Shown here piece by piece: positions 1 through 64,000 of a DNA stretch of 64,000 nt. The notes under the pieces were generated by a model. That model was not told where the DNA came from. It searched no databases and saw nothing but the letters and a program-made list of their open reading frames with translations. The number at the start of each line of letters is the position of its first letter. The stretch's first letter is position 1. This DNA is from Mya arenaria (taxonomy: Eukaryota; Mollusca; Bivalvia; Myida; Myidae), in NCBI RefSeq assembly GCF_026914265.1, contig NC_069125.1:74587546-74651545 (forward strand), given 5' to 3'. A program made the translations under genes and the position numbers.

Positions 1-164
1 AGACAGCGCCTAATATTTGCCTGCAAAATGACAAATGAAACTACTATTGCGACTAGATGGAGATAGGATTCAAGCAAAAGCTCTGTTTATATATAATCGC
101 GCGTAGTTTTGAAGGCCATGGACGTTGGGTTGTCCTTTACACATCTGGAAAATAAAAAAAGAAC

Positions 165-252
165 ATATCTGTATAAAAATGCAAAAAAAATCATTGCGAT
201 TGCCGAAGACTAATGGAAGAATAATCGACGGAAAACGGATGATAAACGTGAC
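165..252 (-). other. GM1 3' untranslated region (extent uncertain)
   Basis: This stretch follows the TAA stop on the minus strand and is nearly identical to the sequence after the GM2 stop (21,500-21,579), so it is probably transcribed 3' UTR. I could not fix a poly(A) signal or the cleavage site. Confidence 0.35.
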
Positions 253-3200
253 TTAATCACCTTTATTAGCTCCACCCTTGACCCCTGCTCCGCCTCCCAT
301 ACCGCCCTTGCCGCCGCCCATACCGCCAGCTCCACCAGCGCCCATACCGCCCTCACCTACGAAGTCAAAGATAACTGTATTTCGAGTAATATAAGGAAAT
401 AGTTACACTCATTGATATGTACTCGGTGTCACAATTAACGGTAATAGCGTAACCTGAATAAAACAATTTCACGGAAGTATGCTACCAACGCTGTTTTATA
501 ACGTCTCAAATAATGGCAAAATGTATATTTTAATAACACATGTATATACTCATTAGGTGGTTCTAATTCTTATTAATGCGGTCGGGCAAATAGGTCGGAA
601 ATCACTTGATGGTTTACCATTAATCATATAATTTAGGCAACATAACACTACTGTACCTCCTCCCATACCGCCGCCCATGCCACCACCGGGCATCATCATC
701 ATGGGCATGCCGCCTCCCATTTTGCCGCCACCAATTCCTCCGCCCATCATTGGCATACCGCTGCCCATGCCACCACCGGGCATCATCATCATGGGCATGC
801 CGCCTCCCATTTTGCCGCCACCCATTCCTCCGCCCATCTTTGACATACCACCTCCCATAGCTAAATATTGTAAAACAACAATATAAACAAAAATGGTATT
901 GTACTGAAATGTTTAAACACAATCGAAAACATGTTACATGTAGATAGACTATATAAAATCTTTACCTCCGTTTCCACCGCCCATTCCTCCAGCGCCGCCC
1001 ATGGGCATCATCATCATCATTGGCATACCGCCTCCCATACCGCCTCCCATACCACCGCCCATGCCGCCGCCCATTTTACCGCCTCCCATTGCCCCCATAC
1101 CGCCGCCAGGCATCATCATTGGCATACCGCCACCCATTTCACCGCCTCCCATAGCACCGCCCATGGGCATACCGCCTCCCATTCCGCCGCCCATTTTACC
1201 GCCTCCCATGGCACCGCCTCCCATAGCACCGCCTCCATTGGCACCACCCATCATCATTTGCATCATCATCTGTGGCATTATTATTTATTTAGTCTTTAAG
1301 ATTCATTATTGCAGATTAAGTCAATATAATGTTCTAGATTTAAAACAGCTGAAAGTATTTTGATTTTTTTTTGTCGAAACTCTTTATTTTGTTTGTTTTT
1401 TGTTAATCCGTTTGTGTAAGTATGGAAAATTATAAATTAAATGTACCTGGTCCATCATGGCCATGCCGCCTCCCATTCCACCTTTACTGCCACCCATGCC
1501 GCCGCCCATGCCACCGCCCATCCCTCCGCCCATGCCTCCGCCCATACTCCCAGTGCCGCCCATGGGCATCATCATCATCATGGGCATAGCGCCCATTGGC
1601 ATGCCGCCTCCCATACCACCGCCCATGCCGCCACCCATATTACCGCCCATTTTTCCACCGTCCATTGCTCCCATACCGCCGCCGGGCATCATCATGGGCA
1701 TGCCACCTCCCATGGCACCGCCTCCCATAGCACTGCCCATGGGCATACCGCCTCCCATGGCACCGCCTCCCATATTACCGCCCATCTTTCCACCGCCCAT
1801 TGCTCCCATACCGCCGCCGGGCATCATCATGGGCATGCCACCCCCCATGGCACCGCCTCCCATAGCACCACCCATGGGCATACCGCCTCCCATTCCACCA
1901 CCTTGGCCGCCTGAAATTCGGATACACATTGGATACACATTGACCATGACTGTTTTTATTTGTTCAATAAATACTATTTAAAGTGATTGATTTGCTAGAA
2001 ATAAAAGTAAAACCATTGTCGTATCAAAATATATACAATATAAAAACAACCTACCTCTCCTGCTCGCATAGCGCTTGTATCCTGAAACCAAACCATAACG
2101 GGTTGTTAGTTTACTAACTAGAAGAAAACTGACACCTTGGATACTTTAAATCTACGTCGAAGCTACTTTAAAATATCATTTATTAATATGACTGTTTTTA
2201 TAACTATCCGAATTCGTCAAATACAATTTAAATTTTAGTAAATAATGTGTAGGCCTTTATTTTATCTGCATATTGCTTACTTTTTCCGCCGCGGCCACCT
2301 GCAAGATAAAGTGAAACATGTTAATACAAATATAAACGCATATATTTAGATAATAACATATTAGATAATAACATATCTAGAAAAATATCTAAGGTACAAG
2401 GATCTATACACTTAAATGATCTGGTAATATATAAAATTAAAGTTCTTTATAAATAAACTTTTAAATTCCCCTCCGAAAATACTAAAAAAAGTTCCAAACG
2501 TACCGCCCATAGCGCCACCCATTCCACCGGGCATACCGCCTCCCATGCCGCCGCCCATTTTACCCATTCCACCTGCAAAAGCAAAATCAAAGATGCCATC
2601 GACGATATTCTGTGTACTTAAATAATGTAAAAAAAGAAATGCATTAGAACAAGTAAAAAAACTCAGATGTATTTTTTTTATTGAAAGATAAACAGACACT
2701 TACCTATTGGCATCATGGGCATTCCACCGCCCATGGCTCCCATACCGCCCATGGGCATACCGCCACCGGGCATCATCATTCCTCCCATGGGCATGCCGCC
2801 GCCCATTCCTCCCATGGGCTTACCGGCGCCCATGCCGCCACCCATGCCGCCGCCCATGCCACCGCCGGGCATCATCATCATGGGCATACCGCCGCCCATT
2901 TTTCCGCCGCCCATTCCACCGCCCATCATTGGCATTCCGCCTCCCATCATTGGCATACCACCACCCATTCCACCGCCCATCATTGGCATGCCGCCACCCA
3001 TACCTCCCATGGGCATACCACCGCCCATTCCTCGGCCACCGCCGCCACCTGAAATTATATGCTAGGAAATGAAACAAATCTGCAACGTATAAGCCACGTA
3101 AATGATACCAATCATTTTTTTTCTGTGTATAAAAGTACTAAAATAAAAATAAGAGTCAAATCCTTGTGAGTTGTTCATGTTCTTGCGTGATAAACACCAA

Positions 3201-4097
3201 AAAAAGGGAAATATCCTTTAAATTTTCAGAAAAGATAAATATGGATTAAAAGTATTGATAACTAACAAATGAATAGTTACTGCAAACATACGGTTTCATA
3301 TTTAGAAAAGCTTTGCCAATCAAAGCATTTCAACAAATTATCAATCTAGTTAAATTGCCAATTTGACAACAAAGAGTATATTAGGATATAATTTGGATTA
3401 GATTGATTAAGGTTATGTAGTAGTTAAGATTTCGATATGAAATTGAATTAAGGCATTCGGAACTCCTTTGCCATTTTCCATCGAAAACAACCTCGGATGT
3501 ATGCCGCTTCATCAGAAGAAGTAGTTCGTAAACATTAAATAATGGCATTAATTATTTGTAGTGTTTTTACGTGTATTTTTTATATCTAAGTTTTAATTGA
3601 CTACCAGTGAAGTGTTTTATTGCATAAATAATTAAGATTCCCAAGAGTAAAGTCATCATGTTTAACTGCTAAATTGAAACAACTGCGCGATCTACTTATA
3701 TCATGTCCCATAGCGAGATTTTCCTGCAAAACTTGTTAGTCCCATATGGACGACTTACAATATCAGAAAACTTTACATTTAACTACACTGATCGTATCTT
3801 CAATGTAGTTAAATGTAAAGTTTTCTGATATTGTAAGTCGTCTATATACATACCCCCCCCCCCCCCCCCCCCCCCGATGTTGTTTTTCGGTGGGGATACG
3901 GCCGAGTAATTCCGAATGTGAAGTAAGGTAATTTGGATATAACAGATCTGTCTCCCTTGATTATGTGCAGTATGCTTACAAACATAAACTATTTATATTA
4001 ATATGATCTAGCAGTACTTATATCATGTCCCATAGCGAGATTTTCCTGCAAAACTTGTTAGTCCTATCGCAAATTACAATACTACAAAAAGTTAAAA

Positions 4098-4141
<44 letters not shown>

Positions 4142-4308
4142 GCTTATGCATTTTACAATGACGAAAAATCAGTACCGATTTCTGACTTTGGCACGTTTAG
4201 GTAACGAAATTTCTTTCAAATTATTAAATAATTAAAAATATGTTTACCTCTGTAGGCGAAAGAAATGGCAAACAATGCCGATATCAGGGTGATTCGAAGT
4301 GGATTCAT
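253..4308 (-). CDS. GM1: secreted Gly/Met-rich repeat protein, 9 coding exons
   Basis: Hand-spliced exons (minus strand, order of translation): 4308-4248, 3048-2704, 2572-2504, 2298-2281, 2081-2055, 1910-1447, 1269-966, 860-657, 356-253. All junctions are GT-AG and the sum is 1,596 nt, giving 531 aa plus TAA. Exon 1 encodes a signal peptide (MNPLRITLISALFAISFA, cut probably before YRG). The rest is runs of GGGM, MPMMMMPGG, GGKMGGG and similar, by eye roughly half Gly and a quarter Met, without Cys and almost without acidic residues. A basic block RYKRYASRR at residues 165-173 splits the chain into an N-terminal part of about 145 aa and a C-terminal part of about 358 aa. The tail ends in GVKGGANKGD. 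No enzyme domain is visible. Composition recalls methionine-rich nacre proteins and Gly-rich shell or byssal matrix proteins (family knowledge, not a database hit); a structural extracellular role is inferred. GM2 at 21.6-26.3 kb is its tandem paralogue. Confidence 0.9.
3693..3742 (+). repeat. 50-bp exact direct repeat, copy a (b at 4015-4064)
   Basis: The same 50 bases occur at 4015-4064, one copy inside MITE-2 and the other in the flanking intron. Perfect identity in otherwise diverged non-coding DNA suggests a recent local copy, for example templated repair synthesis. Confidence 0.9.
3744..3847. repeat. Long hairpin (44-nt inverted repeat)
   Basis: Arms 3744-3787 and 3804-3847 are reverse complements with one mismatch, separated by a 16-base loop. 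The near-perfect match suggests recent origin. It lies inside MITE-2, just before a C23 tract. Confidence 0.9.
3853..3875. repeat. C23 homopolymer
   Basis: Twenty-three consecutive C, directly after the hairpin. On the minus strand this is a G-run capable of quadruplex formation within GM1 intron 1. Exact length may be affected by sequencing slippage. Confidence 0.9.
4015..4064 (+). repeat. 50-bp exact direct repeat, copy b
   Basis: Partner of 3693-3742, located in intron 1 of GM1 outside MITE-2. It is probably the source copy because it sits in the ancestral intron sequence. Confidence 0.85.
4097..4140. repeat. (AAT)n microsatellite
   Basis: About 14 AAT units in GM1 intron 1. No other feature overlaps it. 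Confidence 0.9.
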
Positions 4309-4519
4309 CTTTGTAGCTTCCTGTGAATAAAATTAAAACAGTGTTATAACTTAGTAATATACGACCTACGTTCTTTATCCCGAGAATACAAGACGTTAGC
4401 TTAATTGTCCTGGATGCATGAATCAATGGATTTGCTAGAATATCTATTTTGCAAAGAGCATTGCAATGAAACGTTACAACATTTACATAAATATGACATA
4501 CACTATACACACTACTTAC

Positions 4520-4573
4520 TGAAAGACGTTTGAAGCAAGTTAGATGAGGTCTGTTGTTCACTTAGGCAACCTG
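4520..4573 (-). other. GM1 non-coding first exon (5' UTR)
   Basis: The exon starts about 25-30 bases downstream of a TATA box and ends at TTTCA with donor GTAAGTAG. The matching acceptor (TTTATTCACAG) lies 12 bases before the GM1 start codon, so a short non-coding exon is spliced to the signal-peptide exon. The same arrangement is conserved in GM2, with the exon end and donor position kept. The 5' boundary is inferred from the TATA spacing. Confidence 0.65.
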
Positions 4574-4594
4574 TTGAGTGTGCTTCATCAGTTA

Positions 4595-4603
4595 CTTATA
4601 TAG
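4595..4603 (-). promoter_or_regulatory. TATA box of GM1
   Basis: CTATATAAG on the minus strand, placed about 25-30 bases before the inferred first exon. The paralogue has TATATAAG in the same place, in a flanking segment that is otherwise diverged. A strong TATA box fits a highly expressed, tissue-restricted secretory gene. Confidence 0.65.
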
Positions 4604-5915
4604 CGGCTGGCAGGATGCTCGCGGGGCGACGGAACACTTCACCAATGCGCCCAGTCAGCACTTGCTCCTGAGGGACGTTCAACAATTCGCGCCCGGCGAG
4701 CTTTCAACATTTTTCGGTGACTTAAGTTGAAAATAAGGTTTAACTTTCGTCTGAATTTTTTTGCATGCGGCACGCCGTTTTTTTTTCACATTCAAATATA
4801 TTTCGCAAACAAAATCTTGTGAAACAAGAGCAACAACAATAAAACAACAACAAAACAAAACGAAAACAAGGACGTTGCTCATATCATGCAGAAACCGCAT
4901 TGAACATCTTTATGCATGCTATTCACAAATGTATAAACTTACTTCAGACATTATAACATATTATTGCTATATCCAAAAACATATTGATATACTTAACAAT
5001 TAATTAAAATTTAAGACAATGGGCAGAAGACATATAAGGTCTGGCACCGGGGGCTTAACTAGGTGAATTTATTTCTTTAACTCACAGACGACTGGCTTTC
5101 GCATATTAGACGCAATTTTCAATGGACAGGTGTCTATGGATAACTTTAAAATAACAAGAAAAGTGAATACTTAGTAATAAACATTTCTTTCAACTTTTCT
5201 TAAACTTTGTTGTAAGGAAATCATTTCAATGTCCGTAAATGGATAACACACCTTTAAAAACATGTTTGATAAAGGAATGATAGTCGAACGAATATACAGA
5301 AAATCAACAAAATTATTCGTTACCTTCCAAATGTCGATGGTAAGACGACGTGGCTATTTAAAAAGCTGTGCATACGTGCTGTACGTATAACTACGAGAAT
5401 CTCAGGTTACACGTCTATATAGCGCTTAGCGTAAGTTATGGTCGAGTTAGAATTTTTTATATGCATATGTAAAGTTAAGTATACGTGATTGGTATAAACG
5501 ACAATTTAGGAGAAATGTGGAAAATGTTCTATGCATAGAAGGTCAATAGCAGGTGCTAACTCGCCCTGCCTATTTCAGTAAGCTCAGCATTACGCTGTTA
5601 TTTAAGGTAGATAGATGCAGTGTATACTATAATAAGTAACGTTTAAATTCATGTTTACCGTCAATCGGATTATGATTCGCGTCACTAATGTCTTGCATCA
5701 AAATTCCACTTGTACGTTTAATTTTATTCAAAAGTTTTTTACTATCGGTAATGCAATAGGTGTTTACTTATTAGACAACCCTCAATTTTTTACGGCGGTT
5801 TACTATCCTACAAACAACATATTTTACAAGCACAGAGGTGTTAATCTATAAGGAACATGCAACCCGCTTGTATGGTAACGGTCCACGTTTAAATGGCGTA
5901 GGAAACGTTAAACCA

Positions 5916-6779
5916 ATGAAAGGGAAGTCAAACATTTATTAAACAAGATGCTTAATTGCCAAGGGCGGACTTAATCTCGTTTAACGTCATGTCAATTGGA
6001 TTCCAACGGCGAGTTATTTAAGCAGAGTGCTATTCTTGGGGACCACAGGAAAAACTTACCTACTTAACTGCTTTTGCAAAGGATTCCTTTTCTTTTTCTT
6101 ACAAATAAATAATCTGAAAGATAAAATGAAAAAGAGCTAGGAATATTAAATTCAAGATAGTGCACATGGTTTAAAAATTCCTTATACACCCACAAAAAAG
6201 TGGTTTGTCCCGCTTATTCGTCAGTCCATCGCGGGACAATAAGACAAATTTAGTACAGAGCATAACTTGTAAATCAGTAAAGAATTGAACTTGGTATGTT
6301 GATAGATGTAAATCAGGAGATCATGCATGTACTTCAAATTGTTGTTGTTTATTTTCGTTTTAGCACAATTAAACTAACTCAACACAATAAAAGTTTCTTT
6401 CATGATGGCTCGGTACATGGTGAAGAGTTATACGTAGATTATGCAAGTCATGTAATGATTTTCGTCGGCAGCTAAAATAGGATGAATGTCCTCCCGTCCC
6501 TTCGAGAAATGAAAGTGCTGAACGCGTTCAAAGGGTGAATGCGCGGAAAACGTAATTTTACTTTGTTTTACAATTCTATCAAAAATAGTCTAATCGAAAA
6601 TATTTTGAGAAGCCTAAAACTGTAACCGGTATGTGCCTGTGATTATCTAAGAATAGGTAATGTAAAATGATGATTTCTTTAATACAATTAGCTAATTTCA
6701 TAAAAGTAAATGATAAACCTATATGAACTAGGTTATATGAACATTGCTTTCATATAAAACAAAACAAGTTAGTAAATTA
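5916..6779. other. Intergenic, nothing recognised
   Basis: AT-rich sequence between the end of segmental duplication copy 1 and a LINE fragment. No open frame with family resemblance, RNA gene or ordered repeat was seen. Confidence 0.5.
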
Positions 6780-6785
6780 AATCTT

Positions 6786-7482
6786 ACAATCGATGGAACA
6801 GCATTAGAAAATGTGACGGTGCAAAAATTACTTGGAATCTATATTAAATAATAACCTAAAATGGCGTCCGCAAATAGAAATTGTTTGCAAAAAAATGAAC
6901 TGTAAAATATCACTTTCGAAACGTCTAGTGTTCTACCTCAATGATGAGATGAAACGTTTGTTTTACAATGCATATATCCTTCCAATTTTAGATTATTGTT
7001 GTCATATTTGGCGCAAAGGAAACTCAAGTTACTTACATAAAGTTAAATTCTTGCAAAATAGGGCTGCAAAAATCATTCTTAAAATTCCTAAACGATCATC
7101 TTCAAATGGATTGTTACAAGAACTTCCATGGCTAACGTTTACAGACAGGTGTAAATATCACTGTGCAACCCATGTCTATGATACCCTTACTGGAAAGGCC
7201 CCGGGGTAAATGTCTGAATTGCTAATCTTTGCAAATAATGAACACTATTCTCTAAGATCAACTTCAAAACAAGATTTAGTTTTGATACAAACACCGCGAA
7301 CTAACTATTTCATGGATTCCTTTTCGTACTACAGTATGAAGGTTTGGAATACTATTCCGGATGAAATAGGAAATGCAAAAAAGTTAAACACATTTAAGCA
7401 TAATTACAAAGTGGACCTCTTGAAATGTGCATATCATAAGTTTCAAAAAGGTTTATCATCTTTTCATTATCTTAAAGATTGA
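6786..7482 (+). pseudogene. LINE-C ORF2 C-terminal remnant
   Basis: Reads as the end of a LINE ORF2 protein, about 230 residues, in two overlapping frames with one internal stop. There is no YADD polymerase motif in the fragment, so it is a dead 5'-truncated copy. Confidence 0.75.
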
Positions 7483-7790
7483 AATAACTGTTGTTTTTAT
7501 AAATTGTTGTGTTTTATTGAGTGTATGTCGGCGTGTACATGATGTATATCCAAATAACTTAAATTGTTATGTTAATTAAACATGATTTGTATAGAATAAT
7601 TATATTCAAAACATCAATAGTTCTTGTATAGGAATGTATAAGTGCGATGCAGATGTTTTATGATTTACCAAATGCATTTTGTTTTTGTTTGTTTGTTTTT
7701 CTTCATAGAAGGCCACATTGAAAATATGATGTTGTTATGGTTGAACCTGTAATTATGTCATAATGTGTCTATACCTTCTCTAAATAAAGA

Positions 7791-7841
<51 letters not shown>
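7791..7841. repeat. (TTA)n microsatellite, LINE-C tail
   Basis: About 17 TTA units directly after AATAAAGATA. It is interpreted as the 3' tail of LINE-C, possibly expanded after insertion. Confidence 0.85.
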
Positions 7842-7842
<1 letters not shown>

Positions 7843-7850
7843 GCAAGTTT

Positions 7851-9040
7851 ATCGGTAGAGTTAAATTAATTAAATGAAAACCGATATTGGCTGAGGACGT
7901 GTTGACTAATTTTTTAGTCTTTTAGTCAACACACTTCAATTTTCAGCGTAATTATCTATAATTATATATTTCCCTTGGTTCCTCACCAAGAGCTTTTTAA
8001 GATTCTTCCTCCTTTTTTGAAACCCCAGCGCATTAATTATTTTAACATGTCAAAAAGTAAATCTGACGATACCTAATTTCAATTTGCGGTACTTAAAACT
8101 GTAGGCCTACTGCCTAACCAGATCTTGCGTTATCTTTAAAAGTATACAAGCTAATTTTACTAAGGTTTGTGGTTAGATAGTTATAATGAGAATACGTTCT
8201 TATTTTATGCACATCATTTTTGAATTTATTTTAACAGTATGTTGCTGAAATGCACATGCATTTTTAAACCATTGTGCTACTTTGTTAAAATCGAAAAAAA
8301 ATTATCTGATTTTCAGTGATAGTAATGTATGAAAAGTGATGAAATGTTTCAGTTCCGGTGCTCAGGTCTAAAGTCTTATTTTATATATATTCTGTGCAAC
8401 ACCAGGCTGTTGTGTGTTACAGGAATGATGGAGACGTGGGTTTACATTATAGATTCCATCAAGGTATGATAGAAGATGACATACTCACAGATGAAAAACT
8501 ACAGACAGGTGGAAAGTGATTCCACGTCATAAGCACATGTATACAATTACGGGTGTTGCAAGCCATTTTTGGGTTACGGTCTGACTGAAATATGTTAGAT
8601 ATTTCATGTTTCGATTTACACAGTTTTAAACAAAACAGCCTGACATAAGAAAGTGTATGTACATGGCAATACCAAATCCACAAATAAGTGTTAAGTATTC
8701 AAACCATAGCCATTTAGTGCATCATCCTCATATGAATGTTGCTGTGTGTTACAGCTGTATGATCGGCAACTAAATAAAGCTGCAAGTCTGCAGCTGCAGT
8801 TGGAAAACCAAAGGAAGCCCGCCAACAATCTAACCAGCTGAACACCACAATGGAGACCCAGCAACAATAGAACCATCATTATAATCAGACAGCGTACCAA
8901 CACACATACATGAATCACACACACACAGAGCATGGTATTAGTCACATCTCATAGAAAATCTACATTCGAGATTGTTGGACCTAGATTGCAATATATGCTC
9001 TATGAGAATTTCAAACGTGCCATTCAAAACTGAAGTTAAC
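7851..9040. other. Intergenic, nothing recognised
   Basis: No coding, RNA or mobile feature could be supported. Short open frames (for example 8459-8683 and 8691-8945 on the minus strand) have low-complexity translations without any family resemblance. Confidence 0.5.
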
Positions 9041-9565
9041 TATCATTGTTGAGGCTACTATACCACTTTTACATAGTAGAGTCCAAACATGTATTCAATA
9101 ACCTTGAGATCCACAGAGTCTCCTGCAAGGGAAGGCGATTTTACCTCACTTTAACATGGTAGAGTCACATAGTGATCGACAACCTTTACAGGTCCGCGCA
9201 ATCTCCTGCCAGTGTTCAGTGCTTCTATCCCATTCTTACATGGTAGATCCCAGCATGTAATGAACAACTTGAAAAGGTCCGCGAAGTTAATCTATCCCAC
9301 TCTTACATGGTAGAGTCTCGTAGGATTCAACAACATGGAGAGGTCCGATGTTTCTCCTGCCGAGGTAAGTTTTCCCATCCAACTCTTACATAATACAGTC
9401 TTAACAGATAATCAACAGCCTGGAGAGGTCTGAGGAGTCTGCTGTTATGGTAGGTTCTTCTACCCCATCTTACATGGTATATCACCAGCAGGTGATCAAT
9501 AACAACGAGAGACCCGCGGAGTCTCATGCCAGGGTAGGTTCTTCTATCAAACTATCATGTGGTGA
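9040..9565 (+). repeat. Degenerate tandem repeat, unit about 85-90 bp, about 6 units
   Basis: Units share the core ACATGGTAGAGTC, then CAACAACCTGGAGAGGTCC, then GTCTCCTGCCAGGGTAGG, then CTTCTATCCCACTCTT. They differ by many substitutions and indels, so the array is old. Small open frames across it on both strands are by-products of the repeat. Confidence 0.75.
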
Positions 9566-9689
9566 CTATTGGAAAATAACTGGGCTCACTTGTCAAGATA
9601 GTACCTTATTACGAGATACGACGAGGTGTCGCTTGTCAGAGCTATGTCTATAGGAACAAGGTTGCGGTTACATTTGATCATTGGATAAC

Positions 9690-11560
9690 GTCCTTGAAAT
9701 TTGGCTTGTCTTGGCTGTAACTTTGCCATAAATAGGGAAATATGACAATAATTTTAGACTTTTATTTATCGCGAAAAGACATTTCGTCTCGTACAAGACC
9801 CATACCTGTAGGTGAAAGGTCAAGGTAATACTTGAGGGTCATTTGTCATGGATTGTATTTCGTCTGTATTCTAGCCATGAATTGGGGATTTTAAAATTTC
9901 TACGCATAAATGTTTTCCATGAGAAAATTGTGTGACAAGTGCAAGGCTCAGGTCACACTTAAAGGCAAGTTTAAGGAATGTTTGGCATGGCAATCCCCTG
10001 CTGTGCATCTCATGTTAATTGCAGAGGTGTAACAGTAGGCCATTCGTCAAAATTCTTTGTAGTTTAGCTTGTCCTGGCTTGAACTTGGCCATGCGACTGG
10101 GATTTCAAAATATCTCAGGTAAATATATCAGTTTGCTTATCGCATTAACAATGTAATTAAACAATATGAGTTCCATATTCATAAAACACTTCGTGGTCGA
10201 ATTCAACAACCATTCACAAACGGTTTCTGAATGCTTATCTGTCACCCGTTTAATAATCCATCTGTTTGTGCAAACTGAAACATGATTCCGTCGCATGGCT
10301 GCGTGTCTAGTGTTTTCTTTTTGCTGTCAAATTTCTTTAGAAACAAATATAAGTCAAAAGGTTGTCGTAACATTGGTTTTGTCATCGACATAGGCTCCGC
10401 TGGACTTGCCATAGACAATGCGTACATGTAAAGCTAGACCACAACAATGCCTTTTATAATTAGTGATTTGTGGACCTTTATCAACTGACAAAATAGACAA
10501 GCACCTTACCATTTTCTGTTTTCCAAAGAACTACCAAAACTTAAATGTTGAGCGTACATCTCACACAAACACGAAGCTCTGTTCACATTGAATTAATTAT
10601 GAAACACAAGTTTGTAGCTTATCCCTGACGCGTGTGATATATGTATGTGCATCCCCGTGTATACATACGACGCTCTTGCATAATTCTAATATCTATAATG
10701 TTCAATTGTTTCCTTCTTCAGAATGGCGAGCGAAGAGGTAATCAGCAAGACGGCATGGCGACGTCAAATTTACCCTCATACTGTCACTCTGATTATATTT
10801 CTATGGTTGGTCGAATCAAGGCTGGAGCTTTGTTATGCATGGATGGGTTTTAAAATAAAACGGCACCTGTATTTGAAGATACAGGCGATGAGTAGCGTTA
10901 AGACCCACGGACCTACCTGAAAGATTAAGGTCAACCTTAGAGCTTAATCATTATGGAATGCTGTATGTATTGTTTCATTATAGAATGTTTCATAAATTGG
11001 CATATACAGTGTTTACAGTCTATAAGTTGGTTTCCGGTCTGAAACTTTGTCAAGCAAGAGGATGCTTTAAAATGTCATTATGGAATGATTCATACAAGTA
11101 TATGCAAATACAGTATCTGATTTTAAAGCAATTTTACCCGTTTTTTTGTCGGAAGGTACATAAAAGTATTGTGTCACATGCAAGACCCACGCTCCTATCT
11201 CAAAATTTAAAGTGACACCTAAGATTAATCGTTATGAAATGCTGCATTTATGCTTATAGATAGATAAATAGATAGATAGTGTAGTTGGCCGTGTCCGTGC
11301 TGTAACTTTGTCATGCAAGGAGAGGGTTTTTTTTAAATGGAAAATGTGTTCGTTCCATAAACTCTACTTAAAGTTTCAACGTCACATTAAGAGCGTGATC
11401 GTTATGGAATGCTGCATATTTGCAAATGAATATAACATATATTTCCGGAGGGATATTAAAAATACTTCGAGTGCGAGACACGATCCTACCTCTTACTTCA
11501 TTACTGTCCCATACTTAAGGTCAACCATCATGGGATCTGGCAGATATTGTTAAGAGGATA
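9690..11560 (+). repeat. Degenerate dispersed/tandem repeat, unit roughly 170-260 bp
   Basis: Related blocks start near 9,710, 9,865, 10,070, 10,815, 11,025 and 11,285. They share 'TGTAACTTTGTCATGCAA', 'GGGATTTTAAAAT', 'CAAGACCCACG' and 'TTATGGAATGCTGCAT' in the same order. The spacing is irregular and the identity low, so it is an old array or clustered copies of one non-coding element. No protein is encoded. Confidence 0.6.
11258..11279. repeat. (TAGA)n short microsatellite
   Basis: Imperfect TAGA/TAAA tetranucleotide run inside one of the degenerate repeat blocks. Confidence 0.7.
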
Positions 11561-12079
11561 TTGTTTTTACTCAATTAACGCGTGTTTATTGTACAGGTAA
11601 TTTAATCCATAGTTGCTTCGGAATATTAATGTTCGGATAGGATGACAAACACTATTTAGGTTTAAAAAGAAATTGTTTAATGACCTAACTTTAAAAAAAG
11701 TGTTTTCATTTCAGTTTTTATACTGTTACGGAGTATCGTTTGTTGCATGTTATAGGCGGTTAACCGTGTTCAATGTGTAACCTTTATAATTATGAGCGTT
11801 TCTGCCTAACCTTATTCCCTTAGTTCACACATTAGCGTTTAGAAGAAACTCATATTAAAATTCCTTTACAACCAGGTGGAGGGTTAGGGTTTTACGCGTC
11901 TGTTTTTCCAACAAGGCTTCACTTATTTGTTTTATAAGGATACTTCATTATAGTTATTAATTACCTTCATTTGAACCGATTTATATTAGTTTCTACGGAC
12001 CTTCTTTGATATAATTTAATTGGTTAGTATAAAGAATACTGTATTTTATGGAACCGACATAAACTATTGACACTTACAA

Positions 12080-13620
12080 TGTTGATGATTTCATTAGTAA
12101 ATTAAAACTTTGTGATTGGTCTGAAATGTTTAAGATGGAATCTGTACAATCGTCTTGGATTTTGTTTAAAGATACATTTTTATCAGTTTTAAATAACAGT
12201 GCTCCTATTAAAGAAGTACGTTTAAAACAAAGAAGTGAGCCTTGGATTGATTCTGATATATTGGACCTTATAAAGAATAGGGATTTTTATAAGTTTAAGT
12301 TTAGGAAAACAGGCAATACAGATTTTTACATTTTTACAAGCTCTTTTGCTCATTTAGAAATAAAGTTCAAAAGGCTGTTAAGAAAGCCAAATCTGAGTAT
12401 ATATGCAACAAACTAGAAGAAAATAAACACAATCCAAAAAGTCTGTGGTCTCAGTTAAAGGATCTAGGATACAGTAATAGTAGTAAATCGTCACCTTATG
12501 TAGTTCTTAACATAGGTGACAAACTGTGTTTTGACGCTAAAACAATAGCAAATCATTTTAATCATTTTTTTACTACGGTCGCATCAGTTCTAGTGGAGAA
12601 ACTGCCTGTTGCATCAAATTTGTTCAGTGTTTCATCTAGTGTTTTTCAAAACTTCTATAAGCAGAGAAACCCTGAGTCAAAATCCTTTAAACTACATACT
12701 GTTTCAGAGCAATTTGTCCTGAATGAATTATCCAAACTAAATTGTTCAAAACGCACTGGGCTTGATGATATTCCTTCTAGATTTCTAAAGGATGCAGCTC
12801 CTTTTATTAAGATACATATTACATTTTTAATAAATAGTTCTATTGTTAATGAAAGCGTGCCAAATGACTTAAAAATTGCCAAGGTCAAACCGCTTTTTAA
12901 GAAAAATAGTAGGTCAGAAGTTTCAAATTATAGGCCTGTTAGCATTTTATCAATTGTGTCCAAAATTCTTAAGCGAGCTGTCTACACTCAGCTGGAATCT
13001 TTCTTAGTAAAAAATGGTTTGTTGTATGAATATCAAAGCGGGTTCCGTGGTAACTACTCTACCGACTCCTGCCTAATACACCTTACAGATTATATACGTA
13101 GACAATCTGCTAAAGATTTATTTACTGGCATGATCATGTTGGATCTACAAAAAGCTTTCGACACAGTAGATCATGATATTTTATGCCGAAAGCTACAGGT
13201 ATTGGGTGTGGAGTCGGTGGAGTGGTTTCGCTCATACCTAACCGACAGAAAACAGTCTGTTTATGTTAACAATACCAAATCAGATTTTGATCAAGTTGTG
13301 TGTGGTATACCTCAAGGAAGTATATTAGGTCCTCTGCTGTTTTTATGCTCCATTAATGACATGAATACAAGCATCAGTTCTAAATGCAAACTTATACTTT
13401 ATGCAGATGACAGCGCTATCTTATTTTCTCATAAAGACCCTGATATTATTAGACAAGTTCTTGGTCAAGAATTGCAAAACTGCAGCATGTGGTTAACTGA
13501 TAACAAATTATCCCTTCATTTAGGAAAGACAGAATGCATTCTTTTTGGCTCCAAACGTAAACTTGGCAAAATAGGGGATTTCAGCATTCAATGTAATGGC
13601 CATGAAATCAAGTCTCAATA
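12080..13620 (+). pseudogene. LINE-A ORF2, block 1: linker and reverse transcriptase
   Basis: The linker (DWSEMF, then W-x2-F) is followed by RT motifs: LDDIPSRFLKD, NYRPVSILSIVSKILKR, YQSGFRGNYSTDSCL, MLDLQKAFDTVDH, GIPQGSILGPLLF and YADD at 13,400-13,411. The last is the catalytic aspartate pair and is intact. A frame change lies between about 12,400 and 12,590, and a TAA stands at 13,619-13,621. No endonuclease is present, so the copy was truncated on insertion. Confidence 0.88.
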
Positions 13621-13632
13621 ATCAGTAAAATA

Positions 13633-16600
13633 GAAAGGTTATTGATAAAACTGTAAACCAGCACGGCCATGATTTCGTTGAATTCCTATGTGACTCCAAG
13701 TTCTGTGTATTAAACGGCCGTTTTCAACGTGATCTAGATATCTTTACGTCTATTTCGAGAAAAGGGAAAGCTGTTGTTGATTTTATTTGTGTCCCACACG
13801 ATATTTATCAGCGCTGTAAAAACTTTAAAGTTATAAACCCCCATGACATTATTGATCAACAAGGATTACAGGGATTATTGAGTGAGCGTTCACGCGTTCC
13901 TGATCACTGCGCATTAAGTGTATATATTGACATGGGCTATAGTGCACCTTTATCTGGTACAAATACTGCTACAGAGACCCCCCGCGAAGCTCGATTTAAC
14001 CTACGGCGTATCCCGTCTGACTTCATGGACAGTGAGAGGGTCAGAACTGCTTTACTTTCTCTTATCATGCAAATATAAAACTCAAGGGAGACTCAAGAAT
14101 CTATTGACAGTCTATACACAACTCTTTGCGATGTGATTTTGGTTGAAATGAATGATAAAAATCCGAAATTGTCAAGTTCAAAAAGAACATCAAAAAGACT
14201 GAAACACACAAAACCATTCTGGAACAACGAATTGCAAGATCTTTGGAATGAGCTCAGAGAGCGTGAAAATAGATTCCTTAAGTGCAGGGATGACAGGACA
14301 TTAAGAGTACGTCTGCACTCGGAATATGTTACAGCCAGGAATAAGTTTGACAAGACTCTCCATAGAACAGAACGTGTTTATAGAAAGGACAAAGCCATTG
14401 AAATCGAGACCTTTGAGGCAAATAACCCCAAAGAGTTTTGGAGCAAAATCAAAGCGCTGGGACCACGGAGAGACTCGCGCATCCCTACTGAAGTGTACGA
14501 AGCCGACGAATCTGTTACGAGTGATAAAAACAGAGTGTTTGACCGGTGGAAAGAGGACTTCAAAGACTTGTACAATTGCCAGGAATTTGATAATTTCGAC
14601 AATGAACATTACAACCGTGTAAAGTTACATAAACTGTTACTTGAGAACAATATAAAATGTTCCCCTATATGAAACGAACGAATCATTGAATAACAACATT
14701 TCATTAGAAGAGATAGCATTTATAATACAGAAATGTAAATCTGGTTCGGCCTGCGGAATAGACAATTTACCGTATGACGTATTGAAAAATCCACCAGTTA
14801 TTGCCGTGCTACAGCAATTATTTCAATTAGTGTTCGACACCAGCATTATCCCGTCAATATGGAGAAAGGCTATTATTTACCCAATACTTAAGGATCCTCA
14901 ATCTGATAAACGAATACCAATGAACTATAGAGGGATTAGCCTTTTGTCGTGCGTTAGCAAAATGTATACTGCATTTTTGAATAAACGGCTCTCGAAGTAC
15001 CTTGAAATTGAAAATCTTCTTGCGGATGAACAAAACGGATTTCGGGCAAATAGATCGTGTGAAGATCATGTATTCACCTTAAATAGTGTTGTTAGAAACA
15101 ACAAGAACGTCTTTGCGGCATATATCGACCTGCGACGTTGTTTTGATTATATTGATCGAGACATGCTATTGTACAAACTGTTGCTGACTAGAGTAGATGG
15201 AAAGTTCTACAACTCTGTCAAGAATATCTATGCCAGTTCCTCATCTTGTGTCCGGATAAATAACCCTCACACCGACTGGTTTCACTGTGTAACAGGCGTG
15301 AAACAGGGCTGCACGTTGTCGCCGACACTTTTTGCCATCTTCGCCAACGATCTCGTCAAGGAAATAAATGACCTGGGCTGTAGCGTAGCTATTGGAGAAA
15401 ATCAGGTATCAATGCTCATGTACGCTGATGACATAGTGCTTATGGCTGACAGTGAGGAAAAATTGCAGTCAATGCTAGATGTTCTCAACAGCTGGTGGAA
15501 ACGTTGGCGTGTGATGATTAATACGTCAAAATCAAAATGCATGCACTTCCGGAAAGGACGTACTCAACGAACACAGTTTAATTTCCACATCGGTGAAAAT
15601 GTCCTTGAAATCGTGGACAAATACAAATACCTCGGTATCGTTTTCCAAGATAAAGGCGACTTCTCGTTCACTTGTGAAGGTCTCTCAAAAGGGGCCGGCA
15701 GAGCACTTGGAAGTGTCATCAGTAAAGTACACACACTGAAGGACCTTGGATTTAAACCCTATGAAAAATTTATAACGCATGTGCTGTGCCCGTCATGGAT
15801 TACTGTAGTTCGGTGTGGGGATACAAGCAATTTCAATCATCGGATAACGTCCAAAACCGTGCCCTACGTTACGCTCTTGGTGTTCATCGATTTGCTCCAA
15901 TACCCGCCCTAACCGGGGACACCGGATGGATTCCCACCCGCTACCGCAGATGGAGTAATATGCTACGCCTCTGGAATAGACTCGTGCTAATGGACCGAGA
16001 CCGGCTATGCGCGCAAGTATTTGAAACGGACTATAACAGATGTACTACAAACTGGTCAAGCGAGGTCAAGGACATCATGATGCATATCGGATTATTGGAT
16101 AAATTCAATGCTAAGCTACCTGTTGAAATCCCGACTGTGCATAAGCTTGTGCGAAATCATTACATTAATAACATTTGGTCAACAGATGTAGGATCCATGC
16201 CAAAACTACGAACATACCGTGAATTTAAACAAGAATTTTAATGTGAAAAGTATTTGAGCTTAGCTCTTAAGAAGAACGAACGTTCATTACTTGCTCAATT
16301 TAGGACTGGTATATTGCCACTACGAATAGAAACAGGTCGTTATTTAGGTGAACCAGTCAACTCCAGACTCTGTAAACTTTGTGATTCCCAAGAAGTGGAA
16401 AACAAGTGCCATTTTGTCCTAAAATGTCAATTGTACAATGCTGCAAGAACTACATGTTTAGGACCACTTATGTCCAACGATGAATTTGTAAACCTCTCTG
16501 ATACAGGCAAAATCACATATCTCATGCAAAAACATGTCAGACAGTTAGCAAAATATATTGTGAAGGCATACACCATAAGGAGAAATACGTTATATTCTTA

Positions 16601-16983
16601 ACGCATGAATGACATTGTGTTTCTATTCAATATACATGTTTATGTTTATTTATTTTGCCTCCATATATTTGCACAGTTACACGTTTGCTTTCGTTTTTTC
16701 ATTTAATCTTTATCGAATGAAATTATTACCTCTTTGAACAATCTCCATATTTATAACTCATAGATGCTATATATGTATAAACTTGATTACCTATACCAGA
16801 TTAACTGCACTGTAACATACAAATTTAAAAATGTATAACTATAAATATATGCTTTACATAACGTTAATATTTAGGTGACTTATAGGTCCGATGGGCCGGG
16901 TGTAAAATGTACTATATGTTTGTATTGAAAATGTAATTATGTTATATACACATGTCACTATAATAAACAATTTACTTACTTAT
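13633..16983 (+). mobile_element. LINE-B nested in LINE-A
   Basis: Flanked by an exact 11-bp target duplication TCAGTAAAATA (13622-13632 and 16984-16994). It is truncated within the endonuclease and followed by a complete RT, C-terminal region, a Cys-x2-Cys...His...Cys motif and a 3' UTR of about 380 bp ending in ACTTACTTAT. Duplication plus truncation is the signature of target-primed reverse transcription. The clean duplication indicates that it is younger than LINE-A. Confidence 0.9.
13640..16601 (+). pseudogene. LINE-B ORF2: partial AP endonuclease, RT, Cys/His domain
   Basis: Order of parts: C-terminal AP-endonuclease (about 13,640-14,078, with VVDFICVPHDI and RVPDHCALS), linker (14,095-14,671), RT (about 14,686-15,790, with NYRGISLLSCVSKM, IDLRRCFDYIDRD, GVKQGCTLSPTLF and YADD at 15,421-15,432), distal region (15,786-16,241) and CKLC...CHFVLKC zinc-knuckle-like end (16,245-16,601). 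The frame is interrupted at about four points (near 14,080, 14,675, 15,790 and a TAA at 16,241), so it is inactive. The polymerase aspartates survive. Confidence 0.88.
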
Positions 16984-17462
16984 TCAGTAAAATATCTTGG
17001 GTCAATTTTGGACTCTGATTTGTCAGGTACATCTACTGTGAACAATATTGTTAAGAAGGTTAACTCTAGAATCAAATTTTGATATAGACAACGTGAATTT
17101 TTAAACAAATCTCTTAGGAAAACTCTTTGTAATGCATTAGTTCGATGTCATCTTGACTATGCTTCATCATCTTGGCACTGTGGCCTTACCATGAAGTCTA
17201 AAAATAGACTCCAGGTGGCACAAAATAAAATTGTTCGTTTTATTAATAATTTTCATTGTAGAACCTCGCTTTCAGTGGCAAGTTTTGCTGATCTTGGTTT
17301 TTTAAATGTCGAACAAAGATGTAGACAACTTAGGCTGAATCATGTACACAATATATTTTATGACAAGTGTCCAAGTTATATGAAGGATAATTTTGCCAAA
17401 TGTAACGAAGTTCACTCATATGGCAGTAGATCCAACTTAAAATTTTATGTCCCACATAATGG
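16984..17462 (+). pseudogene. LINE-A ORF2, block 2
   Basis: Continues the block 1 frame directly after LINE-B: KYLGSILDSDLSG, then LDYASSSWHCGL, then QNKIVRFINN, then LGFLNVEQRCRQLRLNHVH. One internal TGA lies at about 17,083. It ends where the SGNH element begins. Confidence 0.85.
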
Positions 17463-17539
17463 CGATTATTTCGTCTAAAAATAATCGCTGTTATTGTTTT
17501 GATCAAGTCTACTTTCGTTTTATTGTTATGGTATTTCGG

Positions 17540-17876
17540 CATTCGGAACTCCTCGGCCATTTTTTTAGAAAACAACCTCGGATGTATGCCGGTACATCAG
17601 TTGAAGTAGTTTGTATTTTTTTTTAATTATATTGTTAATTAAAATTAGTGTTTTAGAGTTGTGTTTATTGATCTAAGTTTAAATTGATTGCCAGTGAAGT
17701 GTATTATTGCAAACATAATTAAGATTTTCAAGAGTTAAGACATAAAGTTTAACTGCTAAATAAAATTACTACGCGATCTACTTGCTGCGGACTTAAACGT
17801 ACCTCTTTTTGAGTATGTAAACCGTCCAAATACATCCGAGGTTGTTTTCGATAAAATGGCCGAGGAGCTCCGAATG
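17540..17876. mobile_element. MITE-1, Mutator-like, nested in the SGNH element
   Basis: A 337-bp element with long terminal inverted repeats (about 50 bp; CATTCGGAACTCCTCGGCC at the left, its complement at the right) and an exact 10-bp target duplication GGTATTTCGG (17530-17539 and 17877-17886). It is non-coding. Its left 240 bp match MITE-2 in GM1 intron 1. Confidence 0.88.
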
Positions 17877-17983
17877 GGTATTTCGGAACACCTCGGATGC
17901 CAACTTCCTTTTCCGGTTTCACACCGATCATCATATTGAACAAAATAAATACTGACCATAAATTCAGCGGAATCGCATACATT

Positions 17984-18598
17984 ATGCCGGGCAGAGGTAA
18001 AGGCAGGAAGAGGAAAGCTGTAGAGACCGTTGAGGCACCCGTTGAGTTGGAAAGCACGGACGTTTGGTTGGTTGGTGACTCCCTTATTCATTGGGCGGGT
18101 CATTACGCTCAGGAGAATGGACGGGAAAATTTGGGGCTTCCACATCAACTGGACTGGATGGGTGTTAGGGGGATGCATTGGGAGCAGTTCACGCACAAGA
18201 TGCAATTGAAGGTCCTTTTTTCGGAGCCACCAAAGGTTATTTTCATCCATTTAGGGGGAAATGACATTGAATTATTGACAGTGTGTAGGATCATGAATAA
18301 AATTAAATTGGGGTTCCGGTACATGCGGGCTGCGTTTCCTGATTGCCAGCTCATCTGGGTGGATATTCTGCCTAGGCTTGTTTGGGCATCAGGGAGCCCG
18401 GAGGACTGCAAAAGGCGCCGACTCAATAGGCATGGTCGGCTTGTAGCGTCCTCTTTAAAAGGTCACCAGGTGGGAGTGGAGATTGATAACACCACCCCAG
18501 GTTTCTTTAGGCCGGATGGTATACATCTCAGTCAAATTGGTCTTGAGATGATGCTTGATAACCTTAGGGATGCTGTAATACGGGTTTTTTCACAGTAA
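17984..18598 (+). CDS. SGNH/GDSL-type hydrolase of a mobile element
   Basis: Uninterrupted 204-aa ORF. After a basic N-terminus (MPGRGKGRKRK) come the SGNH blocks in order: VGDSLIHWAG (block I, nucleophile Ser, about residues 34-43), HLGGNDIE (block III, Gly/Asn, about 101-108) and DGIHLSQIG (block V, Asp-x2-His, about 180-188). The conserved WVDILPR and RRRLNR stretches between them are typical of the element-borne family. Predicted activity is esterase or lipase-like; the substrate is unknown. Start chosen at the ATG 17984 because upstream codons enter 5' flank. The flanking element is otherwise non-coding. It could be expressed cargo or a domesticated gene, but its position inside a nested transposon favours cargo. 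Confidence 0.8.
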   Translation: MPGRGKGRKRKAVETVEAPVELESTDVWLVGDSLIHWAGHYAQENGRENLGLPHQLDWMGVRGMHWEQFTHKMQLKVLFSEPPKVIFIHLGGNDIELLTVCRIMNKIKLGFRYMRAAFPDCQLIWVDILPRLVWASGSPEDCKRRRLNRHGRLVASSLKGHQVGVEIDNTTPGFFRPDGIHLSQIGLEMMLDNLRDAVIRVFSQ

Positions 18599-19389
18599 AT
18601 AATAAACGCACGACTACTTGTCTGAGATTCGGATAAATATTTGGGGGATAAATTTTGGTGTTAAAATTTATTGTGGCGGAAAAATTCAGGCAGCTGACAG
18701 TCAACTTGGTATGCACTATGTTTCAATTTTTGGGAATAACTTGTAATAGTAACTAGGGGTTTCCCCTTTCAGAGGCTCGACTTAACGGTTGAGAGATCCA
18801 ACGGCTGGGGTTACAACTGTGTTACTTCAAAATTTAAGATTTTTGAGGAGTTGGGTTTTGCCCGGATATTTTGGTAACTCCCAGCTACTCCTTTGGCAAC
18901 TTTGTATTTTTGGTAGGGATATTTGGATTGGATATAGGGATTGGAGGATGGATTTGAAATGCGGATTTGGATATAGCACTGCGGATTGCACTGTGGAATG
19001 TGCGGGATTGTGAGGAGTATGGATTTGGGAATGGGCTTGTCCCTGTAGCGTTCATTGTTTCATTTCAATAAGGCGGGTTAAGTGCATATCGGGTTGACCG
19101 TCGGTTGTCTTAGCTTTGGTAGGGCCATTAAAGAGCAGAGCCTACCTTGGGGCTTATGTTGCGGCCTATATACTCCACATATTACATTTACTTATAACCT
19201 TTTTTGATATTATTTTGATCTGTGATGAAAGAGCTAGTCATAATAAACTCTTGACCTCTCATTTGTTTGATATTAAACATGTAATAAATATTTGAACTGT
19301 TTATGAATAGTTATTTTAGCTGTGTTAAACAACAAGTCTGGATATGGTATTGTTGTTTATTTTAGGTGTAACAGACGTGGCATAATACA
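18599..19389 (+). other. 3' non-coding part of the SGNH element
   Basis: AATAAA follows the SGNH stop within a few bases and again near 19,240. GT-rich sequence follows with no convincing ORF; a 74-codon open frame at 18789-19013 looks accidental. Confidence 0.5.
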
Positions 19390-19391
19390 AT

Positions 19392-19562
19392 AATGGTGGT
19401 TTTACAGCAGCTTCTTTTTATTATAATGGTATACGGGATTGGAACATGCTTCCGAATAACATCAAAGACACAGAATCAAAGTATGTTTTTAAGAAATTAG
19501 TCAAAACTCACCGCTTAAATGAGATGGAGAACTTTGAAAAGTCTGTCTTTTTGTATTCATAA
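19392..19562 (+). pseudogene. LINE-A ORF2, block 3 (C-terminus)
   Basis: Reads FYYNGIRDWNMLPNNIKD and ends NFEKSVFLYS-stop. This matches the usual LINE C-terminal 'FFYNAI..WN.LP' motif and completes the protein interrupted at 17,462. Confidence 0.85.
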
Positions 19563-19574
19563 TTTTTATGTATT

Positions 19575-19866
19575 AGATAAATATAAGTGCGCTTTCTAAG
19601 AATACGCACAATTTTTATAAAGTTGCTTTGGTAATTTTTCAATATTCCTTAACTATTTGTATAATTGTGTGGTATATTATACAATTATGTGATACTGATA
19701 GTAGTTTATTTGTGATGAATGTCATATATTAATTTATTTTATCTGAGTATATGATATAATATTATATAATACTGTTCAAATAGATAAATATAAGTGCGCT
19801 TTCTAAGAATACGCACAATTTTTATATAGTTGCTTTGGTGATATAATATTATATAATACTGTTCAC
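19575..19866. repeat. Direct repeat within the LINE-A 3' UTR
   Basis: About 57 bp (TAGATAAATATAAGTGCGC ... GTTGCTTTGGT) occurs at 19,575-19,632 and 19,783-19,840 with one or two differences. A second motif, GATATAATATTATATAATAC, occurs at about 19,752 and 19,840. This is probably a duplication of 3' UTR structure. Confidence 0.75.
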
Positions 19867-20199
19867 TAAATCATTAAATGCCAACTTTAATACCTTAGAC
19901 ATGGACCCCGTTGGAAATAAGCTTTTGTACTTGTGCAAATCTTTACGGGTTATCCTGTGCAATGTCATTTATTATGTTAAACTTTATTTGGTAAAACTTT
20001 ATTTGGTAATAAATTAGATAGTTTTATCATTTACACCAGAAGTAATACTTGTTTTAGTAGATCTAGTATTATGTATTTCATGTTAAGCTTTCTGTGATAT
20101 AACTTATTAGGACTCTAAATATCATGCAAATACAATATGTGATATATCTTATATTGATGTAAAATGTACTGTTATTGACATAATGCACGAATAAAACTA

Positions 20200-20219
20200 C
20201 TACTACTACTACTACTACT
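20200..20219. repeat. (ACT)n tail of LINE-A
   Basis: A short ACT microsatellite directly after AATAAA, taken as the LINE-A 3' end. Confidence 0.75.
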
Positions 20220-20222
20220 TTG

Positions 20223-21330
20223 GTCATTGTATACTACTTATGTTGATTGGTTCGATATTAGGTATAACTGAAGTCTTTCAGAGTGTAATAGTTTTGAGAT
20301 ATATGTAGCAAGTATTTCTAGTATACTAGAGACACATTTGTGATAACTGTCATAAACACGCTTTAGAAGAAAGCGATTTTTATATTTTGTTCAAATTGTT
20401 GTGTCTGATCCTGATGACCCCTAGCATTGTCCTATTTGTCGTTGGTCGGACCCTGGTTTGATCCACTGAGTCTTCATTTACCAGCCTCAAATTCTGTATT
20501 TGTCAACATACTTCGAATAGGAATGTATATGGGATAAATGAATTAGTACCTGGCCATTTAAGCCAAGTATAGCTTTGTCTAATTACATGTGTCATCTCTG
20601 GCGTAAATAACGTTTGAGTAACGGCCCTTAATGTAATGAGAAAAACAAAGCGTTGCCATCCACTTTCTGATTTTGCACGTGTAAACATGCCATCATCCTT
20701 ACGTAACATATGCATTTGTTTTTCAAAACCTACAATACTGCTTGAGGCAGTTTCGATCGTACCACTGCGTGTTCAACTGTTTGTGGTGTCTATGTTCCCC
20801 CGTCACTAGCACTGTGAAACCATTTACCAATGAGCTCTTCCAGGTACAGATCCGTTTGGTTTCATTACTTTCCCATACTCGTGTTTGATATATCTGGTTT
20901 TAATTGACCAGTGTATGCGTTATTTTTCAATAGATATTAATAAAAACAAAACATTTATTGAACATATACAACCCGACAAATATTCAATTGCAAATCTAAT
21001 TTATTAAATACCATATAACAACAATTAAAGTTACATATAAGCCACATGCATGTAGGGTATCTCCGAGGTAGGATAGTCTGCGGTCTTTAGTACAGTACAG
21101 GATCTTGAACACTAGAAGTCACTGTTGGCTGTTGTTCTTTCCGAGTGATACAGAAAGAGTCGAAACTCTTAGACAGTCCCTGCTGCTGCTGTTGCTTACG
21201 ATGATGACGATGCTGCTGATACCACGGGAGATGTCATGCATGCATGTGGACAGGGGACAAGACGAGGGCATTCTGGATTCCCGAGATTGGACGAGTCGTG
21301 AGTCGATACCGTTACCAGAACAAGCACTAG
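20223..21330. other. Intergenic, nothing recognised
   Basis: Spacer between the LINE-A tail and segmental duplication copy 2. Short open frames at 20503-20715 (minus) and 21105-21341 (plus) have no family resemblance. A CTG/GAT-rich stretch lies at about 21,180-21,220. Confidence 0.5.
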
Positions 21331-21579
21331 ACAGCGCCTAATATTTGCCTGCAATGACAAATGAAACTACTATTGCGACTAGATGGAAATATGATTTAAG
21401 CAAAAGCTCTGTTTATATATAATCGCGCGTAGTTTTGAAGGTGATGTGCGCTGGGATGTCCTTTACACATCTGGAAAATAAAAAAATAAAATGTCTGTAT
21501 AATAAAATGCATATAATTCATTGCGATTGCCGAAGACTATTGGAAGAATAATCGACGGAAAACGGATGATAAACATGAC

Positions 21580-24500
21580 TTAATCACCTTTGGGAGCTCC
21601 ACCCTTGCCCCCGGCTCCGCCTCCCATACCGCCATTGCCGCCGCCCATACCGCCAGCTCCACCAGCGCCCATACCGCCCTCACCTACGAAGTCAAAGATA
21701 ATTGTACTTCGAGTAATATACGGAAATAATTGCATACATTGATATTACCTCGGTGTCCTTTTTCTATGTTGTGTATAACTTTGTATACGAGGTATTGGTT
21801 CCCACAATAAACGGTAATTGCGTTACCTTAATAAAACAAATTTCACGGAAGTATGCTACCAACGCTGTTCTATAACGTCTGAAATAATAGCAAAATTTAT
21901 ATTTCATTAATACATGTATATCGAGGGGTGAGTGTCAAAAGATTCTAAGTGACATTAAATGATGAAGAAGATAGAACCTTCTAGTGGTTCTAATTTTGAT
22001 TAATGCGTTCCGACGAATTGGTCGCAAATCTCTTGATGGTTCACCATTATTCATATAATTTAGGCAACATAACGCTACTGTACCTCCTCCCATTGCGCCA
22101 CCCATGCCACCACCGGGCATCATCATCATGGGCATGCCGCCTCCCATTTTGCCGCCGCCCATTCCTCCGCCCATCATTGGCATACCGCCGCCCATGCCAC
22201 CGCCCATACCTAAATGTGGTAAAACAAAAATATAAACAGTAAGATTATTGTTTTGAAATGTTTAAATGAAGTCGAAAACTTGTTATATAGATTATATAAA
22301 GTCTTTACCTCCGTTTCCACCGCCCATTCCTCCAGCGCCGCCCATGGGCATCATCATCATCATTGGCATACCGCCTCCCATACCGCCTCCCATACCACCG
22401 CCCATGCCGCCGCCCATTTTACCGCCTCCCATTGCCCCCATACCACCGCCAGGCATCATCATTGGCATACCGCCACCCATTTCACCGCCTCCCATAGCAC
22501 CGCCCATGGGCATACCGCCTCCCATCGCACCGCCTCCCATTCCGCCGCCCATTTTACCGCCTCCCATAGCACCGCCTCCATTGGCACCACCTCCCATACC
22601 GCCTTCCATAGCACCGCCTCCCATGCCGCCGTTCATAGCACCACCTCCCATGCCGCCGTTCATAGCACCGCCTCCCATGCCGCCGTTCATAGCACCACCT
22701 CCCATGCCGCCGTTCATAGCACCACCCATCATCATTTGCATCATCATCTGTGAATGAACATATTTTTTTAGTCTACACGATTCATTTAAATGCAGACTTT
22801 GACAATATAATGTTTTAGATTTTAAACAGTTGAATGTCTTCTGAAACAAGTGTGTCGGAACTTGATATAAACATTTGTTAATCCGTTTGTGTTAGTATGA
22901 AAAAATAAATATTAAATATACCTGATCCATCATGGCCATGCCGCCTCCCATTCCACCTTTACCGCCGCCCATACCGCCGCCCATGCCTCCGCCCATGCCG
23001 CCGCCCATACCACCAGCGCCGCCCATGGGCATCATCATCATCATGGGCATAGCGCCCATTGGCATGCCGCCTCCCATACCACCGCCCATGCCGCCACCCA
23101 TGCTTCCGCCCATTTTTCCACCGCCCATTGCTCCCATACCGCCGCCGGGCATCATCATGGGCATGCCGCCTCCCATGGCACCGCCTCCCATAGCACCGCC
23201 CATGGGCATACCGCCTCCCATTCCACCCTGGCCGCCTGAAAATCGGATACACATTGAACTTGTAATTTTCAATTAATACCATTTAAAGTGATTGATATGC
23301 TAGAAATACATATAAAACCATTCTAGTTCCAAGACATAGACAATATGAAACCAGCTTACCTCTCCTGCTCGCATAGCGCTTGTATCCTAAAACCAAACCA
23401 TAACATGTTGTTAGTTGAGTAATTAGAATAAAACCGACATCTTGCACACTTTATATTTATTTCGAAGTTATATAACTGAATACTTTGAAACAACCATTTT
23501 TTCATATGACTGTTTTTATAACTATCTAAATCCGACAAATACATTTTAATTTTTTGTTAGTTATTTGTATATCTGCAACATTGCTTACTTTTGCCGCTGC
23601 CACCTGCAAGAGAAAGTGAAACATGTTTAGAAAAAATATACATACGGTATCACGATCTATACACTTTAATGAGCTGGTAATATCTTAATATAATGGCCTT
23701 CGCACTTTTATGAATTAACAATTAAATTAAGTTCCTCACAAAAGACTAAAAAACGTTTCAAACGTACCGCCCATAGCGGCACCCATTCCACCGGGCATAC
23801 CGCCCCCCATGCCGCCGCCCATTTTACCCATTCCACCTGCAAAAGCAAAATCAAAGACGCTCTCGGTGATCTTCTGTGTACTTATACAGTATTTGAAATG
23901 AAATGCATAAGTCCAAGCAAAAAAATCAGATCTAAAAATAATTTTATCGAAAAATGATCAGACACATACCCATTGGCATCATGGGCATTCCACCGCCCAT
24001 GGCTCCCATACCGCCCATGGGCATACCGCCACCCATTCCGCCGCCGGGCATCATCATTCCTCCCATGGGCATACCGCCGCCCATGCCGCCGCCCATTCCT
24101 CCCATGGGCTTTCCGGCGCCCATTCCACCACCGGGCATCATCATTCCTCCCATGGGCATACCGCCGGCCATGCCGCCACCCATTCCTCCCATGGGCATAC
24201 CCCCGCCCATGCCGCCACCCATGGCACCACCGGGCATCATCATCATGGGCATACCGCCGCCCATTTTTCCGCCGCCCATTCCACCGCCCATCATTGGCAT
24301 TCCGCCTCCCATCATTGGCATACCGCCACCCATTCCACCGCCCATCATTGGCATACCGCCACCCATACCTCCCATGGGCATACCACCGCCCATTCCTCGG
24401 CCACCGCCGCCACCTGAAATTATATGCTAGGAAATGAAACAAATCTGCATGGTAAAACACGTCTATGTTAAATAAATAAGATAATTTAGATGTACATTTT

Positions 24501-26259
24501 TATCCACTGCCTAAGCTTTATTAAACGTAAGGTAACACATGGCTCAGAAGTTTAGTTGTACAATTTGATATTCATGAAAACAGTATTCATATAGAAATAA
24601 AAAGCTACGTTAGTTTACGTTAGTTTTTTTTTAAGATTTGTTATGCTCTGTGGATACCTACATCAAAAAGTGAAATATCCATTTTACTTTCCGAATTTTA
24701 AATATGGATTAAATAAATTGTTAAAAATAAATAACATTCGCAAAAATACGTTTACATATTGCACCTTTTTTGACAATTAAAACATGTAAATAAATTATCA
24801 ATCTGACCAAAGTGCCAATCTTGATAATATGACCACAAAGCGTCTATTACGATATGATTTTAATAAGATTTAGGTTAGATTTCGAAATACTGTGTTTTTG
24901 ATTGAATAAGGTAATCTGTACTTGGCGAACATTATATGAGCGTATGGGGTAACCTAGCACTTGGAAATGTTGCGCAAGAAAATAAATGCTCCCCTCTTTG
25001 GAGAATCGCCAGAAACAGTCCAAATGTTCGGCCATTCTGTGTAAAACTCCTGAATGTTATCGGACACGTTGTTTCACGTAAATGTCCACAGCGATGTAAC
25101 CTGTGCAGTTTATTGACTGAAAACATGACTGAACATGTTCTTTGTTTTTGTCATATGAGAGACAAACGGCAAAAGGAATTATGGAACTCTATCATTAAAG
25201 AGTATAGAATTCGCAAGTTTAGCTCATGTCAATGCCCTATGCTGACCAGTGTGCGTATTAAGTGTTTCCTCGGCAAGTAGCTACGATTGCTTAGATAATT
25301 GTGATGAAATGGTTGCATGTGCTAGGTGTTATGCTCAAACTATAGCGCCTTATTTGAATCTACTTTTTGTCTGCATGTAAACTAGTATGCGTTGTACCAA
25401 ATCACATATTAATTATGCATAACTGTATTTTGTATTTTTAATGTGTTGAATTGCATAATTATCAACCACATTAAATTGCATAATTATATAAAATATTTAG
25501 CAGCTCAAACATGTACTATATACATATATTATGTAATATGTTTGTATATGTTTATCTATTGTAAATACGTTTTGCTCTTCATAATAGGAGGAAATCAATA
25601 TATAAATATATATATATATATCTCCCTTAATCATGTGCAATGTGCCTACAAACCAACTATTTGCATTAATATGATATGCTAAAGCAACTGTTTTACTTTC
25701 TAGAAGTTCTTATAAAATACCGAAGATTTTCGAAAATTAAATAACTCAAATGACTTAAAAACGAAAAAATTCTGAACTTTTTGGATAAGGCGTTATTCAA
25801 GAAACTTTCACTATAAGTAGTAGAATGTCAGTATCCTTGGGCCAATTCCTGTTACATCTCATAACAGCAACTTAGAATTCATATTATAGCTTATAACATG
25901 TACAAGAACGATCCAGTGCTGGGTTTGAACCAATGACTGCCGGTTTATGAGCTGTTAACTAGTCAATCCTATCAAAAACTACAATACTTGAACACCGGGA
26001 TCAAAAGAATTATTTTTACTCGAGATTTTTACGAATTTTACAAGGACGAAAAATCAGAATCGATTTTTGACCTTGAGCGTTTTGGTTACCACTAAATTGA
26101 AACCCAAAATCTGTCGAAGTTACGTTTAGATTTAAAAGGTCTCCAGCACTTCATTCGAAATATATTTCATATTGTCAAATAAATAAAGATTTGTTTACCT
26201 CTGTAGGCGAAAGAAATGGCAAACAATGCCGAGATCAGGGTGATTCGAAGTGGATTCAT
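21580..26259 (-). CDS. GM2: secreted Gly/Met-rich repeat protein, paralogue of GM1
   Basis: Hand-spliced exons (translation order): 26259-26199, 24413-23970, 23836-23768, 23603-23589, 23386-23360, 23235-22922, 22747-22309, 22209-22084, 21683-21580. All are GT-AG and in the same phases as GM1; the sum is 1,599 nt, giving 532 aa plus TAA. The signal peptide is identical to GM1. The Gly/Met architecture is the same, with the basic block RYKRYASRR at residues 197-205 and tail GGKGGAPKGD. Specific to GM2: about five tandem AMNGGMGGG-like units in exon 7 (about 22,595-22,735) and a longer exon 2. No catalytic domain. Role as for GM1: probably an extracellular structural or matrix protein; function is inferred from composition and signal peptide only. 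Confidence 0.9.
22595..22735 (-). repeat. Coding tandem repeat, AMNGGMGGG units in GM2 exon 7
   Basis: Five near-identical 27-nt units encoding A-M-N/E-G-G-M-G-G-G. They are absent from GM1 exon 7, so they expanded after the gene duplication. The frame is kept. Confidence 0.85.
24912..25620 (+). mobile_element. LINE-D, 3' fragment in GM2 intron 1
   Basis: Codes for the extreme C-terminus of a LINE ORF2 (24,936-25,280). It has the Cys/His cluster CNLCSLLTENMTEHVLCFC, followed by an AT-rich 3' UTR and a (TA)n tail. GM1 intron 1 lacks it, so it arrived after the duplication. The same domain type ends LINE-B but the sequence is a different family. Boundaries are approximate. Confidence 0.65.
24936..25280 (+). 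pseudogene. LINE-D ORF2 C-terminal remnant with Cys/His cluster
   Basis: About 114 open codons. C-x2-C...H...C spacing matches the zinc-knuckle-like end of APE-type LINEs. No RT remains, so it is a truncated dead copy. Confidence 0.65.
25606..25622. repeat. (TA)n tail of LINE-D
   Basis: A short TA run where the LINE fragment meets sequence shared with GM1 intron 1 (TCTCCCTT...). Confidence 0.7.
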
Positions 26260-26499
26260 GTTTGCAGCTTTCTGAAAAGATTTGGGACAGTGTTATGACT
26301 TATGAAGTATATTCATCATTTTGAAACGGTAAGTTATATATCTTCTACAGTAAAAGAAGTTAGCCTAGTTATCCTGGATGCAAGAATCAATGGATTTGCT
26401 AGAATATCTATTTGGCAAACAGCATTGATACTGATTTTGATGGTAATGGTACATTACAAAATTAAAACAAATATGGCAGACAATATACACAGTACTCAC

Positions 26500-26553
26500 T
26501 GAAAGACGTTCGGAGCAAGTAAGATGAGGTCCGATGTTCACTGAGGAGGCAAC
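26500..26553 (-). other. GM2 non-coding first exon (5' UTR)
   Basis: Ends TTTCA with donor GTGAGTACT at the position matching GM1. The acceptor TCTTTTCAG lies 12 bases before the GM2 ATG. The 5' end is inferred from the TATA spacing. Confidence 0.65.
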
Positions 26554-26577
26554 CTGTTGATCAGGCTTCTTCAGGTG

Positions 26578-26585
26578 CTTATATA
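26578..26585 (-). promoter_or_regulatory. TATA box of GM2
   Basis: TATATAAG on the minus strand at the position equivalent to the GM1 TATA box, about 25-30 bases before the inferred transcription start. Confidence 0.65.
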
Positions 26586-26793
26586 TTGGCGAGCAGGATG
26601 CTCCCGGGCGACGGGACACTCCAGAAAGGCGCCCAGTCTGCTCTTGCTCCCGAGGGCCGTTCAAAAGCCATTCTTATCAGGCGCAAAATAAACCTTGTTT
26701 GGTGACCTAAGTTGATAATTAGTTTAAACTTTCATCTGAATTACGCTGCATGTTTGTGACACGCGGTTCTCTTTATCACATCCGAACATACAT

Positions 26794-26834
26794 AAAACAA
26801 CAACAACAACAACAACACAACGACGACGACGACA
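26794..26834. repeat. (AAC)n and (ACG)n microsatellites
   Basis: Adjacent AAC and ACG runs upstream of GM2. The matching GM1 region has an interrupted AAC-rich stretch (4,830-4,860). Confidence 0.85.
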
Positions 26835-27340
26835 AAACAACATCATAAACAAATAAAAACGAAACAAGCCAATATCAGCAACTTCATCGAGCAACCTAAC
26901 GCATGCTATTCGCAAACACATAAAAATATTAAGATGCTCAAAACATTTAAGCTCTATGTTGCTATATTCAAAAATGTATTTCTAGAATTAACATCGAATA
27001 GAAAGTAAGACCAGGGGCAGCATAATACTAATTAGAAATGTTGGAACTGGTCCGGCTTAACTAGGCGAGGCAACGTTATTTCTCGGACACAATGGCCTTC
27101 ACATTATTTTGAAAAATAGTTGTACTTATTTTATTATTTAAAATGTAATGCATTATCGGAAATAGGTGTATACTGTTGAGACACCCCTCACCTTTTTATT
27201 CGGTGGTTAACTATTCTACGAACATTTAATTTTACAAGCACAGAGGTGTTCATCTGCAAGGAACATGCAACCCGCTTGTATAGCAATGATCCACCTCCTG
27301 TTACCGCGGATCAAAGGGCGTAGAAAGCGTGAAACGTGAT

Positions 27341-28615
27341 CGTAAAGCTTGTTAACACATGTTCGCAACAACGTAAACAACGTTAAAGCGCTAAAATTGT
27401 CCAACAACGTGTTGTAGTATGTTCGTAAATACCAAATTACAACAGAGCGGAAAACCTACCGACATGAATAAGGGTGACCGTAATACTGGTGTTTACAGTA
27501 ACTACAAACCGTACCATCAGAATGGCTATGAAATGTCTGATTGGCTGCTTTTATCACTATATTTTATTGATAAACGCTATGCTACTAAGATGCAGCAAAA
27601 ATGTACTAAGTATGCTTAAATGCGTATAAGTTAATAGTTTATCAAACGATCAGCGATCAAACACATTAAATATGGCTTGGCACTTAGGTTCACTAAAGTT
27701 AAGATGACTGTGGTGCGTATTACACCCATGATCCGTATTCAAAAGAAACTTATGTTAACATTTCAACTTAATTTAAAAATGTGATATTGTACAATGTCTG
27801 TACACCAAAACTATGAAAATAAGCAAGAACATGGTATAATAAATGATTACATATCAACAAATTAGAAATAAAGAAGTAGAGGATATTAAAAAATAATTTT
27901 CATTCAAACAATCGCAATTTTCTCCATGTTTTTTAACTTCATTTTTTTAAACCAAGTAAATTTATGAATACAGCCCCTATAGCAGGTCTGCATGTCAAGG
28001 CCACAAACCGCTTTATTTTCCTATAATGACATATGTAAACGTATTAGTTTATATTCTTGCGACTAAACTTTATCCGCTTCAACTGGTCCATACCCGGGTA
28101 TGTTAGAAATAGGGCTCAATTCATAACAACCACTCTCCCTCACACTGAATGAGTAGATCCTCTGTAACCACATAACGGTTCAGATATCTAGTGAAAGGTC
28201 TATCCGTATTCACAGGTGTGTTTTCGTGTGAGTGGGACATTTGTGAGTGCTCGCTAGGTCACTTGGACCGTCCTCGAGGATTGGTTGTGAATAGGAATTG
28301 AATGAGTGTGAGTGTTAAATGTACATGGCAAGTAAAAAAGATGGAATATGTCAGGAATTTGCAACACCTAAGGGAAATCCGCGTTCCCAGACAATATTTT
28401 AGAGATTAGGATAATCTATTGGAAAACTTCAATCACGTGAAATTCTAAAAAAATGAATGAAGTCTGAGACTGTTCGTAATCACTGCCCCTGGAGTCTTTC
28501 CGTGATTCTAGAGTTTGAAGTGTTTCCTTAATTATCGTATTTCCCTGATACTGAGGATACCTGATACCGTTTCGAGGCCTGGAGAATTTTCGTGATACTG
28601 GAGTCTGTATTTTCT
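27341..28615. other. Intergenic, nothing recognised
   Basis: AT-rich spacer with no supported gene. The 66-codon open frame at 27419-27619 has no family resemblance. Confidence 0.5.
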
Positions 28616-29650
28616 ATCGAAATGCTCGAAACCACGGACATACTCTAGGTCCCGATATCACGGAAAAATCAAGGCTTCAGTATCATGGTAAATAATCCTG
28701 GCACTAGTATCACGGAAATACCCCAGGTCCCGCTATCATGGAAATACTACAAGCCGCATTATTACGGAAATTCTCCAAGCCCCAGTTTCACGGAAGTACT
28801 CAATGCTACAATGTCACGAAAATAACCTAAGTACCAGTAGCAGGGAAATATTCAAGGCTCCAGTATCACGGAAATACTCCTGTACACAACATCACGGAAA
28901 TACTCCAGTCTCCAGTATCCCAGAAATACTCAAGGTATTACGGAAATACACAAGGCTCCAGTATTACGGAAATACACTCAACGCTCCAGTATCCCAGAAA
29001 TACTCAAGGCTCTAGTATTACGGAAATACTCCGGTACCCAGTGTCACGGAAATACTCAAGGCTCTAGTATTACGGAAATACTCCGGTACCCAGTATCACG
29101 GAAATACTCAAGGCTCTAGTATTACGGAAATACTCCGGTACCCAGTGTCACGAAAATACTCAAGGCTCTAGTATTACGGAAATACTCCGGTACCCAGTGT
29201 CACGGAAATACTCAAGGCTCTAGTGTTACGGAAATACTCCGGTACCCAGTGTCACGGAAATACTCAAGGCTCTAGTATGACGGAAATACTCCGGTACCCA
29301 GTGTCACGGAAATACTCAAGGCTCTAGTATTACGGAAATACTCCGGTACCCAGTGTCACGGAAATGCTCAAGGCTCTAGTATTACGGAAATACTCCGGTA
29401 CCCAGTGTCACGGAAATACTCAAGGCTCTAGTATTACGGAAATACTCCGGTACCCAGTATCACGGAAATACTCAAGGCTCTAGTATTACGGAAATACTCC
29501 GGTACCCAGTGTCACGGAAATACTCAAGGCTCTAGTATTACGAAAATACTCCGGTACCCAGTGTCACGAAAATACTCAAGGCTCTAGTATTACGGAAATA
29601 CTCCGGTACCCAGTGTCACGAAAATACTCCAGTCTCCATTATCACTGGAA
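28616..29650 (+). repeat. Satellite-like array: 26-bp monomer, 52-bp higher-order unit
   Basis: The monomer core is ACGGAAATACTC. From about 28,616 to 28,990 the monomers are diverged. From about 28,990 to 29,640 two alternating monomers (one with CAAGGCTCTAGTATT, one with CGGTACCCAGTGTC) form about 12 nearly identical 52-bp dimers. A degenerate edge beside a homogenised core is the usual result of unequal exchange. Open frames through it are not genes. Confidence 0.92.
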
Positions 29651-29764
29651 ATACGGTCATTTCTCAAGCTCAACTCATGTACAACTGCTTAAAACATATG
29701 CAACTTAATATGGTTACAATTTTATGCAGGGTTTACGCGATCTTTTTGCATGACTCGGCGATGA

Positions 29765-30045
29765 TCAAGGTTGTGACTCTTGACTCGTTCATCTCTTGGT
29801 GGTAGAGCGCCCGCATCGGGTGCAAAAGGTCCCGGGTCAATTCCGGACTGCGTCTTTCATAGAGACGTTCAAAATAAAGCTCCGAGGCTCGGGATTGGAG
29901 GATAGTGCTGGGAAATGGGAAGTATTCAGTATTGGTTAAACCCGTGCATCGCTGTATGACATCTGACACGTTAAAGAACCAAGAGGTCTCTTCGAAGAGC
30001 CAGGATATCGCACTCGGGTCTCCTTATATCTAACTCGTTATCTTT
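29765..30045 (+). mobile_element. tRNA-derived SINE
   Basis: Internal RNA polymerase III promoter-like boxes: box A TGGTAGAGCGC (about 29,800) and box B GGGTCAATTCC (29834-29844), 34 bases apart. They are followed by a non-tRNA body containing CACGTTAAAGAACCAAGAGG, a motif common in molluscan SINEs (recalled), and a T-rich end. It does not fold as a complete tRNA (no acceptor stem seen), so it is not a tRNA gene. Confidence 0.65.
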
Positions 30046-30906
30046 TTAATGTTAATATCAAGATGTGACTGGGAATTGCAATTACTTCTGTCTACGGTAC
30101 ATAAAAAACGTGAGACTTGACAGCGTGGTCAAGCCATACTACAACCATTGTCACGGGTATATCTTTATAACCTCTATACAGCACAGGAACACAACGAAAC
30201 CTATACGGTTCCAACTTGTGATATGGGTAGATGCTTATCTAGCCATTACGTTATTCTGCGTTGCAGTGCCGACCTGCCTTTTGTGTATTTTATATCGACA
30301 AAAGAGCATCGCATGCCAATTATTTCGAGATGTTTAATCCATTTTGGGCTTTAAAAATGACTCCGCCTGGAAACACTTTTCTGCTAGACACAACTTTACC
30401 CTTGTACCGTTCACAAATAGTTTAATACCGTAAATGCAATATTATCTTTGTATGTATATAAACACTAATTGTTTTGTAACGAGCATTGACAAACATGTTC
30501 TCAATACTTATCAATTTTACAACTGTAGGTTTTGGACGGACAGGATAATATATAATGTAGACATGCACAAAACGCATGTATTATGAGCAACCAACTGCAT
30601 TAAATAAATAAATGTGCACATACACTAAAATAAATTATAACAAGTGCAAAACATCAAAACAACTATTGAAGCACACAGCAACAAGGTTCATCAAACAGTC
30701 AGTCATTCACAGATTCGTATTCGCAAAACAAAACTTATGGGTCATTTCAGCTATCAAATTCTAATGAATTTGGATAATTTCAATTTATCTCAATATCTTT
30801 GAGTGTTTTTATAAATCAAATTAACGTTCTTGTGTTTGGTGGCGTACACAATATTGTCAATAAGTGGCGTTCAACACGCACAAATAATGTTCGTGATTGT
30901 CCATGT
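30046..30906. other. Intergenic / dynein 3' flank
   Basis: Downstream of the dynein stop on the minus strand. The dynein 3' UTR must lie here. No clear poly(A) signal was fixed and no other gene was seen. Confidence 0.5.
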
Positions 30907-33900
30907 TTAGACTTGTAGGAGGAGGGCAACACCGCCAAGGATCCACTTACTAGGCTTCTCCTTTGTCTTCAGGTTGAATGTCCAAACATACGTGGGACCA
31001 CGGGTCTTCGTTTTGTAGACGGGGCACTCGTAAATGTTCCTGACGTCCTGGCGGTCCACAGGGATGGCCTTGAGGAAGATGACGGGCATAGGCGGGGCCA
31101 GCTCCTTGAGGCGAGCCTCGTTGATCATGCTGGTCTGCATGTCCCAGCGGGCACCCTCCATGTACAGACCGTGTATGTAGGCGCCCTCACGCGGCGGGCC
31201 AGCCATGTCTTCGCGGGACTTCTTTGTTACGTCACACTGCAGACACATGCGATCGAGTGGCCATTCATTCTTCCTGGCCATCTGCTGCATGATGGCGGTA
31301 AGGAAGGACTGCGGGTTGAAGAATCCTCCAAGCCAAACGGCTGCTGGCAGTTGGAAATCTGATGTCCACGTCTCCAGCTCCTTCACCCTCTGCAGCAGGT
31401 CGACGTACCAGGCACCGAGTAACATCAGGGACGGGTAGGCCTTCACGGACCATGATGCGGGCACCATGTCAAGGAAAAGAGCGTTACCAAGCTCCTCCAT
31501 ATCTGCCGTGATAGTCAGCTCACCCTACAATATCCACAAAATACAATAATGCACGTATACGTTTTCATATGCCGTAAGCTAGTTTTATACATCAATAACT
31601 GATGTCTTGCACTGTAATGATTTCAAATGTGATTCATAACTATATTTGTCCAGAATAGTACAGAAATGTTTTAAAATTGTTTTATGACAATACCTTAAGA
31701 CCAAGATCCAGTTCCTTGAGAGAGCGCCTGATCTGCGAGGTGAGTCCATTCATTCTCTCAGTTTCTTGGAAAGCGACCACGACATAGGGCGTCCTCTCCT
31801 CTGGCGGCACCTTGCCCATGATCTCAATCATGTTGAACTCTTCCGGCAGCTTCTCCAAGATCTCATCTAGGATACCCTTGATCTACACATCACAAGAACA
31901 AACAAAAACAATTAGTGTGCCCACTGACTTGACAATCGGTAATTATATTTCAATTATCAAATACTAGTTAGTGTGTTATAATCTCAAACAATAGTAAAAC
32001 AACAATTTAAGTTTTCCCTTATTTCTATTTATCAAGCATAAATATATGTCAAATACGTTTACCTTTTCCTCTCTGGTCACTCCCCCAGCAGCAGCGGCGC
32101 CGGAGTCACGAGGCTGCATCTCAAACACGATCCTGAACAGATTCTCAGAGATGTTTGTGAGGAACTCAATTTCGGCGTTGGGGTGGAGGCCGTACAGGTA
32201 GGGGGTCTCAGGGGGCAGGCACTCGTCTATGTAGTTGTGATATCCCTTGTAGTCCATGTTGGACGGCACCGGGAAGCCTGGGGCCAGGTAAAGCTCACCT
32301 TCCAACTGTAAGGTGAAAAGAAAGAATATTTATTATCATGTTATCTAATAGCTTGGATATTCCCATGTCTCTTGCTTTACTTTTAAGACAAATATTGAAT
32401 CAAAGTCTATTGCAGTTACAAAGATAAGAAATTCAAGTATTTGTTTTAGTCTACAATCAATTGACTAAGTTTTATTTCCTTACCATATCTGGGTGCATGT
32501 ACACCTGCAGATAGGTCCGGCACAGGTTCCTGTCCCAATCGTCTGTGATGTGACCGCCATACATAATCTCTCCAAACAGGTACCGTAAGTCCTCCCATGG
32601 AACCTACACCATAATAAAAAAAACCTTTGAAATTTAAATTGCACAAACAGAAAACACTTCATCTGCAAAATATAAACCCACCTATTGTGAATAATTTTTC
32701 TAAATTATTGAGCTACTTAGAAATTCAGATGTTTTAAGGGAGTAGAAAAACCAATACATCAAGTAAGGTATTGTACCTTGGGGTTTGCCTCCAAGTAGTT
32801 GTAAAGGACGTTGACAGAGATGGTGAGATCTCCAGTGTTGAAGGGATATACTCTGTTCCAGCCCTGAGCACCGAACTTCCTACGCTCACACACCACTGCG
32901 TGAAAATAGCACAGGGAAAACAGGATTGACTTGAACTCCGTCTCCCTCGCACACATCTCGAGGGTTTCCTGTTTACCAAAAACATTAATATAATACATTA
33001 CATCCACATTGTTCATGTTTTATGAAATACTGAGTTCTTTTAACAAGAAAAATTATTGAGTTCCACTGATTGTATTGGAATATGTGAAATCTCCTTAACA
33101 GATAAAATGGTTTTCTTGCTGAATTTCTTATTTATTTCAAAAAGTGTTGAGCAATACCTGTGAGAAGTTGTCAAGGGACTTGTGCAGGTTGGCCATCATG
33201 CCTGATGGGGGCTCGTTAGTGATCTTGATGGATGCCTGCAGGATGCCCTGAGGTATGATGTGGGACTCTGCGGTGGCCGAGGGCTCTGCGCTCACGAACA
33301 GCCTATAATTCTCATTGCTGCTTACAGAGTATTGATCTACCAGCTTCTCCAGTTTTGGTAACCACTTGGCCACCAAGTGCACATTCTGTAATTTGACAGC
33401 AATAAGTGATAGCTACAAAAACAATACACTGTCAACATGAAAACTAATGTCACACCCTTATTGGGTATTAATATCTATTCACATTGTAACAAAAGAACAA
33501 CTGTTCTATTCTAAACATATTTTGTTGTATTTCAAGAATTATGCAGCCAGTCTCACCTGCAGGACGACCCAGTGCCCCTCCTTTGATCCGAGCTCCATCT
33601 TCTGTTCTGCGACCACCTCCTGACCCTGACCCAAGGACACATTGTGAAAGTTGCCGTTGTCTGCAGTGAACTGCAGCTTGTTACCTAGTTTCTCTACGTC
33701 CTTGAGTGGATCCACGCCTGGCGACAGGATAAAGAAGATTGGGGTTCCGATACCTGACTCCTCGTAAGACTTCGCAAACTCAGTGGCACGACCCTCAACA
33801 AACTTGGTTCCCATCTTCTCCTCAATAAACAACCTATGGAAGAAAGTAATGCCTGTACCAACATGTATGACCTGAGACCCTGTTAGGTTAACCTTTCATA

Positions 33901-35099
33901 TCTAAATTTTCATTGATAATCGTAAACAGTAGAATGACGTTCTCTACAAGAATTATTTATAATTAGTGACTATATAGTATGTAACTTACCTGAGGGCATA
34001 TGTCATTCTGTCAGGTCTGAGGGCTCTCATCATGCATAGTTTCTGCAGGGAGGACTTGTTCTTCCATTCCTGTGGGAACTTCTCCTTCTCCGGACACTCA
34101 CTCTCCACAAACTTTTTCCAGCGCTTAGCAGAACCCTCGATGTCACGGTCCAGGTTCCTGAACTCCTCCATGTTTGCCAACGACTGTAGATACACATGTA
34201 CATGCAATTGTGTGTAATTTAGAACATTCAACCTTTTCTATAGTACAGTAGCTTTACTGTCAATCAAGTTTCAGTTCAGTAAAACGTGCTTAAACGTTAA
34301 TAATAGTAGAAGTTGAAATATTAAATCACTATTAGAAATGACGCATACAGTAATGAGTTGTAATTCTGTTCTCCTTCAATCATTAACAGGACCTAAGAGA
34401 CACAAAGTTGACAAAAGACATTACCTTGATTCCTCCCCAGCCATTGTTCGATAGAAAGTCAACTGGTGTGGTGACATTTGGGATGGCCGGGAAGCGCAGC
34501 AGAAAGTCTAGCTCTGATGGGTTGATGTCTTTGCTCATCAGCATGATCTGCAACATACAGGTTTTTAACATAGGTGAGCATACCAGTTTGCTATCAAACT
34601 TTGTCGCTCTTAAAAATGGTCGAAATTACCACAACCCGCAAGACCTGCACTGGTTAAATGCTACTTTTGCTTTGTCAAATACTTGAACTTATAAAGCAGG
34701 GCTAGTTCAATTTCGTTATACCTGACAATTGTGTTAGAATAGCTAGGGTCATGTTCATCAAAAAACTGACTAACCATAACTGGCTACTTGCCAATTATAA
34801 TTGAATGAAAAAAAGAGAATAGTTTATGGAACTTTTTAATGATGTTACAACAGGAGAGGAAAATACATTTGTACTTCGAATGTCCTGCAAACAATGTTAA
34901 TCATGTCTTATTTTATAGAGTAGATTACCTGGAAGCACATCTGTGTGGTGAATATGAGTTTGTCCTTCTCAAATAGACCCCTGGTGGTGTAAGTGTATAC
35001 GGAGAATGTGATGCAGTCTATCAGGTTTATCACACGGACCCTCACCTCCTCCGCAGGCTCAGAACGGTCAATGGCCTTCTCAAACACAACACTGAATGC
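30907..35099 (-). other. DNAH17: Dynein exons 44-53 (AAA5 end, AAA6 and C-terminal domain)
   Basis: Exons: 35099-34929, 34547-34425, 34183-33990, 33833-33557, 33385-33158, 32968-32777, 32603-32484, 32305-32063, 31882-31694, 31524-30907. Landmarks: [80 protein letters not shown], and the terminal [16 protein letters not shown]. These are diagnostic of the outer-arm beta class. Confidence 0.93.
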
Positions 35100-38000
35100 C
35101 TGTAAACAAGTTGCATAGTTATAACATTTACATTTCTTTGGAGAAATGCCAACATTGGTTTTGTGAATATATGCTTAACATATCATATATTACTGTTAAC
35201 GTTTGGTTAAGTGTGTTCAATTTATATGTCTATATACATCATTGCAATGATTTTTTAGTTGCAAAAGGTGTCTTTTATGAAGACCATCATTTCCATGTTT
35301 TTAATTTACGACTATACGGTCCCATCAAACTAATCCCTGCAGTGTCATTTGGTTTCTATTAATCTATTTTAAATCAACAATAAATACAGCTGAATAATAT
35401 CCACTTCATGGCGGAAAAGAGTTTACCTTGAGTGAAAACTGGTACATTTGGTTGATCTTGTTGAGATCATTAAGAATGAAGTAGAGCAGGGAGGCACGTG
35501 CAGCTGCTGGACGGTAGTGCTCACGAGCGAGGTTGATTTCTATCTCAGTTTTCTTTGCCTCTTCAGCCTTCACCTCAATCTCTGCAGCGGTCCTTTTAGT
35601 TGTTTCAAGGTTCTCCACAAGGGCGTAGTCTCCCAGGAAGTTACCCTCAGCCGCAGACAGACGGGCAAGCAGATTGTCCTCTAGCTCCTTCAGGGTGATC
35701 TTAAACTGGTTCTGCTGCCTCGTTAGATCTGACTTCAGTTTCTCCAAGTCGGGACGCTCCTTACTCACAACATCTGCCAGCAATTGATCCTCAAGGCCGT
35801 CCCTGGTCACAGTGAAGTTGATAAGGGTAGTCTGGGCCTGCATTTCAGGCTTGTAGTGAGGGTTGGCCAACTTTGTGTGCATGATGAGTCGGAAGTCAGG
35901 ATGATATTCAACCTCTTTATCACCCATCTTGATAGCACGCCCCTTCTTGATGGTATTTCTTCCAACTAGAGGATCTAATACAGGATCAATTGATTCTTGC
36001 ATGTTTCAATAAGTACTACATCTCCATTTGAGACGGCCCTTTCTATTGCATCTAAGTAGCCCTTCTTGTCCAGATGGACAATTTTCAGGTCTTCACCGTA
36101 GCGGGTCTTGATCCACTTGGATCCCTGCAGCTGAGGGTCGATCATTAGGGGCCAGCGTTCACAGTTAGTCAAAATGGTGGCGTTCTCTGTGGACATCCTG
36201 TCACTGGGCAAGCCTTCATTGTTCCAGGAGGCAATAGTAGCATCGTCTGTTAGCATAGATAGTGGATCCAGGCCTTCAGATACGGGGATTGGGTTCTTTA
36301 GAGTTTTCAGGAAGGGGAACCAGCAGTCATCCAGCAAGTGAAGCCTATACTGTTTGGTAAAGCAGCCAACATATGATGCAAAAGCTGTGATGAGAAGGAC
36401 GTCGCCAGGCAGGGTCTTCTCTTGCACTCTGAAGTTGCTCACAGCATCTGCCCATCTGACATTCTCAGAAGCCAAACCCCCAACAAGACGGTTGGCCAGT
36501 TCAATAGTTTTTGCTGTGGTCTCAGCCTGCTGACAGCGAAGCTTCTCATTTGTGGCCTTTTCAAACTCATCAGTCAATGTCTTGAGCTCTGATTCCAGCT
36601 GGTTGATCTTATTGGTGATCACTTTCAGTTTTCCTTGGCTGTGTTCAGATCAGTATTGGCCTGGTTCAGGGCAATTCTCTTTGGCTCCACATCACAAAAC
36701 ACTACGTAGTAGGTCATAATGTTTTTCACCCATGAACACAGACCAGCAGCAGCAAGTGACTTGGAGCGGATGAAATCTGGTTCAAACTCTGGGTCATTGA
36801 GGTATGGCTGCACAGCCTTCTGGCAGTTCTCATGGATGTTGTCTTTGTCATAGTTCACAAGGTTATCCAAAAATTGGTCAACCTACATACAAATAATTAT
36901 TTCAGCATAATTCATTGTGATAAATGCACATTTTGCAGTAAAAAAAATGTTATATTAATAAATCAACATCAGAATGCAATTTATGTAAAACAGTCCTTAA
37001 CTAGACGATGACTTAAAATTAAAATGTAATATTTAGACAATGACTTTGGAATAGATGTTTTACATTTCTATGTTAGACACAGACTCATACCTTAGACATA
37101 ATAGTGCTCTTAGCATTCTTCCAGCTCTTGTCCTTGGGGACCTTTCCTCCTGGGGCCAGCAGACACATCACGGCAGCGGTCACATTAACTACAGCTGGGG
37201 GTGGGGTACCAAAGGACTTCAGCTCAGTGAGATTGCCCTAATAACCCAGAAAACAACTTTTATGCATGACTGATTCGCATAAAATCGTGTTGCCATTTTT
37301 CAATAATTGTCAAGCTACACCAGTTTGATACTAACAGTATTATATTTACTTATCAAAACTTAATAATGCCTTACCTTGTTCAGAGTGTTCAAGGCCTCCT
37401 TTGCAGCAAGAAGGGCAGGTTCAGCCTTCGCCAGGTCGGCAGAACAGTCTCTAGCCTTTTTTGTGACTTCATCATTGATCTTAGTCACCTTCTTTTCCTC
37501 CTCATCTGCAATTGCCTTCTCCTTGGACACTTTCTCAGTTTCTGCTCCGACCACAGCGATCAGCTTGTTGGCATCCTCATTCTTCTGGGCCAGTTCCACC
37601 TCCTGGGAAGCCAGCTTGGCTTTCAAGTCATCTACTTGCTGTGCTGTACTCTTAAGCTTCTCAAGACCATTCTCCAGACGTATGATCTTAGCCTGCAGAT
37701 CTGTGTTCTTCTTTCGTAGAAGGTTCTGGTAGAGGGCAATTTGTTCCAAGAAACTCTTGGGAGTTGTATAGTTATAGCGCTTCTCATTGGACAGGTACTG
37801 TGCACTTGTCTCATTCACAGACTTGTGAACATAGGCCATGAAGTGGGAAATTGAGTCGCAGAGGTCAGGCTGAAAAATGAGATACTCCAGGTTAAAAAAG
37901 CTTACTTTGCATACAGAAAATAAGGTGCTGTCTTTTTTTTTTTAAATATCTTAATGCATCCATAAAAGATTATACAATGTACGTATTGCTTTTACGTGAA

Positions 38001-41000
38001 GGAGTTTCTAATCTTGAGTCTCAAGGCCATCAATGTAAGTCTTTGCTAAGACTTAAATACTAATTTCGCAATTTAAACTATTAAAGACGCCAATATTACC
38101 ACAACCTAAGTTGTTTGCATACGCGTTGAAGTATTGTTCCTTGGTATGCTTTGATCTAATATAATAAGGGTCATGTTGTATGTCCGCAAAAAAACAATGA
38201 ATAATCGTGGAGAAAACAGATCAGCAGCGAAATGATAAGAATTGTGATCAAGGAAAAACTATATTTGTTTTATGACACACGTTACCTTACATTGAAATCA
38301 ACAAATAATGTTCATGTCATTTCATCAAAAAACAAATAAAGTGATATGACCGCTCTTGCAAATGTTGGTTCACATTCAGGTAAGCAGAAAGATTGACCAG
38401 TTTAATGTCAACAACAGCTTATATTTATACATTATGCCTAATGTAAGTGATTTTAATGAAGGCTCGTACTACTTAATTTTTACACTTTTGATGAGTCGGC
38501 TTTAGCAATTACCTGCAGAGACTTACAGGAAGTGTTGTGTTGATATGTAAAAATTCACTATTTATAATTAATAAACAGGAATTTATAAAGATTTTTTTAG
38601 TACTTACAGGAAGTTCAGACCCTTCTGTCAAGAATCTTCCAGATACAGAGATTAAGGCCTCTTCTGGCCACTCATGGAACCAGTCAATGCTGGTACAGTG
38701 TCAGGGCCGGGAACTTGCGGCTACGCACACGCAGGGTGGCTCCTCCACAGGTGAGAAGCAAAGCACAACCTGTCAACAGTCATAAATGTTTTTATTATTT
38801 GGTAAAACCATGACCAATCTGAGTCAATTCAGTTAAATTCTTGTTCTCTTAAATAATGGAAAAAATAATATGTTATGGTTTAATTTTGTTGTTCATTTCA
38901 GGTGTATCATCTGCATAAATGTTCACCTTGAGTGTTCTGCGGACTTTATCAATAAAGAAGCTCCAGCAGTTGTCACGAGAGTCTTCCATACCGAGACCTT
39001 TCACCTCGTTCCTCACACCATTGATAATGTTCTCATATTCGTCATCAGCAAACAGGTCTGGGATCTCACCAGAGGCCAGTAGGTCGTTTATCAATACAAG
39101 AAACCTCTCGTCAGCCACCTGGGCGTCTGTCATGAGAAACACGAGCCCCATGTTCTTCAGCCCAGCTTTCAGATACAGCTGTGCCAGCTCAACCTTCAAA
39201 TCAGCAGTGGAGTAACCCTTTCTTAGGGTTATCTGGAACACATCTAAGCTACTGATGAACGCAGCCAGGCGTGACAAGCTCTGCTTACCACTGCCACCCA
39301 CACCGATCAGAAGGGCATTACCCCGAGGAGACTCCAGGATGCGGTTGATTCTACAGATGTGGCTCATGGCATCTTCAAACAGCACGAGGTTCATTGCAGC
39401 ATTCAGTTCATTGTAGTTGTCAAGTGCCTCAACCAGGATCTTGTTAAGCTCAGTCCAGCCCTCTGCAGGCAAATACTTTGCCTCACCGATACCTGAGGCA
39501 AAGTGGCAGAATATCACAGGCTCCTTGTACAGGGCATTCTCATCTAAGTCCTGCAAAACATATAACATCATTATAATACGCAATCATATGACCACCTTAG
39601 GTTTTGTTTACAAAGCAAACTAGTTTGCATGCAGTCAACGACTATACACTCAACAGTCAAAATCCGCATTCAACAAGACTGGTTAAAGATATTTTTATAT
39701 CTGATTATTAATGTTAAGAAACTGACCTCAAACGACTTTTTGATGACGTCCTTCCTGAGTTTGTCATATGACTCCATATCATTCTCTTCGACGAGTTTGT
39801 CCCGGTACACGCGGTCTGACTCATGCATCCATAGGCGCACCAAGTCCACAGGCGTCTTCGCGCAGTCCGGCATTGCAAACAACACTCCCTGTAATCAACA
39901 CATGGACTTAATAAACTACTTCAAATATGAAAAATAGAACGCTTCCATGCACATGTTTATATTCCACTTCGTTTTTTTTTTGATAACACACTTCTGTACA
40001 AAATAATATGTGTATCGTGATGTTTACCTGGAAGATGTTCGACAGGTCTCGGAGATTGAAGACGTAGTGAAACTTGATAGCAGTGGGCAGGAAGGTGGAG
40101 GTCACCTTGTTGTGAAGTGCCAGAGCACCGACAATGAGCGTAGACGAGTACTTCTGAACATTTCCTGCAAAACCGTTGAGAGCCAGATGCTGGGACAGAA
40201 TACTCGTGTAGATCGTAGTAAGGGCCTCTTGGTTCGGGAAGTTCACAGAGAAGACAGCAAAATGTCTCTGCAAAAGAATTAAGAATGAACAATCCAAGTA
40301 AAGTTTAAATAGTGTACATTAAAATAATTTAATTAGATTAAAACATGGTAGACAAACTGCTAGAGAAATCAGTTATTTTCTAATCATATCTTATTCAGAA
40401 TTGTTATGTTTTATACAAGGAACAATTTTCGTGGAAAACATGCTTGAGCTAATCAATAAATTAAAAAGTTCAACAAACTAATCTCTGGATTACCTTATGT
40501 TTTTATGATGTCAGAGCACAGGGATTTGCATGCACACTGTATAATTTTATGTCTGATATCATAAACGATCATACAATCGTTGTTTCAATTGTGTCAATCA
40601 CGCTATGTGACTGACACCTGTGAGTGGGATGACTAGAGTCCGAATGGTTTGAATGTTCCACCATGTATAATAGTGATCTTTTTTGGTTTTTTGTTTGTTG
40701 GGTCATTCCTGAGTCAGAGCTTTTTGAAAGGAATATTATAACGATGCACAGTATTGCATTGAGTAAACACGTGTGTTTTCCCTAAACAGGCAACAAAATA
40801 ATAATTTTCAATTTTCAACAATGGGAGATTTTAAGAGCTTGTTTCTGATACACCTTTATTGTGTTTGACTAATTTTACCAATGAGATTTCTAGTTTACGT
40901 TTATAATGATTAATACAAATCTTCATTTTATTTCGTTCATTTTTGAGGATTTCACACGAAGTTCCGTTATCCCGATTTTATACTCATTTTGCTTCGTCTT

Positions 41001-44000
41001 AATACCATGAGTTATGATTTTCTTTTCAAGATTCACAGACTACTCAGGCTGTATAACTGCAATGTATTTAAAAACATCATTGCCTTACGTATTGCTAAAA
41101 TATTTTAAAGACTTAAGAATAATAATGATGCATGCTTTCGTTTATCTTCTGAAGACATCATTATACCACACCTGTTCATATGATAGGACAAAGAATACAC
41201 ACGTGCAACTGGTGTACCCTTTGTTTATAAAACGGTTTAAATATATTTAGGCACTTCACTACCGTATTATGTTGTGCTCGTAAATAAAAAAAGTACATAA
41301 TACTCAGATGGTGTTGTTTTGTCTACACTTTTTTCTACCTAAATGTTAATCATGATAATCTAATAACAACAGTGAATGGGTCTGAAAAAGAACCCAGGTT
41401 CAACAATGCCTGTACAGACGAAGTTGTAATAAAAAAATAGATGTTGAAATTGCAAATAATTTTACTTACCTGTAAACGTGAGTCAATAGTAAAGCTACCA
41501 GCTGTTGGGTTCATGCAGGCGACATACTGGGTGTTGTGGATTTCCTTGAGGGTGAGCTTGGCCCTATCATACCAATGGCTGTGGTCAATGTGCTGCCTCA
41601 TGAGTGTGTGGGGCTGCACTGTGAAGTATTTGTCCACCTCCGGCATGTTCATATCATCAACAAAGTAGATGAGACGACGTGTGCCTGGGGGACCGAAGTT
41701 GCGACCAGCCTTCTTTTCCAGAGGCTTCTCAAGCACACCTTGCAACATGTGCGAGGTTGTGTAAAAGTTGAACGGCACATTTGCGACCATGAAGTCCTCA
41801 GACAGACTGCGTAGCTTGTCATTCATGAGTACTGTCTTGCCTGTCCCAGCATTTCCCACCAGCATGACAGGGTGCTTCTTGTCAACCAGCATGTCTAAGA
41901 ACCATTTTACTCTTGTTGTCTCGGATGTGTGCACAAGGGCAGCCTGAAATTGAAATGCCAATACATAATGATGAAGATCTAGAATTTAGAAGCATATTCA
42001 GTCTGGTCTTTCATATTAAAAAGCATAGGACAGAGTCATCTTGACACTGACAGTAAAATTCATTTCAAAACTCTAACAGCACTCCCAGGTACCAGTAAAG
42101 GAAAAGGGCTAACCTGGAGTGGCTGGTCTGGATCCAACTCAAACTTCTGCACCATCCTGGTCCACGGCTCAAACTTGTGTGTCTCATTGTCAATGTAGTA
42201 GTCAAACAGAGTGCCCTGGGCTGGGAACTTGATGGTCTTAAACTCTGTTATCCACCATTTGGTGAATTCTACACGATAGTCCACAAGCTAAAATAAAGGT
42301 TTGAATTGTATAGTCATGTAACTGTTTAAGCTTACTTATAATATATCCATCCATTGCTCTGCATTAAATAAAACATCCAGACAGTACTTCAGTATCTTTC
42401 TTCAAAGAATATGAGTTGTTGTTTTTTTTTCACAGAAAAGTGCAATTAGATATTCTTTAGATCGTGGGTTTAATCAAAGAGTAACGTGTTACCTGATCTT
42501 GGAAGGTACAGCCACCAAAGGCCCAGACAGCAGCAAACACAAAGTAGAGCTCATACAGTTCCTTGGGGCAATCTGGTGGGGCATTCTCTGGGGTAAGGAG
42601 GCACTCCAGAAGGTGGCACAACATCTGCACATGACTGATCTCCACTATGGGTGTGATCTTTTTGAACCTGTGCTTCATTGTCTCAAGACACAGGGGCACA
42701 TACTTGTCAAACAAAATGAGCAGGTTGGCCTTCTCTGATTGCACCTCACGTGTATCGATCCAACTCTGAACAAACCTGTGGATGACAAGAAATCAGCTGG
42801 AATTAATATCCTGTATCAGAAATAATTCATATTAAATTTCGTATTTTGACCACATTTTTTCATCAATATACAGAAATAGAACATATCATTTTTTTAAAAA
42901 GCAATCAAAACGGTTGTGACAGAACACTTACGGGTTCCAGCCAAGATCAGTGGAGTTGATAAAGAGGATACCAGCACGTGACACAGTGGCAGGGGTGGCT
43001 GTGCGCAGATGGCTGATTTCAAACAGCAGACGCATGGACGGGGTCAGAGGAATACGCTCATTACTGGCCAACGTCAAAACCTACAACAGACAAACCAGTA
43101 TATACATCAACTATTCAACACAAAATATGTATGATTTTAAAGAAATATCAAGACAATATTAAGTTTTCCAAATTTCGTAAGACGGCAAAAAAAAAAGTTT
43201 TGGGATAAAAATTCAGGTCAAGTCTGTTGGAGATGTTAGGAACCGACCTTGTTATCATCCATGACAGTATTGAGGGATTCAATCCACATAGGATCAATGT
43301 CTCCATCAAGAACAATCCACTTGGGTCCATCAGTGGTCAGATTGGCCAGGTCACGCATAATGACAGAGAACAATCCTGCAGCAAATACACATGGATATCA
43401 GTGACAGCAAATTTAAATACCAATAGTTTTCATCAAGATGCTAGTACATACAAATTTAACTATAAATCAATAATTTTATAAATAAATATTAGGTATTTAA
43501 ACTGAACATGGCATTAGAAATATTTCTATGATAAATGAAAGGAGCTTAATGTTTTATATGCATACCATCTTTCCATTCTCTAGTGGAAGGGTTGATGATA
43601 CCAAACAGCTCATTGTTAGTAACAGCCTTAGGGTCAAGGTCGATGGCCTGTGGTTTGCGTCCCTGGTTCCTGTATGTCCTAATGAGGGTGTTCCACACCT
43701 TGCTCTTGCCTGCGCCTGCAGGTCCCAGCAGGAACACCGAGTGACGCACATCAAACAGCTCCTGTAGCTGTACAACCTGGCAACACACACAAGCATATAT
43801 ATCTTAACACTTCTCGTAAAACAAAACTTATATTGTATGACATTATCTGGAGTCTCAGACCAAAACTGATTGTATTATCTTAAGATTCACTTCCATACGG
43901 TATCAATACCATACAGAATAAAACAAAAGCCTATTAAATGTCTATAAAGACAAGGTCATACCTTGAGAATGAAGTTGTCCTCTGGCTGGAGTTTCTGGTC

Positions 44001-47000
44001 GAGGGTGGCCTGTCTAATCAGCTTCTCAAAGTCCATGTCTCGCTTACGGGGCACGTCCAGTGACGGGAACAGATCTCCAATCAGACCCATGATGATGGGC
44101 ACATCGTCTGTCACAATCTTTGGCAAGTTGAAATCTCTCAAAGCTCTCATCAACACCTACAAATAAACAGAGCTCTGTGTTGTCCATGTGCAAAATTGTA
44201 AATGGAATTTGGCCATCTCTTACGGTTAAAATAGAAGTTTTATGACAAAACTAACAGTTCCGGTAAATTTAATCACATGAATAAGTTCAGAAACATAATT
44301 AATCAAAGACTATCTTTATGATGTTCAGACTCAATTACATTTAAATCTTATTTATAAATATTATTACATTTTAAATTTGGTGCAAACAAAAACTGCAACA
44401 TTGTACAACATCACAAACAATATCATGTTTAATATAATCATTCAATCATGCATGCTGCAGAACTTCATTCACCACTAATTATAAGATTGACTGACATGAT
44501 CTACAGCATGTGTATTAAAGTAAAACAAAATGTTTGTTATTCCTAGTACATTTCACATGTGACACTGTCATTAATAGATATGAATGAAACCAAGATGATA
44601 ACTCATGATTCTGAAAGAAAAAGTTTCACATGCAAGTTGACAGAGATACAATATAAAGTGAAATATATAACATAATGTGCATGGCGATTCTGACATTTTC
44701 TTGGTGGAGAAAAATAGCTGGGTTGTAATGTCGCTTTGGAGCAACAGGGTCGTCACCTTCAACAAGGTGATACTGAAATGTAAACAGTTACGACGTTCAC
44801 ACAGCCGTACAGCACTCCAGACAACAGGAGTGGGCGATACCTTAGCCTCAAATGGGCTAGAAAATGTCGCCTGTGTCTCGGGAGGGCTCTCACAGTCCTC
44901 CTCTTGTGCTCCAAGATGTAGCAGATCCATGTCAATCTACCACATCAGTAATACATGAACATAGTGTCGAGATAGTTGAGAACATAGCAGCAATAAGACC
45001 GGCTAACAATAAGGCTTATAGCTGAAGTTAAAATATCAAGGAGTCTAGAAGATGGTAGAAAGCTTACTTGAAATTTAAGGAGGAAATATGTTGTAAAATC
45101 TTATAAAATAACTATTTTTTCATCATTATGTACCTGAAAATATGGTTTAAGTTTATAATTAGAGCAGAAAGCTCAACAATTAAGCAATTTTCTAAAAGTT
45201 AGTAGAATAGTTAGTTTTTTAATCACAGCAGCATATAGGGCTACAATACCCCAGCCTTGTACCCACCTGATCCTCTGGTCTGTCAGGGTCTCCTCTCTTG
45301 AGAGCACCAGCGACCACGAGCACAGACTTGATAGCGCGAAGACCCCAATCGTAGTGGTCCTGCTTGGATAGCAGCTCCCGGCACAGACTGTACAGTGTCA
45401 GGAACTTCCTGGCCAGCAGACGAGCCTCAAGGAAGCCCTCAGCCACCAACATGATCTCAGCAATCAGCTCAAAGTCTGGCACAACCATAGCACATGGTCT
45501 GAAAATAGGCAGTCATTGCTACATTGCTTAAAAGATAGCTATGTAATATTTAATAGAGGTTCATATTGCACAGAATTGGATGATGGTATTAGAAAAAAAA
45601 CATTTGTTACAATTCCTGTAAAAACAAAACATGTGCAGTAACAGTGAAAATATAAATCATGATACTGGCAATACAACATGATAAAACATGGTTACAAAGT
45701 TTAGGCATCATTTTCAGTACTTAATATATGAAAATAGCAACATAAAGAAGGCAAAAGAAAACAAAATGTTTGCTGTCCTATCAGTGATTTCATGAGGCCT
45801 TTTAAGTTGAATTAATGGTGGAAAATTAATATTGGTGCGATTTAACATTTGATTGACTAAAAATGATAAATTCATATTAAAGTTAATTTGTCTTAACATC
45901 TTATTTTAACAAGTATATCCTTTGTGTATTTTGCAGTAGTTTAGTAAATTACAATAAGGGAATCAATTAAGCAAAACTGTTTATCTTTCAACAGTTTATG
46001 CATGTTTCTGTAAAACAAATTAACAATTCCGGAAGGGTTGTCAAGTTTATTTGCCTCATGCCTTGTTGTTATACATACATCTGTATCGTTTACATTATGT
46101 CTTCTTTGAGAAAGTCTATTTTTTCAAGCTCTGTTAATGCGACATTTTTGTACAACATTTCGCATTAAAGACATGATAAACTATGGTGCTTTATAAAATT
46201 TACAAATCTTTCATCCATAATGTTGTGTTATATCACAGTTTGCAGACATTCAATTATATCTAAAAATCACAACTTTGATAACGTGATGTGGACATTGAAG
46301 TATCTTCACAATGCTTTGAGCACAAGGGTTTTCAAATCCTATCACATAGTTGTACATTAATATCAACCATAAATAATTCTGCTTATATGTACACCATTTA
46401 AATAATTGATTCTTTTGTTATACACAAACAAACATTAAATACTTTCAAACTGAAAGCAATAACCAAAAGGTAAGACACCAGCCAAAAACCTACCTGAAGA
46501 GTGCTTTGAGGTTCTCTGGCAACTCAGTTCGTCCGGCATAACCTGGGTTCATGGTGATGAAAATCCCAACAGTGGGCTTCAGCACGATGTTTTCTCCCAG
46601 GAAGTCAAAGCGAGCCTTCTTATGTTTGATGGCATCCTGGATACACTTCACCTGCACAGCAACCACAGACAACACCTCTACAGCGATACGGTTGAACTCG
46701 TCAAAGCATCCCCAAGCTCCTGACTGAGCCAGACCCTTGTAGATGTTGCCAATCGACTGAAAGAAATAGAAAGTGGTATAAAATTGAATTTTTTTTTATT
46801 AATGTCTTTAATACAAAAGAATCCTACACTTGTTAGTCGATTGAAAAAAATTGTTTCTGAGGTATAAACACGACAAATTGTACAGATATAAAAGAGAAAT
46901 AACCATTAGAATACCTTGTAGTCCATCTGTTCTGAGCAGTTGAACACATACACCATGATGCCCAGGGCTCTACCAAGATCCTTGGTTGTCTCTGTCTTGC

Positions 47001-50000
47001 CAGTACCGGCGGGCCCAGCAGGAGCACCACTCATGATCAAATGAAGGGACTGGGTCAGGGTGATGTAGCATCTGCAGAACAATACAGGATACTCAAATGA
47101 TCACTTCCTGCACTTTTGAATTGAATAATTACAAATTGAGAAGAATTGTATGGTACTATAAATATACTGCAAACCCTTTATACCTGTCAGTAAGTGGTGT
47201 GATGACCAGACGTGGTGTGTTTCCTAAGTACTCATGGGAGTATCGGAACTGCGCATCACAGATGTTTGCAAAGCAGTCACGTTCATTGTCATCCCACCTG
47301 TGGCGCAGCTGAGATAGCCAGGCAAATGCCTGTGAGCTGTCAACTTTGGTAGTGATCAGTTTGCTGATCACATCACGAGCGTGCACATCTATGGTACAAA
47401 TGGTCATAATCTTCTGGCGGTCACCAGAACTCAGTTTGCCTATCAACATGACGATCAAAGCATTTAGCTGGGTAATCTGTTTTTTGTTATAGTCCTTCAG
47501 AGCATTTTCGTAGCCCTCTTCCAGTCTGCTGAAGGCAAAATTGACCTCAGTGGTCCACCAGATCTGTGTGCCACACAGTGCCACCTGTGCCGGGAAGTCA
47601 AACAGCCACTGGTCACGGGGCTTCTCCTCGTATGACTTGACGGCCTCAGTCATCTGGTATCGCACAGTAGCACAGTGGGACTCCAGTAGACGCATCAACC
47701 AAACCTCAACCTATCAATACAAATTTAACACATGTCAGCCATTTTCAACTTAAACAGAAGGAAAAAAATAGGAAAATCACATTGGAATATTTATTTTCTA
47801 ATATATAAAAGAAGGAATTTCTCCTACCTGTCCTCCAAGATCGCATTCCTTGTCGAGGTCGACATATTCACCATCCTTACTGAACATGCCAAGAGCAACC
47901 TTCGTATTGTTGCCTTTGTCATCCTGCTGAAACTTCAACTTCGCCATGCTGTCAAACAGCTTTGTCAGATGCTTAGCAACCTGTAATCAAGATAAAGTCA
48001 AAATGTAATTGAACAACAATCATGTGATTTGCCTAAACTGCCTTACACACTGTGAGCCATATACAATTTATTTGACCATGTATTTCCATAGAATTCACTG
48101 AAAGCTTTGGTTTACATACCACAGTAGGGTTGTTTCCATTGGACAAGATGTCGAGAAGATCAGCAGAGGACACAAAGTAGAACCTGGGGAAGGCAAGTCG
48201 CTTGGTCTCGAGGTACTCGGCCAGGGCCTTCTCACACAGAGTAAGATTGCCTTGCAGCCCCTCCAGCTTGTCAAACAGGTTTGGAATATTTGTTGCCTCA
48301 ACACAATTCTTGGTCTTTTCTACATCCTTCACAAGCTCCTACATAAACAAACAAACAACATATTTGAATCAATTTCACACATTCCATTTAAGCATAGTTT
48401 CAATCAACTGCTGTTTTAAAAATAAATGACCTGTAAAGTTTCACATCTGGTTAAAAAGAAACAATATACCTTGAAGTCAGTATCAATGCCATCAAATCTC
48501 TTGGAGTCCTCTGGCAGCTGGTTTCTGATATCCTCTGAACCGATGAAAATACTCTCCAAGTGTGACCATGTACGCTGCACCTCCATCCAGATGCCGATTA
48601 CCTGGTCAGCCGTTGACAGCTTCTTTTGCCAGCCAGAAACCTCCTGCAGGAAGTGGGCGATGTACTTGGATGTGAGCATGTTTTGCAGTTGCACCTGAAA
48701 TACACACAAACATTTGTATTTTCTATGACACAAAATACCTAGAAATCCAAGAATAACATCAGACAAGCTTAAAAACATGTAAACCCAAAACAACAGGTTA
48801 TTGTTTTCACCTGGTTGTCCTCTAGGGTTTCAATCAACTCCTCACTGGTCTTGAGCATGGTGATGCCTGTTCGTGGATGGGGATCATGTTCAAACTCCAT
48901 CTGGGCCCAAGTGACATCAAGCTCCTTCAGCACCTTCTCCATGCTCATTTCCTTCACAGCCTTGTCAACAATACCGCGAACATCATCCTCAAAGTTGTGC
49001 AGGTTTAGTGATAGCAAGTCAGCCAGTGTAGTGCTCTCATCCATCACAAAACGCACCTGTAACAAGCATGTATTTTGAATTAGGAATCTTCTCAACAGTC
49101 CATAAGGCTATTTCAAGATAGTTAGTACTTAGGTAAGAAAAAAATGGTTGTATCTGTACTGTGAATTACCTTAGTGGCTGCCATGAGCTGCTGCCAATGT
49201 CTCTCCCTGATGGCTGGGTTCTGGAGCTCGCTGACAGCCCTCAGTGATGTGAGCATGTTCTTCACTGTGTTCTCCACACCAGTGTACGTGTCCCAAGCAC
49301 GCATCTCCTTATCAAGGGACCTGTAAACACACAATACATATAAAAATGGGAAACTTTACTCTAATTAAAAGCAAATAATCAGTTTTTAAAATGACTCAAA
49401 CTTATATTTAATAACCATATTTGTCTAAACTCCTTGCTAACCTGATATCCTTGGCAAACTTCTTGCAGTCCATGTCCATCTGCTCGACATTGATTTCCTT
49501 CCAGGGCGTTGTTTTCCAATCGTCGATGCTACTGCGCACCATGACCACATAGTCCCATAATGTCTTCAGCATCTTGATCTCCTTGCGACACTGCTTGAGC
49601 TGCTTGAAGTCTGGCACATTCACCTCAAACAGGCTGGCTGACTCTAGCAGGGCCCTCATCTCCTTCTCCATCACAGCAATCTCCTCATGGAACTGCAACC
49701 AGAAACGTAACTGGTTCAAGTTAAGTTCATTAAAATGATTATTATCATCAGAATTTAAGAATGCCAGAAAAAGATGCCTGTTAAATAACCTATGACTAGC
49801 ATTTACAAAGGAAGATCTATCAATGGTTCAAACATTTTGCATACCTTATCTAGAGAATCATACGGCCTTTCGCAGTCATACTTAAAAGGTGGAATGGCAC
49901 GGAACCTTTCCCTGAACTTGTGTTGGTTGACGTCGAATGAGGCACTCTTGCGACGGATGTTGGCTACCTCATTAGCATGAAGTGGAGCCACCTGCTGCTT

Positions 50001-53000
50001 ACCCGTGATGGCAATCTTCTTTGTGTTGTTCCACTGCTCTGGCAGCTCCTGTCATGATAATAAAACATTGGTTATTCAACCAACTTGAATGTGAGTAGGA
50101 AATTTTTACCTACTTATCAATACGTTTTGATCATAAGGATCGTAGAAAAGGCCTTGAAATAGAATTCTAGGTTACAAATATTGTGAGTCCACACTGACCT
50201 GCAGCTGCATGTGAACTTCCTCAGGCATCTCTTGGTCATAAGTCTTCAGCAGTTCAATTGTCTGCTTGAGTGGTTCAAACATGTCGTCAGTGTTGGCCTG
50301 GCGCTCCTTGACAGCAGAAAGGTGCATCATGCAACCCACCAACCCATTGTAATCTCCCTCCTCCACAGGCTTGGTGAGACCATTGTCTGTCACCTTGATG
50401 AAGCCTGCCAGCTCCTTCAAGCTGAAGCCCAAATATTCCAGTTACAACAAGGTTTAACATTTGAGTAAGGGTATTGTACAATACATTTTTTAGAAAGTGT
50501 AATTCTAAAATAAAACAATGTAATATGTTTATCTGTTGATTTCTTGGGCGGATTAAGACTATGATAAATTAATTGAATCTGTGTGTCGAAATACAACAAC
50601 TAAGATCACTGAAGTATAATTGTAGAACTGAAGACAAGCAAGCAGTCTACAATAGTACATGACATGAAGCACCCTACCTGTTGGTGACATGGTCAATAAG
50701 ATGCTGTTTGAACATAAAGCTCCAGCGTTTGATGATGTTGAGCAGGGCCTGCTTGAACGGCTTGCTGTCGATACGGAACCAGTGGTCAAACACCTTCACA
50801 GGGTTGATCTGCTCACACTCCTCATAGATCTTCTCATAAGTGTCAATCTGCATGAATTTAAATAATTCCATAAGTTTCTTATCATTTATATCATAGTTAA
50901 AACTTAAATTTAGTAAATAGTAAATAACATGGTTTACAAATTGCCCTCTTGTATGAGCTGTTTTCATTATCTAAATATTTACATTAAATGACAGACATGT
51001 ATATCATCTACCAAACAATACCCACCTGTTCTTTGAACTGCTTGAGAGTGGGTGGGTTTTCGGGGACACCATCCTCTGCATGCTGTTCGATCTCCTCCGT
51101 GGTGAGCACATGGCCATACAGCAGGAACTGGCGCATGAACTCATTGCGGTCATCCACCCAGAGGTAGGCGTAGTTGTCAAAGGAGTTTCTGTACTCCATG
51201 CTCTTGTTCATGATGTTGTGTATGCGGTCCATGAGCTCCTGTCTCATCTCAGAGAGCTCCTCCATATCCTCCAGGTCTGGCTGGTAATGGTCCTGGAAAA
51301 TACCAAACCACATATTACCTCCATCAGTGACAACTGTAATATTTGCTGCCAGTGTGCACTATAGACTTACCGGATAACTACAAGCAAAGTACTGCTTATG
51401 AAAGCTCATTTTATTTTAAATCTTTTACGGAGCTAAAACGATATGCCTGTAACCATACTGTAATATATTGCAATTTACAGAGCCTGTACAGCAATAAACT
51501 GCATTGTTTACTTCATTCAGGACAAATTATTCCATCATCATAAAATTGATATTTTTAAAACATGAATCATTAAATAATTTACTGTAACATTTACTTTTTG
51601 CATCAAACGATGCAAAACATATTTATGAATAATGGTAAGGTTCATCATGTTCCAATTTTACAAGCACATTGCAATCATCTACAGCCAGTATACAGGTTTA
51701 ACCTTGTTTGTTTGTTTGTTTGTTTTTTTACTGAACCCTAATCCACAGAGGCTTAGTATTAAATACTAACAACACAATAATTCATTAACTTTTCTTACTG
51801 TCACTGCTCAAAACAGTTACAACATTTTAAAACATTTACAAGAAATTGAAAATATTTATTTACTTGACCCTAAGTATAATGCCAATAAGCATCAATGTCT
51901 TCTTTTTAAAGAGTGGTTAACAAATGTTAAAGTTAAAGAGCAGACATTAAAGTTTGATGTTCTGACCATACCAATAAAGCCGCTGGAAATGATGACAGAC
52001 AGTAAAAATAAAATACCTGTCCACTATGAGCAGCAAGGCGTTTGATGAGGGAGGCCTGTTTGTAGATGTCACCAACCAGCCCATCAACAAGGTCATAGAA
52101 GCCGTCGGGGACGCCAAACTCCAGTGATGGCTGGAAAATCATCTCAGGAGCCTGCAGCTCTAGTAGTGCCTGTAGTGGGGATAGTATTTAAACAGTCATT
52201 ATTGATTTATTTATTAGACCTTCTGATTTCATAAAAATGACAACGGTTCTATTCTACCAGTAAAGTCAATTTCATTTAAATAATTTAGATAAATTTGAGA
52301 TTAATTCTTTTGCACATATAAGTTAATTCTAAACAATTTAAAATTATGTAACATCTATTAATTAAGACTTAATTAACTAAATCTGAAGTACTGACCTTGA
52401 AGAGGTCATCTGGGTTGTTTTTGGCATCGGTGTTGTCCAGGAGGAACTTGAGACTGCAGTGGATCGTGTTGAAGAAGCCGTCAACCACCATCTCATCCAC
52501 ATAGTCGACATACGCCTTCCAGATGTCAGACGTGCTGTCTCCCTTGAACAACTCGAGATTTTTCTGTACGAGAAATATAAAGAAAGATTATGTTTTATAT
52601 TTTCACTACATCTTTAAGCATTGTTCAGCTCTAGATGGGAAGCAATTTGTTCTTATTAATAATTCTGTTTTGAAAATGTTCATAGATGATTGTACAATGT
52701 ACCTTGACGAGTCCATGGATCTGGTCTCCAAGGTCTGTGATCTCTTTGTAGCGCTTCTCTAGACGATCTTTCCTGTCTGTGAGGTTGAGCAGCGTGTCAT
52801 TCTTCTCTTCCTTCCTTGTGAAGAGCGGGTTCTTGCTCCATGTCGACATCAGCTTCTGAACCTCCTCAACGTTGTTCTTTGTCTGCTGCACGCGCGATTC
52901 AAGGTCAATCACTGTGTCTCTTGTGCTCTGAATGTATTCCCAGATTCCTGGAATACATTGAAAATGTGTAGAGTGCATTTCTTCTATTTGTATTACAATC

Positions 53001-56000
53001 GTCACCAAAAAATCATAATGTATTGTGTGCAATAACATGATCATCACTTAACTTTTGAAAACACATTCACACAAAGATGTTTTATATGTAAACATTTATA
53101 CATTTGACTGTACTTACCATCACTGTTCCAGTTAGAGGTGGTTTCAGCCTGCTGGAGCTTGCTGTCGATGTCAGCGATCTGGGACTCGATGAGGGGGAAC
53201 TCCACTTCTAGGACGGTAGTGCGCACCTTGTTGTACAGGCTCACAGTCAGGTCTAGGTTTGTCACAAACTTCCAAAGTGTGTCATAGCGACTGTAGATCT
53301 CCTTTGCGGCTGCTGGGACCTCCTCCTCTGAGCGAACCTCGAGGTACTTTACTTCCCGCAGTACTGCTACAAGCTGAGGGTCAAAGTTGACGGATATGAT
53401 CTTTGTCTCCTCATTGCGGTTGATAAGCGGTTGGTTGAGGTTGAATGAGCAGGCCTCATCCACACCAGCAATCCATTCCTTGTAGAGGTCCTGATCCCAC
53501 CTACAAGACAACAAAATGACAGCAATGTGAAATTTCATATCAGAAATGTATCCATAGGATGCAGATTTCCCAACTTTGTCACAAAAGCAGTCTGTTGCAC
53601 AACAAGAGTAGAGGCATAAATAAGCAACCCTCGAAATAAACCTACCTTTTTTGTCACTATTCTTTTAATTGTAATAAAGATATGAAGTCAAGACCTTTTT
53701 TCTATTTAACATTACAGTTGCCTTGATTGGGACACCCAGGTACACAGCTTCACATGCAGCTAAAATCTCTGTGAAGGATTTTGAATCTAACTTAAATACT
53801 TGTTTCGATATGTGTAACACTAAATCCATGCTATGTATGCTAAATTTTAATTATGTCAAGGGCCATAACTCTTCTAGGAACAGCCACAAACAAAACCCCT
53901 GATGCAAATCTTCATATACAGGTATACATTCCTCTTAATTTTCATCACTATAAATATGCATAATTTAGAGAAACATGCGACACAATATTGTGTGACAAAC
54001 GTACGGATGGAAAGATGGAAGGATAGAAAAAAGCAAATCTATATGTTGAATCCCTTTAAAGAGTGGGGGCATAAAATAAAAATGAATGTATTCATTAAGG
54101 TTTCAACATTTCAAATTTTGTAAATGCTGGAATGTTTACAGATTGTAATTCAGTCTATTGTATTAGGAATGCAGGACAAATACAGGTGAAGTAACGGAAG
54201 TGGTTACTTACTTGGCAAGCAGGTCCAACATCTCCTGGTGCTTGGTGAACACAAGCTTCGCATTCTCACTGTCCATCACACTGAAAACGCATACAGCAAA
54301 TTAACATACACATTGTAACAAACACTCAATCATTTACTAATTCATAATCCAGCAAATTATTTTTAGAGAGCGTTTTAACTAGTTTATAAGTGTTTTGAAG
54401 ATTAAGTTTAAATAAAAGATGTGCATTACAAAGAAATAAATTATCCTGATAGGCTTTTGCAGTGTTTTGATTAGAATAAAGTAATTGATAAGAATAAAGT
54501 TGTTAATTTTCATACAAGCTGAAAATTCAGTGCTGTTAGTGAGTGCTGATTAACAAAACTATTTCTATTGCAAAAATATTGAAACAAAACAAAATGCAAA
54601 ACATACAGTAAATGATGTTTTAACATGTTTTGGTATCATGTAACAGAAATCAGAGCGCAAGTGATATGTTTTCAAGGATTTATTTCTCCATTCCCGGAGT
54701 GTGCTAGAGCTTTCAGAACCATTGTGTGCATGTTCAGACCTGGACCAGAGCTGTTGAAACTCGGGAGGAGCAGCATAATGGATGTGCCTGCCAGCCGCCA
54801 TCGTGCATGGCTTAATGTCCTCAGGCTGAGGCCGTATTGCTCTTATATGGTCTTTGAAGTACTCTCTTTAATATAGATTAGATGGTGGTAACCCTGCCAA
54901 TAACTTTGAACTTGTACAAAGTTCTCCTTCTTTTGTACAATCAACAGGTGATCCATTTTAGGTTTTCTTTATAGTTTAGGTAATTCATCAGTTGAATTTA
55001 TATCAAAACTAATGTTTAGTTGAATTTGATGTGTATATAGATAGTTTTTAAGACACAGAAAACAGTGCTAAGTAAAACATTATCAAACTCAAGGAAATAT
55101 TTTCAGAGTTGATTGCAACAAACCAATTATAAAGGAAAGCGTGATGAGGTTAAAACACACTAATAATTGGCAAACAAGTTGAGCCGATCTTTTCTGTTGT
55201 ACTAACATTATAAACCAGCCACTCAAAATAATACTACCCATCAATTGAGTTTTTCAACATTTATGTTATTCATGTTATGTTTAATTTTGCCCCTAAAAGT
55301 GCAGAATCAGCATCATGGAAGCCTGGCTGTAATGGTTTTGTATCAAAACTTTAACCCAAACTTCAACCTAACACTTAACGTTGCCCATCTGCCCACCTGA
55401 CTGGATTTTGCTATTCAATCTTTAAAGGGATGTTTTAAAAAAAATGCGGCTAAAAACAAGAATTAAATTCTAAACTGACCAATTAGCTCCACTGCAAATA
55501 GTTTCAATGCGTATAATTACATGCTTTTAAAAACCTCAAACACTCAGTGATTGAAATAAGCACAAGCATGCAAGCCCGAATGAACCCCTGACTTGTAAAA
55601 TATTTTGTATTTTGTTATTTTTTATATAGTCGGGCTTGTTCAAGTAAATTTTACAATTAAATGCAATAGACTATTCAGGTTTGTTGAAAAAATCTCAATA
55701 TCAATATCTGACATAATCCAGACAGAATACATGCAAAAGATTTTTTATGTAAAAGATAAATTGTGATAGATAAACATTAACAAACTGGATAGATGTAACT
55801 GAAATTTTAATCTTTTATACTGTATATGGCTGCTTAGTTGTTACTTGTTATGTTATGAACTTGAAGCATATACAGTACTAACAAATCAACACAAATTGTT
55901 TTTGATTGCTATTTTTTCTTGCATGCAACAAACAGTAAACATTCAAAACTGAAATCCAAAGTTAGCAATGATTTTCTATACTCACATTCTAAGGTTTTGA

Positions 56001-59000
56001 AAAAACAACAACACAGATACAAATCTATTGTACTTGAGTAAAATGTATATTGTAGGAACAATTCAAGAAAGAATCAAAGACAGATAATTAATAACATCTT
56101 TTAGAAGAAATAGGTTACTTACGGGTGTTCAAGGTGCTTGAAGTTGGCCATGGGGATGCTGATCCTCTCCCGGAGCTCCTGTGCCCATTTAAGGCCACCA
56201 GTCATGTAGGGCATGTTCTTGTGGATGGGAATCTTGCCTCTTTCTGCCTTCAGGGTCATCTGCGCGTCGTAGATCTCCTTGGCTGTGTCAAGTTCCTGGT
56301 TCATCATGTCTACAAGGATTGGGTATTTTTCTTCAAAGTCCTTCTTGATAAGTGGTCGGTCTAGCAAGGTACCCAAGATGTCTAGCAGCTGCAACACAAC
56401 AAACACATTACAACCTACTCAGGTTAGTCACATACATAACTGTTATACAAACAAGATATGACAGTCCTTTGTTTTCCATCAAGAATTTATCAAATTAAAA
56501 TTAGAATAACTAATTCCAACCTATAACGTGACGTAACCTCGTGTGAAATATTCACTTTTGTTGTTTTCAAGGTGAAAGACATTGCCATCATTATTGCAAT
56601 CAAGCAGTTTTTAATTCTTTATGCTTAAATTTTGTATTAAAAGACTTTTGATTGTATTTTATTAGAAAAAACACGTTTAACTGTATGCCCACTCAACATT
56701 ATTTCAGAAATGAACGATGCCATTTTGTGTCCCAGCCTTGTACATGCTGATATTTACTTTGGATAGAAAAATGGGCCAAAATTCTTAACAATGAATTATC
56801 ATTTATATTTCATTGATTAATCATTATAAACCACTGGAAAGCATACAAAAAAACAACTTTATCAATCAAGTGAATACCTTAAATGCATTTTCCAAACCAG
56901 ATGCATCATCAAAAGCCTGGCAGATGATGGTGGCCATCCTGCGATCAAAGTCTTCCACAATCTCTTGAAACTTGTGGTATTCATTGATGAATGTCTGAAA
57001 ACAGATAGCTACCATTTTAATCAAATTTCATTGAACACAAAAATTATTTATCAATTGTCAAAAAAATCTTGTTTTATTTTGTATGTGAAGCATTTTAGTA
57101 ATAGCCCAATATATACCGGATCGTTGGGATCGAGGCAGTCATAGGTGGCGTCTGTGAAGACCTTGTAATGTGCGTGGAACTCCTCAAAGATGTTGACAAC
57201 CTGCTGGCTGAGCACCTTGCCCTTGATCCCACCCAGCTCAACCTTCTCCAGCTTCATGAACTCCAGGGCAGACTCCATCAGGTCCTGACACACACAAACA
57301 CACAGACATGAGGAAAATTGGAACAAACACATACTTAACAGTTAACATTACATGGTTGCTAAAGTTAAACAGCAATTTGTTAAGCGCCCATATCAAGACA
57401 AGCCCTGTATGGATGCCCTAACCAGTTGGCCACGGAGAGGGTATATATATACCTTCTATTCCAAACTTTTTATTTCTTAGAGTATTTTTTTCTCTTGTGA
57501 TATTGTTATTGCTCACCTTGACAGTTTCCACCCGTTCACAGAACTTGTCGTATCTTGCAAAGACAAGCTGAGGAGCAAACTCCCATTCCCGGGGCTCCTT
57601 CCCATCCTTGAAGTACTCAGATAGCTTCTTGCGGTGGACCTCATACTCATCCCTGAAACCCTTCAACACGTCACATGCCTTACGCACCTTGCCAATCACC
57701 TCCTCCACCTCACCTTTGAAGAGCTCCATTGGCTCCAGGAAGTTGCTTGCCTGAGAATTTGATACATATTTCGTTATACTTGGTGCTGTTCAAGAAATTT
57801 GTAGACTTTCAACATGAATATTGTATATATAGTGGATTACAAACATAAGACATGATGATATTCTGCTCTTCAATATAAATGTTGTTCTCACATTCTACTT
57901 CTATTTCATAAGGTATTAGGTGACAAAATTTGAAATCCATGTATGATTCACAACATAACCATTTATATTTCAGCTTAAGCCGTCCTATTGTTTCATGGTT
58001 CAACTACTGCCTTGATCATAAAAGATCAGCTGCTCATGTTACATGTAGGTGAAAAATAACATTCAGGTCTTTAACATGATTTAACATGTGAACAAATTTG
58101 GAAGTTACTTAATAAGTTCTAGAACAGCCCTCATAATTTTTTACCAGATATTGACATTACAGAATTTATGTCTTTAAAATCTGTTATATGACGTAGTATA
58201 ATGTCATTGTGTATGTACACTTCCTATATAATCTACATTCCAGAAATTGAAATTACAATGTTCTCTATTACATAATTTATTAAATTTCAGTGTGATAACA
58301 ACGTCAGTATTCACTAATTCTATTAAGGGCTCTACATGATTTACAATTGAATATTTGAATAAAATTATTAGCATAAAAAAGCTTGAGTTCAACCAGAATG
58401 GCCTGGAAAAATGCCAAGAATTCATGCTTGCGCCTTTTTATCAACATTTTAGACAGCGTCTTGTAAAGAGTTTTTTTAAATATCTGTAATCTTTTCAATC
58501 AATAATGAGTAATATCGATTCTGTGGCTTAGTTCCAACATGTCTTCTTAAGTTTGGCAATGATTTCTTGCCCATGTTACCACATTAATGAAACATCATTA
58601 ATTGAGCAAAAACACATGATCATATAACACTTACATATAAGCAAAATTTGTAAACACTTCAAGTTGTCTCCTATAGCTCTGACTACTATTTACTTAGCTC
58701 ACCATCTGAATGATCATGTTGCACATTTCTTGCAGGAGAACAATGATGCGCGCGGGTGTGTTGTAGTACTCTGAGTTGGCCCACACCAGACACAGGGCGT
58801 TCATCATGGGACCAAACAGCTTCTTGCTCTCATCAAACTCAGCCTGCTCATAGTCCTCAAAATGGTGTCGCATGGGTTTAAGGTACATGTTGATGTCCTG
58901 TGCCTCTGTCAGAGCTGAAGAAGACAAATATTCTTTTATATTAGACTTTAGTCATGCTTTCCACTTGAAGCTGATTAAGACAAAAACTTAATTATGAATT

Positions 59001-60814
59001 TCTATCTATATTCATACAAAAACTTATGAGATATTGTGAGGATTATAGCCTATTCATACAGAATATAATTTCAATGAATGTTAAATGAACAGTAAGTGTG
59101 ATTAAACTGGTACCTGCAACACAGTCTCGGAAGATCTCCTTGAATGAGATGAAGTAGCTGCTTCCAGTCTTCTCCAACAGCTCAGCCATCTTTCGCACTT
59201 TAGGATCCCTCAGCTGGAAAAAAAATAGTCAGGTCATTTAGACTAATTCCTTAGGTGGATTTATTGATTTTATGTGAAGAGCTGTACTTGTTTTAATTTT
59301 TAGTACACACATAAAATTAACAAAAGAATTCACAGAAAACATTTATGATATTAACCTGTTCATAGATGCACTCTAAGTTCATTGCTTTGTTCTTCCAGAA
59401 CTCAAGCTCAACAAAAGGTGTAGGATTCAAGCCCTCAAGGAGAGGCTGAGCAGAGTCTTTCTTCAGCACATCTTGGATCTGATGAGTCCACTCAATGACC
59501 ATTGACTCAATGGTGTGAATCAAAGCTCTGTCAAGGCTGTCGGCACTGTAAGCAATAACATTTTATTAAATACTGTATACAATAAACAGGAAAAAAATCA
59601 AAGAAATTTTGTTTATAATATATATTCAATTTGTAATTACACAAAAGCACCTATTACTCTTTTTACAGCAATCTAGACTTTTAAAAAAGAAAGAATAAAA
59701 TATAACCTGTCCAGCTCAATCTCATGGACTCTTTCAGCTCCAACAGGCAGGGGCAGAAGGGTTTTGCCCTTGGCTTGACCGGAGACAACAAACACATTTC
59801 CTTTCAAGTTGTGGACATGGCGTGTAACATCTTTCGAGACAACATTTGGCCAGTGGTCATGGTTTCTCTCATTGGAAAGTAGCGGCACAAGAACCTAAAA
59901 TGCAATTTCACATAAAAAACATGTACATTACATTTAGATTGTTTTAATTTACTGGTAGATATGAATTTATCTAAATCAACATATAAATGTTATTCTGTTA
60001 ATTCTTCACAATATGATATCCAACAAACTAGAAAAAGTCATGATTTGGTACAAATGCGTTCAATGATGTTCCAACTTGTACTCAGTAAATGTTTTTTGTT
60101 GTTTTTTTTAAAAGGGCAGATAACAACCAAGCAAATTTCCATTGCCAAAAGAAGTTTAGTAAATTGTCTCTTTGATATCATCTTCAACTGCCAGTTATCA
60201 GTTTTATTACACAAAATATTTGATAGCCTTAACCATTTAATTCTATGACTGCAGAAGGTTGATAATGCTGCTTTTCTTATTAAGGTGCCTTCAGAAACAA
60301 AAGGGTGCAGCACCCTTCCATAACTCCTTAGCTAAAACACTTACATTATATATTTACAAAATGAAAAGGTAAACCAAGGCAGTTGAATATCAATGCTATG
60401 ATTTCTGTTGTTTGTTGAGAAAATGAATTAAAATAAGAACAACATGTTTACCTCATCTACAAACGCAGAAAGTTGATCCAATGGCGAGTATGACAGATCA
60501 CCATACAAAACAGCTTGTCTAAATGGAATGTCCTTTGGAAGTGCTTCTTTGGACTTCTTCACAAAATAACAAGCTTTCTGCTTAGGGTTCGATGGCCATT
60601 CATACTGTGCAGTCAGAGACCCGCCTGGGTTACTCACAATGATGAGCGATTGGAGGTCTGCCTTTTCGAACCATTCCAAGATCATTTGTTTCGTTTCGTC
60701 CACGTTGTACATCTTCATGAACTTGTCTGGCTTGCATTTTGTCGTTTTTATCACGTAGTCCGCTATAAATTCAACGCGGCTATCGCCTAACTCTAAGTCC
60801 TTCACAGACGACAT
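30907..60814 (-). CDS. DNAH17: Axonemal dynein heavy chain, outer-arm beta type (DNAH17-like), complete
   Basis: The ATP-driven motor of the outer dynein arm of cilia or flagella; it slides doublet microtubules. I could splice 52 core exons, all GT-AG, totalling 13,401 nt after allowing for two missing bases: 4,466 aa, close to vertebrate DNAH17/DNAH9 (about 4.46-4.49 thousand). Start ATG 60812-60814 ([10 protein letters not shown]), stop TAA 30907-30909 after VALLLQV. P-loops: AAA1 GPAGTGKT (about residue 1850), AAA2 GPAGAGKS (2131), AAA3 GNAGTGKT (2458), AAA4 GVGGSGKQ (2803); Walker B CFDEFNR in AAA1. The N-terminal tail ([19 protein letters not shown]) favours DNAH17 over DNAH9/11, from memory. 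Exon blocks are listed in the following entries. Oddities: a candidate extra exon (44841-44936) and frame disturbances in exons 40 and 43. Confidence 0.93.
35427..37869 (-). other. DNAH17: Dynein exons 41-43 (stalk, microtubule-binding tip, AAA5)
   Basis: Exons: 37869-37375, 37237-37091, 36882-35427. Exon 41 carries the outgoing coiled coil ([21 protein letters not shown] in part), exon 42 the start of the microtubule-binding tip ([17 protein letters not shown]), and exon 43 the returning coil and AAA5. Exon 43 is 1,456 nt, two short of 486 codons. Frame changes near 36,625 (A-run in AAGGAAAACTG) and near 36,001 (GAAACATG) each fit one missing A. Confidence 0.88.
38608..40267 (-). other. DNAH17: Dynein exons 37-40 (AAA3 end, AAA4)
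   Basis: Exons: 40267-40028, 39888-39727, 39550-38927, 38769-38608. AAA4 P-loop GVGGSGKQ is intact in exon 39. Exon 40 keeps its expected 162-nt length, but the stretch that should encode RVRSRKFPA sits one frame off between about 38,742 and 38,690, with an in-frame TGA; correct frame returns at SIDWFHEWP. Two compensating indels are implied. Confidence 0.88.
40268..41469. other. Dynein intron 36 (1.2 kb), nothing recognised
   Basis: AT-rich intron without an open frame of family resemblance or an ordered repeat. Confidence 0.55.
41470..44156 (-). other. DNAH17: Dynein exons 30-36 (AAA2, AAA3)
   Basis: Exons: 44156-43962, 43776-43566, 43375-43248, 43080-42932, 42775-42493, 42287-42114, 41943-41470. 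AAA2 P-loop GPAGAGKS lies in exon 31 and AAA3 P-loop GNAGTGKT in exon 36. AAA2 keeps [22 protein letters not shown] in shortened form ([10 protein letters not shown]). Exon 32 uses the less usual donor GTCGGT. Confidence 0.92.
44841..44936 (-). other. Candidate cassette exon, 32 codons, between AAA1 and AAA2
   Basis: Open for exactly 96 nt, phase 0 at both ends, with acceptor TGTGGTAG preceded by a branch-like TACTGAT and donor AAG|GTATCG. It encodes [19 protein letters not shown] and 13 more residues, acidic and Ser/Pro-rich. It would insert 32 residues after residue 2048, at a point where vertebrate paralogues run straight from PEDQ to VLMR. It could be an alternative exon or chance. Transcript reads would decide. 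Confidence 0.45.
45267..47071 (-). other. DNAH17: Dynein exons 26-28 (AAA1, main ATPase)
   Basis: Exons: 47071-46915, 46756-46494, 45498-45267. AAA1 has an intact Walker A (GPAGTGKT) and Walker B (CFDEFNR), and the arginine-rich [16 protein letters not shown] segment. This is the main ATP hydrolysis site. The block ends at [10 protein letters not shown] (residue 2048), where the candidate cassette exon would join. Confidence 0.92.
47184..54280 (-). other. DNAH17: Dynein exons 10-25 (tail end and linker, DHC_N2)
   Basis: Exons: 54280-54212, 53500-53118, 52947-52703, 52563-52396, 52169-52017, 51292-51026, 50847-50678, 50421-50199, 50048-49845, 49692-49442, 49320-49170, 49056-48811, 48694-48470, 48338-48120, 47980-47828, 47710-47184. 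They cover about residues 613-1831. The linker, the lever that moves across the AAA ring, includes [32 protein letters not shown] and [19 protein letters not shown], all hallmarks of axonemal heavy chains. Confidence 0.9.
53845..54080 (+). repeat. Dispersed repeat remnant in dynein intron 10
   Basis: Contains TCAAGGGCCATAACTC, then GCGACACAATATTGTGTGAC, ACGGATGGAAAGATGG and AGTGGGGGCAT in an order I recall from a very common non-coding repeat of bivalve and gastropod genomes. No ends or target duplication could be fixed. Confidence 0.45.
54281..56122. other. Dynein intron 9 (1.8 kb), nothing recognised
   Basis: The longest intron of the gene. AT-rich; short open frames near 54,565-54,876 on both strands have no family resemblance. 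Confidence 0.55.
56123..60814 (-). other. DNAH17: Dynein exons 1-9 (tail, DHC_N1)
   Basis: Exons: 60814-60452, 59894-59707, 59545-59356, 59213-59114, 58914-58703, 57750-57517, 57284-57117, 56994-56878, 56388-56123. They encode about residues 1-613, the N-terminal tail that dimerises and binds intermediate chains. The intron at 57,751-58,702 and the other introns hold nothing I recognise. Confidence 0.9.
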
Positions 60815-61091
60815 ATCTGCGCGTTTTAATGTTTAACTTGACATGGGTAGATATGCCGGCGTTCCTTTCCCACCTGCGAATGTTCGTTTGTGTCCTTGTT
60901 GCTTGGTTAGTCGTTATGGGTCGCATTTAAACTCTATACAAGCTTAACAGGCAATACTCTATACAGTTATAAAGTGATGTCGTAAAACATTTTAACATTG
61001 GTTTCTACACGATTTCCTAGTATTCTAATTATATTGAATATATGAATAAATAAACATATATGACTCCATTAATACGTATTAAATGCAGTTA
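60815..61091. other. Dynein 5' flank / presumed promoter region
   Basis: The 120 bases before the dynein ATG are less AT-rich and contain CpGs, with no TATA box. A weak AGCAAC half-site (about 60,900) resembles one arm of an RFX X-box but the other arm does not match. The transcription start is not determined. Confidence 0.4.
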
Positions 61092-61419
61092 AAGCTGCAC
61101 CTTCACAGATCGAGCATTTGACATTTTAAAGCATGGAAACCCTTATTTATGCGTTCGAAAATGTCCTTACTATCGTTTTAAGAAAAAAAATCCGCAGTTA
61201 TCCGATCAAAATAGATGTATGTTTTTCATTTGCGTTTGAAAATGTCGTTACTTACGATTTAAGAAATAATAAATTTTCAGCAGTTTTCCAAACAAATTAG
61301 ATGTTCTATTGCGAGTTTTTTTTTTCATGACTGAATTAAGGGCATTGGTGTTTAAACAATATTGATTCTGAGACATTTTGAAAAAAGACAAAACTGTTTA
61401 TCTGTGAGAGTGCAGAATT
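61092..61419. mobile_element. MITE with CTGCAC...CACAGAT terminal inverted repeats
   Basis: Left end GCTGCACCTTCACAGAT, right end ATCTGTGAGAGTGCAGA: inverted repeats of about 17 bp around 330 bp of non-coding DNA with internal near-repeats (CGTTTGAAAATGTCGTTAC and a relative). It resembles an abundant bivalve MITE family from memory. The target duplication is unclear. Confidence 0.65.
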
Positions 61420-62703
61420 ATTTTTAAACATTTATATAATATTGGTCTGTCTGTGACGGATCGGTCAACAAGCCGGATCCAACAATACACGGTCTACTTT
61501 ATGACAATTACGTTTGTATGTACCAAGGTTGTGTCAAGGCTGATACTTGTATAGAGATTAGCGTCGTTGTTATGGACTCAACAGGTGCCCGTTCTTATTT
61601 GAGGCAAATATTGTTGTTTTTTGTTCGAATTATAAATAGCTTTATGAATATTTTTATACGCAGTAATCTCCCCTGACAAGTGTCTGTATAAATTAAAATA
61701 TAATGTAGATGACTGTCTGCAATGGCAGTACCTCGTGCTTTAGTGAGATTTCGAAATTTACAATAGCGAGCGGAATAGTTTTAATTTGACATGTATTTCG
61801 GACCAACGTTTACGAAGGCTATTAAAATAATAGCTCTACCAAAACACTGCATATAAAACATTTGTATAGGTAGTAAATATAAGTATACATTTCACAGAAA
61901 TCTTCAGGATCTTTTTTTCGTAGTGTGCAAAATTTAATGTTCAGTTAGATTCGTTGAGTTTGCTTGATGTTTAATATTTAAAACAGGTGATGTACAGTAA
62001 AACAAGACGGCGCAATCCAATGACGTCAATCAGTGATTTACCGAAGTTGTTTTCATATGTGCAAAACGACCATTAGTTAGCTTAAAATAAATATTGTTAT
62101 TGTTTTTATTCTTAAATTATATTTTGCGCAACTAGTCACTATATTCAAAAGAATAAAGCTGCATCTCTACACCAAGACTGATTGCACAGTTCCGTTTAAT
62201 ACGTTTAAGCCCAGCGAGCTGAGATATACAGAAACTGTTATTTCAATGTTTTTTTTTTTCAATTTGCACTTTAGGAGTATCGCGTTGCCGCAGTGATGTT
62301 AAAATAGGGCAATACTCATCTATTACAGCTTTAGGTTTCAACATTAAACGAACATATAAGCGGTATTACTGTATCTAGGTATAATTTTTAGCAAACTTTG
62401 ACAGAAAGCTTAACAGGAAATGAGTTTTTTATGAAATCTACAAAGACACACTGTTCCGTCCATATTTCGAAGTCATTATTTTCTATCACTCACTTTGGTA
62501 AAAAAGCTTGATTCTCTGAAATTTGAGTCAGATATGTTTATTTTTCTTGCATTGACATACACACCATTTTTTTATCTGTGTGCTTCTGTGTGCTTAGCAT
62601 CTTATTGTTGTTTGTTCTTTGTTGCAGTTTCTTTAAAAAAAATCCTTAGATATAAATATGCTCAACAAATATAAAAAGAGAATACAACATCTTAATAAAT
62701 TCC
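61420..62703. other. Intergenic, nothing recognised
   Basis: AT-rich spacer; no coding, RNA or repeat feature was supported. Confidence 0.5.
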
Positions 62704-63920
62704 GTGGTAGTACAGTTTGACGGGAAAGGCAGGTTATGTAGTAGTGTTATCGTGTTTCGTGGGAAAAGGAAGACATGTGGTAGTGCTGATTGGCGGGAAA
62801 GGCAAGTTCTGTGGTAAAACTATCGTGGTTTTTTTTGGCGGGAAAGGCAAGTTCTGTGGTAGTACTGTTTGGTGGGAAAGACAGGTTATGTAGAAGTGTT
62901 ATCGTTTTTGGTGGGAAAGGCAAGTTATGTGGTGGTACTGTTTGGCGGGAAAGGCAAGTTCTGTAGTAGTTTTATCGTGTCTGGTAGGAACGGCAAGTTC
63001 TGTGGTAGTACTGTTTGGCGGGAAAGGCAGGTTATGTATTAGTTCAACGTTTATCGTGTTTGGTGGGAAAGGCAAGTTATGTGGAAGTACTGTTTGGCGG
63101 GAAAGGCAGGTTATGTATTAGTTCAACGTTTATCGTGTTTGGTGGGAAAGGCAAGTTATGTGGAAGTACTGTTTGGCGGGAAAGGCAGGTTATGTATGAG
63201 TGTTATCGTGTTTGGTGTGAAGGGCAAGTTCTGTGGTAGTACTGTTTGGCGGGAAAGGCAGGTTATGTATTAGTTCAACGTTTATCGTGTTTGGTGGGAA
63301 AGGCAAGTTATGTGGTTTTACTGTTTGGCGGGAAAAGCAGGTTATGTATTAGTGTTATCGTGTTTGGTGTGAAGGGCAAGTTCTGTGGTAGTACTGTTTG
63401 GCGGGAAAGGCAGGTTATGTATTAGTTCAACGTTTATCGTGTTTGGTGGGAAAGGCAAGTTATGTGGTAGTACTGTTTGGCGGGAAAGGCAGGTTTTATA
63501 TTAGTGTTATCGTGTTTGGTGGGAAGGGCAAGTTCTGTGGTAGAACTGTTTGGCGGGAAAGGCAGGTTATGTATTAGTTCAACGTTTATCGTGTTTGGTG
63601 GGAAAGGCAAGTTATGTGATAGTACTGTTTGGCGGGAAAAGCAGGTTATGTATTAGTGTTATCGTGCCAGGTGGGAAAGGCAAGTTCTGTGGCGGTTCTA
63701 TCATGCTTGGTGGGAAAGGCAAGTTCTGTAGTAGTTTTATCGTATTTGGCGGGAAAGGCAAGTTCTGTGGTAGTTTTATCGTATTTGGCGGGAAAGACAA
63801 GTTCTGTGGTGGTACAATCGTGTTTAGCGGGAAAGGCAAGTTATGTGGTAGTATTGTTTGGCGGGAAAGGCAGGTTCTGTGGTAGTACTATCGTTTTGGG
63901 CGGGAAAGACGTTGGTCGAG
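62704..63920 (+). repeat. Minisatellite, 39-bp monomer with two- and three-monomer higher-order units
   Basis: About 30 monomers of the form GGCGGGAAAGGCAAGTTCTG plus TGGTAGT(AC/TT)(T/A)... . In the middle, longer composite units that include TATTAGTTCAACGTTTATCG repeat several times. Because most units are 39 bp (13 codons), frames stay open and give spurious repeat proteins (KGKLCGS, WRERQV) in several frames and on both strands. There is no promoter or start context to support coding. Confidence 0.9.
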
Positions 63921-64000
63921 TTCTGAGGTGGAACTAACGAGATGTTCACTCTTTAACATTTTAAGATATGGTTGATATTGAAATATATAAAATCTTTTAT

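Follow-up and report, generated by a model that had tools for sequence, protein, structure and literature searches.

Three tandem genes for secreted Gly/Met-rich proteins in Mya arenaria and their possible role in the hinge ligament

The window (the whole stretch of Mya arenaria DNA that was analysed, 64,000 nucleotides, C4:74587546-74651545) holds reading frames on its minus strand that would be translated into chains consisting mainly of glycine and methionine. Such frames raise the questions whether they belong to genuine genes and, if so, which extracellular material a clam might build from them.

A cluster of three nine-exon genes

Two genes, A and B, were modeled on the minus strand of the window (Table 1). 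Both consist of nine coding exons, are joined by GT-AG introns throughout and form a single open frame from ATG to stop. All coding introns are of phase 1, apart from a phase-0 intron that separates exons 6 and 7. The preliminary description had proposed a tandem pair of complete nine-exon genes, and both models were confirmed at their positions. However, a third complete copy, gene C (541 aa, nine coding exons, window-relative positions -18357 to -14601), was found 14.6-18.4 kb past the window edge on the same contig, with its start codon 18.9 kb from that of A, so that the cluster is a tandem trio and not a pair. Where A and B end in a stop, C carries a changed codon, which adds 14 C-terminal residues holding the one Cys and the fourth Tyr of this protein. 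When the surrounding 104-kb stretch was compared with itself by blastn, a duplication unit of about 5.6-6.6 kb, recovered in broken pieces, was obtained around each gene, with weaker homology farther out. The regions upstream of A, B and C could be aligned as well, and a probable 5' untranslated exon was placed by eye in A and B.

Table 1. Positions of genes, exons, upstream elements and duplication units, numbered from the first letter of the window
Feature	Position	Strand	Remark
Gene A	253..4308	-	531 aa; stop at 253, start codon at 4308
Gene A exons 1-5	4248-4308, 2704-3048, 2504-2572, 2281-2298, 2055-2081	-	
Gene A exons 6-9	1447-1910, 966-1269, 657-860, 253-356	-	
A exon 1	4248..4308	-	signal peptide MNPLRITLISALFAISFA (by eye), then YRG
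A microexon 4	2281..2298	-	18 nt
A microexon 5	2055..2081	-	27 nt; with last base of exon 4 encodes RYKRYASRR, proposed cross-link cassette
A upstream region	4309..4603	-	TATATAAG at 4595-4602; aligned with B and C
A probable 5' untranslated exon	3' end at 4520; 5'UTR intron 4321-4519	-	limits by eye
Gene B	21580..26259	-	532 aa; stop at 21580, start codon at 26259
Gene B exons 1-5	26199-26259, 23970-24413, 23768-23836, 23589-23603, 23360-23386	-	
Gene B exons 6-9	22922-23235, 22309-22747, 22084-22209, 21580-21683	-	
B exon 1	26199..26259	-	signal peptide
B microexon 4	23589..23603	-	15 nt; in-frame 3-nt difference from A
B microexon 5	23360..23386	-	RYKRYASRR cassette as in A
B upstream region	26260..26585	-	TATATAAG at 26578-26585; aligned with A and C
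B probable 5' untranslated exon	3' end at 26500; intron 26272-26499	-	limits by eye
Duplication unit with A	-406 to 6202 (approx.)		in-window part 1..6202; broken pieces
Duplication unit with B	20929..27294		broken pieces
Duplication unit with C	-18883 to -13269		outside window; broken pieces

Exon 1 encodes the same protein sequence in all three genes, its nucleotides being 95-98% identical between copies. With the signal peptide taken as 18 aa (cleavage site read by eye), the mature chains comprise 513 aa in A and 514 aa in B, about 45 kDa, in agreement with the signal peptide plus some 510 mostly Gly and Met residues described before. Gly makes up 49.2% of A and 50.4% of B, Met 27.9 and 27.8%, Pro 6.2 and 6.0% and Ala 5-6%; Gly and Met together thus account for about three quarters of both. 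The proteins are strongly basic (pI 10.8 for A, 10.6 for B and 10.2 for C), with 24 Lys and Arg residues in A and 19 in B. Cys, Trp and His are absent from A and B, and the only two Phe of each sit in the signal peptide. An initially proposed lack of Cys and acidic residues therefore holds for Cys in A and B, but Asp and Glu are scarce rather than missing, with five in each protein. Tyr occurs three times per mature chain (residues 1, 148 and 151 in A; 1, 180 and 183 in B), once at residue 1 and twice in the RYKRYASRR block.

The repeat structure exceeds what this composition would give by itself. GGGM was counted 45, 41 and 35 times in mature A, B and C, compared with at most 30, 30 and 24 times in 500 shuffles of the residues of each chain, and among spacings of 1-12 residues Met recurs most frequently at four in all three. 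The ten Gly+Met-richest of the 308 stop-to-stop frames of at least 60 aa in the window all contain exons of A or B. A Pfam scan, which covered A and B of the three proteins, returned no family at E<=1, bearing out the view that they belong to no recognised family, and no PDB chain matched the first 178 residues of A at E<=1.

Coding constraint and conserved microexons

A GC-rich triplet repeat tract may be open in several frames by chance, and the tracts in question do have further open frames. Comparison of the three copies makes it extremely improbable that these are no genes at all. Exon lengths differ between copies by multiples of three in all 14 cases, compared with 7 of 24 in introns, and single alignment gaps are multiples of three in 32/32 exon gaps, as opposed to 12/58 in introns under 600 nt. 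Differences accumulate at the third codon position (positions 1/2/3: A-B 9/12/43, A-C 17/19/57, B-C 19/20/70), and a simple Nei-Gojobori count on the repeat-rich alignment yielded dN/dS values of 0.174 (A-B), 0.267 (A-C) and 0.225 (B-C). Identity over aligned bases is 86.5-98.4% in exons, reaches 100% in microexon 5 and lies between 65 and 87% in introns 2-8. The A-B synonymous divergence of 0.14 compares with the lowest values between the same two genes in introns 2-8 (13-22%), which may reflect exon conversion or repeat alignments that pick the best register. A noncoding repeat is rejected on the frame-keeping gaps together with the codon-position pattern, and the conserved splice sites and microexon likewise speak against it. 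The comparison of the copies supports A, B and C as protein-coding genes under purifying selection.

The strongest conservation was found around the small exons 4 and 5. Microexon 5 is identical in A, B and C at 27/27 nt. In an alignment of introns 3-5 with the microexons, the longest run identical in all three copies (32 nt) consists of AG, microexon 5 and GTA, the runner-up measuring 15 nt, and the splice borders of microexon 4 fall within stretches of 12 and 11 nt that do not differ among the three genes. A genome-wide pattern search for microexon 5 and its borders with up to three mismatches, which would miss more diverged copies, returned three sites, all in the trio cluster, and none for the reversed control. 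A gene model that skips both microexons is disfavoured, as this conservation favours their inclusion. Given that skipping both preserves the frame, a form lacking the microexons is nevertheless a possible splice form. MNPLRITLISALFAISFAYRGG and RYKRYASRR could serve as sequence handles for possible relatives in other heterodont genomes.

Comparison with abductin and other Met-rich proteins

Met-rich matrix proteins of bivalves are already known, namely abductin, LMP, MRNP34 and NU-5. Abductin of the scallop hinge is described as combining a Gly/Met-rich domain with three conserved Tyr, of which two have been proposed to form cross-links, and is regarded as a random coil (PMC13052691). Short Gly/Met tails of GroEL/Hsp60, which their authors liken to abductin, adopt polyproline II (PMC12571646). 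The clam proteins resemble abductin in that both are bivalve extracellular chains dominated by Gly and Met with few Tyr, abductin being presumed to be random coil or polyproline II in these sources, and a Gly/Met-rich main domain is present in A and B. In contrast, the abductin repeat GGFGGMGGGX is absent from A and B. The N-terminal Ala-rich region of abductin, with Cys 6 and 10 and Tyr 4 and 20, has no counterpart in A and B, whose Tyr block is internal, and the very low Pro content of abductin is not matched either. MPMMMMP blocks, on the other hand, occur in A and B and are unlike abductin, as judged from its described features. Membership in abductin was rejected on account of the GGF repeats, the Cys pair and the low Pro, and the trio is therefore not classed as abductin, though its working mode may resemble it.

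Other Met-rich proteins were compared by description. Two ligament proteins of Pinctada fucata, LMP and one other, are reported as Met-rich, of low complexity and without an acidic-rich region, like the trio, and MRNP34 of nacre, which a citing paper calls M- and G-rich, shares with the trio a Met-rich secreted chain. The C-terminal tails of GroEL/Hsp60 contain GGM repeats like the trio, but are described as short (about 19 residues) parts of a chaperonin, and no relation is implied. The earlier analogy to nacre and shell-matrix proteins is thus supported as far as a secreted Met-rich mollusc material is concerned; it overlooked abductin and the ligament proteins rich in Met, whose composition is no less similar.

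The genome (1.216 Gb in 18 contigs, with the trio on contig C4) was searched for further loci of this kind. An abductin-consensus query gave no match; a comparable (GGGM)12 query, however, also missed the known trio, none of its 13 listed matches being one of these genes. Composition queries are thus unreliable both ways, and the empty abductin search is not evidence of absence. Six weak matches on contigs C8 and C11 (E 0.34-0.69) were discarded, as 0/6 was Gly/Met-rich in a coarse check of the best forward reading frame that required over 20% Gly+Met. Among seven other loci, a filter for frames over 90 aa with Gly+Met over 28% and Met over 4% was passed by L059, L060 and L061, and no frame of L055, L056, L057 or L058 passed it. 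L059 and L060 form a pair on contig C13 with a (GAGMGGGM)n region and a common Cys-containing block, and are 57% identical over their best stretch, which contains one stop. L059 is a 617-aa frame (Gly 30%, Met 7%) with a signal-peptide-like start and a Ser/Phe-rich N-terminal part, and L060 a 440-aa frame (Gly 37%, Met 11%). The third, L061, is a Gly/Tyr/Met frame on contig C11. The C13 family resembles A, B and C in the repeat only, its Met content of 7 and 11% being far below the 28% of A and B. The C13 pair or the C11 frame could be the main ligament protein instead of the trio.

Candidate function as a hinge-ligament elastomer

That A, B and C are structural matrix proteins of some secreted material appears very probable. 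More specifically, we propose by analogy that they are a secreted basic elastomer or scaffold from the mantle, most likely of the hinge ligament (resilium), a reading to which we give roughly an even chance. It builds on the signal-peptide-like start, the coding constraint, the modular repeats, the mostly phase-1 exons and the placement of Tyr. In elastomeric proteins, repeats provide extension and recoil and separate elements the cross-links, and an elastin domain tends to correspond to one exon (PMC3291537). Long Gly-rich hydrophobic repeats with a short separate insert are typical of such proteins, and the trio has the same design with a Tyr/Lys/Arg insert. In the Pinctada ligament the top-scoring insoluble protein is the Met-rich LMP, the identified ligament proteins are described without an acidic-rich region and no chitin was seen in the ligament matrix (PMC7591529). 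According to the model, the mantle would secrete the Gly/Met chains, which would then assemble extracellularly, most likely as part of the hinge ligament. Flexible, partly polyproline-II, Met-lined chains formed by GGGM and MPMMMMPGGG blocks would be the extensible part and may associate through hydrophobic interactions. Covalent cross-links would be made at the RYKRYASRR block and at the N-terminal Tyr, comparable to those at the Tyr proposed in abductin and at the Lys in elastin.

A less probable alternative is an insoluble shell-matrix scaffold of the mineralised layers, like NU-5 or MRNP34, in which Met-rich chains self-assemble into an organic sheet for carbonate growth. In Pinctada, all three microstructures are reported to hold proteins with Met-rich regions in their insoluble fractions (PMC7591529), and de novo sequencing of Laternula shell nacre yielded peptides rich in M and G (PMC5105077). 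As Met-rich proteins also occur in Pinctada nacre and prisms and in Laternula nacre, composition alone cannot pick the tissue. The trio, however, is strongly basic throughout and has no acidic block, while NU-5 is described with Glu-rich regions. The shell of Mya, moreover, is not nacreous, and the animal has an internal resilium. We place the hinge ligament above the shell scaffold because of the elastomer design, the likeness to abductin and the Pinctada ligament proteins, and this internal resilium.

A structural role in some other secreted material, such as periostracum, siphon sheath, larval byssus or mucus, seems unlikely: low-complexity Gly-rich secreted proteins are reported to serve many such materials (PMC4944945), but no feature of the trio points toward any of them. 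Still more doubtful is a secreted protein that binds soft metals (Cu, Ag) or buffers oxidants, in which clustered Met would act as ligands or as sacrificial thioethers. Nothing but composition, namely the MPMMMMP clusters and the 28% Met of A and B, speaks for the redox-active or metal-binding role suggested earlier; the absence of His and Cys from both speaks against it, and the long regular repeats and mostly phase-1 exons have a structural appearance. A Pfam scan of ten window frames, not aimed at this question, showed no metal handler among them (0/10). Met oxidation could occur even in a structural protein.

The hinge-ligament proposal can be extended, at present as a long shot. On this reading the trio would encode the Met-rich protein of a heterodont resilium, a rubber of bivalves whose construction is independent of abductin. 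Its cross-link density would depend on whether two frame-neutral microexons, one of 18 or 15 nt and one of 27 nt, which carry two of the three Tyr, are spliced in, and its 28% Met would offer a tunable thioether/sulfoxide side chain. To our knowledge, such a protein has not yet been sequenced from a heterodont clam. Methionine sulfoxide has reportedly been found in surf clam resilium, and amino-acid surveys of ligaments are said to exist; a limited literature search returned nothing joining resilium with methionine, or hinge ligament with methionine sulfoxide.

The trio appears to be new in that its Met content is extreme, it contains MPMMMMP modules, the gene is present in three tandem copies, and a microexon encodes the Tyr/Lys/Arg block. 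No GGGM-type mollusc protein was found in print in a limited search on four repeat strings, a weak negative, and public annotation may already list these genes as uncharacterised or Gly-rich proteins. The bivalve hinge rubber sequences known to us come mainly from a single scallop cDNA and from ligament proteins of Pinctada. A clam protein that combines 28% Met with one microexon-coded Tyr/Lys/Arg block and lacks GGF repeats would mean that more than one Gly/Met elastomer design exists. The trio provides a compact sequence for recombinant elastomer tests and would make it testable why molluscs invest so much methionine in extracellular materials.

A third tandem copy and the shared upstream region

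The complete third copy (copy C) of the tandem genes A and B lies outside the window. Relative to A and B its stop codon is altered, resulting in a C-terminal extension of 14 residues that contains one Cys and one Tyr, and copy C also seems to have no counterpart of the intron that A and B carry in their 5'UTR. An upstream block of approximately 200 bases, which harbors the motif TATATAAG, could be aligned across all three copies. This suggests a TATA promoter common to A, B and C.

Location of the features described (window coordinates unless a contig is named; values for copy C are window-relative)
Feature	Location	Strand	Remark
Copy C, complete gene	-18357 to -14601 (C4)	minus
TATATAAG, upstream of A	4595-4602
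TATATAAG, upstream of B	26578-26585
Reverse-transcriptase frames (two)	12305-13621; 14656-15912	plus	Pfam RVT_1
247-aa frame	17855-18598	plus	weak GDSL-lipase-like match, below curated cut-off
Long tandem arrays	28678-29654; 62704-63908		periods of 52 bases and 73/152 bases
Dynein heavy chain gene	30907-47710	minus	Pfam matches
L059, Gly-rich frame	C13:9157000-9161500, frame from 1460
L060, Gly-rich frame	C13:7912000-7918000	minus
L061, Gly/Tyr-rich frame	C11:3345000-3349000, frame from 1796

Neighboring frames in the window

The RVT_1 frames, by their look of the non-LTR type, are situated between genes A and B. In the dynein interval five frames were scanned, and matches to Dynein_C, AAA_8, AAA_7 and AAA_6 were obtained, one of which fell short of the curated cut-off. 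More dynein-like frames, read by eye, extend to about 60832.

Gly-rich frames on other contigs

L059 and L060, both on contig C13, are another pair of Gly-rich frames; they contain a (GAGMGGGM)n region and have the block GGFCGGEEC...RRRTGRNEDIRMYEMF in common. The start of L059 resembles a signal peptide; a Pfam scan, performed for L059 alone of this pair, gave zero matches. Zero Pfam matches were likewise obtained for L061 on contig C11, whose repeats read GGYGGYGNM and which we take to be reminiscent of shematrin or periostracum proteins.
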